Positions 1-64,000 of a stretch of DNA of 64,000 nt are shown here, piece by piece. Where the stretch lies: contig CM034594.1 of NCBI GenBank assembly GCA_020091685.1, positions 5,764,903 to 5,828,902 of the forward strand, read 5' to 3'. A program made the position numbers and the translations under genes. Every line of letters begins with the position of its first letter. The stretch's first letter is position 1. Origin of the DNA: Lutjanus erythropterus. Its lineage: Eukaryota > Chordata > Actinopteri > Lutjaniformes > Lutjanidae. The notes beneath the pieces were generated by a model. That model had not been told where the DNA came from. It did no database searches and saw only the letters and a program-made list of their open reading frames with translations.

Positions 1-689
1 GAACAAAATGTCTAAACAAATCTTGTTGATGGTGTGACATTCCTTGTTAGTGAAATATCCTTTGGGCTCTGCACACTTATCTCGCGATATCACTGATGCT
101 CAGTAGATGAGTACCAAAGGTGTTCTGGACACCCACTGCAGAGTCCTCCTGTCCTTAGCCGTGCACATCCTATGCCAGTTTTTGATGTTTCCAGACAGGA
201 TGCTTTCTATTGCTCCTCTGAAAAAGTTAACAAGTCTCTCTGACCTCTAAAGGAATCTGAAATAGCATGAAACCAGCTTTATAACCTTGAGCCCATGCAG
301 GAGCACTGAAGGTTGTGGAGCTGCCGGTTATTTACTGACTGCTCTCTCCTGTGAGAGGACAGGATGGAGTATTTTGTGTTCAGAGATCAGTGGGCTGAAC
401 AGGAAATTCCATAAAATCTTTCAATGTTGAGAAAGTTTGGCATCACCTGAGTTGTTTAGCTTTAATATTCTGGTCCTGAAAAAGTTTGGCTGGAGTACAG
501 ATGCAGTTGCTATTGGTTTGTTCCAACATTCCACCATTTTTACCTGCTTTTAATACTATTCCCTCATTTTCGTCCCATTACCATCACAGAAAATCTAATT
601 TACATTATATTGATAGTATTTAGTGGTAAAAAAAAACCCAAAAAAACCAAACTACTAACCAAAATCAACACAATATGAAAGTCTGTAGG

Positions 690-1075
690 GCGGCACGGTG
701 GTGCAGTGGTTAGCACTGCCGCCTCACAGCAAGAAGGTCCTGAGTTTGATCCCCCAGCTCCCTGGCTGGGGCAGGGCCTTTCTGTGCGGAGTTTGCATGT
801 TCTCCCCGTGTCTGTGTGGGTTCTCTCCAGGTTCTCCGGCTTCCTCCCACAGTCCAAAGACATGCATGCTAGGTTAATTGGTGACTCAAAATTGCCCGTA
901 GGTGTGAATGTGAGTGTGAGTGGTTGTCTGTCTATGTGTCAGCCCTGCGATGAACTGGCGACTTGTCCAGGGTGAACCCCGCCTCTCACCCAATGCCAGC
1001 TGGGATAGGCTCCAGCAGCCCGCGACCCTTACGGACTAAGCGGTTACAGAAAATGAATGAATGAATGAATGTCTG
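690..1075 (+). repeat. tRNA-like SINE-type repeat with (GAAT)n tail
   Basis: Starts with GGGCGGCACGGTGGTGCAGT, which contains a Pol III box-A-like TGGTGCAGTGG. A box-B-like GAGTTTGATCCCC follows about 40 bases later. The element ends in a simple (GAAT)n tail. This head is familiar from many fish genomes. A decayed copy sits at 62748-63015. The family name is not asserted. Confidence 0.7.
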
Positions 1076-1559
1076 TGGTAAAAGCTTGGAAGGACCACTA
1101 TGTAGTATTAAGTGGCATCTAGCTGTGAGCTTTCAGATCGCAAACAGTTCAACATGTTGGACTCATGAAAGAGGACCCTTAAGCAGATTTTTAAAAAAAG
1201 ATCACAAAAACACACAACATACTCCAAAACCACTTGAAGTAATGCACTCATATGTTACTTAAGCAAAAGTATTAATATCAAAATTACTCCACAGTATAAA
1301 ATGCAAATATATTCATAAGCAGAATGTTATCGTAATAAATATACATCATATTTATGTTATATATGCTGTAGTATTGAATGATCATTACTGATAAATTAAC
1401 ACGCCTCTATGCTACAGCTAGCATTCTCCTGCCCTGCTTCCTGTACTGAAGTGTGCTATGAATTAGGTCCGTCTATGTTGAACAGAAAAACACATTATGA
1501 AGATGGTTAAAATATTTATCTGTAAAAGTGACATATATGGTCACATTTTCAGTTATAGC

Positions 1560-1800
1560 TAATGTTAGTGAAATGCTTGCTAACTAGCTAACCAACAGCT
1601 GATGTAGATTATTAAATGCTAGCTAGTTAGCTAGCATTTTTAAACAGTAGCTAACAGCTGACAACTGATGTAGACTAGCTAGCACTTTCCTAGCTAACTA
1701 CCTAGCTAACAATTGATTTAGATTATCTAGCTAGTTAGAACTGTTATTGGAGCACAAAAGGAGCAGGACTGAAGGCGGGTCAATTTTACATACTGTTGAG
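1560..1800. repeat. Partial copy of the GCTAGCTAG fold-back repeat family
   Basis: Contains the family's central palindrome (repeated TAGCTAG/CTAGCTA, with TGATGTAGATTA between) and its right end, ATTGGAGCACAAAAGGAGCAGGACT. The same ends occur in the copies at 29750-30420 and 42630-44740. The left end is missing or diverged here. Confidence 0.6.
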
Positions 1801-2084
1801 TAGTTACATCTAAAACAATGTATTGTACTTTATAACGTGATGGTACAGTTGTATTTGTAAAGTCACTAGAAACATAAGATAAACGTAGTGATTTCCCTCA
1901 AGTAGAGTAAAATTACCTTTAAATTGTACGGTGCAAACTAAATGATGTTTGTTACTTTGAACTGCTTACAGTATCACAGTTGTAAAAGGGTCTAGTACGC
2001 TCAATTCAAAACCCCAGTCTACAGAATCTAGTTCAATGGTTTGTCTGCACTTGACAGATATAAGACCATCAGTCTTTTTTTGAT

Positions 2085-2815
2085 AGTGAATAGCGTTGAA
2101 CAGATTATGTACATATACCACCATTCACCATAGTTTCCACTCCAGTGCCCATACCTTTAGTCCCAGGAAATATTTTTCAAGGAACTAAAGGTTCCTTTAG
2201 CCCATTGTTGTGTACATTTCTACTGCAGTATGAGACACGCAGAGAATAGGCAAATTAGTCTGCTGACATTTGAAGACGTGCCAGGTGCTGTTACACCTCA
2301 TTTTTGCACACTATATAAAGTGATGGATAGGCATCATTATTTGTGTGACACTGCAACAACAGTAAGACTCTATCATCAATCCATCTGTCATATGCTTTCT
2401 TCTGTAATTCCATGCTATTTTATTTTATTTATTTTACAGGGACAACACATGTAGGCATTGTTACATTTAAGTACAAAATACAATTGATGCAATGTACATC
2501 CGACTTATAGCTATAGGCAGTTTGCAGTCCTTATCCCTGGTTAGGTAAGGGATAAAATAAAAGATATAACCCTCTAAGCACAGTGAACCAAAAACAAACT
2601 GGTTTGATGCTGCAGATTATTTAGAATGATGGCTAAAATAAACAAGTACTCCATCGATCAGAAATGTTCAGCGCTGTAAGTCCCACCTCCAAAGTTCCTG
2701 TACTTTTGTAAAGTACTACCACCTGAATGCTTATTAATTATGCCCTGGTCCTCCAAACGTTCCTAGTTCCCAGGAAAAGGTTCCTGTGTTGAAAACACAC
2801 CTCATGCTGTAATGG
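2085..2815. repeat. Probable interspersed repeat with fragments of AGTCCCAGGAA / TTCCTAGTTCCCAGG
   Basis: Two inward-facing blocks (about 2140-2225 and 2690-2800) both hold GTTCCT and CCCAGGAA motifs with nearby TGTGTACATTTC or GAAAACACACC, which suggests decayed terminal inverted repeats. No gene-like frame with splice sites was seen between them. Confidence 0.35.
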
Positions 2816-3459
2816 TACCTCTAGATACAGTCATCCCAGCTGAAGGAAACAGTTAAGCTACATGTGCTAAAATTCACCAGTGAGGGTATGAGCTACTCAT
2901 GCAGTTTTATTACAACAAATACACACACCCCCCGCTCTTTTCTGTAATTCTACAGTTGATATTGGTTTACTATTATGTCAACAGAACACTCTATAACAGG
3001 CCAAAATCTAAGCAGGCCAACATCTGCATACCATACTGTAAACAATACTGTTTTAGTAGAGAGCAGGAAATCTTTAAAACCACGCAATCACAAAGCCCTT
3101 ACAGGCTCGGAGCGGAGGCTCCTATTAACAGGGGGGAAAACAGAAAGAACATAATGTTCTGAGAGGGAATTCAGTGGGAGTCACAAATCTGATTCTGATG
3201 ATTTCCAGTGAACCTTTCAAATGAGCACTATGTTGCAACTTCCACAGAGCTGCATCTATTATTTCAGGAGACCTTTATCTGTGAGTAGTATGCATAATAA
3301 AGCTAATGAGTAAGAACTTGTGGCATCAGTGTGGGAGAGACTTGGATGCATGAGCTTCCAGATAAAATCAAATATCTGCAGCTTGTTTGGGCTTGTTACA
3401 CAACTGGAATTGCAGCTGGGCAACATGTCACCTACAAAAAAATCTGCAATATTGGCAGA

Positions 3460-3850
3460 GGTGGCAAAAGTATGTATTCTTTACTCAAGTATAAGTACTT
3501 GTTACATCTTTGACATTGTTTTTGTCTTGTACCATCTTTTATGTAATTTCAAGACATTGTTTTCATTGTTTTTTTTCTTTCACATTGTTTCTGTCTTGTT
3601 ACATCTGTTATGTGTGATAAGCACCACAGGATACACTCAGGAACTGTCTTTTTGTGTTATTGCCCCAGTTATTTAGGTTGCAATCAGTCCTGGAATGCAT
3701 TAAACTTAAGTAACAAGACTGAGTAGAAAGTACAGATAATTGTGTTAACACATAGCAAAAAGCAAAAAGTTGTCAGAAAAACTAATACTCAAGTAAAGTA
3801 CAGATACTTGAAAAATCTACTTAAATAACTAAGTATTTGTACTTGGCCTT
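3460..3850. repeat. Interspersed repeat with ACTCAAGTA/TACTTG ends
   Basis: The left end reads GGTGGCAAAAGTATG...TTTACTCAAGTATAAGTACT. The right end carries ACTCAAGTAAAGTACAGA...AAGTATTTGTACTTGGCC. The two ends are roughly inverted copies of one another. Related sequence occurs at 16240-17030 and 53088-53180, so this is a dispersed family, probably a non-autonomous DNA element. Confidence 0.55.
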
Positions 3851-3986
3851 GTTTTATGTGCATCATGTATGACTTCATCAGTTAATAATCTAACCATGCC
3901 CATGCCAGTACCACACTATATTGAGCAACTGCATTGACACTGAGAAACACGATGTGTCTCTTCCACAGAAAAGAAATCCAGTTTAC

Positions 3987-6900
3987 CTGGTAAAAGAAGG
4001 AGTTTCTGAAGGCGTTGTTGACGTAGTTGTTGTTTGGCAGACTAGCTGCTATCTGAAGTGAAATGACTGGAGTCTGTTGGAAAAGGGAACAACAATCCAC
4101 ACTTTTTATTATAGTTTGCCCACTGAAGGTCAGCCTGTTGTAAAAGGGAAATATGTCTAGGTATTAATATTACAGAGAATAATTAAAAAAATAAAAATAA
4201 ATATAGTTTAAAACCCCAGAGTTCTCACACCAAAGGCCAAGTCACCTTTGGTTTTTAACTGGGCTGCAGGGATAGTTAGAGGGTTTCCTGTCAGAGAACC
4301 TCAGGCTGCACAGAGGCTCATATGAAATTAAAGTTTAAAAGATAGCTTTGGACCAGGCCACTCAAAGCCTCGGAATTGAAAAGCAAAGGCAATTAAAAAA
4401 GAATGAGCAACAAGGTTGAAAGTAAGAGCAAAACTTTGGCACCAACCAGTTTTAGATTATTCAATGTGTGCATCAGATATAGTCCATGCTGGTAGACCAG
4501 GAACTCTCTGGGATTAAGGACTGACAGGTCCAAAGGGATCAGCTCTCCCTCACACTCCCACTGAGCATCAAGGACATCCAGGAAACTCTTGCCTCTGTCT
4601 GGACAAAACACATAACAGAATGGTACTGTCATTACTGCAAACTCAAACAAAATAAAAATCTTAATGAAACATGTTCATATCGATAGTCAGTGTGTTGCTT
4701 TACAGTTGATCAACATGGTCAATGCAACAGTACAGCTGTGGACAGGGACAGCAGCAAAATATATCAAGGGCACCTAAAAAGATCAGTATCAGTTTAAGTG
4801 TAGACTATATCAAGAATATTGTCAGCACTTGTACCTTGTAGTCAGACAGCTAATTCCAACAGGATACTGCTGTTGTATACAGCTCCACTGGTAAAAACAG
4901 TAACATCTACCACTGCCTGGGTCTGGACATTTGTCTGAGTTGTTGTGTGACTGTGGTGAATCTGAACTTGCCCTTTAAAACACTGAAGTCAAACAATGAC
5001 ACAAACAAACCAATCAAGGCAGCGGTAGACCAGCAACTCCCATATTCTGCAAGGTAAAATGATTGATTTTGCCAGTGGAGTTCAGTTGGTTTGGAGAGAG
5101 CCATATTTGGCTTATATAACAACAGTTTCCATTCAGAAAAGGCTGTCTGATGGCAAAATAAAGTGTTGAAAATGTTCTAAATATAGTGTACACAGGGATA
5201 GCTCACTAAAAATTGAAAATGCAGTCATTATCTACTAACGCTCATGCTGATTAAAGGTCAGGGTTAATTTTAGCCCACAAACCACTGCAGGAGTTTCACA
5301 GGACAACAGCATTGCAGTTGTAAACAATTTAAGTGAATGATGACCAGTTTTCAGACTTAAAAAAGCAGTTCAGTTCTTTTTTTCTTGATCACTATTCACT
5401 TCTGCAATGCTGTTTTCCACTGAAACTTCAGCAGTGTTTTGTAAACTAAAGAACTAAACCTGAACTTCAGTTAACATGAGGGTGAGTAGACAACGACTGA
5501 ATTTTCATTCTTGAGTGAATTTTCCCTTTAACTGATAAGGTATGAGTGTAAAGTGTAGGTGGTCTTTTTTTTCTATTATATATTTTGCTGCTGACTGCGT
5601 CCACAGCAGTGCATTGCTTAGGTTGCACCAGTACTCCTACTACTTCTCCAAACTGCCAACTTCCACCTACTGTAGGTAATACACTGACTATCAATAAGTA
5701 CCTCATACAACCAAACTTAAAACAATCCAAATTATTCTTTTAATGCAGAAAAGTTGTAAAGCCATTTCACTGAAAACTACAAACATCACACTCATGTTGT
5801 CATTAGGGTAAAAGTTGAGGGATCATGAAAGTCAGCAGGCTGCATCCCGTGAAAACTGCAAATATCTGGACAAAATTTCAGCAATCCAACCAATATTTGT
5901 TGAGACATTTTATCTTTACCAGAACAGTGGACCAAAAAATGGACATAACCACACCACTAGTGTAGCAAATAAAAAAACACCAAGATGTATTTTTTCCTAC
6001 AGCCTTTGATAGTGCCTCTAGACAGATCTTATGAGAACTGAATCAAACCCCAGAAACTCCCTGAAGCCAAACAAACTAAGACATGCCTTAACGCTTGAGA
6101 CTCAGAAAATGTCTACCATATGGGTGTAATCAAGGCTCTGGAGAGTGAGGCTGAAAAAACATGCCGTCTGTGCTGAAATCTAAAGAATGCACAGTACTTA
6201 AACAAGGTTGTAATCTGCCCTTTTCTCAAAAGCACACTTTCAAATTATGGGATGCTTATTCAGTATTCATAAATATAAAATACACTCAGAGAAATCAAGC
6301 CTATATTCAAGTTTTTTCCATGTAGGTTTGATTTTGAGCGGAAATATCTTTGATGTGTGTTTTATGCTTGATTATCTATGAATGCATGATGATTATGCTG
6401 TCTAGCGTGTGTGTACAGTTCATATGTGAGTTTCTGCATTGAGTTGGTGCCTGTACATGCATTAATCAAAAAAAGGCAACCCCAAATGTACCCAACCTAC
6501 CAGGGAGCTCTCCTCTAATAAGCCCTGCCCCACAAGCCCAGTCCCTCAACTGTAGCTGCACCCCCTTCAACATCTGGAACAGAGGAGAAAGCACCAGCAG
6601 TTTGCTCCACTCCTCTTCTGTGGAATAAAAAAAAATATGGATGGATGATTAACGTGAGACAACACATCACAAGCTGTAAATGTGTTATATTACATTAGAT
6701 GTTACCTGGAATTGTAGGGACAGAAATGTGCGCAGGCTGAGCAGACTCTTTCATCGGCTGGCTCTCTGTTGGGAAATTAAGATCAGAATTACTTGTTGTC
6801 ATCAAGGGAATAGATCAACATTTGGGGAAATGTTCTCATTCATTTTCTTCCCAAGAGATTAATCATGAAATTGATACCATTCTCACATATGTCTTTTCAG

Positions 6901-9900
6901 TATAAAGCTACAGCCAGTAGCCAGTTGCACACCAACCATGTAGAGGGGGAACGGCTATCCTGGGTTTGCCATAAGGTAACAACATGTGCCTGCCAGCACA
7001 TCTAAAGCATTACAGTGTACTGACTGCAAAAAAGCAAAGTGTAAAAAAAGACCATTTGTGGTATTAAGGGTGTTCTGTGCAGGTCTATGTCAGGTCAGGT
7101 GCAGTGACTCCCTGGAGCCTCCACTGGTTGATGAAAAACTTTGTGCTTACAACAAAACTAAAATATGCCGCTGTTCCCTTCCTACTGTTCCAACTGTCGT
7201 AAAACTTGACATTTTAACAGAGGGCATAAAACACTGGCATAAACACTCTATGTGGTTATTTAAGGTCACATCCGTTACAGGAGGGAAATCATCAGTGCGA
7301 CTCTCTGTGTTGCTCACTTCTATGAACCACTGGAAAACCAGGTTATTTAGGTGTGATGCAAACTTGCAGCAGAAAGAGAGAGCGAGAATGAGAGAAAGCG
7401 CTCACGTGTACAAGCGCAGGACAGGGAGCGTGCGAATATGGACAGAAGAGTTGAAAACGTGATATCAACTTCCTTTGATCATGAAGCCTATCTGTACTGT
7501 AGGATCTTGTAAGTCATTATAATGAGAAACCTTCTCAAAATAATGACAGAGATAAGTCATGTCATGAAGACTCTCAGTCATCCACGTCATTGCATTCGTT
7601 GAAGGGTTATTGCAGGCAAGAGGAATCATCCAAGAGACTACAGTTCTAACTGACTAGTGAGAAGTTTCACACTTTTAACCCACCATTGTATGTGGTGACT
7701 GAATGAACCATCTGTCTACCACACTTAACATGGGCTGACCTCAACCAATCAGATCAAACTCTTGCCGGAGCCAGGTGAGAGAAGAGCAAAAACATTCTTT
7801 CTATTGAGAAATATCCTCAGTGCCGTTCTGTTCTCTTCTTTCAGTGAAGAAACACTCTCCAGTTCTGATATAACTGATGCTATCGCAGTATCTAACCTCT
7901 TCAGGAGCCGGCATTGTTTGTTCGAGACAAGTCGCTCGTAGCTGCCAGTAGTCCCTCCTAAGATGCTGATTGGACCACTCTTAGTGAGGACACAAACAGT
8001 TAACTTGAAGCCAAGATGGATTGTCACATGATCTCATGATCTAGTGAATCCAGCTGCCTGGCAAGATAAAGGTCAGGTGGCCGTGCCTCTAAAAATTATG
8101 AAATTCCAGGCTTGCCCCCTACATTTTGTATGGTGTAAAGTTTCTTTGATAACTTAGTGTCTAGCCATGGTAATGAAAGTCAGCCTACAAGCAAACAGTA
8201 AGACATCAACTTTGTTCCAATTAAAAATGATAAAATTAAGAATACATTCATTACTCTCTAGCCAGCTTGCCAAGTTAAAGTTATTGTTGCAATGTTCAGT
8301 TTAATTCATTTGAAATCAAAACACAAGAAAACATTGGTGGGTAACATAGCTAACTGGAAAAGTGTGTGTTTTCATTTAGTTATGAACAGTGTGTGTTTTG
8401 GTGGTTACACTGGGAGTGTTTGGCTATATTGCGAGGCAGCTGGTTTGTGTCCATTTATGTCCACACCAAAAGTGGTGCGGCAAATCAGCGCCCTAGGGGG
8501 GACTATTGGCAGCTACAGGCATGGTATTAGGTGTGACAACAGTGAGAGTGGATGCATGGAAATGACTTCTCTTGAACAAAAGATGGCAGCTCCTGAAGAG
8601 GTTAGCATAGATACTGCAATTGCATCAGTTACATCAGAACTGGAGAGTATTTCTTCACTGAAAGAAGATCAGAGAGCAGCACTGAAGGCACTTCTCCATG
8701 GAAAAGATGTTTTCGTTCTTCTCCTGATTTATTTTGGCAAGACTTAGATGTGACTGGTTTAAGTCCAATCACCTGCCAAGTGTTTTTTTTTTTTTTTTTT
8801 TTTTGGAAAGTGTCTACCCTTTTTCAAACAGTTTCTAAGGACAGCTTAGTGTTTGGTGGCTGCAAACAAAATCTTGTTCAAGGTCACCAAAATCCTGTTT
8901 TTACACTTTGGTTTTTGTACTTTTAGAGAGAGCCAGTCTCGCTTTGTCCCCCGACCTACACCCCCATTTTGTACAGATAGAATCATGAGCCTAAATTCCT
9001 TCTATGTGTATGTATGGATGTGTTAGTGTCTCTCTGTCCTTTCCTGGATATCTATCACCAGAATCTAGCAAAGAACATGCAGTGGGTTCATACAGTGTAG
9101 TTTGCTCACACACAGCACTGCACAGAGCACAACACAGGAAAACAAGGGTGAAAGGGGTCTACTTTCAATACTACATCATTTGTGTAGGATCTTACCCTGG
9201 GAGTGGACACCAGAGGACGCGGTGTGTCTCTGTGAGTTGTGTGTGGGTGCTGAGCTGGCCTGCAGACACATGTCCTGGGATTGAGCTAAATGAACAGGAT
9301 CCCTCAAAGACTGGGTGGAGATTCCTTCAGAAACACAAACTGTCAAAGAACTTTTAAACAAAACTGAGAAATGGAGCCAATTCGTGTGAAAAAGTAATCT
9401 CCTCAAGCAGCTGTGAGGCTTTGAGCTTTTGGAAATTTAGTTCTCTACAGACCTTAGACACATTTTGTTGAATTAATGCATTTTACTTTAGGGGGCTATA
9501 GTTTTGATAGAAACATGAACTATTGCTTTCTCATTGTTAAACTTGCCCTAGTGGTTTCTGTAGCTGCACATATGCAAGCTATGTCCTAGGATAAGCAACA
9601 TTATATTCAACACTTCAACACAAATAAAAACCTGATTTTTCACTAATCTTCTTCTACTCCATTTCTAACAAACAAGAAAAGAAACATAACAACAGCCTGG
9701 GGCTATTTCTTACCCCTTGACACATCAATATGCTGAATTTCTACCAGCATAATGTCTGCTTCCCTTCTCACTGCTCTATCCTGCTGCGTTTTAATACTTC
9801 ACATGCCTTCTACACACATATAGACATTTTATCACAGGGCTTGAGTGGCTTTACGTGCACATACCTTTCACCACAGGCACAGATGCTGTCCAGACTCTAG

Positions 9901-9939
9901 AGGCTGCCTCCAACCCATACGCCTGCTTTGTTGACAAAC
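3987..9939 (-). CDS. Exons 26-31 of the large gene: C-terminal region seen so far (residues 1422-1628)
   Basis: Exons at 9865-9939, 9196-9324, 6706-6765, 6501-6617, 4447-4598 and 3987-4073. The small exons 26-29 are all phase 1-1 and of low complexity (Ser, Thr, Gln, His rich), which suggests a flexible linker. Exon 29 is helical. Exon 30 has an acidic W-E-C-E-G-E-L segment. Exon 31 ends S-F-F-Y-Q on a donor (GTAAAC). If that intron were kept, 34 more codons would follow before TAA at about 3882, but they look non-coding. I could not find the true terminal exon in 1-3900; it may lie outside the window. Exons 26-28 are the least certain because they are short. Confidence 0.65.
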
Positions 9940-12900
9940 CTGAAACATGTCAAACTTGAAGGATAAGCCTGATAATGTTCTACACTTTTCTTATTGTCAA
10001 CAAATCAACAACACATTGACTAAGAAGTACTGTCTGTTTAGTCAAAGCCTGATGAAGCCTGAACTGTAGTTAATTATTCAAGACCAAAGACCTCCATTTA
10101 ACACATATGTAAGCCTCATTAGGTGACATGTTCTTTCATTACAATGAATATGAGTGTTGTAATTGGTTAAAAGTCAATCCCAAATACACTGCCCTGCTAT
10201 CATGAATAACGACACTTCACTAAAGCACCAAATGTGCATTAATACACAGCTGAAAACAGTCCCTTTTTAGAAAAATTGTGTTTTTTAATTAAAGAGATCA
10301 CTGGGCTTTGTTTTGGTCTTTTCATAGTATTCGTTGACAAAAAGAGAAAAACAGAATAAGACCAGACTGACCCTTCAACCAGAATAACACAAAGTGTGGG
10401 AAAAAGTTGATAATGGCTTGCCAAGAGAAAGAGAGGCAGAAATGTCATTATTAAATGAGGAATAGTACTTTCTCCAGGGGCCGTATTACAGATATTTCCC
10501 CTTAACTTTAAATTTAAGATGGAGTCTAAGATAGGATTTCTCCCAATTTGGTATAACAGAAGCAACCTCAGGAATTCTATTTTGCGTCATCCGATCTTAT
10601 TTCAGGTTACGAAATCAGCAGCACCAGGTGAGAACCAGGCGCGGTGTTATGGGTGGGCCCGGGTGCACCCACTTTTACAACTGGCCCGCCTTAAATAACT
10701 GAGAGAACATACATTTTCTGAACTTTTGTTTTTAATTATTTAAATCAGCATTTAATTCACCCTTAAGACAAAAAGAAGTTTCCATTTGAAAAAAAGACAA
10801 CATTTATTTGGCTATTTTAACATGTGAGGTCTGGACCAATCACAACAGGCCATTATTCATCACCCCAGACGTGTTATGCTTGCGCATGCAAGTCACACTA
10901 TGGTTTGTTTAGCAGAAAATAATGACCGGTATACTGAAGAAAGCATATCATTGTCTTATTTTATACATGCAAATGCATTTGTCATCGACACTAGAACTGT
11001 AACTAGAAATGTAAACAATATGGGAGGTAGAGCTGAATATTTCTGCCTGACTTGACTGTCTTCAGATCACCTTAACAGCAGTAAAGTTTATGAATGAACA
11101 GCGCATCGCACCGCGCTCTCTCTCCTGTTAAAAGTCAATGTAGCTCACTCATTATTCTTATCGCTCCATTTCTCCTTACAATCAATTTAAAGTGTCAAAC
11201 GAAAATGCATTAAAAGGAATTAAAATGTCAGTTTTCTTAATGAATTGATGTATTGATCTACTTGATCAATAGCGAAAATATAAATAATGAGATATCCTGT
11301 GCCACTTGAAATAAATAGAAACTGCCATGGTGAAATAATAAGCTATCTCGGCACTGAAGCTGTTTTTTAAAAGGATTTTAAAACTGTGTCATGATCACCT
11401 GGAACACTAGTCGCCCTCCACAGCATGATACCAGTCATTTTTGTTAAAGTGAGATTACCAGTTGGAAACAGTGTTAGCTTTTGTAATTAAAAGGCCCACT
11501 AAAAGTTACTGTGGCCCACCCAAAATTGAAATCCTGGGGCCGTGCCTGGTGAGAGGGCCAAGTGATGTGTATGCTAGAGCATGTCAGGCTGTTTATTTAT
11601 TTTTATTTATTTATGTATGAGAGGTGATTAAGCACTGAGATGAGTTTGACATATATTGGTCTAATTTCATACAAATGCAACATTTGACATGATAAACTTT
11701 GAAAGGAATATCATTTGTTTGGAGGACTAACTGAAGCATTAATGAGTATTATACTGTATGTCAGAAATATTCAATACTTTTGGGGTTGATGTATTTAACT
11801 GTCTCACGCCTGGGTTCCTTGCATCCAGAGAGAGACAAGCAAAAGTAACAATGTGCAATGGTAGAGGACATATGTATGTTGATAACAATAAAATATGTTT
11901 ACTCTAAATAAATGCATCTATGTGTAAAGAGGGAAATATATATTATACTTTCGTCCCTGCTCTTCCTTACTGTTAGTGAACACAACCATTATCTAGCTCA
12001 TAAGATGGTAACAACAACAGGTGGTAAAGTGTTAATTTCAGTTTTCCTTACATTAGGAGAGTTTATTTAAGATTTTGAGGATGCTTGGGATAGAATGCTG
12101 TTAGGGTGCTTGTGTAACACCCTATAAAATCTTCAGTTAGGATAGGAACATTAGCTTTGTGTCAGTTTGCATACTTCTGCACTTATACTTCCTGTTTGAG
12201 TGCAAACATGCGTTCACTTAGACATTTACAGAAAAACAAAGTGCATTGTGAATACCTGGATGTTGTTCTCAAAAATGCCAAAAGGTTGACTGTGGGACAC
12301 TGGACACTTCTCATTCTCAACAGTTGCCATTTCACCTACATAACAGAAGAGTTGGGACTGACAAACCTGTGAACTTAGCAGCCCAGGCAGCTGAGGAAGT
12401 AGCCACAGTGACTATGGTGGCCGTGGTGACCATCGAATTATACTGATAAGTCATGTGTGTATTTTAACAAGTACCCTGTATAAGTTTGTTAAGATTTGGC
12501 GCCGCGAATCAAATCAATTTATTGGTGCACTTTCAGCTGATCTGTCAGCGAGGGAGATTATGGCATATTTTTAACTTCCTGAGAAACGGGCCAAACAAAA
12601 GCAAACAAAATCAGAAAGGCACTTGTGCTGAATGAAGTGAAACTGAACACAAATAAAATTAACAAGTTGGTAGATGTTTTTAGCAAGTGGGAGCAAAACT
12701 CCAGCCAGCTTCAGGTCACCCTCGAAGAAGAAGCTGCAATCAGCATTGACCTTAAGGACGCAACTGACGTCCTCGATTTGACAACTCGACAGCACTACCC
12801 TGTGAATATTCACGCATTATGCGAGTGAGTGCATAGTGTGCAAAGTGTACTACATGACTGTACTAACAGAAGGATCCAAATTGAGGCACAACATTTGACT

Positions 12901-15900
12901 TAGAAACAGTTGCAAGTTAGGACGTTACTGTAATACAAATAACACACACTGAATATCCTATCATGTATTTGTACCCCTATCATGTAGCTAATGTTGTACC
13001 CCATTCTGGCAGTGAGTCAGTACCAGAGATGTGCTGATGGCAGGCGCTGGGGGAGAAACTGGCAGGCTGTTTGTCTTCCAGGAGCTGGTTCAGTCTCTTC
13101 AGCAGAGGCAGAGCAATCTGTTGGAGCAAATTCACGATCTTCACAGCTGGTCTGTGCACACTGCAGTGGACCAGACCATATTCCTTATACCAAAAGTTCC
13201 CACACAGTACTGCCTACACAAACAAGAAAGAGGGAGGAAGTTCAGAATAACATAAAAGAGATAAACAAACTTCTAGATAACTCTCTATAATTGTGCAATT
13301 AAGCAAAGTTTCCTTAAACAAAATTAGAGAGTTAATGATGAAAAAGACAAACAAAAAAGAGCCATCCACCTCTCTACCTCATATAACTCGGTTTATTTAT
13401 ACTCAGTGTTATTTATGCAGTGTGTCAGTGCGTGTGTGTTGACCTGAGCGGTGTCAGCACGGAGCCGAGAAAGTTGTCTGACAAAGTGCAGCGCGTTAAG
13501 AGCAGCCTCCAACTCCGTCTGTGTGGAAGAACACTGCTCCCACAACTCTCTCTGTCGCAGCTCTCTGTCCTGCAGGACGAATAAACACAGAAGAGGCGTA
13601 AAGACTTATTTACATTTAGATGACAGAGTTACAGAGAGCATCTCACAGCACAGAGCTATAGCATCAAGAGTCATACACATCTAGCACTGGTGGTCTGAGA
13701 GGGAAGAGAGCATCTGCCCTAAATGTGCCAGTCACCAATTAAAGGGATAGTTAGATTTATTTGAAGTGGGGTTGTATGAGGTACTTATCTGTAGTCAGTA
13801 TTTTCACTGCTTTACTTTGCCCTCAAACAGCCTTTTTGAGGGGAAACTATCGTTATAGCCACGTCTGGGAAAGATACTTTAAAAATGTATTCCAATACAG
13901 TTACTAACTACCTGTTAAATGTAGTCACTAATGTAATCCAAGTATCACAACACTTAAATAATCTAACTTGATTCCTTTCCATTACTTTTAAGTTACCTCA
14001 TTATAAAATATGGCTAAACTGTTAAGCCTAATATAATGCATTGCAACTAACTTTTATTTTCATTATTGATTAATTGGTTGATCATTTTCTCAATTAATCA
14101 ATATGTTGTTTGGTCCATGAAATGTCATAAAATGGTGAAAAATGATGATCAAAGCTCAAGATGATGTCCTCAAATGTCTTGTTTTGTCCACAATTCAAAG
14201 ATAACCAGTTAGTCAGAGAGGAGTCACAGTTGAGTCAGTTGAAGAACACGTCCAAACATGTCTGTGCTCCACGTTTGCTCCACCTATTTTCCAGTCTTTC
14301 CTGTAAAAATTATTTTCATTATCGATTAATCTGTCGAACATTTACCGCATTAATCAGTTAGTTGTTGGGTCTATAAAATGTCAGAAAATGGTGAAAACAT
14401 TTGCTGCGTGTTTCCTAAAGCCCAAGATGATGTCCTGAAATGTCTTATTTTTTTCCTCTACCCAAAAATATTCAAGAGAGGAGTAAAGAAACTAGAAAAT
14501 ATTCACATTTAAGGAGCTGAAATCCAATTTTGACTTTTTTCTTACAAAAATACTTTAACATTTATCAAAATAGATGAAAAATTAATTTAATAGTCACTTA
14601 ATGTTATATTTATTGTTGCAGGTCTAAGTGTTTTATGTTCATTGTTAGGTTTATTAGTTTGTCTAACTGTCCCTTCCTTTACTGTGTGTAATTTATTGAT
14701 TGATTGAAGACAAAAAAAAGTTGAAAAATTCCAACCAGTGAAGTTTTTTTAGCTAGAGGCCATGATAATGAATTGGCAGCTGTGAGTCCACTGCACATGG
14801 TAGTATATCGTTCTTTATTTTAAAATTGTAATCCCACCAATACTCTCCATTTTTACTAAATGTGTCTGTAATCTGATTATGAATGAATGAATGAATGAAA
14901 CCTTTATTGATCCCACAACGGGGAAATTCCATTCGGTTACAACCCGTCCCAGAGGACACAAAAGCACAAAAGACAGTACAAATAACTGACATGGGAGGAC
15001 AGGGACAGGAGGACCACGATGCAGCCAGCCCTGAGCGGCGCCTCGCTTACTTAGATGAAAAACAAATGAAAAACAGGAGGGGAGGAAGAGGGAAAAAAAG
15101 GCAGATCCCAGACTATGTACCTGATGAGGGGGGACACAGTGTGGGATCTGGAAAAAAAACACCTCAGCACAAAGCAACAGTTAAGACATTATAACAAAAC
15201 TCGAACACCTGCACATGTGGGTGGGGGGAGGAAGTGGGGGGGGGGTCACAGCGCAGTCGCCCAGGGGAGGGCTGCAGCTCCTACACAGGGCGCTGCCCTC
15301 AACCTTCGACTACTACGCCGCACGGGGGAGGGATTATAAATTTTTGTACATGTAACTTTAATGGAATACAGCTACCTTTGTTGTACCCAAAATATGTAAT
15401 CCTGTTACATGTAATCTATTACTCCCTAAGCCTGGTTATCATCAAATGTAGGACCTATTGTTTTTTTTTTAATTTGATGCTTTGAAGTATCCAGGTCTTA
15501 GGAAATAGTTTTCAGAGCTTTTTTGTAAATTGATGTAACAGTTTCATTGTTGTTGTTGTTATTGATAGGAAAAAAATAGACCATAAAGCCATTATCCTGA
15601 CCATAGCTTGGAGGGTTGTAGCCCAGTCTCCTCCCTGTGTTATCCATTTTTCTTGGTCTTGCTGCAGCTGCTCCAAACACACATCCACCTTATCAAGGCC
15701 TGACATGAGCTCTGAGTGCCAGACACACTGCTGATCCCACTCCTCCCCGTCACCTAAACACACAGACATACACAAAGACACGCTGCCAACCCAAATAAAT
15801 ATTGAACATTGAAATTATGGTAATTGCTATCCAACGGAAGGATGCAATGTGAGACGCTGGCATGAAGCATCTCTCTTTTGGAAAGCGATGAATATAACCG

Positions 15901-18900
15901 AAGTGCAGGTCATGACTGTAATTTCCATCATTCTGCCAGCTTGCCAGCCAATTTACCCAGTGTGAGGATGTGTAATACATGTGGAGGCAAGATCAGAGCC
16001 AAGTGGGAGCGCTGAGCGGCTCTCCTCTGGGCCTCTGTTTGCGCTGAATCCTGCAGCTCCATGGCTGCTTCCCTCAGTTGCCTCCCTGACCACTGGACCT
16101 GCACCAGAATACAGAGTTACGCTTGGAGCACGAAAAGTGGAGGCACATATTTGCACACTGACACATCCACACAAACATACTCAATTTAAGCAACAGAGAC
16201 ACTCAGAAGCAGAGATACAATAACTTTGTAGTCAGAGATGAGAAATAATGAGGGACAAATACTTTGTTATTGTACCTAAGTAGATTTTTTAGGTATCTGT
16301 ACCTGAGTGTTTATTTCTTTGACAACTTTTTACCTTTACTCCCTACATTTTAACACAAATATCTGTACTTACATTTTAAAACAGGCTTGTTACTTTAGTT
16401 TTAATGCATATGAAGGGAAACATTTATTATATTTATTTTTAATCACTGTACGCCACCTCCTCAACATCAGGACTGATTTCAACCTAAATGTACAGTACAA
16501 TAACACACAGAAAAGATGATTCTTTGGTGTATCCATCGGTGGTTATTACACATGAGAGACGCAACAAGATGAAAACGACTTAAAAGACATACAAGACATA
16601 ATAAGATGAGAAAGACTTAAAATATGTTACAAGAAAACAACCTAAAAGTCACAACAAAATGAAAATGATGTATAAGATGAACAAGACAAAAATTATGTCA
16701 AAGACATAATAAGACATAAACGACGTGAAGGACATAACAAGACGTAACAAGGATGTAAAAGCTGAAGACAAATCAGACCAAGAGAGGGACTCGATCATTA
16801 AGCAAAGGTGAGGTTCAGTTAGCTTTGCACAGAAACAAGGGGTAGAAATGTCCTGCAGAAGGCAGCTTTTTACTTTTATAGTCGGAGCACATTTCAGAGC
16901 CCGTACTTTTTCACTTTGACTTGAGTAAATAAGTTCAATCAGTACTTTTACTTTTACCAGCACAAATCTTTTTTACACAAGTATTGGTACTTCTACTCGA
17001 GTAACGAATGCATGTGCTTTTGCCATCTCTGGGCTTGGAAGATGAAAAGTGGAGGTACATATTTGCATACTGGCACATCTATACACACAAACTCAATTTA
17101 AGGAACAAAGGCACTCATAGTGACTTTGTAATTTGCCCTAATTCTAAAAACCGAATCATCTAACTTGCTTACTTGCAGTTCATGCCAGGAAATGAAAAGC
17201 TTCACTTGAATTACTATCCAATGCTGTTTGTGCCATCCTCTTACTGATTTCCACATGTTCAAAAGGCTCAGCCCATGTGAATTTTTCCCTCATTACTCAG
17301 AGTCCAGGCTATATGAGAAATTTACAACCAAAACAGTGAACTCCCCCTGCCGACCTGATAAGAGGTTGCTTCTGTCACTCTGAAGAGGCACTGGGATAAA
17401 GCAGAGTCCAGATCAGAGAGAATATCTTCCTCCCGCTGCCTCTGCTGCTGCCAATGAGTGTTTCGCACACACACCTCTCTCTGCAGCGCCTCCACCTGCC
17501 GCACAGTAGCAGCAACACAAAGAAAGTCCGTCAGCTTAACTAAACTCCATGTAACTGAATTCAGAAAAGAGGCTAGAGGTTCAACTCACAAAAACTTGAA
17601 TCAGTTTTATCAAGTTCAGGGAATTCCCTCCGGCTGATGGGATGGAAGTTACAAAAATGAATAGATAAATATGGAGGTGATGAAAATGGAGGTGATTAAA
17701 ATGCATGAGAATTGAAAAATAGAGATTAAAATGATTTTTTTTAATTTGAAGCCAATTTGTTTAAAAGAAAAAAAGTCATGATATGATGAAAACAGCCACA
17801 TTTCATAATTCGTCCACATCTCACATTCATCATTCACACAAAATTCAAGGGTGGTCAAGTAACCAAAAAAAATGAAAAACTGAAAAGTGTGGAAGTGATG
17901 AAAATGTATGTGAAAAATTGTAAATTGATTTGAACTTGATCCACGTTTTATTTGAAACAGTTCCTCTGATAATCTACAGTACACACTATCCTTTATCATT
18001 CACCACACCCAAATAACTGGTATCATTTCAAGGGAAACATTTTCATTCCTTCTGGCCAAATCAAATCAAAACATGCCCAGTGACTAACTGATCGAGACAT
18101 AAGCTGTTCTGCTACTGACAGTCAAAGTCAGTTAGTCAGTGGGTGTGATTTGACAGTTTACATGGAAGTAGCATGTGCATCACAAAGAACAGTTCTTTAT
18201 TTCAGGAAGTGAAGACAGTGTGCAGATGTTTACCTTTCTTTTTTGTAAAGCGCACCCACTTCACCTACACACCTGTCAAAAAGACTGCAGGGGTGCAGGT
18301 TTTGTTGACTATTGAATGAGCATGCACCATATTTTGTCAATCAAAATGATAAAATCAACTGACAATTTGATTGATTTCATAACTTACATTATTAATTCAT
18401 AAGAATTTTCGTCATTTTTTTTCCAATAGTTTTTGTCAGTAGACCATCCAGGAGGCCACTTTTCTTAATGATATGTGGCAATTTTATGTTGTGACTGACG
18501 AAACATGGCTCTGCCTTCTTCATAAAACAACTGTTTTAATCAAATCACTTCTAAATTAATCAATCATTTCATATCCATTTTCACCCCTCGCATTTTCAAC
18601 ATCTGTTTTTCAGGATTATTTTTGTAATTTCCATAGTAAATCACTTTCATTCATATCAAAAGTATCTTTGTGTTTTTATCATTTGTTGAAGCATTTCTCT
18701 TAACCACTTCCCTACCTGCACACTATCAGTTTGATCTGAAACCGACAGCCAGTAGGCAGCTGTGACAGGTACAACAGTTTTTCTGGACACATCTAGGCGG
18801 GCAGCAACCACAGGGGCCAACACCCCTGTTACTGGGTCAACAGTCTGAGCTCCATAACGGATAGCCACTAAGCCTGTGAAGTACAACAACATAAACACAG

Positions 18901-21900
18901 AGAAGGTCAAACATAAGGCCCGTGGGCCAGAACTAGTCAACAAAAGGCTCTGGCTGACTTTGCAAAGTGTAAAAAAATTGCAGAGCAGTCATTAATTCCA
19001 AACCAGATAAAGCCAAGGAACAGATATTTATTGTGGTCATATTTAAAGATACTGAACATTGTGCAAACTATTGTCAATCAGCTGAATAATGTGCACATAT
19101 TTGCCAGTGAAATCTCTGCTAATTTCATAATCCACGTTATATCAACAAATTCAGTCTATACTAACTCAGAAGTTGTTTTAAAAACTGGGTCAGATAATCT
19201 GTGTCAGGTGAACATTGACCTTTGCAATAGCTTTTCACTCTACCTTTTCCGTCAGGGTCCTCCATGGTCCCTGCCAGCGGTATTATAATCCCAGAGACGA
19301 GGTCAGTCTGACACCCCAGCACAGGTACACTCAGACCTGATCCCATGGGGTCAGGGTACTCCATCCCCAGCAGAGCTGGAACACACACATCTGAACCTGG
19401 GAGAGGAATCTCTCCTGGTTTGAACAGGCGAAGTTAGACGGTTAGAGTGGAGGAAACAAAATATGATGCATGCTCAAATATTTATTTTCTGCAGTATTCC
19501 TGAAAGTTTTTATGTCCAAGACTACAGAAAGTTAGAGAGGTGCAGAATTAGGTCAACAAGACTTTTCTGACTGGTGTAGAAGAAAGACAGTTTTTACATT
19601 TACTTTACTTTACAGCCATCATAAGCCAACACTGTTTATCGGCATTCCCTTTGGCTAAGATCAAACAAATTTGAAACTAAAGTACATGCAAAAATAACCA
19701 CAGATTGCGTGAGGTACATGAAACAGGATTGTGACCGACGGCACAACTGGCTGTCAGAAGAAGCAGATTATCAAGCAGAGTACACAGTACAAACACAGCA
19801 GCTGAAATTAGCCACCGTAGAGTTGCAATGTGAGCAAAATGCAGAGAACATAATAAGTCTATCCAATGACAACGGCCTCCAGCAGAGTTTTCAGCTGAGA
19901 CATAATTTGATTATTGATGATCCAGGAGCTCGAACAACATAAAAAAGAAATATATCTATATATATCCACACACACACGCAAGCCTACAGTGCAACTGACT
20001 GTCACATTTACAGCATTTAATTCCAGTGACACTTATATTACACTTGCCACTTTTATGAGATAAAGCAGATCTCTCAGAAAGCATTATGGGTAATCTGCTG
20101 TAATGTATGTTATTTATGACAGTGTGATGACTCAGAATTTGTGGCTTACACTGAAGGTTTTATTGTTGTTTTCTTTTTGATCTTATATATAGCATCCATG
20201 TTGGGCAATGTTTTTCATTAAGGAAAACTACTGTGACTAACTAAACAATTTAAATGACATATTTTATGGATATTTCATATTATATTCAATCCATGCCAAT
20301 AACAGTACAGAGAAACTGATGAGATGTAATGTTCAGCCAGATAATAAAGTTAAAAACTGCAGGAGGTTTGTGTAAAATTAGCAATTTGGGTTCATTTTGA
20401 ACAGATTAATTCCTGTGAATCCTGGATCAGAGATGAGCTTCCTGATATTTTTTAAGAACTTTTTCATATAATACTCTGTCTGTAGTTTTTTTTTATTCAC
20501 AGGAACTAATGAAATGTTGAGATATAGCCCCACTATATGCTTTGAAATAAAAGTTTTCTTATACAACTTAATATCAAGAGGGCCTTGCGATCCCCCATGA
20601 AGCTTTGGCGTCCCCTAGTGAGGAGTCGGGGGAACTCCAGTGCTGTTGCGCATGTGCCATTATAATGTGTTATGTGGGACAAGCATGCTTAATTTCTGTA
20701 GAGGCTGGTTGTTTGTGACAAATAAAGGTCATGTGAAAAGTGTTTCAGTAAAGACAATGTCATCCTCCAGGCTCATGAAACCTTTCTGATGCTCATTTCA
20801 AAGTCAAATGACAGAAGTCATTTTCTGCCTAAAACTTTTTTGTTCTCAGTTGCAGAGGGCACGTAAGGACAACGATGTGACATCCAGAAGCAGCAAAGAA
20901 GTCAGTCAGACTGTGTTGTCTTTTGTTCAACATAAAGTCTAGCTAAAATAGTAAACGCTCTTATTTTCTAAAGCAGCAACAGCCTTCAGTATCTGAATTT
21001 CTCTTCACATATCACAATAAAGTGACTAAAGAAGAAACAGATGAAACAGCAATGAGCAGTGATGACAAGAAAGATTAAAAATGAAAAGGTGAAAGGAGAT
21101 AAAATAGTGTTTTCACCTTTTAGGATAATATTATATCAAACACAGTCAAAAGTTTCAGTAAAAGTCAGGTAGACATGTTTCCTTAAATCACAAGCCAAAA
21201 CTTAAGTTAATCCAGGTCAATATAATAACATACATTTTTGGCCTTTTTATAGCCATAAACAAAAGCTAAACATGTTATAATATGAAAGTAGAATTCATGC
21301 ATCCTTGCACTAACATTTCCTCACCTTGAGTCCCTCCATCCTGCTGGAGACTGACAGCCCAGTCCAGGAGGATCTCCAGCCTGGTGTGCAGCTGCAGCTG
21401 ACAGTGCAGGCTTCTTCCCCAGGCCTGCTGGAGCTCCTTTACCGCAGCGACAAGATGATCCTGTCGACCACTCCCTCTCTCACTGCTCTGATGGTGCTGC
21501 AACGTTTGGTTTGACCCCCACTCCTCAGTCAGAGGCTTCAGGAGCTCCAATACTTTGAACATCACTGACAGAACCTACTTGACAAACGTTTTTCTTTCAT
21601 TCAAGTCATTTTTTGTTAAATCCAAAATCTGCTGAATGAACATTTTATTTATCTCATTCATTCAGAAAAGGCCATTTTGCAAAAATGTAAAATAATCTAA
21701 TTAATTCAGAAAAAAAGACATGGTTTAATGAAAAATAATGTAAGAAAACAGAGCCATTTTTAATGGAAAATTACCTCATTAATTGAGAACTACAAAGCCA
21801 TTTTTAAAAATAAAAGATAATATCATAAATTCAGAGAAATAGAACCAAATTCTTGTTTTACATGAAAAATTATGTAATTGATTCAAAAAACAGAACCATG

Positions 21901-24900
21901 TTTTAAAATGAAAAATTATGTCATTAATTCAGAAAAAAAGCACTGAATGTTTGTTTTTTTTCATGGAAAATTGTCTAATTAATTTAGAAAAGCATTTTTT
22001 TTTTTTTTTAATGAAAACAATAATCTTCTGTAATTCTGTATATCACACCAGAAACAGCTCTGAAATGGCCCGCATTGTGAGATTAATTAAATTATCATCC
22101 TTAAATTCAATTATACATTATCTTTGGACCTTAGACTCCAGAAGAGCCTGGTATCCTCCTGCATGAGGCAGCAGCTGCCCGGCCCGTATGCTGGCCCCTC
22201 CTACTCTCACCATCCGTCCACTCAGAGGCTCGATGATGGACTCAGCCAGCAGAACTCCACCTATCGGCAGCACAGCTCCTACACAAACATACAGAACAAA
22301 CTCAACTCGCTGAAGCTATAATAGCCTCCACACAGGTTGTACTGGAGACTCACCAGCAGCACTGACCTGTCACTGGATCTAAACTGACCCCAACAGTGAG
22401 CACAACATTCCCCGTCCTGGAGTCCAGCATGGGATAGCCGGTCTGTATTGGCTGGGGCAGGCGGGTGAGGGGACAGACATGCACCCCTCCGAGTGGGTAG
22501 ACTAGTCCCGTCTCAGGGTGGATGGTTACAGCCAGAATGGGCACTGGGACTCCTGATTCTGGGTCTGCCATGGGAACACCAAGCTGCAGTCTCTGGCCCG
22601 GCCTGAGGCCTCTGAGCCGAGTGCTGGGCAGAGGCTGGTCTGAGTGGCGGGACTTGGGGTAAGGAATGAAAGGAAGGAGGGGGCTGTCCCACTTCCTGTT
22701 GTCTTCTGAGAATAAAATAATACCTGTTAGGCTGTTAAAAGCATGTCCACACTCAGACACTCGTTCACAGGCATGCATGCAGGAGAGGAAGTAACTAATT
22801 ACAACTACCCAAATTACTGCAGTTAAGAAAGATGTAAGAAGTAATTTAGACTGAAATATTTGGAGAAACAGAAATCCCTTTGACTTTCAATCATTATTGA
22901 GTAATAAGGATTTGAAAAAAAAATCTGCCACATTCTGACATATTTTAAACATAAACTATATTACTATTTTGTGATAACTGTCGCCTGGCAGATTTCATTT
23001 TCCTGTGATATACGGTACACTTGTTAAACCACTGATCCTCTGGCCATACCAACACCTATAAATTTAATTTCTTCCAGTTGTGTGAGCATTGAAAAAATGA
23101 GCAACGTCAAGGAGAACAAAACTAAATTATTTATTTCTTCCAGTTTTGTGACCATTGAAAAAATGTCAAGGACAACAAAACGAAAATATTTATTTCTTCC
23201 TTGCTAGCCGTCAGCAGAGAGAAGGTGCAGCAGGTAGTGAACATAATGAGCTTTGATTTTATGAGGCTGACCAAGCCTTAATTTCTGATTACTGTTTTAA
23301 GGTATAAGAGGCTGACACTTTAGCCGCCATCAAACTAAATGTCAGCTGCATTAAAAACACCTAAATGTAATACTATGCCATGTGATTTGACCAGTTCTCC
23401 ACCGTGTAAAGTACCAGTATTTCAGGACATCAGACTCCATCAGCACCCCTCATGTTTTTACCTGTGAATGAGTCAGTTGTGAAAACCAAAGTGGAGCTTG
23501 CAGAATCATAAGCCACATTGCCGGTGATGGGCATAACTCTGCCAGTCTGCGGGTGGAGGAAGAAATCAGGTGGCACTGCCATGGTGTGGCCGCTGCTCAG
23601 CAGCATGTGGCTGTGAGCATTTGGCCTTATGAGGCCTGTGACTGGATCACAGTGAAAAGCCCGAGAGACACGCAGCGACCCATCCGGACCTGGAGGGAAC
23701 AGACGGAGATATGAGTGAGAGGACTCATCAAAGTGTTAATGAATGTGATGATGATTTAAGCTGTTTTTAATTAGAGGACATTCACATGCTGGGTGGACAG
23801 CTTTTCATGCTGCTCATCCTGTCAAAACTTATTTCAAGTAGAAAATCATGTTTCTTAACCTCTAAGCCTCTGACTAAAATGCTTATGTCCCATTTAAAAG
23901 ATAATTGTTATTGGAGAAAAAAAGCTTTTACTGCACCTAGAATGACATAAAACTTGCAGGACATCTCTTATTTTTTATATTATTACACATTTTCTATTTT
24001 TCTTATAATTCTCTATGCCTATGTACTGATTGGAGCAACTGGACCATAACTCAGTTTCCCCATGGGATCAATTAAGTATTTCTGATTCTGACTGAAGTCA
24101 TTTTCTGTGAATTTGCTTTTATTTTGTTACCCAGAACTTGCAGATATAATATAAGACTTAATGTTCAGTATGGACCTGTATGGGAGTGAAGTAATTCTGG
24201 GAAAGTATAAGAGAATTTGTGTATTTTCAAATGATCAAGTGCTTTCAATCTATTTTTATCATTCTTAATATAAATGGTATCTAATAATAAAGATATTGAT
24301 AACAACTTGAATATTTTGAGTTTTTATTTAGGCCTTCTTGTTGTTGCACTACACATATTAAGCAATAGATGGCGTTGTTTCTCTGAGATTCAGGGACAGA
24401 GTTTCTAGAATATTTAAGTAATCTAACGCAGGATTGTTGGACTCACCAAAGATCTGGTCCTTGGTCAGCACAGTTCCAGTGTCAGGGCAGAGCAGCTTGG
24501 CCCCTGTGCCCTCACCCAGCAGCCCCCAGGCCCCCTGACGCTGGCACTCTGCTGACACCAGCTCTCCCATCTCATCCACCAGGGACGTTAGCCTCTGGAT
24601 CAAACTGAAAACAAGAAGCAGCAGATTGAAGATGTTGTTGTTTGTGACACTCTGCAGAGGATAGATGGAAGCTTTACTTTTGCTGGTGCAGCTCGCAGGA
24701 TGTCTGGCTGTTGTTATAAACTTTGGACAGTAGTCTGGTGCACTCTCTGAGCTGAGCCGTAAACACACTGTGGGCCCTCTGCTGGGCCTGCTGCTCTCGC
24801 CTCAGAACCTGCAGAGACCAGCAAAACAGAACAGAACAGAACAGAACAGAACATAAACAAGGTTAATAGAAAGATACAGAGCTGAAAAAAGTAGTTGATT

Positions 24901-27900
24901 GATTGTAATTATTTTGATTAGAGCAGCAACAATTAATCAATTATCAACTATTATTAAGTATCACCAATCATTCTGATAATTGATTAATCAGTTTGAGTTT
25001 TGGTTTTGTTTATTTATTTTTTTCTTACCTAAAATTTTAGCTTCTGAAATGAGAATATTTTCTGGTTTCTTTGCTCCTCTACGACCATAAACTGAACATC
25101 TTTGGGCTGTTGACAAAACAAGACATTTGATGATGCCAACTTGGTCTTTGGATCTAATTAAAAAGTTAACAAAATGTAACAGTTTTGCTTGTTAGCTAAA
25201 AATTTAGTTTTGTCAGCCCACTCATGCTCAGCAGAGAACACGTCATAAAACTCATTTGATTTTAGTCTTTCCCTTAACTTTCTGTGAGGAACTTGAATAT
25301 TTTTCTCAATCCTTTTCAATGAGGCAACTGTTTCAAAAGTGAAACCTCCTTAAGTATAAGGTTTAAGTTAACTGGAGTTTAAAATTTTTGTGCAACAGAA
25401 TTCAATTCAATTCAAAACTGAACTCAGGGACAGTTTAACTTCAATCGCTCTTAATTTCAAACTAGTTTAAAAGTTTGGTGCAACATCATTTAAGGAATAT
25501 TTCTGTTTTGTGCAACTGGCCCCAGGATTTCCCTTATTTTTTATAATGAGATAATGGGAGACGTGCAGTGTGATGTAATGTACAATGTAATATGATGTAA
25601 ACCTGTAGCTGACTGTCGAGCAGAATCCTCAGCTGTGATGCTAAACTCTTTCGTCGCACCACCTCCCTCTCCACCTCCCTCCTCATCCTCTCATAACCCT
25701 CCCCCATCCTTTCCTCAGTGATCAGGTGTGGGTGGAGTAGCTGCAGTTTCCCAAGCACCCCCTGGTAGAGCTCCTTTACCTGCATACACACAAACAAACA
25801 CTTGTTTGAAAGAGAAACAGATTAGATAGTGAGTTAATAGAAATAAGTAGTAATCAGATCACATATCTGACCCCACCGCAGTGCAGCTAGCGCACAACTA
25901 ACACCGGTGAGACAGGCACGTTTATGGGATGACATAGGGGTGTGAGATGAGCCGTCTCCCATTACATCTTTATCGCCTCAGCCATCCTGAGGGCTGTAAC
26001 AACAATCTCTATCTCCTACACTGCAGCCAACAATTTAATGGAGGGGCGAGAGAGAAGCGTGACAAAAAACAGAGGCATTCCAATGAGACACCCAAACTGT
26101 TTCACCAGAGCTGAACTTCATGAGTGAAGAAGTGAGATTGGATTGAACCAATGCTTGTGAGAAATGAGTTTATATGACAAACTCTATGACTACAATATCC
26201 AGTCTCGGAAAACAAAGTGCTCCTCCTGCCTTCCTCCCCTGTGTTTGGACAAACTGAAACCAGCAAAGTTGATGAAATACAGTATCTACCCATAAACAAT
26301 GTCATCTAACGCCTAGCCTGAAGCTGACATGATACAAATACATTTTCAGTATACTTACAGGCTTTTCATGCCTTTATTTGATAGAGACAGCTGAAGTGAA
26401 TACAGAAAAGAGTAAAGACGGAGGGGATGACATGCATCAAAGGGCTATAAACTGGGATTGAACCCATGACCCAATGGGGGGAATAGGGGGAACTGCATTC
26501 CCCATGTTAACAAAATGACCAAAATGTATCCCTCTTGTTAAGCTGCTTTCCCCTATTGTTCATCCCTTAGTAGCAGAAAGAGTGAAGGGCTGAGGCATTG
26601 TTTAGTTGAATATGTAAGCCCAGTCTGCCTTATTCATTGATCTTTTGTCTGGCTGACATTTAAAAATTAGATTGTATGGCCCTGACCATATTATTAAAGT
26701 AGTATTATTAAAAAAAAATACAGTGTGTTAGTTGCAGATGAATAAAATGAACTGGGGTCAACCTGTTAAAAATGCACAAATCACTGATTGATTATACCTC
26801 TGTAATAACACACATGGAACTATTAACTATTCAACCAGTGAGAGTCACACAGAGGCCAACTAATTCCCTAGAGATCACTTTATCATATTATCTTGGACTA
26901 TGGGCCGCCCTAGAGGGCAATTTATCATGTTTTATCTACCACAGTGGCAGCAAAGAGGGCACTTTTGCTGTGTGTTTTTTCATGGGGGCACCAGGGGGCG
27001 CAATCACTGTGATTCACTGTGATCACTTCGGTACCTATAGGTCCCATTTTCATTTAGATATCTTCGTGTGAGAGGTCAAGGGATCCCTCTGAAAACGGTC
27101 ATACCAGTAATTCACTCACTAACTTTAGCCTAACTTTGGAGCGTTATGTGCTGCCCTTCTCGACAAGCTGGAAAGGTCTTCAAGTTTCACATGACACCAG
27201 TATCTTTACTCTAGCTTTAAAGCTGAGGCTCTTAAAGTCTCAGAGAGACAAAGTAATGCCGGGCGCAGATGTTGAAGAGGCTAAAGGGGCTTACTTTCTC
27301 TGAGAAAAGAATTACATGCATCAGAGTGTGCGTGACAGAACAGAGGGGGTAGAAGTCAATCCTTTTGTTTTGCATTTAAACCAGGAGCTACAGACCTCAG
27401 TGGTGAGCTGTCCCAGCCGTGTGGTGACAGACAGACTCTGTTTGAGCAGCAGGCTGTAGAAGGTGTTGCTGCTGAAAGCCTCCAGATCCACCTGGTGTTC
27501 ATAATCCCAGAACTCCTCCAAGGAGTCTGCACAGACTGCTGTAAGAAGAGTGAAACAAAAAGAGAAACACAGAGAGGGAGATCAATAGCATATTGAAAAA
27601 AAGACATTAAAAATCTAAAAGCTCTGTCTGCAAGAGGACTTGTAAGAGCAAGCATGCCAGAGAAAGATCAACGAGTCTGAAATCCACAAGCGACATCACT
27701 CACATACCTGCATGTTTTTGCACAGCCACTCTCATGTTCATTTGTGGTGTGCACTTTTATGACAGTGATGTTTGAACATCAGAAGCCTTGATAAATAGTT
27801 CCATTTTTTATGCCACAAAATACAGACACCACCACCAGTTTGGTGGGACAGTAATGATTGAAAGGGATTATGAGTCTAGGCATGGATTTTTTTTAGGAAA

Positions 27901-28417
27901 CTGTTGCACATTATACCTTTTATGTAATGTTAAAACATAAAGCTAAACAGTTCCTTTAAGTCTGATAATGTTAAGTTGTCATGACAAAGACATCTCAAAC
28001 AATGTCACCTTTGCATTAAATGGTCATAAACATGAGTCTTAATGAATGTTTATGACCCTTCAATTTAAGAGCTACCAGAAAATTCTACTCTTTATGTTCT
28101 TTAAATAATAGCCTATGTCTTCTTTATGACACTACTGAGAGGTCAAATGACGAACAACCCTATGTAGCAATAAAACTCACCATGTCAAGATGATGTAATT
28201 TGAGGTGATTTCCTATGTCCTGTGACATTTGGACTGTTGTTATTGTTACTGCACATCACTGCACGTGATATCAGGTGTATGACAGGAGCCTTTCAACAGT
28301 AATTGGTTGGGTGGGAGCAACACCCAGGGGTCACTGTCAGTGTTACATAAGACGTCACAAGGGTCTTCAAAGACCAAAGTGTCAGTGTGTTTTTGTCTGT
28401 ATGTAAGATGGTATGTA

Positions 28418-28475
<58 letters not shown>

Positions 28476-31400
28476 TGTGTGTGTGTGTCTGTGTGTGTGT
28501 GTGTGTTGCACTGCAGGTGCATTCACTGATGTGTTGAAGATTATGTTTGAATACAAGTTACATAACATTTTGGCCCCTAGGCTTTCAAATGAATGAGCTT
28601 AGTGGTCCGTGTGTGTGCGTGTGCGTGCATGCGTGCATGCGTGCATGCGTGCGTGCGTGCGTGCGTGCGTGTGTGTGTGTGTGTGCATGTGTGTGTGTAT
28701 GTGTGTTGCACCTGGTTGAATGGAGTCTTGTGTCATTCTAGCTTGTTGGTTTCTGTGAATCTTCCTCAGTGAGATCACCCTTGAACCTTTAGATGAGTAG
28801 TCGTCCATATGGTACGCCAACTGCAACAAGCGATACCGTGCTCTGATTGGCTGCTTCTCAGGCCATCCATATTCACGGAACAGGATCTATACAGGGGCAG
28901 TGTACTCAAAAATCAAAAAGAATATATATCTTCCCCCTTTCAAATCTCGTCCTTCTTAAATACAATGGAACTAGATGGCACTTGTGGTGCTCATTCAACT
29001 ATTATTAAACTATTTTCTTTCAACCAAATCACTGTGCAGATTAAACCTGCATGCATCTAACTGGAAAGAGGCTTGTGCTGACATGCTAATATGGGATGTC
29101 ATCCATGAGTAGATGCTTGCTTCCCTCTGTACTATGATTCAGCTGGTGGGTGTAGTTCAGCAGTAAGTTTGTTCCTACATGAAAGGTATTCAATTATTTT
29201 GCATAACTGGGTCATGATTTCTGGAAAAAGACATTGCTGTTTTTGCTATTTTTTGGTGCGCTAAACACCACAAGCCAAGGGCCATATAGTTCCATTACAT
29301 TCAAGAGAAGGTAGACATCTTTATGGCCAATATTTCTAAACTCTGCAACTCAAATGAACTGTCCCTTCAGTGAGACAGTATGTGTTTGTATGTGTGTGAA
29401 TGTACACTAACCAGCAGTGTAACACATAAGCAGAGGATGACCACAGCTCCAAATAGCAGTCCTCCGGTCACCAGCCAATCTGGCCTCAGTAAGAGGTTGC
29501 GTCTCCTGGTGATTCCCACCCTGATCACATGACGAGGGATGGTGGGGAAGAAAGGACCGGGCTCATAACACTGGCCGCCTACAGGCATCACCCGCACATA
29601 CTAAGTAAGAACAAAATCACAAGGGTCAGTTTGGGGAACACATTGATTTAATACAGTACAGTTTTTTAATAAATGTATAAAAAATTATATACTCATATTT
29701 CTATTACTGGATGGACTTCAGTAAGGTAACAGAAACACACGGTGTTTTGGTGATCAGTGGTCCAATAACAGTTGAGCAGGCTTGGTACCTGGCAGAAGCT
29801 TTCTCCTTTCCTGTTTTCTGCATAGTCACATCTTAGCTAATGTTAGCAAAATACCAGAAAACAAGTTAGTTAACAATTGATGTAGATTAGCTAGCTACGT
29901 AGAACTGTCAGTGAACCATAAGTCTCACATTGCCACAGTGCTGCAGAAAGGTCTGACTCCATGCATACACATTCTGCTATAAGGGAAAAAAAATACCATC
30001 TTGTTTGAATTTCTTTAAGTCAACCACAAACATCTCAGGCAGCACTAAGCCCAAGATGTGGCAACGGTGCTGCCGAAAAATAGGATTGTGGGGGAACTTG
30101 TTTTGGTGGAACATTTGCATGTCAGGAGGCTAGCTCTGGTATTACAAAGACTACACTGCTGCAAATGAAAATATAACAGCTTGTTTACATTCGTATTATT
30201 AGCATCCTAAGCATGAATTTGCTGTTTTCAGTGTGTAGGTTGCAGGAGGAAGTTGTTCTTGTTTACTGGGGACTTTGAAATCATAGTTAGTGTTCGCTGC
30301 AATGCCGTTTAAATAAGCCAATTGCAGACTTATATTCACAGTGTCCATCCAGTGAGTCAGACTAGTTGAGCACAGAGCAAAAAGGAGCGGGACGTAGGAC
30401 AGGTCAGTTTACCACAGTTTGCAACACACTGTCATTTATGGCTGAGACTCCCTAAAAACTTGGTATTTCACCCAGATGGGCGTGGTTTTGCAGGATAGAG
30501 CAATGCACACTTCTACAAGCTCCGTGACTGTCTCTGCACATGCTCTGAGTTTACACAACATTTCATACATTGTAGTATTAAGTACAAGTATTAAGGCATA
30601 CAGATTATACAATTTTTTCCTGTAACTTGTAAATTTGGTCTTATGTACATGGAAATTGATAGTCTGCCTTGTGTGCCTTTTTTTGGCATCTATTGATGCA
30701 AGATACTAAATTCATTGATACTAGAATACAGACAGCCCATCTAAATAGATTTTTTGTTGTTGGACATCATTTTTGTTGTTGTACATAATTTAGTTAGTCA
30801 ATATATATTAGTTCTGATGGTCTGTTTGAAATTACAGGTACTTTGTAAGGTCTCTTGTGCCTTTAGACATGGGTAGTATGGCAAAAAAAAAACCTTCAAA
30901 CAATGGCTGAACAAATGGTGGATGTGTTTCTTTGAAGATAGGAATTCACTGTGCAATTTGGTGAGGAAAAACTAGACCACCTTTAATCCTTGTACTATTT
31001 TAAATTCATTTACCAAGTGTTTGTGCTGATGGCTGCTCAGTGTGAAAACATACACTCCAGGCTGGCTAAAGACCACTGAAAAGAAGCTGGGAGGAGTCCA
31101 AGACAGAGTCAGCTCCTCTTCTAGCTGTCTAAATGCACCCCAGTCAAATTGACTGTTTGTGTTGTACAAGTTGTCACTGAAAGACAGAAAGTGAGGCGTC
31201 AAAGACAGTCAAAAAACACAGATGCCTGGCAGTAAAAAACAAGAAACATCTGACTTACAGATCATACTGAGGATAGTGACGTGTGTCGACAGTGAACAGT
31301 ATAAAGTCACCCAAATGGAGACATGCTGTTGGGTTCAGAAATCCTGTTATTTCTCTCACATCTTCTGTCACGTCTCTCTTGTTTCCCCTCCTGCTGCTGG

Positions 31401-34400
31401 AGTTCATTTCTCGGCCACCATCAACTTCACTGACCTCCCACGGATCATCAATGTCACTTTCTAGAAAACAAAAGCACAGGATCTTCATTTTCAATCACTT
31501 GTGTACATGTGTGAAGACCTGAAGAGTGTCACTAGGTCACAAGTGATCAACAACTGCCTCAGTTTGAAAATTTCAGCTCAGGCCACTGTATCTGTGGGAC
31601 AGGTTAGTGTTTTATCTGGAAATTGCGGTGGCATTGCAGTAGGTGCCTCACAATCTCTTGCCTGGCAGGGACCTGCGCTCTACTTTGTGCATTCTTCTAG
31701 CTTATCATGCATTCATTCATAGTGTTTATCATAGCATTAATTGTGATTTAATGATGAAAAAAAGATTGTTTTGTTGTTTGTTGTGACAAACCAGCTGAGC
31801 TCTGAGTGTCCCACTGGGTGGTGACAGGAAACAGTTGCTGAAGCTCCTTTGGGAGGCCGCTGAGGATGCCAAGGAAGCCTGCCTCTGCAGTCAGACAACA
31901 AGAGAGACGAAGATGTGAGAGACAAAGACAGACAGTAGGGTCACTTTGTGTGCCATGCGAGTGTGCCTGTCACCACCTGTTGTCTGAACAATGTAGACAG
32001 GATGTGAGGAGTTGAGATGGCTGCTGCACAGAAGAGTCCCCTGGGGATCCCACTGTTTAAAAACTGTCTCCAGCACACTGCCAGAGATGCCCGACACCTG
32101 CACACACACAATGACAGTGTTTGCCATTAATAGGTCACCGCAACACAAGAGACGCTTGTCTTGTTCTTTCACTGCCGCTGCAATAAAGACAACATTGTGT
32201 GAACGTTTTGTATGCACTGTCTCAGCAGGTAACTGTTCATTATGTTTACTCTGTGACAGTTTCAGTGGAAACACGTATGGGTATAGATATCAGGATCGGG
32301 TGGAACACTTCTCCAGTACAGTGGGTTTTAAAATACCTGAGAGCAATTATTTCTTTCAGCTTTCTTTCAGTATTTCTTCCTTTTGTGCATGAAAATGTTC
32401 AAATCTGCAGCTGCTTTTGCCCACCTGACTGTCAAAGCTCCACACCAGCTCCATCTCTCCATCGGACTGGCACTGCAGCTTCAGCTCAGTAGCTGCTCTT
32501 CTCCTGCATAGGCCTCCACATGCAGCTCTTCTAGGAGGCTCTCTACAGATGCACAAACCCAGCTCTCCATCATAACCCCGGTAGTCCTCTGCAGATTGAC
32601 ACACCTGCAGGAAAGCAAAGCAAAGCAGATAAAGATAGATCAGATACAGGCTTTATCTAATCCTTTTTGACAACGAGCAAATATTACATTTTTTATGTCT
32701 GTGTGTATTTTTGGTAACACTTTCTATGAAGACCACATCTACAGTACATTATGGGGGTGTTCATAAGGAATTACAATGTATGTAGAATACTTTATAACTG
32801 CATTCATGAACACACATAATGCTTTCTTATGTGCATATATCAACAGCCAGATTTACAATGACTTAGTTCAAGTGTCAACATAGAGATATTGAGGAGTGAT
32901 GAACAAATATCTTAGACCCCCTGTCAGAGCCTGCAGGTGGATGCTGGGGGTGGTGGTGGGGCTGAATGAGCAGGCAGTGACGCTGGTGCAAGGCAGCAAT
33001 GGCACTGACAGGCAGGGGGAGAGATGGGAGGTTTTACCGCCAGATTAGAAGGGTGCGTTTGGTATGTACTACAGAGAATGAGGCGTGTCACTTGTGATTG
33101 TGGTGCAGCTCGAGTTGACTGCCTGAACTCGCTCACAGGCGTCGCTACATTTGATTTCATGAGGTGTGTATTGTAGTACAGGTATACTTGCCAGCCTTGA
33201 GACCTCAAAAGTAGGGAGGATTCGAAACCAAAGTTGCATTTTGATGACTTTTGGTGACTTTTAGAGACTAAAAATAACTAAAGAATAAGTACACGGCAGC
33301 AGCATTTTTAGGATAAGGGATAAATGATACAGAACTTGTTGCTCATCTGGCATAAACCAGTATATATTTTTTTAGTTTTCTTTCATTAGTTTATTATTTG
33401 CCCAGCCCCTTAAAGAAAACTGACTTGACAGATTTTACAAATGCCTGCCCCTTTCCTTTAAAACCTTTTGTAAGGAATGGGAATTCTTCTTTCCAGAGAG
33501 CTTGGTTTGGTATAGCTATATTGTTGTCTGTGTGGAAACAGTAGACCATTGAAGTTGCAAAGATGACACACTGTGCAGTGCCAGAAACAGGTTGTGATAA
33601 TAAGAAAGTAAAATAAAAGGTGTGAAAATTTGTTAGAAATCCAGAGAAATGCAGGAGATTTGTGATCCCAGAAGGAAATAGAAAGAGGAAAATAAGTATT
33701 TGGCAGATAGTTGTAATGTATAGTAAGCACTTGAATTTATAATTCATTATAAGTCACATTTATAATGTTTCATGACTTTTGCAATCATGTGCTATAGAAG
33801 CTGTTTTCATAGAAAGTGAAACTGTATTTTGTAATTTAAAAATCATCTCATGCTCGGTGTGACCGTGTAACTAGGTGTAAGGTCATTTGTAGCAAAGACT
33901 GCTATGGAGGACAGGGACAGAAATAAACACTGCGTGGATAGGACAGTGAAGGTTTTGCTAACTGACAGTCAGAGGAAGCACTTTGTGGTTAAATATTAAA
34001 TGAGACTAATACGAATCTCTACTGGATAAATAGGTTCATGGAGGAAAGGGCAAAGACATGTTGGCTGTACTCATTAGCCCTGTCTGTGATAGTGGAGTGT
34101 GTTTTGTCAGTGTGTTCTGTAAACAGATCACAGTTTACTACTTTATCTTGTTTCTGTATCAAAATATTCTTGCATCATTCAAACAAATGTTTTTATTGTT
34201 TTATGAGAGAAACACTAATGACCTTTGCTCTACTTTAGTGTGTGCATGTGTGTGTGATATGATTGCACAAGTTGTAACCTGCTGCCTGCAGTGAAGTGAC
34301 CACTGATATCTGTCCAGACAGTCTCCGTACTGTGTGCGTGTTTTCCCGTCTCTGCAGACATCGTACAGTTTGTGTACACACGCATCTCTGTTGTTGGAGG

Positions 34401-35939
34401 GTTGGTACCCGATGGTACAGTGGCAACGGCCATCACTGGTCTGCAACAAGAAGCAGCTGGGTTCAAACATTGTGTTGTATAATGATATATGGTTCATATG
34501 GTGGTCAGGGTGTTACCTAATATGCCATGGCCGCTGCTGGCCATCAGGGTGCCCTAAGTGTAATTGACCCTTCCAAAATCCCGCCCCTTTTTGCTCTGTG
34601 CTTCAGTAACAGTTGAGAAAGCTTATTAAAGCTTTTATAGTACTAGGTAACCATTTCTGACCACTCAAGAATTAATAAAAATTGTCAAAAATCTCTCCAA
34701 AATACCAAATTAAGACACAAAGGCCTTGTTGCAGGTTTGCAACAAAGGCTTGCAACAGGTGAATTAGGGACTGTACACAAACATCCATGCAACACTCAAA
34801 AGAAAAATCTCATTCACTTTAGTATGAGCTGATGAGTGGAGGACTCAACACGTGTACAAGCAGCAACAGACTAAGAAACAGGACCCCGCTGCGAGGGAAC
34901 CTGATCTCGAGCTCTTTCAGCTTGAAGCTACAGATTCTTCAGTCTAACATTTCAGAGAGACAGTGAGGAAGCTACTCTCATATTAGTGTGCACAATGTTT
35001 CCCAGGACTCAAGAGTGACACAAAAAATCATAGACTCGAGAAATTAGAGATCTGCTCTGGGTTTATAGAATAAAGAAGGAGCTCACAGGACAAAGGAAGT
35101 GGGTGACTGGAGAAGTAGGAGGTGGTGGTGATGATATGAAAACTACACGGTCACATAAACAAACATGCTGTAGGAATGACTGTGTCGATCCCACCATCAT
35201 GTGAAAACACATCGTCACCTGGAAACTCTGACCCTCTCCCAGGCAGACGCAGGAGTCCTGACCAGACAGAGGCTGTTGTGCCACAGGGCCACAGGGCAGG
35301 GGGGCAGACAGGGCTGATTGAGGACAAAAGTGGTGAGGAGGACATTTCAGACAGCTGTCTATGGACACAGCACCTGCAGTTGGCCCATAGGTTCCTTTAG
35401 GACAGGGCACTGGAGTGAAGCTCCCCAGAGGACAGTAGAAACCTGTCAGGAAAAAAATATTGTGCTTTAATATACAGTTTTATATATTGTTTTTTATGAT
35501 GATTATTATACTGTATTAATGTAGAGAGGAGTTAACTATCTACACTATACTGCTTTTCATTTTGTTCTAAAAATATTTACTGCAAAACCACTGCCAATAC
35601 GATGGCATAAAGGACTTCATATAACTGCTAGTGTGACCTTTAAGAATGAAAAACCTCTGCTCTGATGGACGCAGAGGAGAGATACAGTTTATGAAACTAT
35701 CTGTGAAACTCAAAACAAAAATTAATAACATAATGAAAGTGGCTAAACGTGTGCAGAAAATTCTTATGATGTACTATTGGTCTTGTATATTTAATGGTCA
35801 TGCTATAAAGGATCATTGTGTGCAGTCAGGACAGCATACCTGGCTGGCAGGGTGACGTCTCCTGGAGCTGTTGATTCAAGTTGTTTCCATGAACCAGACT
35901 GAGGAGCCACAACACACACCTGAAACTCTTCATCTGCAT
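3987..35939 (-). CDS. Large single-pass membrane protein with GCC2/GCC3 Cys-rich ectodomain and DPxTG-repeat/coiled-coil tail (31 exons, 3' end not seen)
   Basis: I do not recognise a named orthologue. Chained coding exons: 35840-35939, 35219-35442, 34279-34440, 32425-32604, 31977-32097, 31792-31884, 31259-31460, 31014-31176, 29412-29600, 28712-28886, 27396-27538, 25603-25779, 24678-24808, 24447-24604, 23462-23689, 22367-22705, 22130-22278, 21325-21574, 19244-19414, 18716-18873, 17355-17495, 15957-16098, 15602-15753, 13444-13569, 13024-13213, 9865-9939, 9196-9324, 6706-6765, 6501-6617, 4447-4598, 3987-4073. Every junction is GT-AG and the phase never breaks, giving 1628 codons without a stop. 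The start ATG (35937-35939) has G at -3 and opens a signal peptide. The order is signal peptide, Cys-rich ectodomain, possible cupredoxin-like fold, membrane span at about residues 458-481, then a long inner tail. The last exon ends on a good donor, so at least one further exon is expected at lower coordinates. Boundaries are by eye; the exon at 21325-21574 has the weakest acceptor. Confidence 0.85.
5191..5541. repeat. MITE-like element with ~60-bp terminal inverted repeats
   Basis: The left end ACAGGGATAGCTCACTAAAA matches the reverse complement of the right end (TTGAGTGAATTTTCCCTTTA). The similarity continues inward through the TCATTATCTACT / AGTAGACAACGA blocks and ends at the CTCATG / CATGAG motifs. 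A tail-only fragment of the same family lies at 59889-59940. It sits in the intron between exons 29 and 30 of the large gene. Confidence 0.65.
7755..8005 (-). pseudogene. RecQ-helicase-like N-terminal fragment (inverted arm 1)
   Basis: The minus-strand frame encodes D-T-A-I-A-S-V-I-S-E-L-E-S, S-L-K-E-E-N-R-T-A-L and then N-V-F-A-L-L-S-P-G-S-G-K-S-L-I. This is the order of a RecQ-type Q-motif followed by a Walker A loop (consensus G-x-G-K-S). Only the start of the helicase core is present and no downstream motifs follow. Such fragments are common in fish repeats. It lies in the intron between exons 27 and 28 of the large gene and mirrors the copy at 8465-8745. Confidence 0.6.
8465..8745 (+). 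pseudogene. RecQ-helicase-like N-terminal fragment (inverted arm 2, damaged Walker A)
   Basis: The plus-strand frame has M-A-A-P-E-E-V, D-T-A-I-A-S-V-T-S-E-L-E-S, S-L-K-E-D-Q-R-A-A-L-K and D-V-F-V-L-L-L-I-Y-F-G-K-T, then a stop. It is clearly related to arm 1 at 7755-8005, but the Walker A glycines are lost. The shared sequence begins upstream at a block like GGGACTATTGGCAGCTAC, which also occurs in arm 1 in the opposite direction. Confidence 0.6.
8779..8804. repeat. Poly-T tract
   Basis: About 25 consecutive T residues just downstream of the helicase-like fragment on the plus strand. Confidence 0.9.
10636..11548. mobile_element. Non-autonomous hAT-type element with 8-bp target site duplication
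   Basis: The left end (CCAGGCGCGG...GGGTGGGCCC) matches the inverted right end (GGCCCACCCA...GGGGCCGTGCCTG). Flanks are GTGAGAAC on the left (10628-10635) and GTGAGAGG on the right (11549-11556), an 8-bp duplication with two differences. An 8-bp duplication and a CAGG-type terminus are known hAT features. The 0.9-kb interior shows no transposase frame. It lies in the intron between exons 25 and 26 of the large gene. Confidence 0.7.
13024..17495 (-). CDS. Exons 21-25 of the large gene: second helical/coiled-coil region (residues 1172-1421)
   Basis: Exons at 17355-17495, 15957-16098, 15602-15753, 13444-13569 and 13024-13213. The translation is rich in Gln, Glu, Arg and Leu. Examples are H-W-Q-Q-Q-R-Q-R-E-E-D and D-R-E-L-R-Q-R-E-L-W-E-Q. 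Conserved-looking tryptophans (W-S-G-R-Q-L, E-E-W-D-Q-Q, N-F-W-Y-K-E) recur about once per exon, suggesting a repeated helical hairpin of about 45 residues per exon. Splice sites are good and the phases (0-0, 0-1, 1-0, 0-0, 0-1) join without breaks. No known domain was recognised. Confidence 0.78.
13742..13862. repeat. Interspersed repeat (AAAGGGATAGTT ... GCTTTACTTTGCC)
   Basis: Shares its start, AAAGGGATAGTT, then TTGTATGA(A/G)GTACTTAT, and its end, TTTCACTGCTTTAC(C/T)TTG, with 45717-45960. The copy at 45717 has extra sequence in the middle. Confidence 0.55.
14040..14625. repeat. Dispersed ATTAATC-type repeat, two part copies
   Basis: Contains TTGATTAATTGGTTGATCATT, GGTCCATGAAATGTCATAAA and GATGATGTCCTCAAATGTCTT, and then much of this again about 240 bases later. 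The same modules (AATGTGAATATTTTCT, GGACAAAACAAGACA) are at 24920-25145, 40664-41000 and 55220-55475. It is a well-known type of fish interspersed repeat; the family name is not asserted. Confidence 0.65.
14881..15340. repeat. Interspersed repeat beginning (GAAT)n-CCTTTATTGATCCC
   Basis: A (GAAT)n tract is followed by CCTTTATTGATCCCACAACG and GGGAAATTCC, a phrase found at the 3' ends of many fish retroelements. A GC-rich tract with G runs follows up to about 15330. The open frames here are not supported as genes. Confidence 0.5.
16240..17035. repeat. Long copy of the ACTCAAGTA-end repeat with an internal AAGACATAA array
   Basis: The ends resemble the 3460-3850 family (TATTGTACCTAAGTAGATTT on the left; AGTATTGGTACTTCTACTCG on the right, then GCCATCTCTG). 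The middle (about 16565-16750) is a run of loosely repeated units of the type AAGACATAAYAAGA(T/C)G. Confidence 0.55.
18716..23689 (-). CDS. Exons 15-20 of the large gene: degenerate DPxTG-type repeat array split by a helical exon (residues 740-1171)
   Basis: Exons at 23462-23689, 22367-22705, 22130-22278, 21325-21574, 19244-19414 and 18716-18873. A short motif recurs: D-P-V-T-G-L-I-R-P, H-P-Q-T-G-R-V-M-P, D-P-E-S-G-V-P-V-P, H-P-E-T-G-L-V-Y-P, D-S-R-T-G-N-V-V-L, D-P-V-T-G-A-V-L-P, E-P-L-S-G-R-M-V-R, D-P-V-T-G-V-L-A-P. Each is followed by a Gly-rich or hydrophobic strand. The spacing (roughly 15-40 residues) suggests small beta-hairpin repeats. Exon 18 (residues 979-1061) is helical and interrupts the array. 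Exons 15, 16 and 19 are phase 1-1, which fits growth by exon duplication. No named domain was recognised. Confidence 0.8.
21680..22010. repeat. AT-rich intronic minisatellite, ~60-70 bp units
   Basis: The phrase ATGAAAAATTATGT(C/A)ATT followed by AATTCAGAAAAA(A/C)AG recurs about five times with decay, spaced roughly 60-70 bases apart. It lies between exons 18 (21325-21574) and 17 (22130-22278) of the large gene. Confidence 0.65.
23070..23200. repeat. Tandem duplication of a ~65-bp unit
   Basis: Two adjacent copies of ATTTCTTCCAGTT(G/T)TGTGA, then CATTGAAAAAATG and GTCAAGGA(G/C)AACAAAAC, in the intron upstream of exon 16. Confidence 0.75.
24447..28886 (-). CDS. Exons 10-14 of the large gene: juxtamembrane basic segment and first coiled-coil region (residues 479-739)
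   Basis: Exons at 28712-28886, 27396-27538, 25603-25779, 24678-24808 and 24447-24604. Exon 10 follows the membrane span and is rich in Arg and Lys, as expected on the cytoplasmic side. Exon 11 has an acidic, aromatic start (E-E-F-W-D-Y-E). Exons 12-13 are strongly helical, rich in Glu, Arg and Leu (for example R-M-R-R-E-V-E-R-E-V-V-R-R-K), and probably form a coiled coil. Exon 14 ends with the first C-P-D-T-G element of the repeat array described in the next block. The 5' splice site of exon 10 lies directly beside a long CA/TG repeat. Confidence 0.78.
24825..24852. repeat. (ACAGA)n microsatellite
   Basis: Five to six copies of the pentamer, located just upstream (minus-strand sense) of exon 13 of the large gene. 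Confidence 0.85.
24920..25145. repeat. Dispersed ATTAATC-type repeat copy
   Basis: Contains AACAATTAATCAATTATCAA, AATGAGAATATTTTCTGGTT and TTGACAAAACAAGACATTTG, in the same order as the copies at 14040, 40664 and 55220. Confidence 0.65.
28421..28507. repeat. (GT)n microsatellite
   Basis: About 40 GT units with a few C interruptions. Apparent Cys-Val open frames here are artefacts of the repeat. Confidence 0.95.
28607..28706. repeat. (GT)n / (GTGC) compound microsatellite next to a splice donor
   Basis: GTGTGTGC, then (GCAT)n and (GTGC)n, then (GT)n. In the minus-strand gene it starts about 6 bases inside the intron, after the exon-10 donor at 28711. Confidence 0.95.
29412..32097 (-). CDS. 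Exons 5-9 of the large gene: membrane-proximal ectodomain, possible cupredoxin-like fold, transmembrane helix (residues 223-478)
   Basis: Exons at 31977-32097, 31792-31884, 31259-31460, 31014-31176 and 29412-29600. Residues about 338-425 have a beta-strand pattern: C340, then L-H-L-G-D-F-I-L-F-T-V, and later Q-P-G-V-Y-V-F near 399-405, followed by H410, H412 and H414. G-D-x-(I/V)-x-F and P-G-x-Y-x-F are hallmarks of cupredoxin-like folds. The copper-ligand cysteine is not obvious, so metal binding is uncertain. Exon 9 then has a basic T-R-R-R stretch, R-P-D-W, and about 22 hydrophobic residues (L-V-T-G-G-L-L-F-G-A-V-V-I-L), a single membrane span. Orientation is presumably type I, given the signal peptide. 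Confidence 0.75.
29750..30420. repeat. Long copy of the GCTAGCTAG fold-back repeat family
   Basis: The left end reads TCCAATAACAGTTGAGCAGG. It is followed by TTAGCTAATGTTAGCAAAAT and TGATGTAGATTAGCTAGCTA. The right end has AGTTGAGCACAGAGCAAAAA and GGAGCGGGACGTAGGACAGG. These match the copies at 42630-44740. It lies in the intron between exons 8 and 9 of the large gene. Confidence 0.6.
32425..35939 (-). CDS. Exons 1-4 of the large gene: signal peptide and Cys-rich GCC2/GCC3-like ectodomain (residues 1-222)
   Basis: Exon 1 encodes M-Q-M-K-S-F-R-C-V-L-W-L-L-S-L, a typical secretory signal, with likely cleavage near residue 18. Exon 2 (35219-35442) carries the pattern C-P-x-G-T-Y followed by C-x-K-C-P-P and F-C-P. 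This spacing is characteristic of GCC2/GCC3 (ephrin-receptor-like, TNFR-like) cysteine modules. Exon 3 (34279-34440) adds C-x-C-x-x-G-Y, as in EGF-like turns. Exon 4 (32425-32604) is again Cys- and Arg-rich. Junctions between exons 2, 3, 4 and 5 are all phase 0, so these modules could be skipped or duplicated without frame loss. Assignment to the GCC2/GCC3 family rests on motif spacing only; the ligand is unknown. Confidence 0.8.
34575..34640. repeat. Left-end fragment of the fold-back repeat family
   Basis: CCGCCCCTTTTTGCTCTGTG, then CTTCAGTAACAGTTGAGAAA, matches the left terminus of the copies in 42630-44740. The rest of the element is absent. Confidence 0.55.
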
Positions 35940-36614
35940 GTCCTTAGAATGGTTGATATGTCCGCCTGCTGAAGTAAAGGACTGGTGCAAGCTCTTTTCC
36001 AGACTCAGGGAGAAATTTGAAATTCTTCATCCCGGATCTGTAAACAGTCTCTTGGTTTCCTGCCTTGTTCTGGTCATAACAAAGAAAATAGTTATAAAGA
36101 TGCTGCTGAAACTTTAGTCCATTCATAAACCTCTCCTGTCTGTTGTTGTTCTGCACACATGACCTGATCTGTCTGTTGGTGGACAGAGCTGCAAGATAAG
36201 TGGTGAGCTAGTTACTCTGCATAACTTTCACTGGCCTGCTGAATGATTTATGAGGCCTGTGAGGTAAGGTGACAGTGACAGTGGAGGGAATGGCTGCTGA
36301 TGAAAAGCATCAGGGCAAACAGAGAGTACAGCTGCCTGGTGCTGCCAGATCACATTACTGCATTTGTTCTTCTCAATCCCACCATGAAACTGATTAATGA
36401 TTTGGCTCCTGATGTACGTCAGCGCAGCTTTGCTTTAGAGGAGTCTGCTAAGCTCCATGTGCGTCACAGCAGCAGCTGAATTCACATTTAGATTCACAAC
36501 TCAAAGTCAGATATCTGCTCAAATATAACACATGGCTTCATGCAAGCTAGCTGCAACTTTCTACTTCACTAATTGAATCAGTTTAACAAGTACATTATAA
36601 ATGATGGACTCAGA

Positions 36615-36715
36615 GAGGAGGAGCCATCCTCCATGATGTCCCCGTGTTTAAAAAAAATGCTGCAAAAGTGCCCTCTTGGATGTCCCCATATGGTAGATAA
36701 AACCAGCCCGTCCTC
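36615..36715. repeat. Repeat related to 26890-27020 in the opposite orientation
   Basis: The reverse complement shares GTTTTATCTACCA and AAGAGGGCACTTTTGC, followed by a T-rich stretch and a GGGG-rich end, with 26920-27000. It is probably a small dispersed element. Confidence 0.45.
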
Positions 36716-37187
36716 ATTCTCAAGTCATCAAATACCAACATCCAACTGGCTTTCAAATGTCTTCAATGCACAGATTTATTAATAGGACTGGGTGTTGCAA
36801 TCCCTGAAGATTCAGCCATGTACTCAGCTGAGTGGGGCTGTTCTTGGAGGTGACCACTAGGTTATGTGAAGCTACCAGTATGACACATCACCAGTTGAGG
36901 ACCTTGACGTCATTAGGTGTTTCAGCCTTTCATCAAAAAACACCCTCAGTCAAGACGGGCCCAAACCAGGTTGATTAGATTTGGTTGTATGACTCATGGT
37001 TGGCCTCTAGATGACGTCATATGTGGCTCTGATGATGAAGCTCAGCATATTGCAATGGAATAAATAACAAACAAGATGGACAAAGGTGTTTATTCTTAAA
37101 CTTAAGGAGCACTGTGCAAGTGAAACCCATCTGCAGCGTATCAGACACACCAGGCTTTCCGCATAACATAGTAAAGTGTGAGAAGTT

Positions 37188-37296
37188 GGATGGATGGATG
37201 GATGGATGGATGGATGGATGGATGGATGGATGGATGGATGGATGGATGGATGGATGGATGGATGGATGGATGGATGGATGGATGCATGGATGGATG
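37188..37296. repeat. (GGAT)n microsatellite
   Basis: About 26 tandem GGAT units with one interruption near the end. The Met-Asp-Gly-Trp frame here is a repeat artefact. Confidence 0.95.
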
Positions 37297-39997
37297 AGGA
37301 TTGGATGGCTGGGTCAAACAAACACAGGACTTTCACCCAGGAGACATGGGGTTTGTGTCATGCTCATGTTTTAATGTTCTGGTGCCTGAACCTACCCAAA
37401 CTATGACAATGTCACAACATTAATCACATTTTAAATACGCTTTCTGGCAGCGTCTCATAGAGCACCAAAAGGGTAACTTGTGCATCAGTATGAAACACCG
37501 GGGGGCAGTGACCAGTTGACCAGCTGGAATAAAAGCTGGAATAAGGACATGCACTTCCAGTACAGAAAATCTGATGAAGTGCCATATAAGTTGCCCTACA
37601 TACTGGAAATCTTTTTTGTTCTGTACATTCCTTTAAATGGTTAAAGAGTTCACTGTGTGTTTTTATCGCAGTAGTGTAGTAGTTGTTGTACTTTGAGTCA
37701 CATGATATTAAAAAAATCATCTAAACCTGGGATAAGAACTATTTCACCATAAATGCATCTCGACTTTTGGCGCGCTGGTGCCCTTTTCATCTATTTTGCC
37801 CCCGGTCTACAGAGTCCACCACTGAACATAATGTAAATTATTGATGTTGTTTATTTGTGCTTACTTGTTGATATTGGCTTGGAATCTCTGAAAGTAGAAA
37901 AGGACTATGGTCAAGGTCTGTGTGGCGCACAACAGACAAGTAATATTTACTTTACCTGCAAGAGTAAAAATGAACTATAGCTCACAAAATACTTCATGCA
38001 TTCATTTATTTATGTAAGTAATCTGCATCTGATATAAACAAGCTACTTTATTTATTTAAAAGACCTACATATTCATCTCTGCAAAAATCTTTGCACTATC
38101 CAAAGTGAGATTGTTAACCTTTGCTCCTTATTCATACATACAACATGTTAATGTTGCTCACTGTTCAACAGTCAACTGTACACCTGCAGAGAGCATATGG
38201 AAAGACGTGTATTTATGGAATCCCACTACATTTTTTTAAAACAAGAAATATTTGCATGTGCTTTTTATATGTTAATTTGTTTTATATTTGTTTACAGCAA
38301 TAAGTACTTTTGTGTGCATGGGAAAATATGTATCTGGAGAGAATCATCTATGTATAAATCATGTAATTCATTTGTGAATCATCCTGTAAGACTGGTCTGA
38401 CTCCAAAGTCAGCAGCGCTGTTTTTATCTACAGTATCCAAAGTCTTACTCACTCTTCACTGTTATTGTATTGAAACAAATGTTGGACTTTGGATAACTGG
38501 AATAACCTACATATTTCATCATGGTAGCCATGGACTATGATCCTCCAATGACGTCTCATAACTTACCTAACTGGAATGGATTCAACTTTCACCTACATAT
38601 CCATGTCACTGGTGCAAAAACCCTCCACATTACAATTAAAACATGCACTACAGGTTAATAAGATCCTAGACAGGAGATTGTTGGACATATTTTTCATCAA
38701 TGCAGAGAAATGCAGAAACATATACACTGCAAATGAGCAGACGACTCAGAAATGCACTAAAAATTGACTTCTTTCTTGTTTTCTTGGCAAAAAAAAACAG
38801 AACATAGAAAACAGAGTTTAGCACAATCAGCAGTGTTTACTCGTGTTGTTTTGTCCTGATTGGCAGCACAGACACTGATGTGTAAACTGTTGATTGTCAA
38901 GCATCCAAAACAAGCCTTGATAATCAAGCTCTGTGAGCTGCTCCAAAACTGGATTCTTAAACAATTTAAAATGATGAAAATCTTCAAATCATCCATAATG
39001 TTTTAAAAAAAACTAAACAAGGCACTGTTGATCAAATATGTGTAAATATTCATTCCTTTGACATAAAAAGATCAGCCACATTTTTTATCTGGCCGTGGAC
39101 ATAAAAACTTGAACTTGTTGAACCTTTCTGGGTCACTCCAATAAACTGCATATCTGTATGCTTATCTTATTTTTTCCCCTTATTTTTCTTAGTCTATCAT
39201 CCCAGGTGGAAAATAAATATGCTTCATATATTAAATTTTAGCATACTCGATTTGATGTACTCAGACTAATCATCATTGTGTTAATGATTAGTTAACACTG
39301 CTTCTTAAGTTTGCTACTTTGGAACAAAGACGTGTGTACGTACAACTGTAATTAAATTCTAAAAGAAAAAACAACACAATGTTAAGTGTATTTAGTACTT
39401 TTATGTGCTGAAGTGGAGCAACTTCAATCCTTTAAGTGCACTTAAAGTATATGACTGTGTATATACTAATATATATGCTTTATCAATGAAATTATGGTTA
39501 ACCTTATGTCTGTTTCTTCCAAATACACTGAAGTTCAGCTTTTAATAAAGTTACATTGAAACTGAAGTTGCACTAAGAATGCTGTTATACATCAAATTGA
39601 AAATAATTATACTTTCTAAAAGTAAACTAACTTACCACTATAAGTATTTGAAATTTGTCCTCAAAAGTGCACTAATATACAAATTACAGTACACTTACAG
39701 TAAAGTACACTATGACTTTTAAGCACACTTAAATACCATTTTTGCAGAATTAGTATATATATTTTCAGTTCACTGAAGTTGAAATTAATGCCATCTTATC
39801 TGTATACTTGTATTAACTTTTGTATTCTTAGATTTTATTTATAATACACTAAAGCATACTTTGTTTTACAGGGAGTACTACTTATCATAATACTTTATCC
39901 ACCTTTCAGACTCTTTATCTTTACGAGATGCATCCTTGTTGACATGACATAACGCTGTAAGAAGTTTTATGAAGGTTCAGCAGTGGATGCTATTGGC

Positions 39998-40001
<4 letters not shown>

Positions 40002-40070
<69 letters not shown>
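40002..40070. repeat. (GT)n microsatellite upstream of the apolipoprotein promoter
   Basis: About 34 GT units with one C interruption, ending about 107 bases before the TATA-like box of the apolipoprotein gene. Confidence 0.95.
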
Positions 40071-40072
<2 letters not shown>

Positions 40073-40119
40073 CTCTGTGTGTATCCTACAAGTTGTGTTC
40101 TGTCATCTCTGTGACCCTC

Positions 40120-40184
40120 CACGTGTTGAATGTTGACACAGGCAGAGTTTGGGCAGCCGTTCTGATAACAAGGACCTTTATAAG
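40120..40184 (+). promoter_or_regulatory. Core promoter of the apolipoprotein A-V-like gene
   Basis: A TATA-like TTTATAAG (40177-40184) lies about 45 bases before a donor (CAG|GTAAAG at 40228). It would therefore start a short non-coding exon near 40205-40227. A CACGTG E-box is at 40120-40125. E-boxes bound by USF factors are known in the mammalian APOA5 promoter; that this site works the same way is inference. Confidence 0.6.
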
Positions 40185-40400
40185 TCAGATGAGAGGAGAA
40201 GTTGCTCTGCAGACCCCTGATCCTCAGGTAAAGACTCCTCTCTCACTTATTGATTCTCTTGTCTTCTGTTGGACTGAGCAGTGACTGTATTTAAAAAAGA
40301 GCTATAGATAATTTATGGATGACATGTTCAGTATTCAGCCATTTGTTTGTTCTAACATGAAATTCTTACGTATTCCTCTCATCTTTCCCTCCACAGAAAC

Positions 40401-42330
40401 ATGAACATGCACCTAAAAGTTGTGATCTTCGCCCTGTCATTCTTGACAACCTCAGGTATAGATTATCCCTCAAATACTGTTTAATATCTTAAGTTTTGCA
40501 AAATATTTCTTTCTTAATGTAAGTTTCTTTGTCTATAGGACACCCGCTCCACCGTAATACCAGGGAGGCAACCTGGACTGATTTAAAGGCCAACCAGGCT
40601 CATGACAAGACTGGACTCACAAAGGATGTTGAGTAAGTTGACCAAATGTTTGTACTGAAAACTAGAGCTGAGAGAATAATTAATTGATTATTATTATTCA
40701 ATTATTAAATTGCCAGCTATTTTTTTTATAAGTAATCATTTTGAGTCATTAAAATAAATTACATTCTTTGAATTCAGCTTCTTAAATGTGAATATTTTCT
40801 TGTTTCTGTACTCTTTTACTCAAATATCTTTGAGTTGAGGACAAAACAAGACATTTGAGGGCATCTTCTTGGGCTCTGAGACACACTGAACAACAGTTTT
40901 CACTATTTCCTGACATGTTATGGACCAAACAACTAAGCAGTTAATCTGGAAAATAACAGATCAATCGACAGTGAAAATAATCATTAGTTCTAGCCCAAAT
41001 GAAAACCAGTAAAACACCTGAAATAAATTTGCATCCATACACTCAAGTATGTTAGCAGATTTCCAAGTATGCACTATTTTATACTTAAAACTCTTCTAAG
41101 AGTGCTTTAGAGTTTCTTTATGTCAGTGCTGGAACAAAGTAGTTCCAACAGGAACAGCTGCAGATGCAAGGTATTTGAGTGAAATGTAGGACTGACTTTT
41201 CAAAAATGTAAAAGGAAATTAAATTTGTTTGATTTGTTTATTTCGTCGGTGTGTCAGTGAATATACTTTTGCAGGTGCCCCACTTCGTCAGTGTGACTGA
41301 ACAGTGGTTCAACTTCATATCTTAAGCTTATTGAACATGTTTACAACTGTACAACTGAATTAATATCAAGTTTATTTGACCAGAAGTTGTTTTTATTCAT
41401 TACAAAATAAATTAAACTTGTCATTTCAAATTCAGTCAACAAATTCTAATCGAGTTCCTTTGTCTCTCTTTGCTCAGTCAAATCTACAAGATCCACATAG
41501 ACAGCAGTGGCCTTTACAACCAGAACAATCACAACAAAAGCCCTGTTGCAGAAGAGATGCAACGCAAACTCAACATGGAGTCGGAGCGTCTGCGTGCCCG
41601 TCTGCGCCAAGAGCTGGCGGAGCTGCAGGAGAGGTTGTCCCCATTTCCAGAACATCTCCGCTCCACCCTGGCCAGCATGAGGGAGCGTTTGACTCCCCTC
41701 ACGCAGCAGCTCCAGAGCTCTCTGAGCAGCAGCACCCAGGATCTGTGCGGCCAGCTGAGCCTCTATCTGCAGAGCCTGGAGGTAGCAGAGGCTCAGGCGG
41801 AGGCTGGTCCAGCTCTCTATCAGGAAGCTTTTCACTGGATGAGCCAAAGCCTAGAGCACAGCAGTTCCAAGATGGCTGACATAATCAGCGATTTCCATAC
41901 TAAAACCGTTGGGGTGATTGAACATCTGAAAGCGATCAGCACGAGTGATGAGGGGGCGGCCAAGTCGGAGCTCTGGCAGGAAATTAGCTCCAGGTTGGGA
42001 CAGGAAGTGAGTGCGCTGAGGGTGGAGGCACAGAACAGGGTAGGGGCTCTCAAAGCGGAGCTCGCTGCTCTGCTACAAACTGCAGAGCCTCAAAGGGCTG
42101 AACTGAAAGCCAGCATGGAGCAGTTCTGCCAAAACGCAGCCCTGCAGAGCCAAGTGTCTGAGGCCCTGATGGAGAGGCTGTTTCAGGGGTTGGAGGAGGA
42201 GATCAAGGGAACCGCCAGCCTGTCTCCATCTTCGTTTTCCTTGTCCATACAGCCAGGAAGTTCTTTGCAGGAGGACTTCAGTGTTAAACTCTCTGCTCTG
42301 ATCCAGGACATTCTGCACTCGGTGGAGTGA
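40401..42330 (+). CDS. apoa5: Apolipoprotein A-V-like secreted lipid-binding protein
   Basis: Three coding exons, 40401-40455, 40539-40632 and 41478-42330, give 333 residues. All junctions are GT-AG (phases 1 and 2). The ATG has A at -3 and is preceded by an acceptor 4 bases upstream, so a non-coding exon 1 is likely (about 40205-40227). That makes the four-exon layout typical of the apoA/C/E family. Residues 1 to about 18 form a signal peptide. The rest is predicted amphipathic helix with Pro-punctuated 22-mer-like repeats (P105, P107, P123) and two cysteines (one at 140). The exon 2/3 junction D-V-D-Q-I resembles the V-E-Q-I of apoA-V, and the C-terminus K-L-S-A-L-I-Q-D-I-L-H-S also fits. 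ApoA-V promotes lipoprotein-lipase hydrolysis of plasma triglyceride. ApoA-IV or apoE are the alternatives; family membership is firm, subtype less so. Confidence 0.8.
40664..41000. repeat. Dispersed ATTAATC-type repeat inside apolipoprotein intron
   Basis: Nearly full-length copy: TAATTAATTGATTATTATTA, AATGTGAATATTTTCTTGTT, GGACAAAACAAGACATTTGA, GGACCAAACAACTAAGCAGT, then AATAATCATTAGTTCTAGCC. It occupies much of the last intron (40633-41477). Confidence 0.7.
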
Positions 42331-42534
42331 CAAAGACAATGAAATACTCCTTAAAGTGATCCTTGTATTCTTGTGAATTTGTTTGTTTGCCATTATACAA
42401 GCACAGTAAGTAGCATGTAAATATTTATGTATGTGTGGTTTTGATTGATGTATTTGTTTAATTCTGTATGTGAATGAGTGTATATATGAACGTATATTTT
42501 TACTGTGACATGTAAAAAGATGCTGCTTTTGGAG

Positions 42535-42540
42535 AGTAAA
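42535..42540 (+). terminator. Possible polyadenylation signal of the apolipoprotein gene
   Basis: AGTAAA, a known variant hexamer, about 205 bases after the stop and followed by T/G-rich sequence. No canonical AATAAA lies between it and the stop codon. The same sequence recurs in the duplicated tail at 44180-44190. Confidence 0.4.
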
Positions 42541-43499
42541 GTTGTTGATGATACAAATTACCTATTGTCATTTCTTTTAATCATGTATTATTACATGGGT
42601 TTTTTGAATACTCGATTCTGATTGATCAGTTGCACCCAAGTCCTGCCCCTTTTTGTTCTGAGCTCCAATAGCAGTTGAGCAAGCTTGGTAGCTTGGTCAA
42701 CCTTCTCCACTCCTAGAATTGCTATGTGCTAGGCTCATCTGTGTCGGAAAGAAAATCACATTTTAAAGATGGGTAATAAATGTAGGACCTGTAAGAGAGA
42801 CATGTCACATTTTAAGTTAATTACTGTTAGCAAAATACTGCATTCACTAACTAGCTATTGTTTAATGTAGATTAGCTAGCTAGGTAGTGTTCTGCTAACA
42901 TTATCTATCAGAACTAACTAGCTAGCTAACTATTGATGTAGGCCTTGGCTTGGTAGTTAGCCAGCTTTAGCTAACTTGACTTTAGCGTTAGCTAACTTAA
43001 GATGTACCTACATACATATATATGTGTTCCTTTTACAGGCAACAGCTTTAACCATAGCATATGTAAGTACAGGAACCAGGAAAGGAAAAAACTGACCGAG
43101 GTTGCAAAAAGGACAGCACTTAGAAAGAGTCAGTTGTGACATTGTATGGTCTGTTATTCCTGAATAGCAGACTGTTGCTATGAATAACAGGCCATGGCGA
43201 CTAACATAATTGTAACCATAGAGTACTTAGCAGAAGCAATAAAATAATTTAAATATTTTCTGTCAAATTATAGATTTTCTTTATTAAGTAAGTGTATTAG
43301 GAGGGATAATGTACAATGTGCAGGTTAAAATGGCAAAAAAAAAAAAATAAACTGCTTCAGGGTTCTGATGTCCTACATTGACCGACGACGACCCACTCAC
43401 TATAACAATCTAAAATCTGACAAATTAATATTACTTTTAAAAAATCTATGAAACTGGTTGCCTCGGAAAAGGCAAGTAAATATAACTGTATGGTATACT

Positions 43500-43875
43500 T
43501 CCTTAGGCACGCCCATTTTTGTTCTGTGCTCCAATAACAGTTGAGCAAACATATGTCTGTCAACTTTCTCCTTTTCCTGTAAAGGTGACATTGGATAAGG
43601 TCACATCTTAAGTTAGCTAATGTTGGCAAAATACCAGCTAACTACCTAACTAAAGATTGATGTAGATTAACTCAGTAGCTGGCATTTTGCTAACATGAGC
43701 TAATTTAAGATGTGAATATCGTTTTGCTGATCCCCCAGCAAATTATCTTTAGAATTTGGTTTCCTTTTCAATGTAGACGCGCCTGGCACATAGCATCTCT
43801 AAGTACAGGAAACAGGAAAAGAGAAATCTGACGGAGGTAATAGGCTTGTTCAACTGTCATTGGAGCACAGTGGTG
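43500..43875. mobile_element. Fold-back (MITE-like) element, copy B
   Basis: The left terminus GTGCTCCAATAACAGTTGAG is the inverted copy of the right terminus TTCAACTGTCATTGGAGCAC. Inside, TTAGCTAATGTTGGCAAAAT is mirrored by GCATTTTGCTAACATGAGCT. The whole unit could fold into one long hairpin. No transposase frame was seen. Confidence 0.6.
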
Positions 43876-44339
43876 GGACATAGGAAAGATAAATTATGTA
43901 ATATCACCCAACCTGATTTAAAATTTTATCTTCCCTCTGTACAAAACACAGCAATAGATACTTTTTTAATTGTTTTAAGCAACTGAAATGAGATTCTGTA
44001 TAAGATTCCCCACAAACTGGTAAAAACAGGTCAGACAGTCAGTGGGATGTTCAGAAGAAACAAACACTGTAAATGCAAATTTATGAATGCATGATTGATG
44101 TAGTTGTTTCTTTCTGTCTGTGAATGAGTGTATGTCAGTATATACTGCATACATGTTAAAAAGATGCTGTTGTTTTGGAGAGTAAAGTTGTTGTTGATAC
44201 AAATAACCTGTTGTCATTTTTCAGATATGTAATATCAACCACAGACTACATACCAACTTGATTTCATACTTTATTATTAATCTGTACAAAACATAGAAAA
44301 AGGTCTGAACTCTATAATGCAGATTTTAATATGCTCAAA

Positions 44340-44740
44340 AATATCTCTCTCCTTGCTCTGTGCTCCAACAGCTGATCAAACCTGATAACTCAGTCAACTT
44401 TCTCCTTTCTCGTAAAAGCGGCATAGTGAAGGGTCACATCTTAAGTTGGCTAATATTTGCAAAATGCTATTTAACTAGCTAGTTAATGATTGATGTAGAT
44501 TGGCTAGTTATTTAACTAGCATTTTGGCAACATTAGCTAATTTAAGATGGAAATATGTCGCTTTTACGGGTCCTCCAGCAAGGTCTTTTACCATCTTCAA
44601 CATTTGGTTTTCTTTTGAACATTCAGGCTTAGCACGTAGCATGTCTAACAACATGAAACAGGAAGGGAGAAAGTTCACTGATGCTTAACTGTCATTGGAG
44701 CACAGAGTGAAAAGAGGCGGGACTCAGGAAGGTCAATTGA
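44340..44740. mobile_element. Fold-back (MITE-like) element, copy C
   Basis: The left end is GCTCTGTGCTCCAACAGCTG. The right end is AACTGTCATTGGAGCACAGA, followed by GGCGGGACTCAGGAAGG. Inner arms are TTGGCTAATATTTGCAAAAT and CATTTTGGCAACATTAGCTA. It is the best-preserved hairpin of the family in this window. Confidence 0.62.
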
Positions 44741-45073
44741 TTCTGTACAAGATACTCCAAAAACTGGTACACATGTGAACTGGTAAGACTGTCAGTGTCA
44801 AAACAAATTCAGAATAACATAAAATATAAAAATGATTAATTTCCTTAGCTGCTTTACACATATATACTGTATATAAAATTCAGCTTTAACCATTCCTTCA
44901 TAACCGGAAAGTACAGAGAAAGTTATATAAGACACCAGATTTGCTTGGTTTCCATCGTCACCTGACAAGAATATTTGATTATCATGGAAAAATCACAACA
45001 TGATCAGATTTCATGTTCTTACAATAAAAATTACAATATAGTATTTGGTATATAGGCAAAGACAGTTCATTTG

Positions 45074-48000
45074 TTAGTCAAAGGCATGAGGCAATCCTCC
45101 CATCCAGTAAAACTTCTTCAGGACAAACCAGCCACCCAAAACCAGCAAGACAGCAGCGGCCGAGCCAAACACTACCCCCACCACCAGACCCGTCACGTCC
45201 ACATCATCCCTGTCTGATGCCGCGTCGTTACCTGATTCACGCAGGGGCAGAGTAATGGAGATTACTTTATGGGTTGTCATTAAAATTTCCAATATATATA
45301 TATGCATTTCTAGAATAATCAATGTGATCAAAGTCAACTTACTGTAGGCAGCTGCGTATGGCCTTTCTTTAGGAGGGAGAGATAAGAAAGACAGTTAGTT
45401 AAAAAGTCAATTTTTTATGGTTCACGGTTCACTACAGTGGTGCTGTGTATTTTTTTTACTGGGTCTAACCTTCACTGGCAGTGTAAAGAGGTCCAAGTGA
45501 GACAGTGGCAGAATCGTCGCTTTCTTTTCCAAAAGGAGTCACAGATCTTCTTCTTCTGTTAGTATTATTACAGGCCTGAAAAACAGCAGGCATCCAGCTG
45601 GGCTTAGTTTCATCTGTGTTATATGCTGTTATATCAGTTTTATGTTTTGTTATGTTTTATGTTAAAACTGAAAAATAAATCACAGTGAAGACAAACTGGG
45701 GTGACCTGGGAGTTTAAAGGGATAGTTTGGATTTTTTGAAGTTGTATGAAGTACTTATACTGAAAATACTACAGAATGCTAAGCAATGAACTGGTGTTTA
45801 CAGCAAAAAACATTTTAGTTAGTCATTTTTAGTTACTTAAAAAATGATCCACCAAAAAAAGTGTAAGTGCACACTATAATTGGATTTTTTTTTCACTGCT
45901 TTACCTTGCTGTCAGACAGCCTTCTCTAGTCGGAAACCACCCTTAAATAAGCCAAATATTTAAGTTTTTAAGTGTTTCATGTGGCTCAACACTGAGGATT
46001 TAAATAAACTATTTCTATATAGATATATCTATTTTCATCAGCTCATAAGATTCAGAAAACAGTTATATAAATGACAATACATTATACCATTCAAATCTTT
46101 GCCCTGGAAACATTGCCATGGCTTTGAAAGTTGTTTTACCACAACTTTCTCTGATGTTTTTAAAGCAGGGTCATTTTTCTTGACTTCTCGACTTACAGAC
46201 AGCAGCTCTTGACATTTGCTGGGCTCACAGAGTCTCAGTATGCAGTGCAGAAAGATGCTGGACTTCGGCTGGTCACGGTGCTGAACAAATCGGAAGGCCT
46301 CAAAGTTAAATCGGGCGACCTTGGAAAGGCCGTTGCTTGTCACGGATGTTCTTTGGTCCACTGAACATCTACAATAGTGGAGAGCAAAGACATTTAGATA
46401 TGAGTTACTCTAAAATATGATGCACAAGTTATATTATTTATTTTATGTCAGAAGATTTACTGATGCTGAGCACTTCCATACCCGGTGAAGAAGTTATGCT
46501 GCTCACTGTGCGACATGTTGTACGCCGTGGGAGTACCGAAGCAGTGATCCATCAGTACATGGAAACTGAAATCAGGACAGTAAGCCAATGAGTTACTGTT
46601 TGCCATGAGAATACACTGTCCTCAATTTTATTTCAATATTTGCTCTCAGATAAAACAAGTTACTATAAGCATCAACTCGTCCAAATGGGCTTTGCTTACT
46701 TTCCTGTGAGGTTAACAGCCTCGACCGCCACATAGACCCTGGTTCTCAGCTCAAGTCCTGTTGTAGGTACCACTAAAGGATAGCCATAGTTAGAGTCCTG
46801 GAGGAATAAGACATCAGAGTTGAAATAAGTCAAGGGAAATAGCTCTATAGTGTGTCTGAGAAAGGGCTGTACCAAATGTTTGTTCTTGAGGGTTTTGAAT
46901 GTCTGTCATCATTAGGACTACAAATTTTGTGCATTTTTTCTTAAACAAAGAAAATGCTATTAAATGCTATTAAATAAATGATACAATTTAAAAAACACCC
47001 TTTTTCTCTTTTTTTCCTCATTTAAGTTAAAGCCTCTTTATTTAACGAATGCCTCTTCCCAACAAAACAATAGAGGAGAGAGACGGATATGTAACCTGGG
47101 CAGCCTCAGAGCACCATCTAGTGGGTCCCAGAGGCAGTGGTGCTGCCAAATGTTTTCATTAAAATGGAAGAAATTTTTGGGAATTTACAAAGTTATTTTT
47201 CTATTTAAATGTGTATAAGAATTCACATCAAATTAAAATCCATAATTTCAACTAAGTAATGTCTGAAAATCACATTTTGCTACTGTCAGTTAGCTAATGT
47301 TCCTTCAGAGGCTGTGACACATAATGGATCTGTTTTTTGAAATAAAAAAGTGATGAGGGAAACAAATCCTGTAAGTTTAAACCCCTGCAGTAGAGAGTAT
47401 AGAGCAATATTCAAATGTTGATTTAGAATTCAAATGTCAACCTTATGCACAATCTATTCGGTATAGCTGTAGTCTAGAACAACTAAATTCCAACTTGTAC
47501 TTACATTAAAAACACCCATTTTCAGTGTGTCAATGAAGGTTCCATTATTATCGCTGGTTGCCACAGAGACCGAGGAGCTATAAAATCATGGAAAAGATAA
47601 TTATTATATGCATGTGTCAACTCCATGTTATTGACGTTTCCATTTCCTTGCTAAAACAATTCTCATAGAAAAGTCTCACTTACACAATATAGGCTTTTTT
47701 TTTTTACATTGACAATTACTCACGCTACAATCTGTGTGTTGTTGATCAGGTATTCTAGCGGATAGCGGCAGGAGAAGTGATAGTAGAGGTCTGTGGAGTA
47801 GCTGATCACTCCCTGGGCAGATCTGGGTGTGTCTATGTACCCTGTGATGATCACTGACTGGATACTTGAGAAGCTGCTGAAGGGACCTGCGGGGTCTGGA
47901 GCCTCATCTAAAATCTGATCAACAAAAAAACACAATCATTACATGACCTTCATCTACACTGCCACATAAGTAAAAGGGATGAAGTACAGTGAACAGGCCA

Positions 48001-49292
48001 TCATTTCGAAAGAAACCCTGACAGGGTGGAATTTTGAATCCCCCTAAAGGAATTTATTTTGCAATAATAACCCATTCACTGTACTTTATTCTACCTATTA
48101 CACAGCTACTTGCTTAAAAAAAATCAACAAATTGATACTGATATTCATTAAAAAATGTTTTTATTGATTTAAAAATTATTTTATCGTTCCTCCAGAGCCT
48201 ATAATCAGAACTGCATCCATACTGACAGTCTGTCCTTCTTATACAACGGTCTGCTACACAGACTTTAAAAATCCATAATTGACAAATCAGCATCAAATAT
48301 TTAAGAGAGCTGTGTAATAACCCTTAATAAAAATGCCATTTAAATCCCTGCTGCCAAAACCATTGGAACTACTTGTCTGTTTGAATATATGTCAATATCT
48401 CCCTAATGTGTCTCATAATTCAATATCATTTGAGACTTTTTGACCTGCAGAGAGTGGCGGCAGGGGTTCTCCTGACTGTGATTAACAGGGAGCTGGTAAC
48501 GGATGATTGGAGGGTCCACACTGGTGTCGATAGAGCCCAGGCACTCTGTAATGTTGTGTTTCCCATTCAGAGCCAGGTCGCTGGTATTGAAGCCTGCCCA
48601 CTGAGCCGTGCACAAGTTGACCTCCAGGGTGATCATGCTGGTGCCACAGTCAACTGTCAGGTCCGTGTTGTCTGTGAATGAGGAACAAAGAGAAACCAAG
48701 ACATTTAAAGCAGAGGTTCTCAGTTTCTGTCAATCATGGTCCACTTACAGAGACTTTATTGGGGACTCCCGCAATATATTTCTTAGACTTATATAGTCTT
48801 AGGTATGTGGAAGAACACCACAAGAGAAATATATTAGAAAGACATTGGACAAGTATTAAAAATAATTGCTCTATCTCAGCACAGAATAGCCATGATGCAT
48901 GCTTGATGCTTGTTAGATCAGGAATTTAAATATTTTTTGCTTTTTCTTATCTTTTTTATCTTTTCATCTTTATATCATGACAATTTAAATGAATGAGTCT
49001 GAAAACTGTACAGACTCCTTGGCAGAGTACCCACTTTGACAATCAGTGATTTAAAGGATAGCACTGATTTATGTTTCAGACAAAGATTTTGAGGGAAAAT
49101 TATTGATGTTCTCAATGCTGCTGCAAAGACAAAGATGCAAAGATTTCCATAACATTAAGCAATAACAAAAAATATGCCCTGGCTCACAGTTAACCTACCT
49201 GGAGTCCTCTGATACTCAGACGAGCAGTTGTAGAGACACAGAGCCGGCTGCAGCAGCACGACCAGCAGAGGGAGACAAAGGTAAAGAGTCAT
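45074..49292 (-). CDS. zpld1: Zona pellucida-like domain-containing protein 1 (cupulin-like)
   Basis: Ten coding exons: 49199-49292, 48445-48671, 47724-47914, 47505-47577, 46700-46797, 46482-46565, 46197-46368, 45470-45575, 45343-45366, 45074-45231. Together they encode 408 residues, close to human ZPLD1 (about 415), with unbroken phase and GT-AG sites. Residues 1 to about 19 are a signal peptide. The ZP domain begins near D-L-T-V-D-C-G (C40) and runs to about residue 310. Strong family matches are G-Y-I-D-T-P, F-S-C-R-Y-P-L-E-Y-L-I-N-N-T-Q and F-N-F-E-A-F-R-F-V-Q-H. A furin-type R-R-R-R (320-323) follows the ZP module, and one membrane span (371-394) precedes a short tail. ZPLD1 forms matrix filaments in the inner-ear cupula; that role here is inferred from the family. 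Confidence 0.93.
45717..45960. repeat. Interspersed repeat (AAAGGGATAGTT ... GCTTTACCTTG)
   Basis: Lies in the intron between zpld1 exons 7 and 8. It matches 13742-13862 at both ends and carries about 100 extra bases in the middle. Confidence 0.55.
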
Positions 49293-49326
49293 GCTGTCTG
49301 GAGGAGGCGCAGTCAGACTGATGAGT

Positions 49327-49660
49327 GCTGTAGTTAGAAAAAAAATAACATCAACAACAACAATTTTAAAACAACAACAACAACATAACATTTTCAACTG
49401 AGTCAAAGCAGAAGCACAAAATGCCAGTAATTATTTACCCAAAACATGAATCAGTTAAAGTTTTTTAATGTGACTATAAATCTCATTGTCAGATTACATC
49501 ACAAATATCAGCAGTTTGCATCACTGAAACTGCTGATATTTCAGTTTTTCACAATTTCCTTTTTAATGCAATTCAAAATCAAGAAATTTCAAGCAGAGAT
49601 CTGCAGTTTGTGACAATCTGAGGAGGGTCTTACCTTAGCTGGTACCTGAGCAGGTGTCAC
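49327..49660 (-). other. zpld1: Non-coding leader exon and first intron of zpld1
   Basis: Minus strand: a donor (CTAAG|GTAAGA) lies at 49633-49634, downstream of the TATA box. The matching acceptor (T-rich tract, CTAAC branch-like motif, CTACAG|CACTCATC) is at 49328. Exon 1 would be about 49634-49657 and exon 2 would start at 49327, 35 bases before the ATG. Confidence 0.65.
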
Positions 49661-49682
49661 AAAGACACCTGTGCAATGTGGC

Positions 49683-49689
49683 TTTTATA
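49683..49689 (-). promoter_or_regulatory. zpld1: TATA box of zpld1
   Basis: Reads CTATAAAAGCC on the minus strand, about 50 bases upstream of the leader-exon donor, which places the transcription start near 49655-49660. Confidence 0.65.
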
Positions 49690-49764
49690 GTGTTTGACAG
49701 CCTCAAGACACCCAAAACCACAGAGGTGTGACTCTCAAGCCCTCCCTTCAACTAATTATAGACT

Positions 49765-49765
<1 letters not shown>

Positions 49766-49816
<51 letters not shown>
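49766..49816. repeat. (CA)n microsatellite upstream of zpld1
   Basis: About 25 CA units, beginning some 75 bases upstream of the zpld1 TATA box. Confidence 0.95.
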
Positions 49817-49819
<3 letters not shown>

Positions 49820-50129
49820 CCACGTTTCTCCACTGTGACAGCAGCAGCTCCTGGCAGGGTTTACTGTCAGATCTGAATGCAGCAGATTAATGTGTCAGTG
49901 GGATTCGACACAGGTCCCTCAGGTTAACTACAACTGCTGTTTCCAGTTTCCCTCCATCAGAAAAAATCATTGAAGAACAGAGCTGGGCGCTGAGGCAAAA
50001 GAGCTTTAAACTTCAGGATTTCAAGATTAAAATCAACGTGCAATCATGTGAAAAACTTTGACTGGGATCCTCCGTTACAAAATAACAGTAAATTTGATAT
50101 TCATCTACATTTTATTTTCTCTCTATACA

Positions 50130-50130
50130 T

Positions 50131-50170
<40 letters not shown>
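50130..50170. repeat. (CA)n(TA)n microsatellite
   Basis: About 13 CA units followed directly by about 7 TA units. Confidence 0.92.
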
Positions 50171-53085
50171 GCTTGAAAATATGTCCTTTATGAGGTAATA
50201 AATCTTTTAGTGATTCTGCTTTCCTCCTTTAATGAAATAAAATCAATATAACCAGTTGTGGTCTAAGGATGTGCAAAAAATTGGCATGAATTGTCTTGGC
50301 AATTAATTAATGTTCAACTGCCTATCAAATACAATGCAGAAGTCAGTAGCAGTCTTTCTATAAAATAAAATAATGAACCGCATAATATCATAGTAGACAT
50401 CGTCTCAGTCCAGTATGGTGTCAGGCATTTTTTTATAACAATATCATGATATTCAATATATTGTTGCAGCTGTTGAGTACATAAACAATTGACATAAACA
50501 ATAAGTGTAAGATGCAAGAATATTAGAAATAAGAGTACTGGTTGGTTGAAATGTGCAGTATAAATGAATAAAAGCAGTGTTGATGCTAGTGTAATCCAGA
50601 GGATTGTACTGTTGAAATATTCAATCAATCAAGCATCAAATTGTACATTAGGTACTTTCCACCGTGACCACAGAAGTTTACCAAAATCCTGCAGGTTCTT
50701 GTGAATGGTTCTTGCATAACATACAACAACATACAATTCTGATGACATTGTTTTAACAATTTAATTAATAACCCAGACTGTAGTGCATCACAAATAATTT
50801 ATATTTATTCAGAACCAAAATGATCAAAAACTGTCAAAAGAACATGCATTTTCCAAGAAAAATCACTGTGCAGAGATCAACTACACTGAGTGGATTCATG
50901 TGTTGTGAATGAAACACCTTGAATGCTTGAAAGGTGATCACGCTCGCCACAAGCTATGAAGCACTCAGCCAACCAGAACCAACCTTTATTAATTTCCCTT
51001 GCAAGTCAAACCTCTCCTCTATTGTCTCCATTTAGACTTGCATTGCCGGAGAGTCTCTAGGCCACGACTGTTACTGCTCAACTGAGAAGGGCCATTGTTC
51101 TCCAGAAATATGGAATGAAAAGGAACATCAGTGTTTTTGCCAGACTGCCCCATGGTGAGAGAGGACATTTGTTACACTATCCATCCACAGATGCGTCACT
51201 CTTTTACAATCTCTTCAGTCCTTGCCTGCGTCTGAGGATTTTACCTCCCAGGACACCTGTTTGGAAACAACTCACTGGCCATTCTTCTGCACTCTAATCT
51301 CTGTCTCCATTTCATTTTACTTTAATCCATCTAGCTGCAGGGTCAGAGTTAATGTCTGGATCAAGATGTCTGGAAAATGATGCTCAGCTCTAAACTGGTT
51401 GATGGAAATAACCTGTACATTATAATCACGTTAGCTGCTAATGACATGTAGTTTATGGCATGTTGAATATTTAAAAAAGAGAAGAGAAAAGAGAGAAGAT
51501 TTTAAAAAGGAAATTGTCACTCCCCAATGAAATGCATCTCCAGTGTTCTGGATTTTAATCAATAGATGGAAGGATTAAGTGTCCTGTTTTAAGGTGAAAA
51601 AACTATTCCTTCTGATACTAAAAATATGTTCTTTATCAGAGAGAATTAGACCCTTTAGAAGATCCTTATTGGGCTTTATTAGAGGGTATTTGGGGACACA
51701 TTTCAAGAGAACTCCACTGTAAACTAGAGTGTATTATTCTGTTTGACCCTGATCTGTTAGACTTTATTAGAGGATAATCTAGGACACATTACAACAGAAC
51801 AGAACTGTGATTCTGAACATTTTCTCTTTGCTGCCCCCCTTCTTGTAGGGAGCCAAGTCTACTTACAGACAAGTGACACATTTTGACATTAAACTTTCTG
51901 TCACAAAACATAATTTTGGCTGATAATTGCACAGTAACATCTGATTTAATGTGATGAAGAGGTGAAATAATCGTTTTGTATGTAAATATGTCATTTACCA
52001 GTTGTCGGGTGCCGGAAAAGCCTGAAAGTGGCGTTGACAATGTTTGAAAGGAGCATGAATTTGATTTTGGAGAAGATGTATGAATCCTGAAACTGTGATT
52101 TTAGTTGACATGTGCAAATCTGATTTTGTGGACCTCAGAACAGACAAAGTCTTGAGGATATCTGTAAATTAAAGGGTACTGTTTCTAACTGTTAGTTTTT
52201 CATTATACTTTATTAGAGGCTAAGTATGGTTTAATAAATGGTCTTACAAGGTCTAATGAAGCACGTATTATTTCCATTGTTTTTCTAACTTCATAAAAAG
52301 TATACCTTGTTATCTCTTCTTAGTGTACTGTAAATAAAATGTGAAAACTTTTTTCAACACCACTAAAACTATCTTGTTACGACACTTCAAACAGGGCTGG
52401 GTGTCATATGAGGGCAAGAGTATGTGGCCATCACTGATGTGAAAACAATCACAGAAATATGTAATGGCACAAAATAACCACAATACTGTTACATAATACA
52501 ACAGAACAGCACAGAAGCATACAGCATAGAAATAGCCATAAAGCAACCATTTTCATATAAGGAGGCTAAATTTAGAAAGCCCATATTGCCTGGATTGTCA
52601 TTACAGCGTGCTGCGATAATGACTAGTGTTCATCTTCACTGGTTCCTTTCACCAAGAGCGACAATGGTTTCTGACATTACACACACATTAGACAACAATG
52701 AAAACAAGTCCCGGGGCAGGACACGGATTTCGTTTTGGAAGAAAGAGGATACACTGGGAAGCTTGGGAGGAGATAGTACTGTACTCTGTGGGCATGTACA
52801 GTAAATCAGATCATTAGTGCAGCTAATGACCCCGCAGGGTGTGAATATCACATATCACACAGACAACTGACTGCAAAACTCAAATGCTGCACGAGATTTT
52901 TTGTCTATCCTGCCCACAAGAAAAAGTGCACACTGTTTATTGGATATTCCCTCTTGTGACATAATTAGGATGGTTTAATATTACTTTTTAATGTTTGATA
53001 CCAATACAGATATTGCAACATCGAGTATCTGCTGACACAGATTTCAATCCAATGCCGTCTCTCTCTCTCTCTTAAACAACTAAGC
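50171..53085. other. Interval without a recognisable gene
   Basis: No exon with matching splice sites and coding character was seen on either strand. Around 51650-51800 and 52200-52260 the phrase TTTATTAGAGG(A/G/C)TA recurs three or four times, which suggests a decayed repeat. Confidence 0.45.
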
Positions 53086-53087
53086 AG

Positions 53088-53180
53088 AGGTGAGAAGTAA
53101 CTAAGTACAAATACTTAGTTACTGTACTTAAGATTTTTTCAGCCATCTGTACTTTAGTATTTATTTAAGTCCTCTCTGAC
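53088..53180. repeat. Fragment of the ACTCAAGTA/TACTTAGTT repeat family
   Basis: AGAGGTGAGAAGTAACTAAG, then ACAAATACTTAGTTACTGTA and CTTTAGTATTTATTTAAGT, resembles the left end of the element at 16240. Confidence 0.5.
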
Positions 53181-53499
53181 TGATATATCTTTGTATATTA
53201 CAGTATTTAATTGACACTGATGCATAAATGTGCAAATGCAGCATTTAACTGTAGTATCTGGTAGGGGTGTCTAAATTAATCATTTTTTGGACAATTCTGC
53301 ATCGATGCAGTGACAGTACATAATCGATTATAAAGTAGAGACGGTCTATTTTGATTTTCCAGCTGTGGCTGAACAATAAAGTTCTAAAATTCAAAATAAC
53401 TTCCTGGCAGCAACCAGCGCCGCAGCAACATCATACTGAATTATGGGAGAATGGGGCAAGTGCAATATGGCGGAGGGAGGTGAAAATCAAGAGTAGCTA

Positions 53500-53815
53500 A
53501 GTGATTGAAAACGCATCTAGTATTTTAAAAGCAGACCTCTGGGCACATTTCAGATTTTATGAACTTGCTGGGAAGCACAAACTGGACAAGACACACGCTG
53601 TGGGTAAAAATCTGTCACACAAAAATCAAACACCTTGAAAATATCACTAACCTGAGAATCTACGTTAGCCGTTTTCACTCTGAGAAGCTAACACCTGGGA
53701 CCGTTAAGAAAACAGCAGACCCAGCCCAGCCAAGAATTGTTGAGACACTGTCAACTTTGCCGCCAAGCAGTGAGAAAGGAAAGATACTCACACAGTCTTT
53801 CCCTGTCGATTAACA
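53500..53815 (+). pseudogene. Decayed BED zinc-finger fragment of a hAT-family (ZBED-like) transposase
   Basis: One frame gives A-D-L-W-A-H-F-R-F-Y-E-L-A-G-K. After a frameshift near 53607 a second frame gives C-H-T-K-I-K-H-L-E-N-I-T-N-L-R and then S-R-F-H-S-E-K-L. This matches the BED finger pattern (aromatic W-x-x-F start, C-x-x-C, N-x-x-N-L, H-x-x-x-H). The first zinc cysteine appears to be Gly. No catalytic core follows. The remnant cannot be functional as read. Confidence 0.6.
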
Positions 53816-55219
53816 CAATTTAATTTAGACTAGTCTATCAGTAAGAAAATACTCAGATACTCAGGTTAAAATTAAACACAGCTTACTAATTGATAATGTT
53901 TAACACTTCCTGGAACAAAAAAAACTGTCTGTATTAACCAAGAAAACATGACAACAAGTTCGTTCGAGATGAACTGCGCCTCGCCTGGAGAGTAGACGAG
54001 ATTAGGAGGCCGCAGCAGGAGGTGGAGACAAAAAGCTGCAGTCAAGTCGCACAGTTTTCCACAGATTTAGGAGAGAGTAGAGGAAGAGACACGAACATCC
54101 TGTTAGATCACCTGTAGGTTACCTGTAGTCTGCAGATCATGCTCATAGCTGAAGAAATAAATTGAACAACATCAGTTTCAGTCTCCTCCTTCTTTACAAC
54201 ATTCAGTTATGGCCTGGTTATTCTGAGTACTCACATGTAATTATAATTTATTTGCCATTTCCCCCCTTTTAATACACTTCTCCTTTTGGACTTTGGTCCA
54301 TGTCAGTGTCTGTCTTTCTGTGGGTGTTTCTGGTCCTCTTGTGGACTGTTTGCAGAAGGATTGGTCCTAATCATATCAACACTAAAAGAAATAATAAAAT
54401 TAGTATTTTGAGTCATTTGACAGAGTGTGTAGATAAACTGAAAGCTTGTTAAATGGAAGAATGGAAAGGAACATCTTCAATAAGAATTATAACAACGATG
54501 ATGATGATGCTGGTGATGAAGGAGGACTCCTGAAATCCAATTAAAAAGACAATAGGGCTCAGAGTAAAAGAAATAAATAAAAAAGCTAAAACAGAAACAA
54601 AATAAGACAAGTAGTGTCACATAGCCAGGGCCACGTTCAGCCCCGACAAAACAGAGACGGACGTCTGTCCACAGAGCTACAGGGAGGTCTGACTCCACAC
54701 AGACACATCCTGCTGTGTATGACAGCAACACATCTGCCTACTTTGCTCCTGCGTCCTGCCCCGACCTCCTGCTGGGTCAAAACAACCACCCCTCTAATTT
54801 GACTGCTGGTGAAACACAAAGTCTGAGGCCTTTGTCAGATTAAATACATTCGATAAGAAAACTGTCGCGCTGTTCAGCTTTTAGGAGCTCAGATCTTCTG
54901 GCTTGTCAGACGAGTTGTGTCATGTCTTTGCGGATCGACGATCAGCATCGTTCCCAGACTCAAGGAGTAATAGATTACATGTAACAGGTAGCTGTATTCC
55001 ATTACATTTACAGATAAAAAAAAAGGTGTAATCAGATTACAGATACATTTAGTAGAAAATGGGGAAAGGACAACATACTACCATGCTCAGTGCACACACA
55101 TTCATTATGATTAAGAAATGTTTCACTGGGTGGAAATTTCATGTTTTTTTGTCTTTAAATCAATCAATCAATCAATCAATCGATTGTAAATGAAGGAACA
55201 GCTGGACAAACTAATACAC

Positions 55220-55475
55220 TTAGAGCTGCAGTGATTAATCTATAATTAGTAGACAATAGTTTTGAGTCATTTTTTAAGAAGAAGCTCCAAATTCTCTGAT
55301 TTCAGCTTCTTAAATGTGAATATTTTCTGTACGTCTCTCTTGCAGTAAAATGAATACTTTGGGTTGTGGACAAAACAAGACGTTCAGTGTTGATTGACAT
55401 TTTTCTCTTTTTTCTGACATTTCTTGGACCAAACAACTAATCGGTCAATTTAGAAAATAATTGTTAACTGTTAGT
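55220..55475. repeat. Dispersed ATTAATC-type repeat copy
   Basis: GCAGTGATTAATCTATAATT, TTCAGCTTCTTAAATGTGAA, GGACAAAACAAGACGTTCAG and GGACCAAACAACTAATCGGT, in the same order as at 40664-41000. An (AATC)n tract lies just upstream (55160-55184). Confidence 0.65.
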
Positions 55476-56327
55476 GAATCAGAATCATCTGATGTAAACT
55501 GCCAGGCTCGTGCTCGCTGTCTGCAATCTGCATAATGGAAGAAGTGAGATCCTTTTAATCTCTCTGATTCACAAACACAAAAGAAGCTTTTGTGTCAAAT
55601 TACTGATTTTGTTTAGTGCATAACGATGTAACAAGCAGGATACAGTGCTGCCAACTCTTCAGTAAGGAAAGCAGCTATTGGCTGTCCTAAAAGTCACCAG
55701 AAATCACTAAATGACTAATTTGCATAATTGGCAATTTGCATGTAATTGTAATGGACACTGTAAGAGAGGGGAATAACATCATGGGAGAGACAAAAAGTAA
55801 GTAAAAAAAACACCCTAAATATGTTTAGAACTACAAATGAACTTTCTTCTGTTGATTCTTGGTTTGTATTTTTTAATTTCGTCATTGAAATAAGACATCG
55901 CTTCTCAAAATAACATCATGGCTTAAATGCTTAAATCTAGACCCACATTACATAAATCAAGTTTGTCCTGTTTTGTTAAATGTTAGAACATCAAATTTAA
56001 TAAAAAAGATTGTTATGTGGGGTGGAACTGCTAGCTCTACGTCCAGCCCTCCTCTATCCGGGCTTGGGACCGGCAAAGTGACCCAGAAGAGACACTTTGG
56101 CAGAGTTACTGTTTGTTTAGTTTTATTAAGTTTGGTCTACAACAAGTCACAGTAAAACATGAAGATGTCAGACATGTTTATGACAATGAATGTATGTTTC
56201 TGATGGTGTGGGGGAACCAGAGCACCTGGAGAAAACCCACGTAAACACTAGGACTAGTGCTTTTTTTTTTTTTTTTTTTGGCCAATTTGTGGTTGGCCAA
56301 TTATTCTGGAGCCAGGCCTTGGAAGAA

Positions 56328-58182
56328 TCACCACAACCACCTCCTCTTCTTCTTTTGTTTTTTATGGAGCTGGTTCTCGAGGTCGTCCGTCTGGGACGCC
56401 TCTGACTGCTCACCATCCTGCTTGTTTTCTTGGGGAGTCTGCTTGGGGTCCTCTGTGGCCTGAGGGATGGATGACTTGTCCTCTGGCAGCTCTGGACTGT
56501 CCAACTTCTCCTTGGTCTTCTTCAGAGCTGAGATCTGATGATTTTGGTCATCAAGCTGGGCCATGAATGAAGCCTTTGACTTTTCCATTTCCGCTAGCAG
56601 GAAGGATTTCTCCTGCCGCCACTGGAGGCGGTCGGTCAGTGCCTAATCGTTGGCCCTGTTGAGATCAGCCGTGAGTTTGTTGTTTGTCTGTTTGTTTTTG
56701 TCAACTTGATCCAAATAGGAGGCTGTTACTTTCTCAATCTGCTCCTGCAGCGAGGAGATTGGAGACGGTCGCTCTTTGCTTTATCTTTGACTTTCTTGAG
56801 ATCAGCCACAAGAGCCTTTTTTTGTTTATTTACGTCAGGCTGCGCTGCATATGAGGCTTTTAACTCCTCTACCTCTTGCTTCAGGAGGGTCTTTTCCTGC
56901 CGCCATTGGAGGCAGTCAGTCAGCACCTGATCTTCAGCTTTCTTTAGAGCAACCACAAGCTTGTTGTTCTTCTGTTTGCTGTCATCAAACAAACCCATGA
57001 ACGAGTCTCTCGATTTCTCCATCTCCTCCAACAGCGAGATTTTCTCCCGCTGCCACTGGAGATGGTAGCTCTCGAGCTGATCTGTGGCCTTCTTCACAGC
57101 ATCTACAAGGTTTTTCTTCTCTTCTTTGTGTGTGCTAAGCTGAACCAGATATGATGCTTTTGATTTCCTGATCTCCCCCTGCAGTGAGTTTTTTTCCTGC
57201 CTCCATTTGAGACGTTCAGTCGTAGCCTTATCTTCAGCCTTCTTAAGCTCAGCCACAAGTTTTCTGTTGCGTTTCTTTCCATCAGGCTGTGCCTCGTACG
57301 CCTCCAGCAGCGAAGACTTTTCCTGCTGCCATTGGAGACGGTCACTCTCTACCTGATCTTCAGCCTTCCTGAGTGCAGCCATGAGTTTGATGTTCTCCTG
57401 TCTCTCGTGGTCAAGCAGTTCCATATCTGAGACTGTTGATTTCAGCCGTTCCAAGATGGTCCGTTTTTCCTCATTCCACTGTCTTCGTTCGCTCAGCAAC
57501 TGATCCTCAGCCCTCGTCACAGCAGCCACAAGAGCGTCGTTCTCCTGTTTCTGCTCACGAAGCTGGGCACAAAATGATTTCCTGTCGTTCTTCATCTCCT
57601 CCAGCAGCAAGGTTTTCTCCTGCTGCCACTGGAAATGGTTGCTCTCCTTCTGCCATGAGCTTTTTATTCTCATTTTTCTGTTCCTCAATCTGAGCCAGAC
57701 AGGCAGCTTCGATGGATGCAATCTTCTCCTGGAAGTTGTGGAGCGCAGCTTCCGTCACAGATTTTGCCTGTGTCAGAGCAGCTATGATCTTGTCCATGCT
57801 AGCTCTGTGTTCATCCAGCTCGGCGCGATGGGAGGCCTTGCATTTTTCCAGTCTTGTCTTAGCCATCTCTTTCTGTTTAAGGAGCTCTTTCTCCAAGTTG
57901 CTCAGTTTCTCCTGCATCTTTTTAGCTTCAGTGTTTTCCTGTAGCTCATTGAGAAAATGAGCCAGTGAGTCCACTTGGATTTCTAAGTGGACTCGCCCTG
58001 CAGATCTACTTTCAGTGAGTGTGGCCCCACTGTCCTTCAGCTCACATCTCACCTGTGCTTCCATCAAACTAAGGTTGAAATTATGTGAAGTTTCCATTTT
58101 GCTTGAGTCGCTTTCCATGTGTTCTATGTCTTTGTTCTGCTGGATGTTAGTGTCTCTCCTCTGTCCTCTGTCTTTTACTGTA
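56328..58182 (-). pseudogene. Coiled-coil repeat protein frame with two frameshifts and a nonsense codon
   Basis: I do not recognise the gene; it would probably be labelled golgin-like by similarity of composition. The minus-strand frame opens after an acceptor (GTTACAG at 58183) and runs about 600 codons. After a non-repetitive head come about eight copies of a 40-43-residue unit, L-V-A-x-L-K-K-A-E-D-Q followed by D-R-L-Q-W-x-Q-E-K-x-S-L-L-E-E-M. These are heptad-rich coiled-coil repeats. Frame breaks occur near 57650 and near 56757, each where part of a repeat unit is missing. A TAG at 56643-56645 replaces the expected CAG (Gln). The tail past the last repeat is acidic and Pro/Gln-rich and ends at 56328. 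Between breaks the coding character is well kept, so the decay is recent, or the breaks are assembly errors in repeats. Confidence 0.7.
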
Positions 58183-58292
58183 CTGTAACACACAATTTAA
58201 ATCAAAACATTTTCACATTTTCTTACCATCAGAATTACTTTAAGTTCAAGTAAGTTTAATCTTGATTTGTTAAAACAAAAGTCACACCTCAG

Positions 58293-58632
58293 TGAGATGG
58301 CAGCAAAGTTCAGCACACAGCAACAAAACAGTGATCTCAAGGAGACAGATTCATTGGCACAAAAAGACACTGATGTGTGTGTCCAGGAGGACCTGAAGGC
58401 CTCTGAGGCGAACAACATCATCCAACAAGAAACAAGAAACTCATTCAAAATTCAGGACCCTGATTTATTTATACAAAAAGAAAATATATGTCCTCAAGCG
58501 GAGCTCAAGACCACTGTAGGGGACAACATCCAAACTGAGTCTTCAAACAGTCTGGCTTTGTTAGGATTAATTCTTGAAGCTTGGAAAAGGGAGGAGAGGG
58601 TCTTGCTAAAGCAGAAAACAACTTCTGAAGAG
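58293..58632 (+). CDS. Orphan exon-like frame opposite the coiled-coil gene
   Basis: The plus-strand frame is open from an acceptor-like CACACCTCAG (58283-58292) to a donor GAG|GTGCAA at 58632. It contains an ATG in good context (58297, GAG-ATG-G). The product is Gln-, Glu- and Lys-rich (for example T-Q-Q-Q-N-S-D-L-K-E and W-K-R-E-E-R-V-L-L-K-Q-K), similar in style to the head of the minus-strand coiled-coil protein. No partner exon was found on the plus strand. It may be an inverted duplicate of the neighbour's N-terminal exon or an exon of a separate gene. Confidence 0.4.
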
Positions 58633-58709
58633 GTGCAAAGAGTACAACTTGCATTATTTATTTATTTATTTTACAATTTCATGTTAAGATTTTTATGCTA
58701 TTGATTTCT

Positions 58710-61700
58710 GAAGCACTTTCTAAATAATATGAAAGGGAGTTTGCTGTATTCATTGATGAAAAAGTAGCCATGTGCACTAATATAAAAAACTGAGGCTGCA
58801 ATGCATCGTGAAATCGAATCAAATTGAATCATTGACAGGAAAATTGTAATCAAATTGTGAGACCAGTGAAGATGCAAAGCCCCAAAATTCATAGAGGTTG
58901 ACGTTTTACATTTTGGACAGTCAAAAATCCCTGTATTTGCAGAAACAGGGGTATTAATGACCAACTCGATGTGACAGAAGAGTTGCTGAGTCTGTGGCCA
59001 CTGCTCAGCTAACTAAAAATGACAGAAACTGCTGTTTAATTTTTTTTAACTGTGACAAAATATGTTAGTAATGGAAAAAAGAAGCATATTTTAGGAAATA
59101 TTGGACTTTCTTGTAGTACTTGAATGGTGAAGTGACCTTATATGCGATGACAGTACCTGCGGCATGAACAGTTTCACCTAAATCATATGATAAACTAGAG
59201 CAGTTCTTAATTCTGGCCACTAGATGGGGTTCTTATTTCAGTTTTAGGGCAACCTTCTTACTGATAAGTGTGTAATGAAACTGTAGGGTATCAACATGAA
59301 TCTGACTGTTCTCTCAGAGTAACTGCCCAATAACTCTCAGTTTCATTTCTCTGCTGAATGAGAAATATGAATGTACTGTTGCTCTATTCTGGGCAAAAAT
59401 TGATAAGATCACTGCAGCTTGTTTGGTTGAAGATGCTTCTGAAAATGCAAACTCAAACTTGGTGAAAGCAGGTGGAGCATTGTGGACTAACAAAATAAAC
59501 CCAACTCTCAGTTGGCATTAGGGTGTAGCAGGAAAATTATAGGCTGATACTGTTGTTCCTCACAGTTGCTTCTCATGTTCTGTCATGTACTAACCGGTTA
59601 CCTGTCCTTGAACACACATCTGTCCCTTCGGATTAACAATTTCTGATAATACAAGTACATTCTGACCCTCCTGATAAACACTTAAGATTCATTCTTTCCC
59701 AACCAGATTCATCTTCTCCCAACCTCTGTTTCCATACCCTATGAAAGACAATGTGTACTCTTTACTGATTATCAGTTCCTTTACACTCTGTGTGACTGTG
59801 TGTAATTTTAGTAGAACTTTGCAAAGGATCAGTACAAAGACAAACTCAGTCATTGTGCCTGTCTTCATTTTCAGATTTTCTACCACAAAGGTGAGTAGAT
59901 AATGACTGAATTTTCATTTTTGGGTGAACTATCCCTTTAACACTGATCTAGGGAGAGTTTAGCAAATCGAGGGTTCCCTTCTGAACATGAGCAGGAGGAC
60001 AGGCTCGCTGCAGCAGAGGAAGGTCAGTTGTAGTGAGTTTCTATGGTTACAGTGACGCTCTCACTTTGAAACTTCCTGTGGGTTGGATCTTCACAAAGTG
60101 TGAGTGAGCTTGTCTCTCTCGTTCTGTCTGGTTCTCCACACTGAGACGTTCTTAAAGAGAATATGTAAACAGTTTGAGCTCCTCTCTCGCTCACTCTCCT
60201 GATCTCTGGCTCAGTGTGTTCATATACGGAGTCATAGAAGTCACATATAAACATAAATCTGTAAAACAATAAGAAATAAGAGCTTGTAAAGAGCTTCTAA
60301 ATACTTAAATGGGTTGAACTAAAAGTGTATTTGTCCAAAAGCTGGATGATAAATACACAGATTAAACTTCCACTGAATGTCTATATTGGTATCAACACAT
60401 ATTGGCCAAAGCTTTTCATTAGATTTTTTGGGGAAATGTTCTATGTAAGGTAAAATATATTTCTGAAGTTTTATGATGAAGTTTACTAGAAGAGTCAGAA
60501 CTGCTCTTTGTTTTTGCTGTCAGTTTGATTTTGTTCAGTCAGAACTTTTGAACATCAAGTCATTGATCTTTGCTCTCTACATTTTGGCCCTTATTTCCCT
60601 CAGCTGTCCGTAAACTGCAGGTTATACTGTATTCAGGGATGCACATTGTGGATTTTTTTTTTAGCCAATGCGATAATTACCTGCTTCACATGGGTGATAC
60701 CAATAAGATAACTGATGATTTCACATGTTTACATTTTTAAAAGAAGTTCATCTAACCTGTATTTTTCACTTTAATTTTAAAACTAAAATTTAATAGTCCA
60801 CAGCTCTGATCAAACCACATCTGCTCACTACAATTGCTTCATAAATGTTATTAATTCACATTATATAGTAATTATTTTTTGTGTCACGATGTTTAATAAC
60901 ACTGCGTAGCTATTCATCATGCATCATAAGACACATTTTTATATAAATCCACTAATATCCCTACATGAGACTTAAAAATGCCTGTAGTTACAAACATTGT
61001 TTCATGAGTAGTTTGGTGTCCTCTGCTGGCCAAAAGTAGACTGAGCTCAAACGCCTTGTTGTTGTCTGTGTCTAATAGACTAGTGATTCACCAGCGTCGA
61101 GGAGTGCAAGCCAAGAGACACAACCTCCTCGCTTCCTCCAGAATGAACAGACAGAACAGTGACAGCCATTGTGTATTTGGCTCTCAGATAAACTCCAACA
61201 TCCATCCCACTAAAGAAAAGAAGATCCAAAAATAAAGTCATTAGCTCACTGACTCAGTGACTTCTTGCAGTTTACTCTAACAATTTCTCTGCCTTGATCT
61301 TGAAGCCATATCATGATACCCCAGTTAAAAAATGTTGTACTGGACTGTGACAACATTTTATGGTTATAGTTATTTTATTTTATAATTTTTATCTTTATTT
61401 AAGGACTACCAGTGACTCTGCATTGTTGTTGTCTTGTAGTTTACATATATAATTCAAGCTTTTATTGCCAAAGACAAATTATATTTGCATCCTTAGGTCA
61501 TGGCTGGCTACTTTCGTTTATTTTTTGTTAAGGAAGGAAACCAGAAGCACTTTAACTTAAATGGGAAAACGAATATTATTTTTTATAGATTTTATAAAAT
61601 TATCTGCGTATTCTACATTAACAACAAAAATGATTAAGATTTATTCAATTAAATGACTAACTAAAAAAAAATTACAGACATGTATGCATTTGTAATGAGT

Positions 61701-62745
61701 TACTTCCACCCCTGTAGAACAGGTCTACACTGCACTCTTTCAAATCAAAGAGAGCTGTTTATCACAAAAATCCCTTCCCATAGTCTGTCAAGTCTGTTCA
61801 TACATCTATTTATACAAGATCTTTATGAAACGTTCCCTTTTTGATTTGTTACATGGTCATCATGCTGATTGTTGTTGCTGTCTAGAGTCTTGTAAATACA
61901 TATGGGCTCAAACATACAAATCAATCAAAAAACAATTTTTCAAATGCAGACATGACATTCAAAATGATTAATGACACAGTAACACCTGCATATACACTCC
62001 AACATTAAAGCTGTGGTGTGAAATGATCCACGGTGAATTCCTGTTTAGTACAAACAATCTTTGAGCCTGTTGCCCGGCAGTAAACACACTGATGATGTGA
62101 GAAAAGCTGAACAGGGGCCGTGTTTGTAACACGCAGTCACAGCTCTTCGTCACATGACAAACATTAGCGTGCAGCGAGCAGTAATCAAATGAACTTCAGA
62201 GGCTCTGAGAGACCAAAACAAGGAGAAATCATTCTAGGTCACACATGACAGGCATCTAGAGGCTGCATCTGACAGCAGGACTCTACATGTGTGAGCAGCA
62301 GCGAGGCACAGATAGAGAGATGGCCTGGAGCCTGTGGAGTGGTAGACAACAGGCCTACACACAGACAGAGAAACAGCCTGTGATTGTTTGTCGTCTCTCA
62401 GCTCTCCACAGAGAGGAGCTGCTGTTTATTACTCCGCTGCCAAGGTCACCTGATGATGGATGTTGTTAAAAATCATACAACACCAGAGGAGGATAAACTG
62501 CAGGCTGCGGCTGTGGCTCTTTGTGTGCATAAGATTTATCCACATTTAAATTTAAATTTTAACATATCTCATCATCATGTACTGTGCATTCTGTTACAAT
62601 AATATGGTATGAGCCTGCAAAAATCAAACTAGGGAAGGTTTGAGAGACCTAGAAAAGAGGGCAGCATGGCGGAGCATCTTTTTTTTTATTTCTCGTCTCT
62701 TTTTTTCAATTTGCTATGATAGGTTTTTACTATTTTTGCTGCATA
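58710..62745. other. Interval without a recognisable gene
   Basis: Only a repeat fragment at 59889-59940 (related to the MITE at 5191-5541) and simple AT-rich sequence were seen. Open frames here lack splice signals and coding character. Confidence 0.45.
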
Positions 62746-62747
62746 AT

Positions 62748-63015
62748 TGGTGGCACAGTGGTACAGTGGATGGGGCATTTATGTGAGGAGTCCTGGTGCT
62801 TCAGCTTCCCCACAGTCCAGAGACATGCAGTTTAGGTTAATTGGTGACTATAAATTGCAGTGTAAATGTGAGCGTGAGCGGTTGTTTGTCTCAGTGTGTC
62901 AATCTGTTGACCTGAGCAGCGTGTACCCTGCCTCTCGCTCACTGTCAGCTGGGATTAGCTCCAACCCTCCCTGACCTTCCAATAGAATGAGCGGTTATAG
63001 ATAATGGATGGATGG
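62748..63015 (+). repeat. Decayed, internally deleted SINE-type copy with (GGAT)n tail
   Basis: Starts GGTGGCACAGTGGTACAGTG and keeps CCCCACAGTCCAGAGACATG, TTAGGTTAATTGGTGACTAT and TCAGCTGGGATTAGCTCCAA, all matching 690-1060. The box-B region is deleted and the tail is GGAT instead of GAAT. Confidence 0.65.
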
Positions 63016-64000
63016 ATGCTGCATAATATTGTCATCTTTTTATGTTATTTGTTATCATTTCTAAAGTTAAGGTCTTTTTTTTCAGTGAGAGTTAGGGTTT
63101 TTGGAAAGTCTTGACAAGTGTTTCATTTTTGATGTGGAAATTTAGGTGTATAGTTTGGTGAAATGTGTGAATGCAGTTGGAAACTTCAGTGTCAACAAAT
63201 GTGTGTAATGAGATAAAGAAAAAACTATAGCAGGTCAAATGTTGTTTTTTCAGCTAGTAAGTAGGTGTAGGACAAAATCTCTTATTGGTGTTGAGTTTGG
63301 TTGATATAACATGATTTACATCATTTTCATTCTCATCAACCATTTCAGCGCACCATGTGGAAAGGAATATTGTTACTCTGGAAGAGACAACTTACACCTG
63401 GATAGAGATGAAGGTTTTCACTGTGGATACCTTTGCATTCATTTGCAGTGGTCTGTCCTCATAATACAGTGGTAAGCATATTGTTCCATGTGACCAAAAC
63501 ATTTATCTCACTTAAAAGTTTTCAATTTCAGAGTTTCAACAAAACTATGGAGGAGCCAGGCAGCAATATAAAAGGAGGAGTTTTTTTTCTATTTTGCTAT
63601 TTGAGAGTGAATTTCAACTTGTTTTGAGCATGCAGATTGTAAACACTTCATGTCTCCCTCCACCTCCAAGTGTGTAGGAGAGACTCTGCTGTAGTGTAGA
63701 AACATGGTAGTGCAACATGTTGGCCTCTGTCAATATAAACAGCTCATTCTTAGGTAATGAAAATACAACCATTCTTTTTTTCAGGTGGTTACACATCGAT
63801 GAAAACACACTTATGAATATTTTATTCCATTTCTGCTGTATTCTGACAATAAACCCTGATAATTCTTACACACTGGACACACTGAAAGAAAACTAATTTA
63901 AATCCCATAAATATGATCTAACATCTAATACAGCCCCAGGCGAAGAGAAGCCTGCAGCTGCTACTGAGCCATTTACTGTTTGAACAGAGATAGTAATCCC
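63016..64000. other. End of window, nothing assignable
   Basis: No exon, RNA gene or clear repeat family was recognised on either strand. Confidence 0.4.

Follow-up and report, generated by a model that had tools for sequence, protein, structure and literature searches.

Large proteins that join GCC2_GCC3 modules to long helices have been published from invertebrates, namely from Hemichordata (3906 residues), from a mollusc and, as CBY10027.1, from a tunicate (PMC4132317). The accessible part of that account brings these giants up because their helical C-terminal regions match random analogues as well as synaptonemal proteins; it considers assembly errors and mentions neither a membrane span nor DPxTG repeats (PMC4132317). 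The gene considered below can be likened to them by description only, as a combination of GCC2_GCC3 modules with long helices. The preliminary description of this DNA had stated that such modules with long repeat tails are better known from invertebrates and protists; the same part of the source bears this out for invertebrate proteins with helices, but not for the rest (PMC4132317). Eph receptors and other PF07699 proteins show a weak likeness in one cysteine module, which stays below the family cut-off. Eph receptors have a kinase and other Eph domains, whereas none of these was reported in the gene studied here, and assignment to this family finds no tyrosine kinase domain in the Pfam search.

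The gene lies in a stretch of 64,000 nucleotides, C4:5764903-5828902 of the host genome (937.6 Mb, 444 contigs), which is called the window throughout. To judge by the size of the genome, its repeats and the neighbouring genes, the host is probably a fish. Genes were modelled with our own splice/codon model, in which the codon table and splice weights were set by hand. On the minus strand it gave an exon chain of consistent phase that starts with an ATG at 35939 and ends with a splice donor at 3987. The free-ended minus-strand model of the region 3901-36050 (31 exons, 1547 residues) scored 216.3, and forcing the chain ends to 35939 and 3987 gave an identical score of 216.3, while the plus strand of the same region reached 55 and first-order Markov shuffles (n = 8) gave 0.3–7.6. 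The same stretch reversed without complementing scored 121, and composition therefore accounts for part of the chain score. The exon count depends on the settings (30, 38 and 43 under other intron penalties), and under default settings the initial run placed a gene boundary between 22118 and 21562, which left two genes in the region.

The model was refined by hand from comparison with a giant gene of the same chromosome, described below. This comparison exposed one shortened and one missed exon; lengthening of exon 7 and addition of exon 8 closed the gap between ectodomain and membrane span left in the first model. After refinement 32 exons with 1635 residues lie inside the window; their phases close and internal stops are absent. 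Compared with this model, the chain of 31 exons and 1628 residues proposed earlier had exact ends and unbroken phase, but a slightly different count. It was also a real chain, yet an incomplete gene: position 3987 is a splice donor, and three exons and the stop lie beyond the window. With host flanking sequence the full model comprises 35 exons and 1789 residues, ends with a stop, and all its phases close. The terminal exon was picked by hand because a free run of the gene finder ran on into the neighbouring gene. Weakly supported are exons 17, 18, 24, 26, 27 and the last two beyond the window. The exons are listed below, those of the flank in window numbering carried on leftward and hence negative.

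Exon 1: 35840..35939, minus strand, start codon at 35939 and signal-like N-terminus (donor score 3.5)
Exon 2: 35219..35442, minus strand, GCC2/GCC3-like cysteine module (Pfam PF07699, 16.2 bits, cut-off 23.1)
Exon 3: 34279..34440, minus strand, cysteine block common to the giant gene (model and giant alignment)
Exon 4: 32425..32604, minus strand, cysteine block common to the giant gene (model and giant alignment)
Exon 5: 31977..32097, minus strand, ectodomain (refined model)
Exon 6: 31792..31884, minus strand, ectodomain (refined model)
Exon 7: 31259..31460, minus strand, ectodomain and first half of membrane-proximal domain (hand-extended after giant comparison)
Exon 8: 31014..31176, minus strand, second half of membrane-proximal domain (hand-added after giant comparison)
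Exon 9: 29412..29600, minus strand, juxtamembrane segment and membrane span (hydropathy 3.13 over 19 residues)
Exon 10: 28712..28886, minus strand, start of tail (refined model)
Exon 11: 27396..27538, minus strand, helical coil (heptad test, giant match)
Exon 12: 25660..25779, minus strand, helical coil (heptad test, giant match)
Exon 13: 24678..24808, minus strand, tail of helix-like composition (refined model)
Exon 14: 24447..24604, minus strand, tail of helix-like composition (refined model)
Exon 15: 23462..23689, minus strand, DPxTG repeats, block 1 (repeat analysis, model)
Exon 16: 22367..22705, minus strand, DPxTG repeats, block 1 (repeat analysis, model)
Exon 17: 22130..22278, minus strand, DPxTG repeats, block 1 (weak donor, -2.5; place of the gene break in the first run)
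Exon 18: 21325..21574, minus strand, tail of helix-like composition (weak acceptor, -0.6)
Exon 19: 19244..19396, minus strand, DPxTG repeats, block 2 (repeat analysis, model)
Exon 20: 18716..18873, minus strand, DPxTG repeats, block 2 (repeat analysis, model)
Exon 21: 17355..17495, minus strand, tail of helix-like composition (refined model)
Exon 22: 15957..16098, minus strand, tail of helix-like composition (refined model)
Exon 23: 15602..15753, minus strand, tail of helix-like composition (refined model)
Exon 24: 15209..15280, minus strand, short and doubtful (splice and codon scores only)
Exon 25: 13444..13569, minus strand, tail of helix-like composition (refined model)
Exon 26: 13000..13213, minus strand, tail (weak donor, -1.3)
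Exon 27: 9865..9939, minus strand, doubtful (missing at the strictest intron penalty)
Exon 28: 9196..9324, minus strand, tail (refined model)
Exon 29: 6706..6765, minus strand, tail, short (refined model)
Exon 30: 6501..6617, minus strand, beginning of conserved C-terminal domain (giant match)
Exon 31: 4447..4598, minus strand, conserved C-terminal domain (giant match)
Exon 32: 3987..4073, minus strand, conserved C-terminal domain, ends at donor (donor score 2.6)
Exon 33: -1477..-1331, minus strand, host flanking sequence
Exon 34: -1848..-1648, minus strand, host flanking sequence (acceptor score 0.0)
Exon 35: -2167..-2051, minus strand, terminal exon with stop, hand-chosen (acceptor score -1.0)

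Some predicted proteins may continue past the last window exon in much the way the flanking exons do, which hints at unnamed predicted orthologues in public databases. Several simple or mobile sequences were registered in the window as well. Two arrays, TGGA at 37187-37312 and TG at 28420-28506, give false repetitive reading frames, and a dispersed repeat at 600-1035, presumably of a type typical of teleost genomes, produced false exons in the gene finder. Two similar opposed fragments (7749-8033 on the minus strand and 8262-8747 on the plus strand), in which an apparent helicase-type ATP-binding sequence was noticed by eye, are perhaps remnants of mobile elements within an intron.

The window gene is real and codes for a membrane protein with one span, which has no close relative in the protein libraries searched. 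Its N-terminus looks like a signal peptide. The ectodomain occupies residues 1-462, before the sole strong span, and the hydropathy of this span (3.13 versus 1.75 and 1.54 for the next best segments, both inside repeats) agrees with the single membrane passage expected from the preliminary description. There are 25 cysteines in the 462 residues of the ectodomain versus 26 in the 1308 residues of the tail, and two N-glycosylation motifs in the ectodomain. The cysteine module at approximately residues 34-72 matches PF07699 with 16.2 bits and an E-value of 0.0093, so that the likeness to GCC2/GCC3 reported earlier can be kept as a weak match, but one below the curated cut-off of 23.1 bits. Genome-wide, PF07699 gave 19 matches, none of them in the window gene or in the array of the giant. 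From residue 336 to the span extends a membrane-proximal domain with a sequence pattern that we take to be reminiscent of cupredoxin. The Pfam search with it returned only MGAT4A_C (E 0.26), and the search of PDB sequences with a two-row profile gave Nup58 as the best match (E 0.58), which is not credible; the two-row profiles taken together had best E-values of 0.58 and 1.8.

The tail of approximately 1300 residues opens with a helical coil (residues 540-625). Two blocks of DPxTG repeats follow among helix-like stretches, and from residue 1517 a conserved domain forms the C-terminal end. In a simple heptad test of nine tail stretches, among them both repeat blocks and the C-terminal domain, this coil alone clearly beat shuffles; the coiled coils ascribed to the tail are thus upheld for residues 540-625, but the other eight stretches do not clearly exceed shuffles. 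The repeat blocks begin near residues 735 and 1044. Nine units were selected by motif, with a tenth motif match left out, and in a leave-one-out procedure five of the nine beat 95% of shuffles, the remaining values being 0.05, 0.11, 0.23 and 0.31. Within the protein every left-out unit came 9th or 10th, immediately behind the eight units used for training or one rank further down. At the codon level the DPxTG pattern occurs seven times in the window versus 1.24 expected, with four of the seven in repeat exons or at an exon edge, and all seven matches of the repeat part (472 residues) in the host genome at E ≤ 1 fall inside the window gene. The repeats pointed out earlier are real, though their units were chosen by motif and only the said five pass this level. 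Comparison of the repeats with PDB sequences gave nothing credible (best E 0.11), and fold prediction for one repeat exon (pLDDT 38) was too poor for a fold search, as was that for one C-terminal exon of the giant (pLDDT 49). Kinship of the C-terminal domain with zincin metallopeptidases is a guess. Its HExxH motif is not there, the aligned place being occupied by HCLTH in the window gene and QSMAH in the giant, and since zincins require HExxH, an active peptidase is unlikely.

Neither Pfam nor NCBIfam nor PDB sequences contained a credible family match for the window protein, and kinase, death, SH2 and PDZ domains were not reported in these searches either, both in line with what had been noticed from the sequence at the outset. 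NCBIfam, searched with four pieces of the protein, returned a single match that is not credible (E 0.85), and PDB sequences gave none for the ectodomain and none for the C-terminal domain. No relative was confirmed among viral contigs (164 residues of the repeat part, 6 peptide patterns, 13 stretches) or among prokaryote genomes (the 1547-residue model, 6 peptide patterns, 4 stretches), both searches being shallow because so few patterns were used. The best-ranked papers of a literature search, covering mostly non-subscription literature, held no recognisable description of the window gene.

A relative was found in the host genome itself. A search with the N-terminal part of the first model (496 residues) yielded 42 matches, of which 10 lie in its own gene and 32 elsewhere, and all 32 fall on the plus strand of C4:5448052-5512148 (64 kb), ten with E ≤ 1e-3 and the best with 7.5e-10. 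They belong to an unnamed giant gene on the plus strand of C4:5448052-5521921, approximately 240 kb from the window gene. The C-terminal domain had eight matches, six in its own gene, one at C4:5521571-5521921 (6.6e-5) and one elsewhere (0.71). The membrane-proximal domain had seven, three in its own gene, two at C4:5515202-5515695 and two elsewhere (1.5 and 3.0), those in the giant having E-values of 9.6e-4 (C4:5515426-5515695) and 0.12. For both domains alike the giant locus is therefore the best match outside the gene itself. Reverse searches were weak. The membrane-proximal domain of the giant found the window gene with E 0.39, after an unrelated-looking place on C24 (0.29), while with its C-terminal domain the window gene was absent at E ≤ 10 (four matches, two of them the giant itself). 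The tool may be the cause, as it goes on to score no more than the top candidates from a loose first pass, and since the direct comparisons are strong, the odds of kinship are left unchanged.

For these comparisons our own exon model of the giant, made from 10 kb, was used; the start of the gene lies outside this segment. The plus-strand chain there has 16 exons and 771 residues (19 and 797 under a laxer setting) and codes for the end of the cysteine array, the membrane-proximal domain, a span, a coil and the C-terminal domain. Identity between the two proteins was 37/115 in the cysteine block (z 13), 53/144 in the membrane-proximal domain with span (z 34, calculated without the span), 13/46 in the coil (z 9) and 44/139 in the C-terminal domain (z 22). 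These four blocks are collinear, with an identity of 28–37%, and each scored above 1000 of 1000 composition-keeping shuffles. Pairwise BLASTP gave 2e-07 for the part from ectodomain to coil and 1e-12 for the C-terminal domain. One can suppose that the genes are unrelated and that the match arises purely from cysteine-rich or helical composition. Taken by themselves, the cysteine and coil blocks might indeed reflect such a bias, and the weak reverse searches would agree with it. However, the z values of 34 and 22 belong to the membrane-proximal and C-terminal blocks, which are not rich in cysteine and not simple coils either, while all blocks lie collinearly at one place in a 938-Mb genome, and such a coincidence is strongly disfavoured and extremely improbable.

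Thus the window gene is not the isolated orphan it had seemed, as the linked giant carries the same five parts in the same order: cysteine block, membrane-proximal domain, span, coil and C-terminal domain. Judged by sequence, it is a shortened relative of a far larger and equally unstudied membrane protein. The giant has a long array, with at least 32 places matching the cysteine module, whereas the window gene has one GCC-like exon and a cysteine block. The DPxTG repeats are a feature of the window gene: their part found no match in the giant at E ≤ 1, and the codon-level pattern was counted zero times in 10 kb of the giant, which says little at an expectation of only 0.2. The tail of the giant, within the 10 kb examined, is shorter than that of the window gene. 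Among ten window introns on aligned residues a single one is matched within six residues by a giant intron of equal phase, so either the split is old, or introns turned over, or the giant model is off.

Could the chain nevertheless combine two adjoining genes, one for a membrane protein and another for a separate tail protein, fused by the model? The break of the default first run at 22118-21562 and the weak join of exons 17 and 18 speak for it, but the giant matches both sides of this break in the same order, on one strand and within 10 kb, and the phases close across all 35 exons. We therefore hold such a fusion to be highly improbable. Slightly more weight, though still little, may be given to a decaying copy of the giant that no longer codes for protein. 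Decay would fit the absence of the array and the uneven splice-site scores; against it stand a model of 1789 residues without internal stop or frame break and with a stop at its end, and coherent tail repeats that have no match in the giant. With high confidence, then, the locus can be identified as an intact-looking gene for a predicted membrane protein of approximately 1789 residues, a diverged paralogue of the giant. It would have the frame of the giant, with the array lost or never gained and the repeat tail gained or kept, and the best reading makes it a compact representative of a family of membrane scaffolds that is still uncharacterised.

The anatomy of the protein suggests how it may work. 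The signal-like start and the cysteine bias would place the cysteine-rich head outside the cell, where it would bind matrix, coat or a neighbour cell. The helical coil would pair chains, and the repeats with the C-terminal domain could hold cytoplasmic partners, so that the protein would link the surface to the cell interior as a scaffold, with no enzyme of its own. Such a role is proposed because no catalytic domain was found, and as a mechanism it is plausible but tentative. A true signalling receptor, with an ectodomain that binds a defined ligand and a tail that then recruits signalling proteins, would have a suitable layout in the cysteine-rich head and single span. It is nevertheless unlikely: no catalytic or known adaptor domain was reported in the tail, and the repeats and helix-like stretches give the impression of structural elements. 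Taken as a whole, one intact-looking gene that is the diverged paralogue of the giant and serves as a surface scaffold is the best explanation, and it is probably correct.

Both genes belong to one neighbourhood. From low to high coordinates follow the giant, a 7tm receptor, an ankyrin-repeat kinase, a ZP-domain gene, a TPR gene and the window gene, and beyond it an apolipoprotein-like frame, a ZP-domain gene, coiled-coil frames, a C-type lectin and a protein kinase. Domains of the neighbours were taken from Pfam, and the neighbour gene models run some genes together. We take the 7tm receptor to be DRD2, the ankyrin kinase to be ANKK1-like and the TPR gene to be TTC12-like; ZPLD1, layilin and SIK2 are presumably the names of further neighbours. 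The ZP-domain gene inside the window (45182-49327, minus strand) has ZP-N and ZP-C matches (PF00100, 2.8e-24) and is presumably ZPLD1-like. Another ZP-domain gene (PF00100, 1.8e-07) lies approximately 36 to 68 kb to the left of the window (C4:5.70-5.73 Mb) and is adjoined by very long threonine/serine-rich exons, mucin-like by eye. The frame at 41416-42330 on the plus strand is apolipoprotein A1/A4/E-like (PF01442, E 1.9e-11, 44.4 bits, cut-off 90). At 56341-58196 on the minus strand there are long repetitive coiled-coil frames, for which the best Pfam match, DUF842 (E 0.0012), like all others is not above cut-off; they represent either a gene or a transposon remnant.

The cluster NCAM1-TTC12-ANKK1-DRD2 is conserved in 22 vertebrates (PMC7177674), and the flanks of DRD2 have been described in jawed vertebrates (PMC5900934). 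In the accessible parts of both accounts the window gene is not named (PMC7177674, PMC5900934), and this absence from published descriptions of the cluster is a hint that mammals may have lost it.

A broader picture, in which giant membrane proteins with cysteine arrays form an old animal family that persists here as a gene pair around DRD2-ANKK1-TTC12, appears somewhat doubtful. According to it, one gene would have kept the outer array, while the window gene would have exchanged the array for a long inner tail, whose repeat type is absent from the libraries searched and which ends in a possibly inactivated metallopeptidase-like fold, and the pair would possibly be missing from mammals. Through its likeness to the giant, an orphan gene becomes one of a pair with testable anatomy. 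Since no Pfam model was found for the membrane-proximal and C-terminal domains, a profile made from the pair would be useful: with it one could follow the family across animals and learn whether it disappeared from mammals. Should that be so, fish could reveal what such surface scaffolds do.
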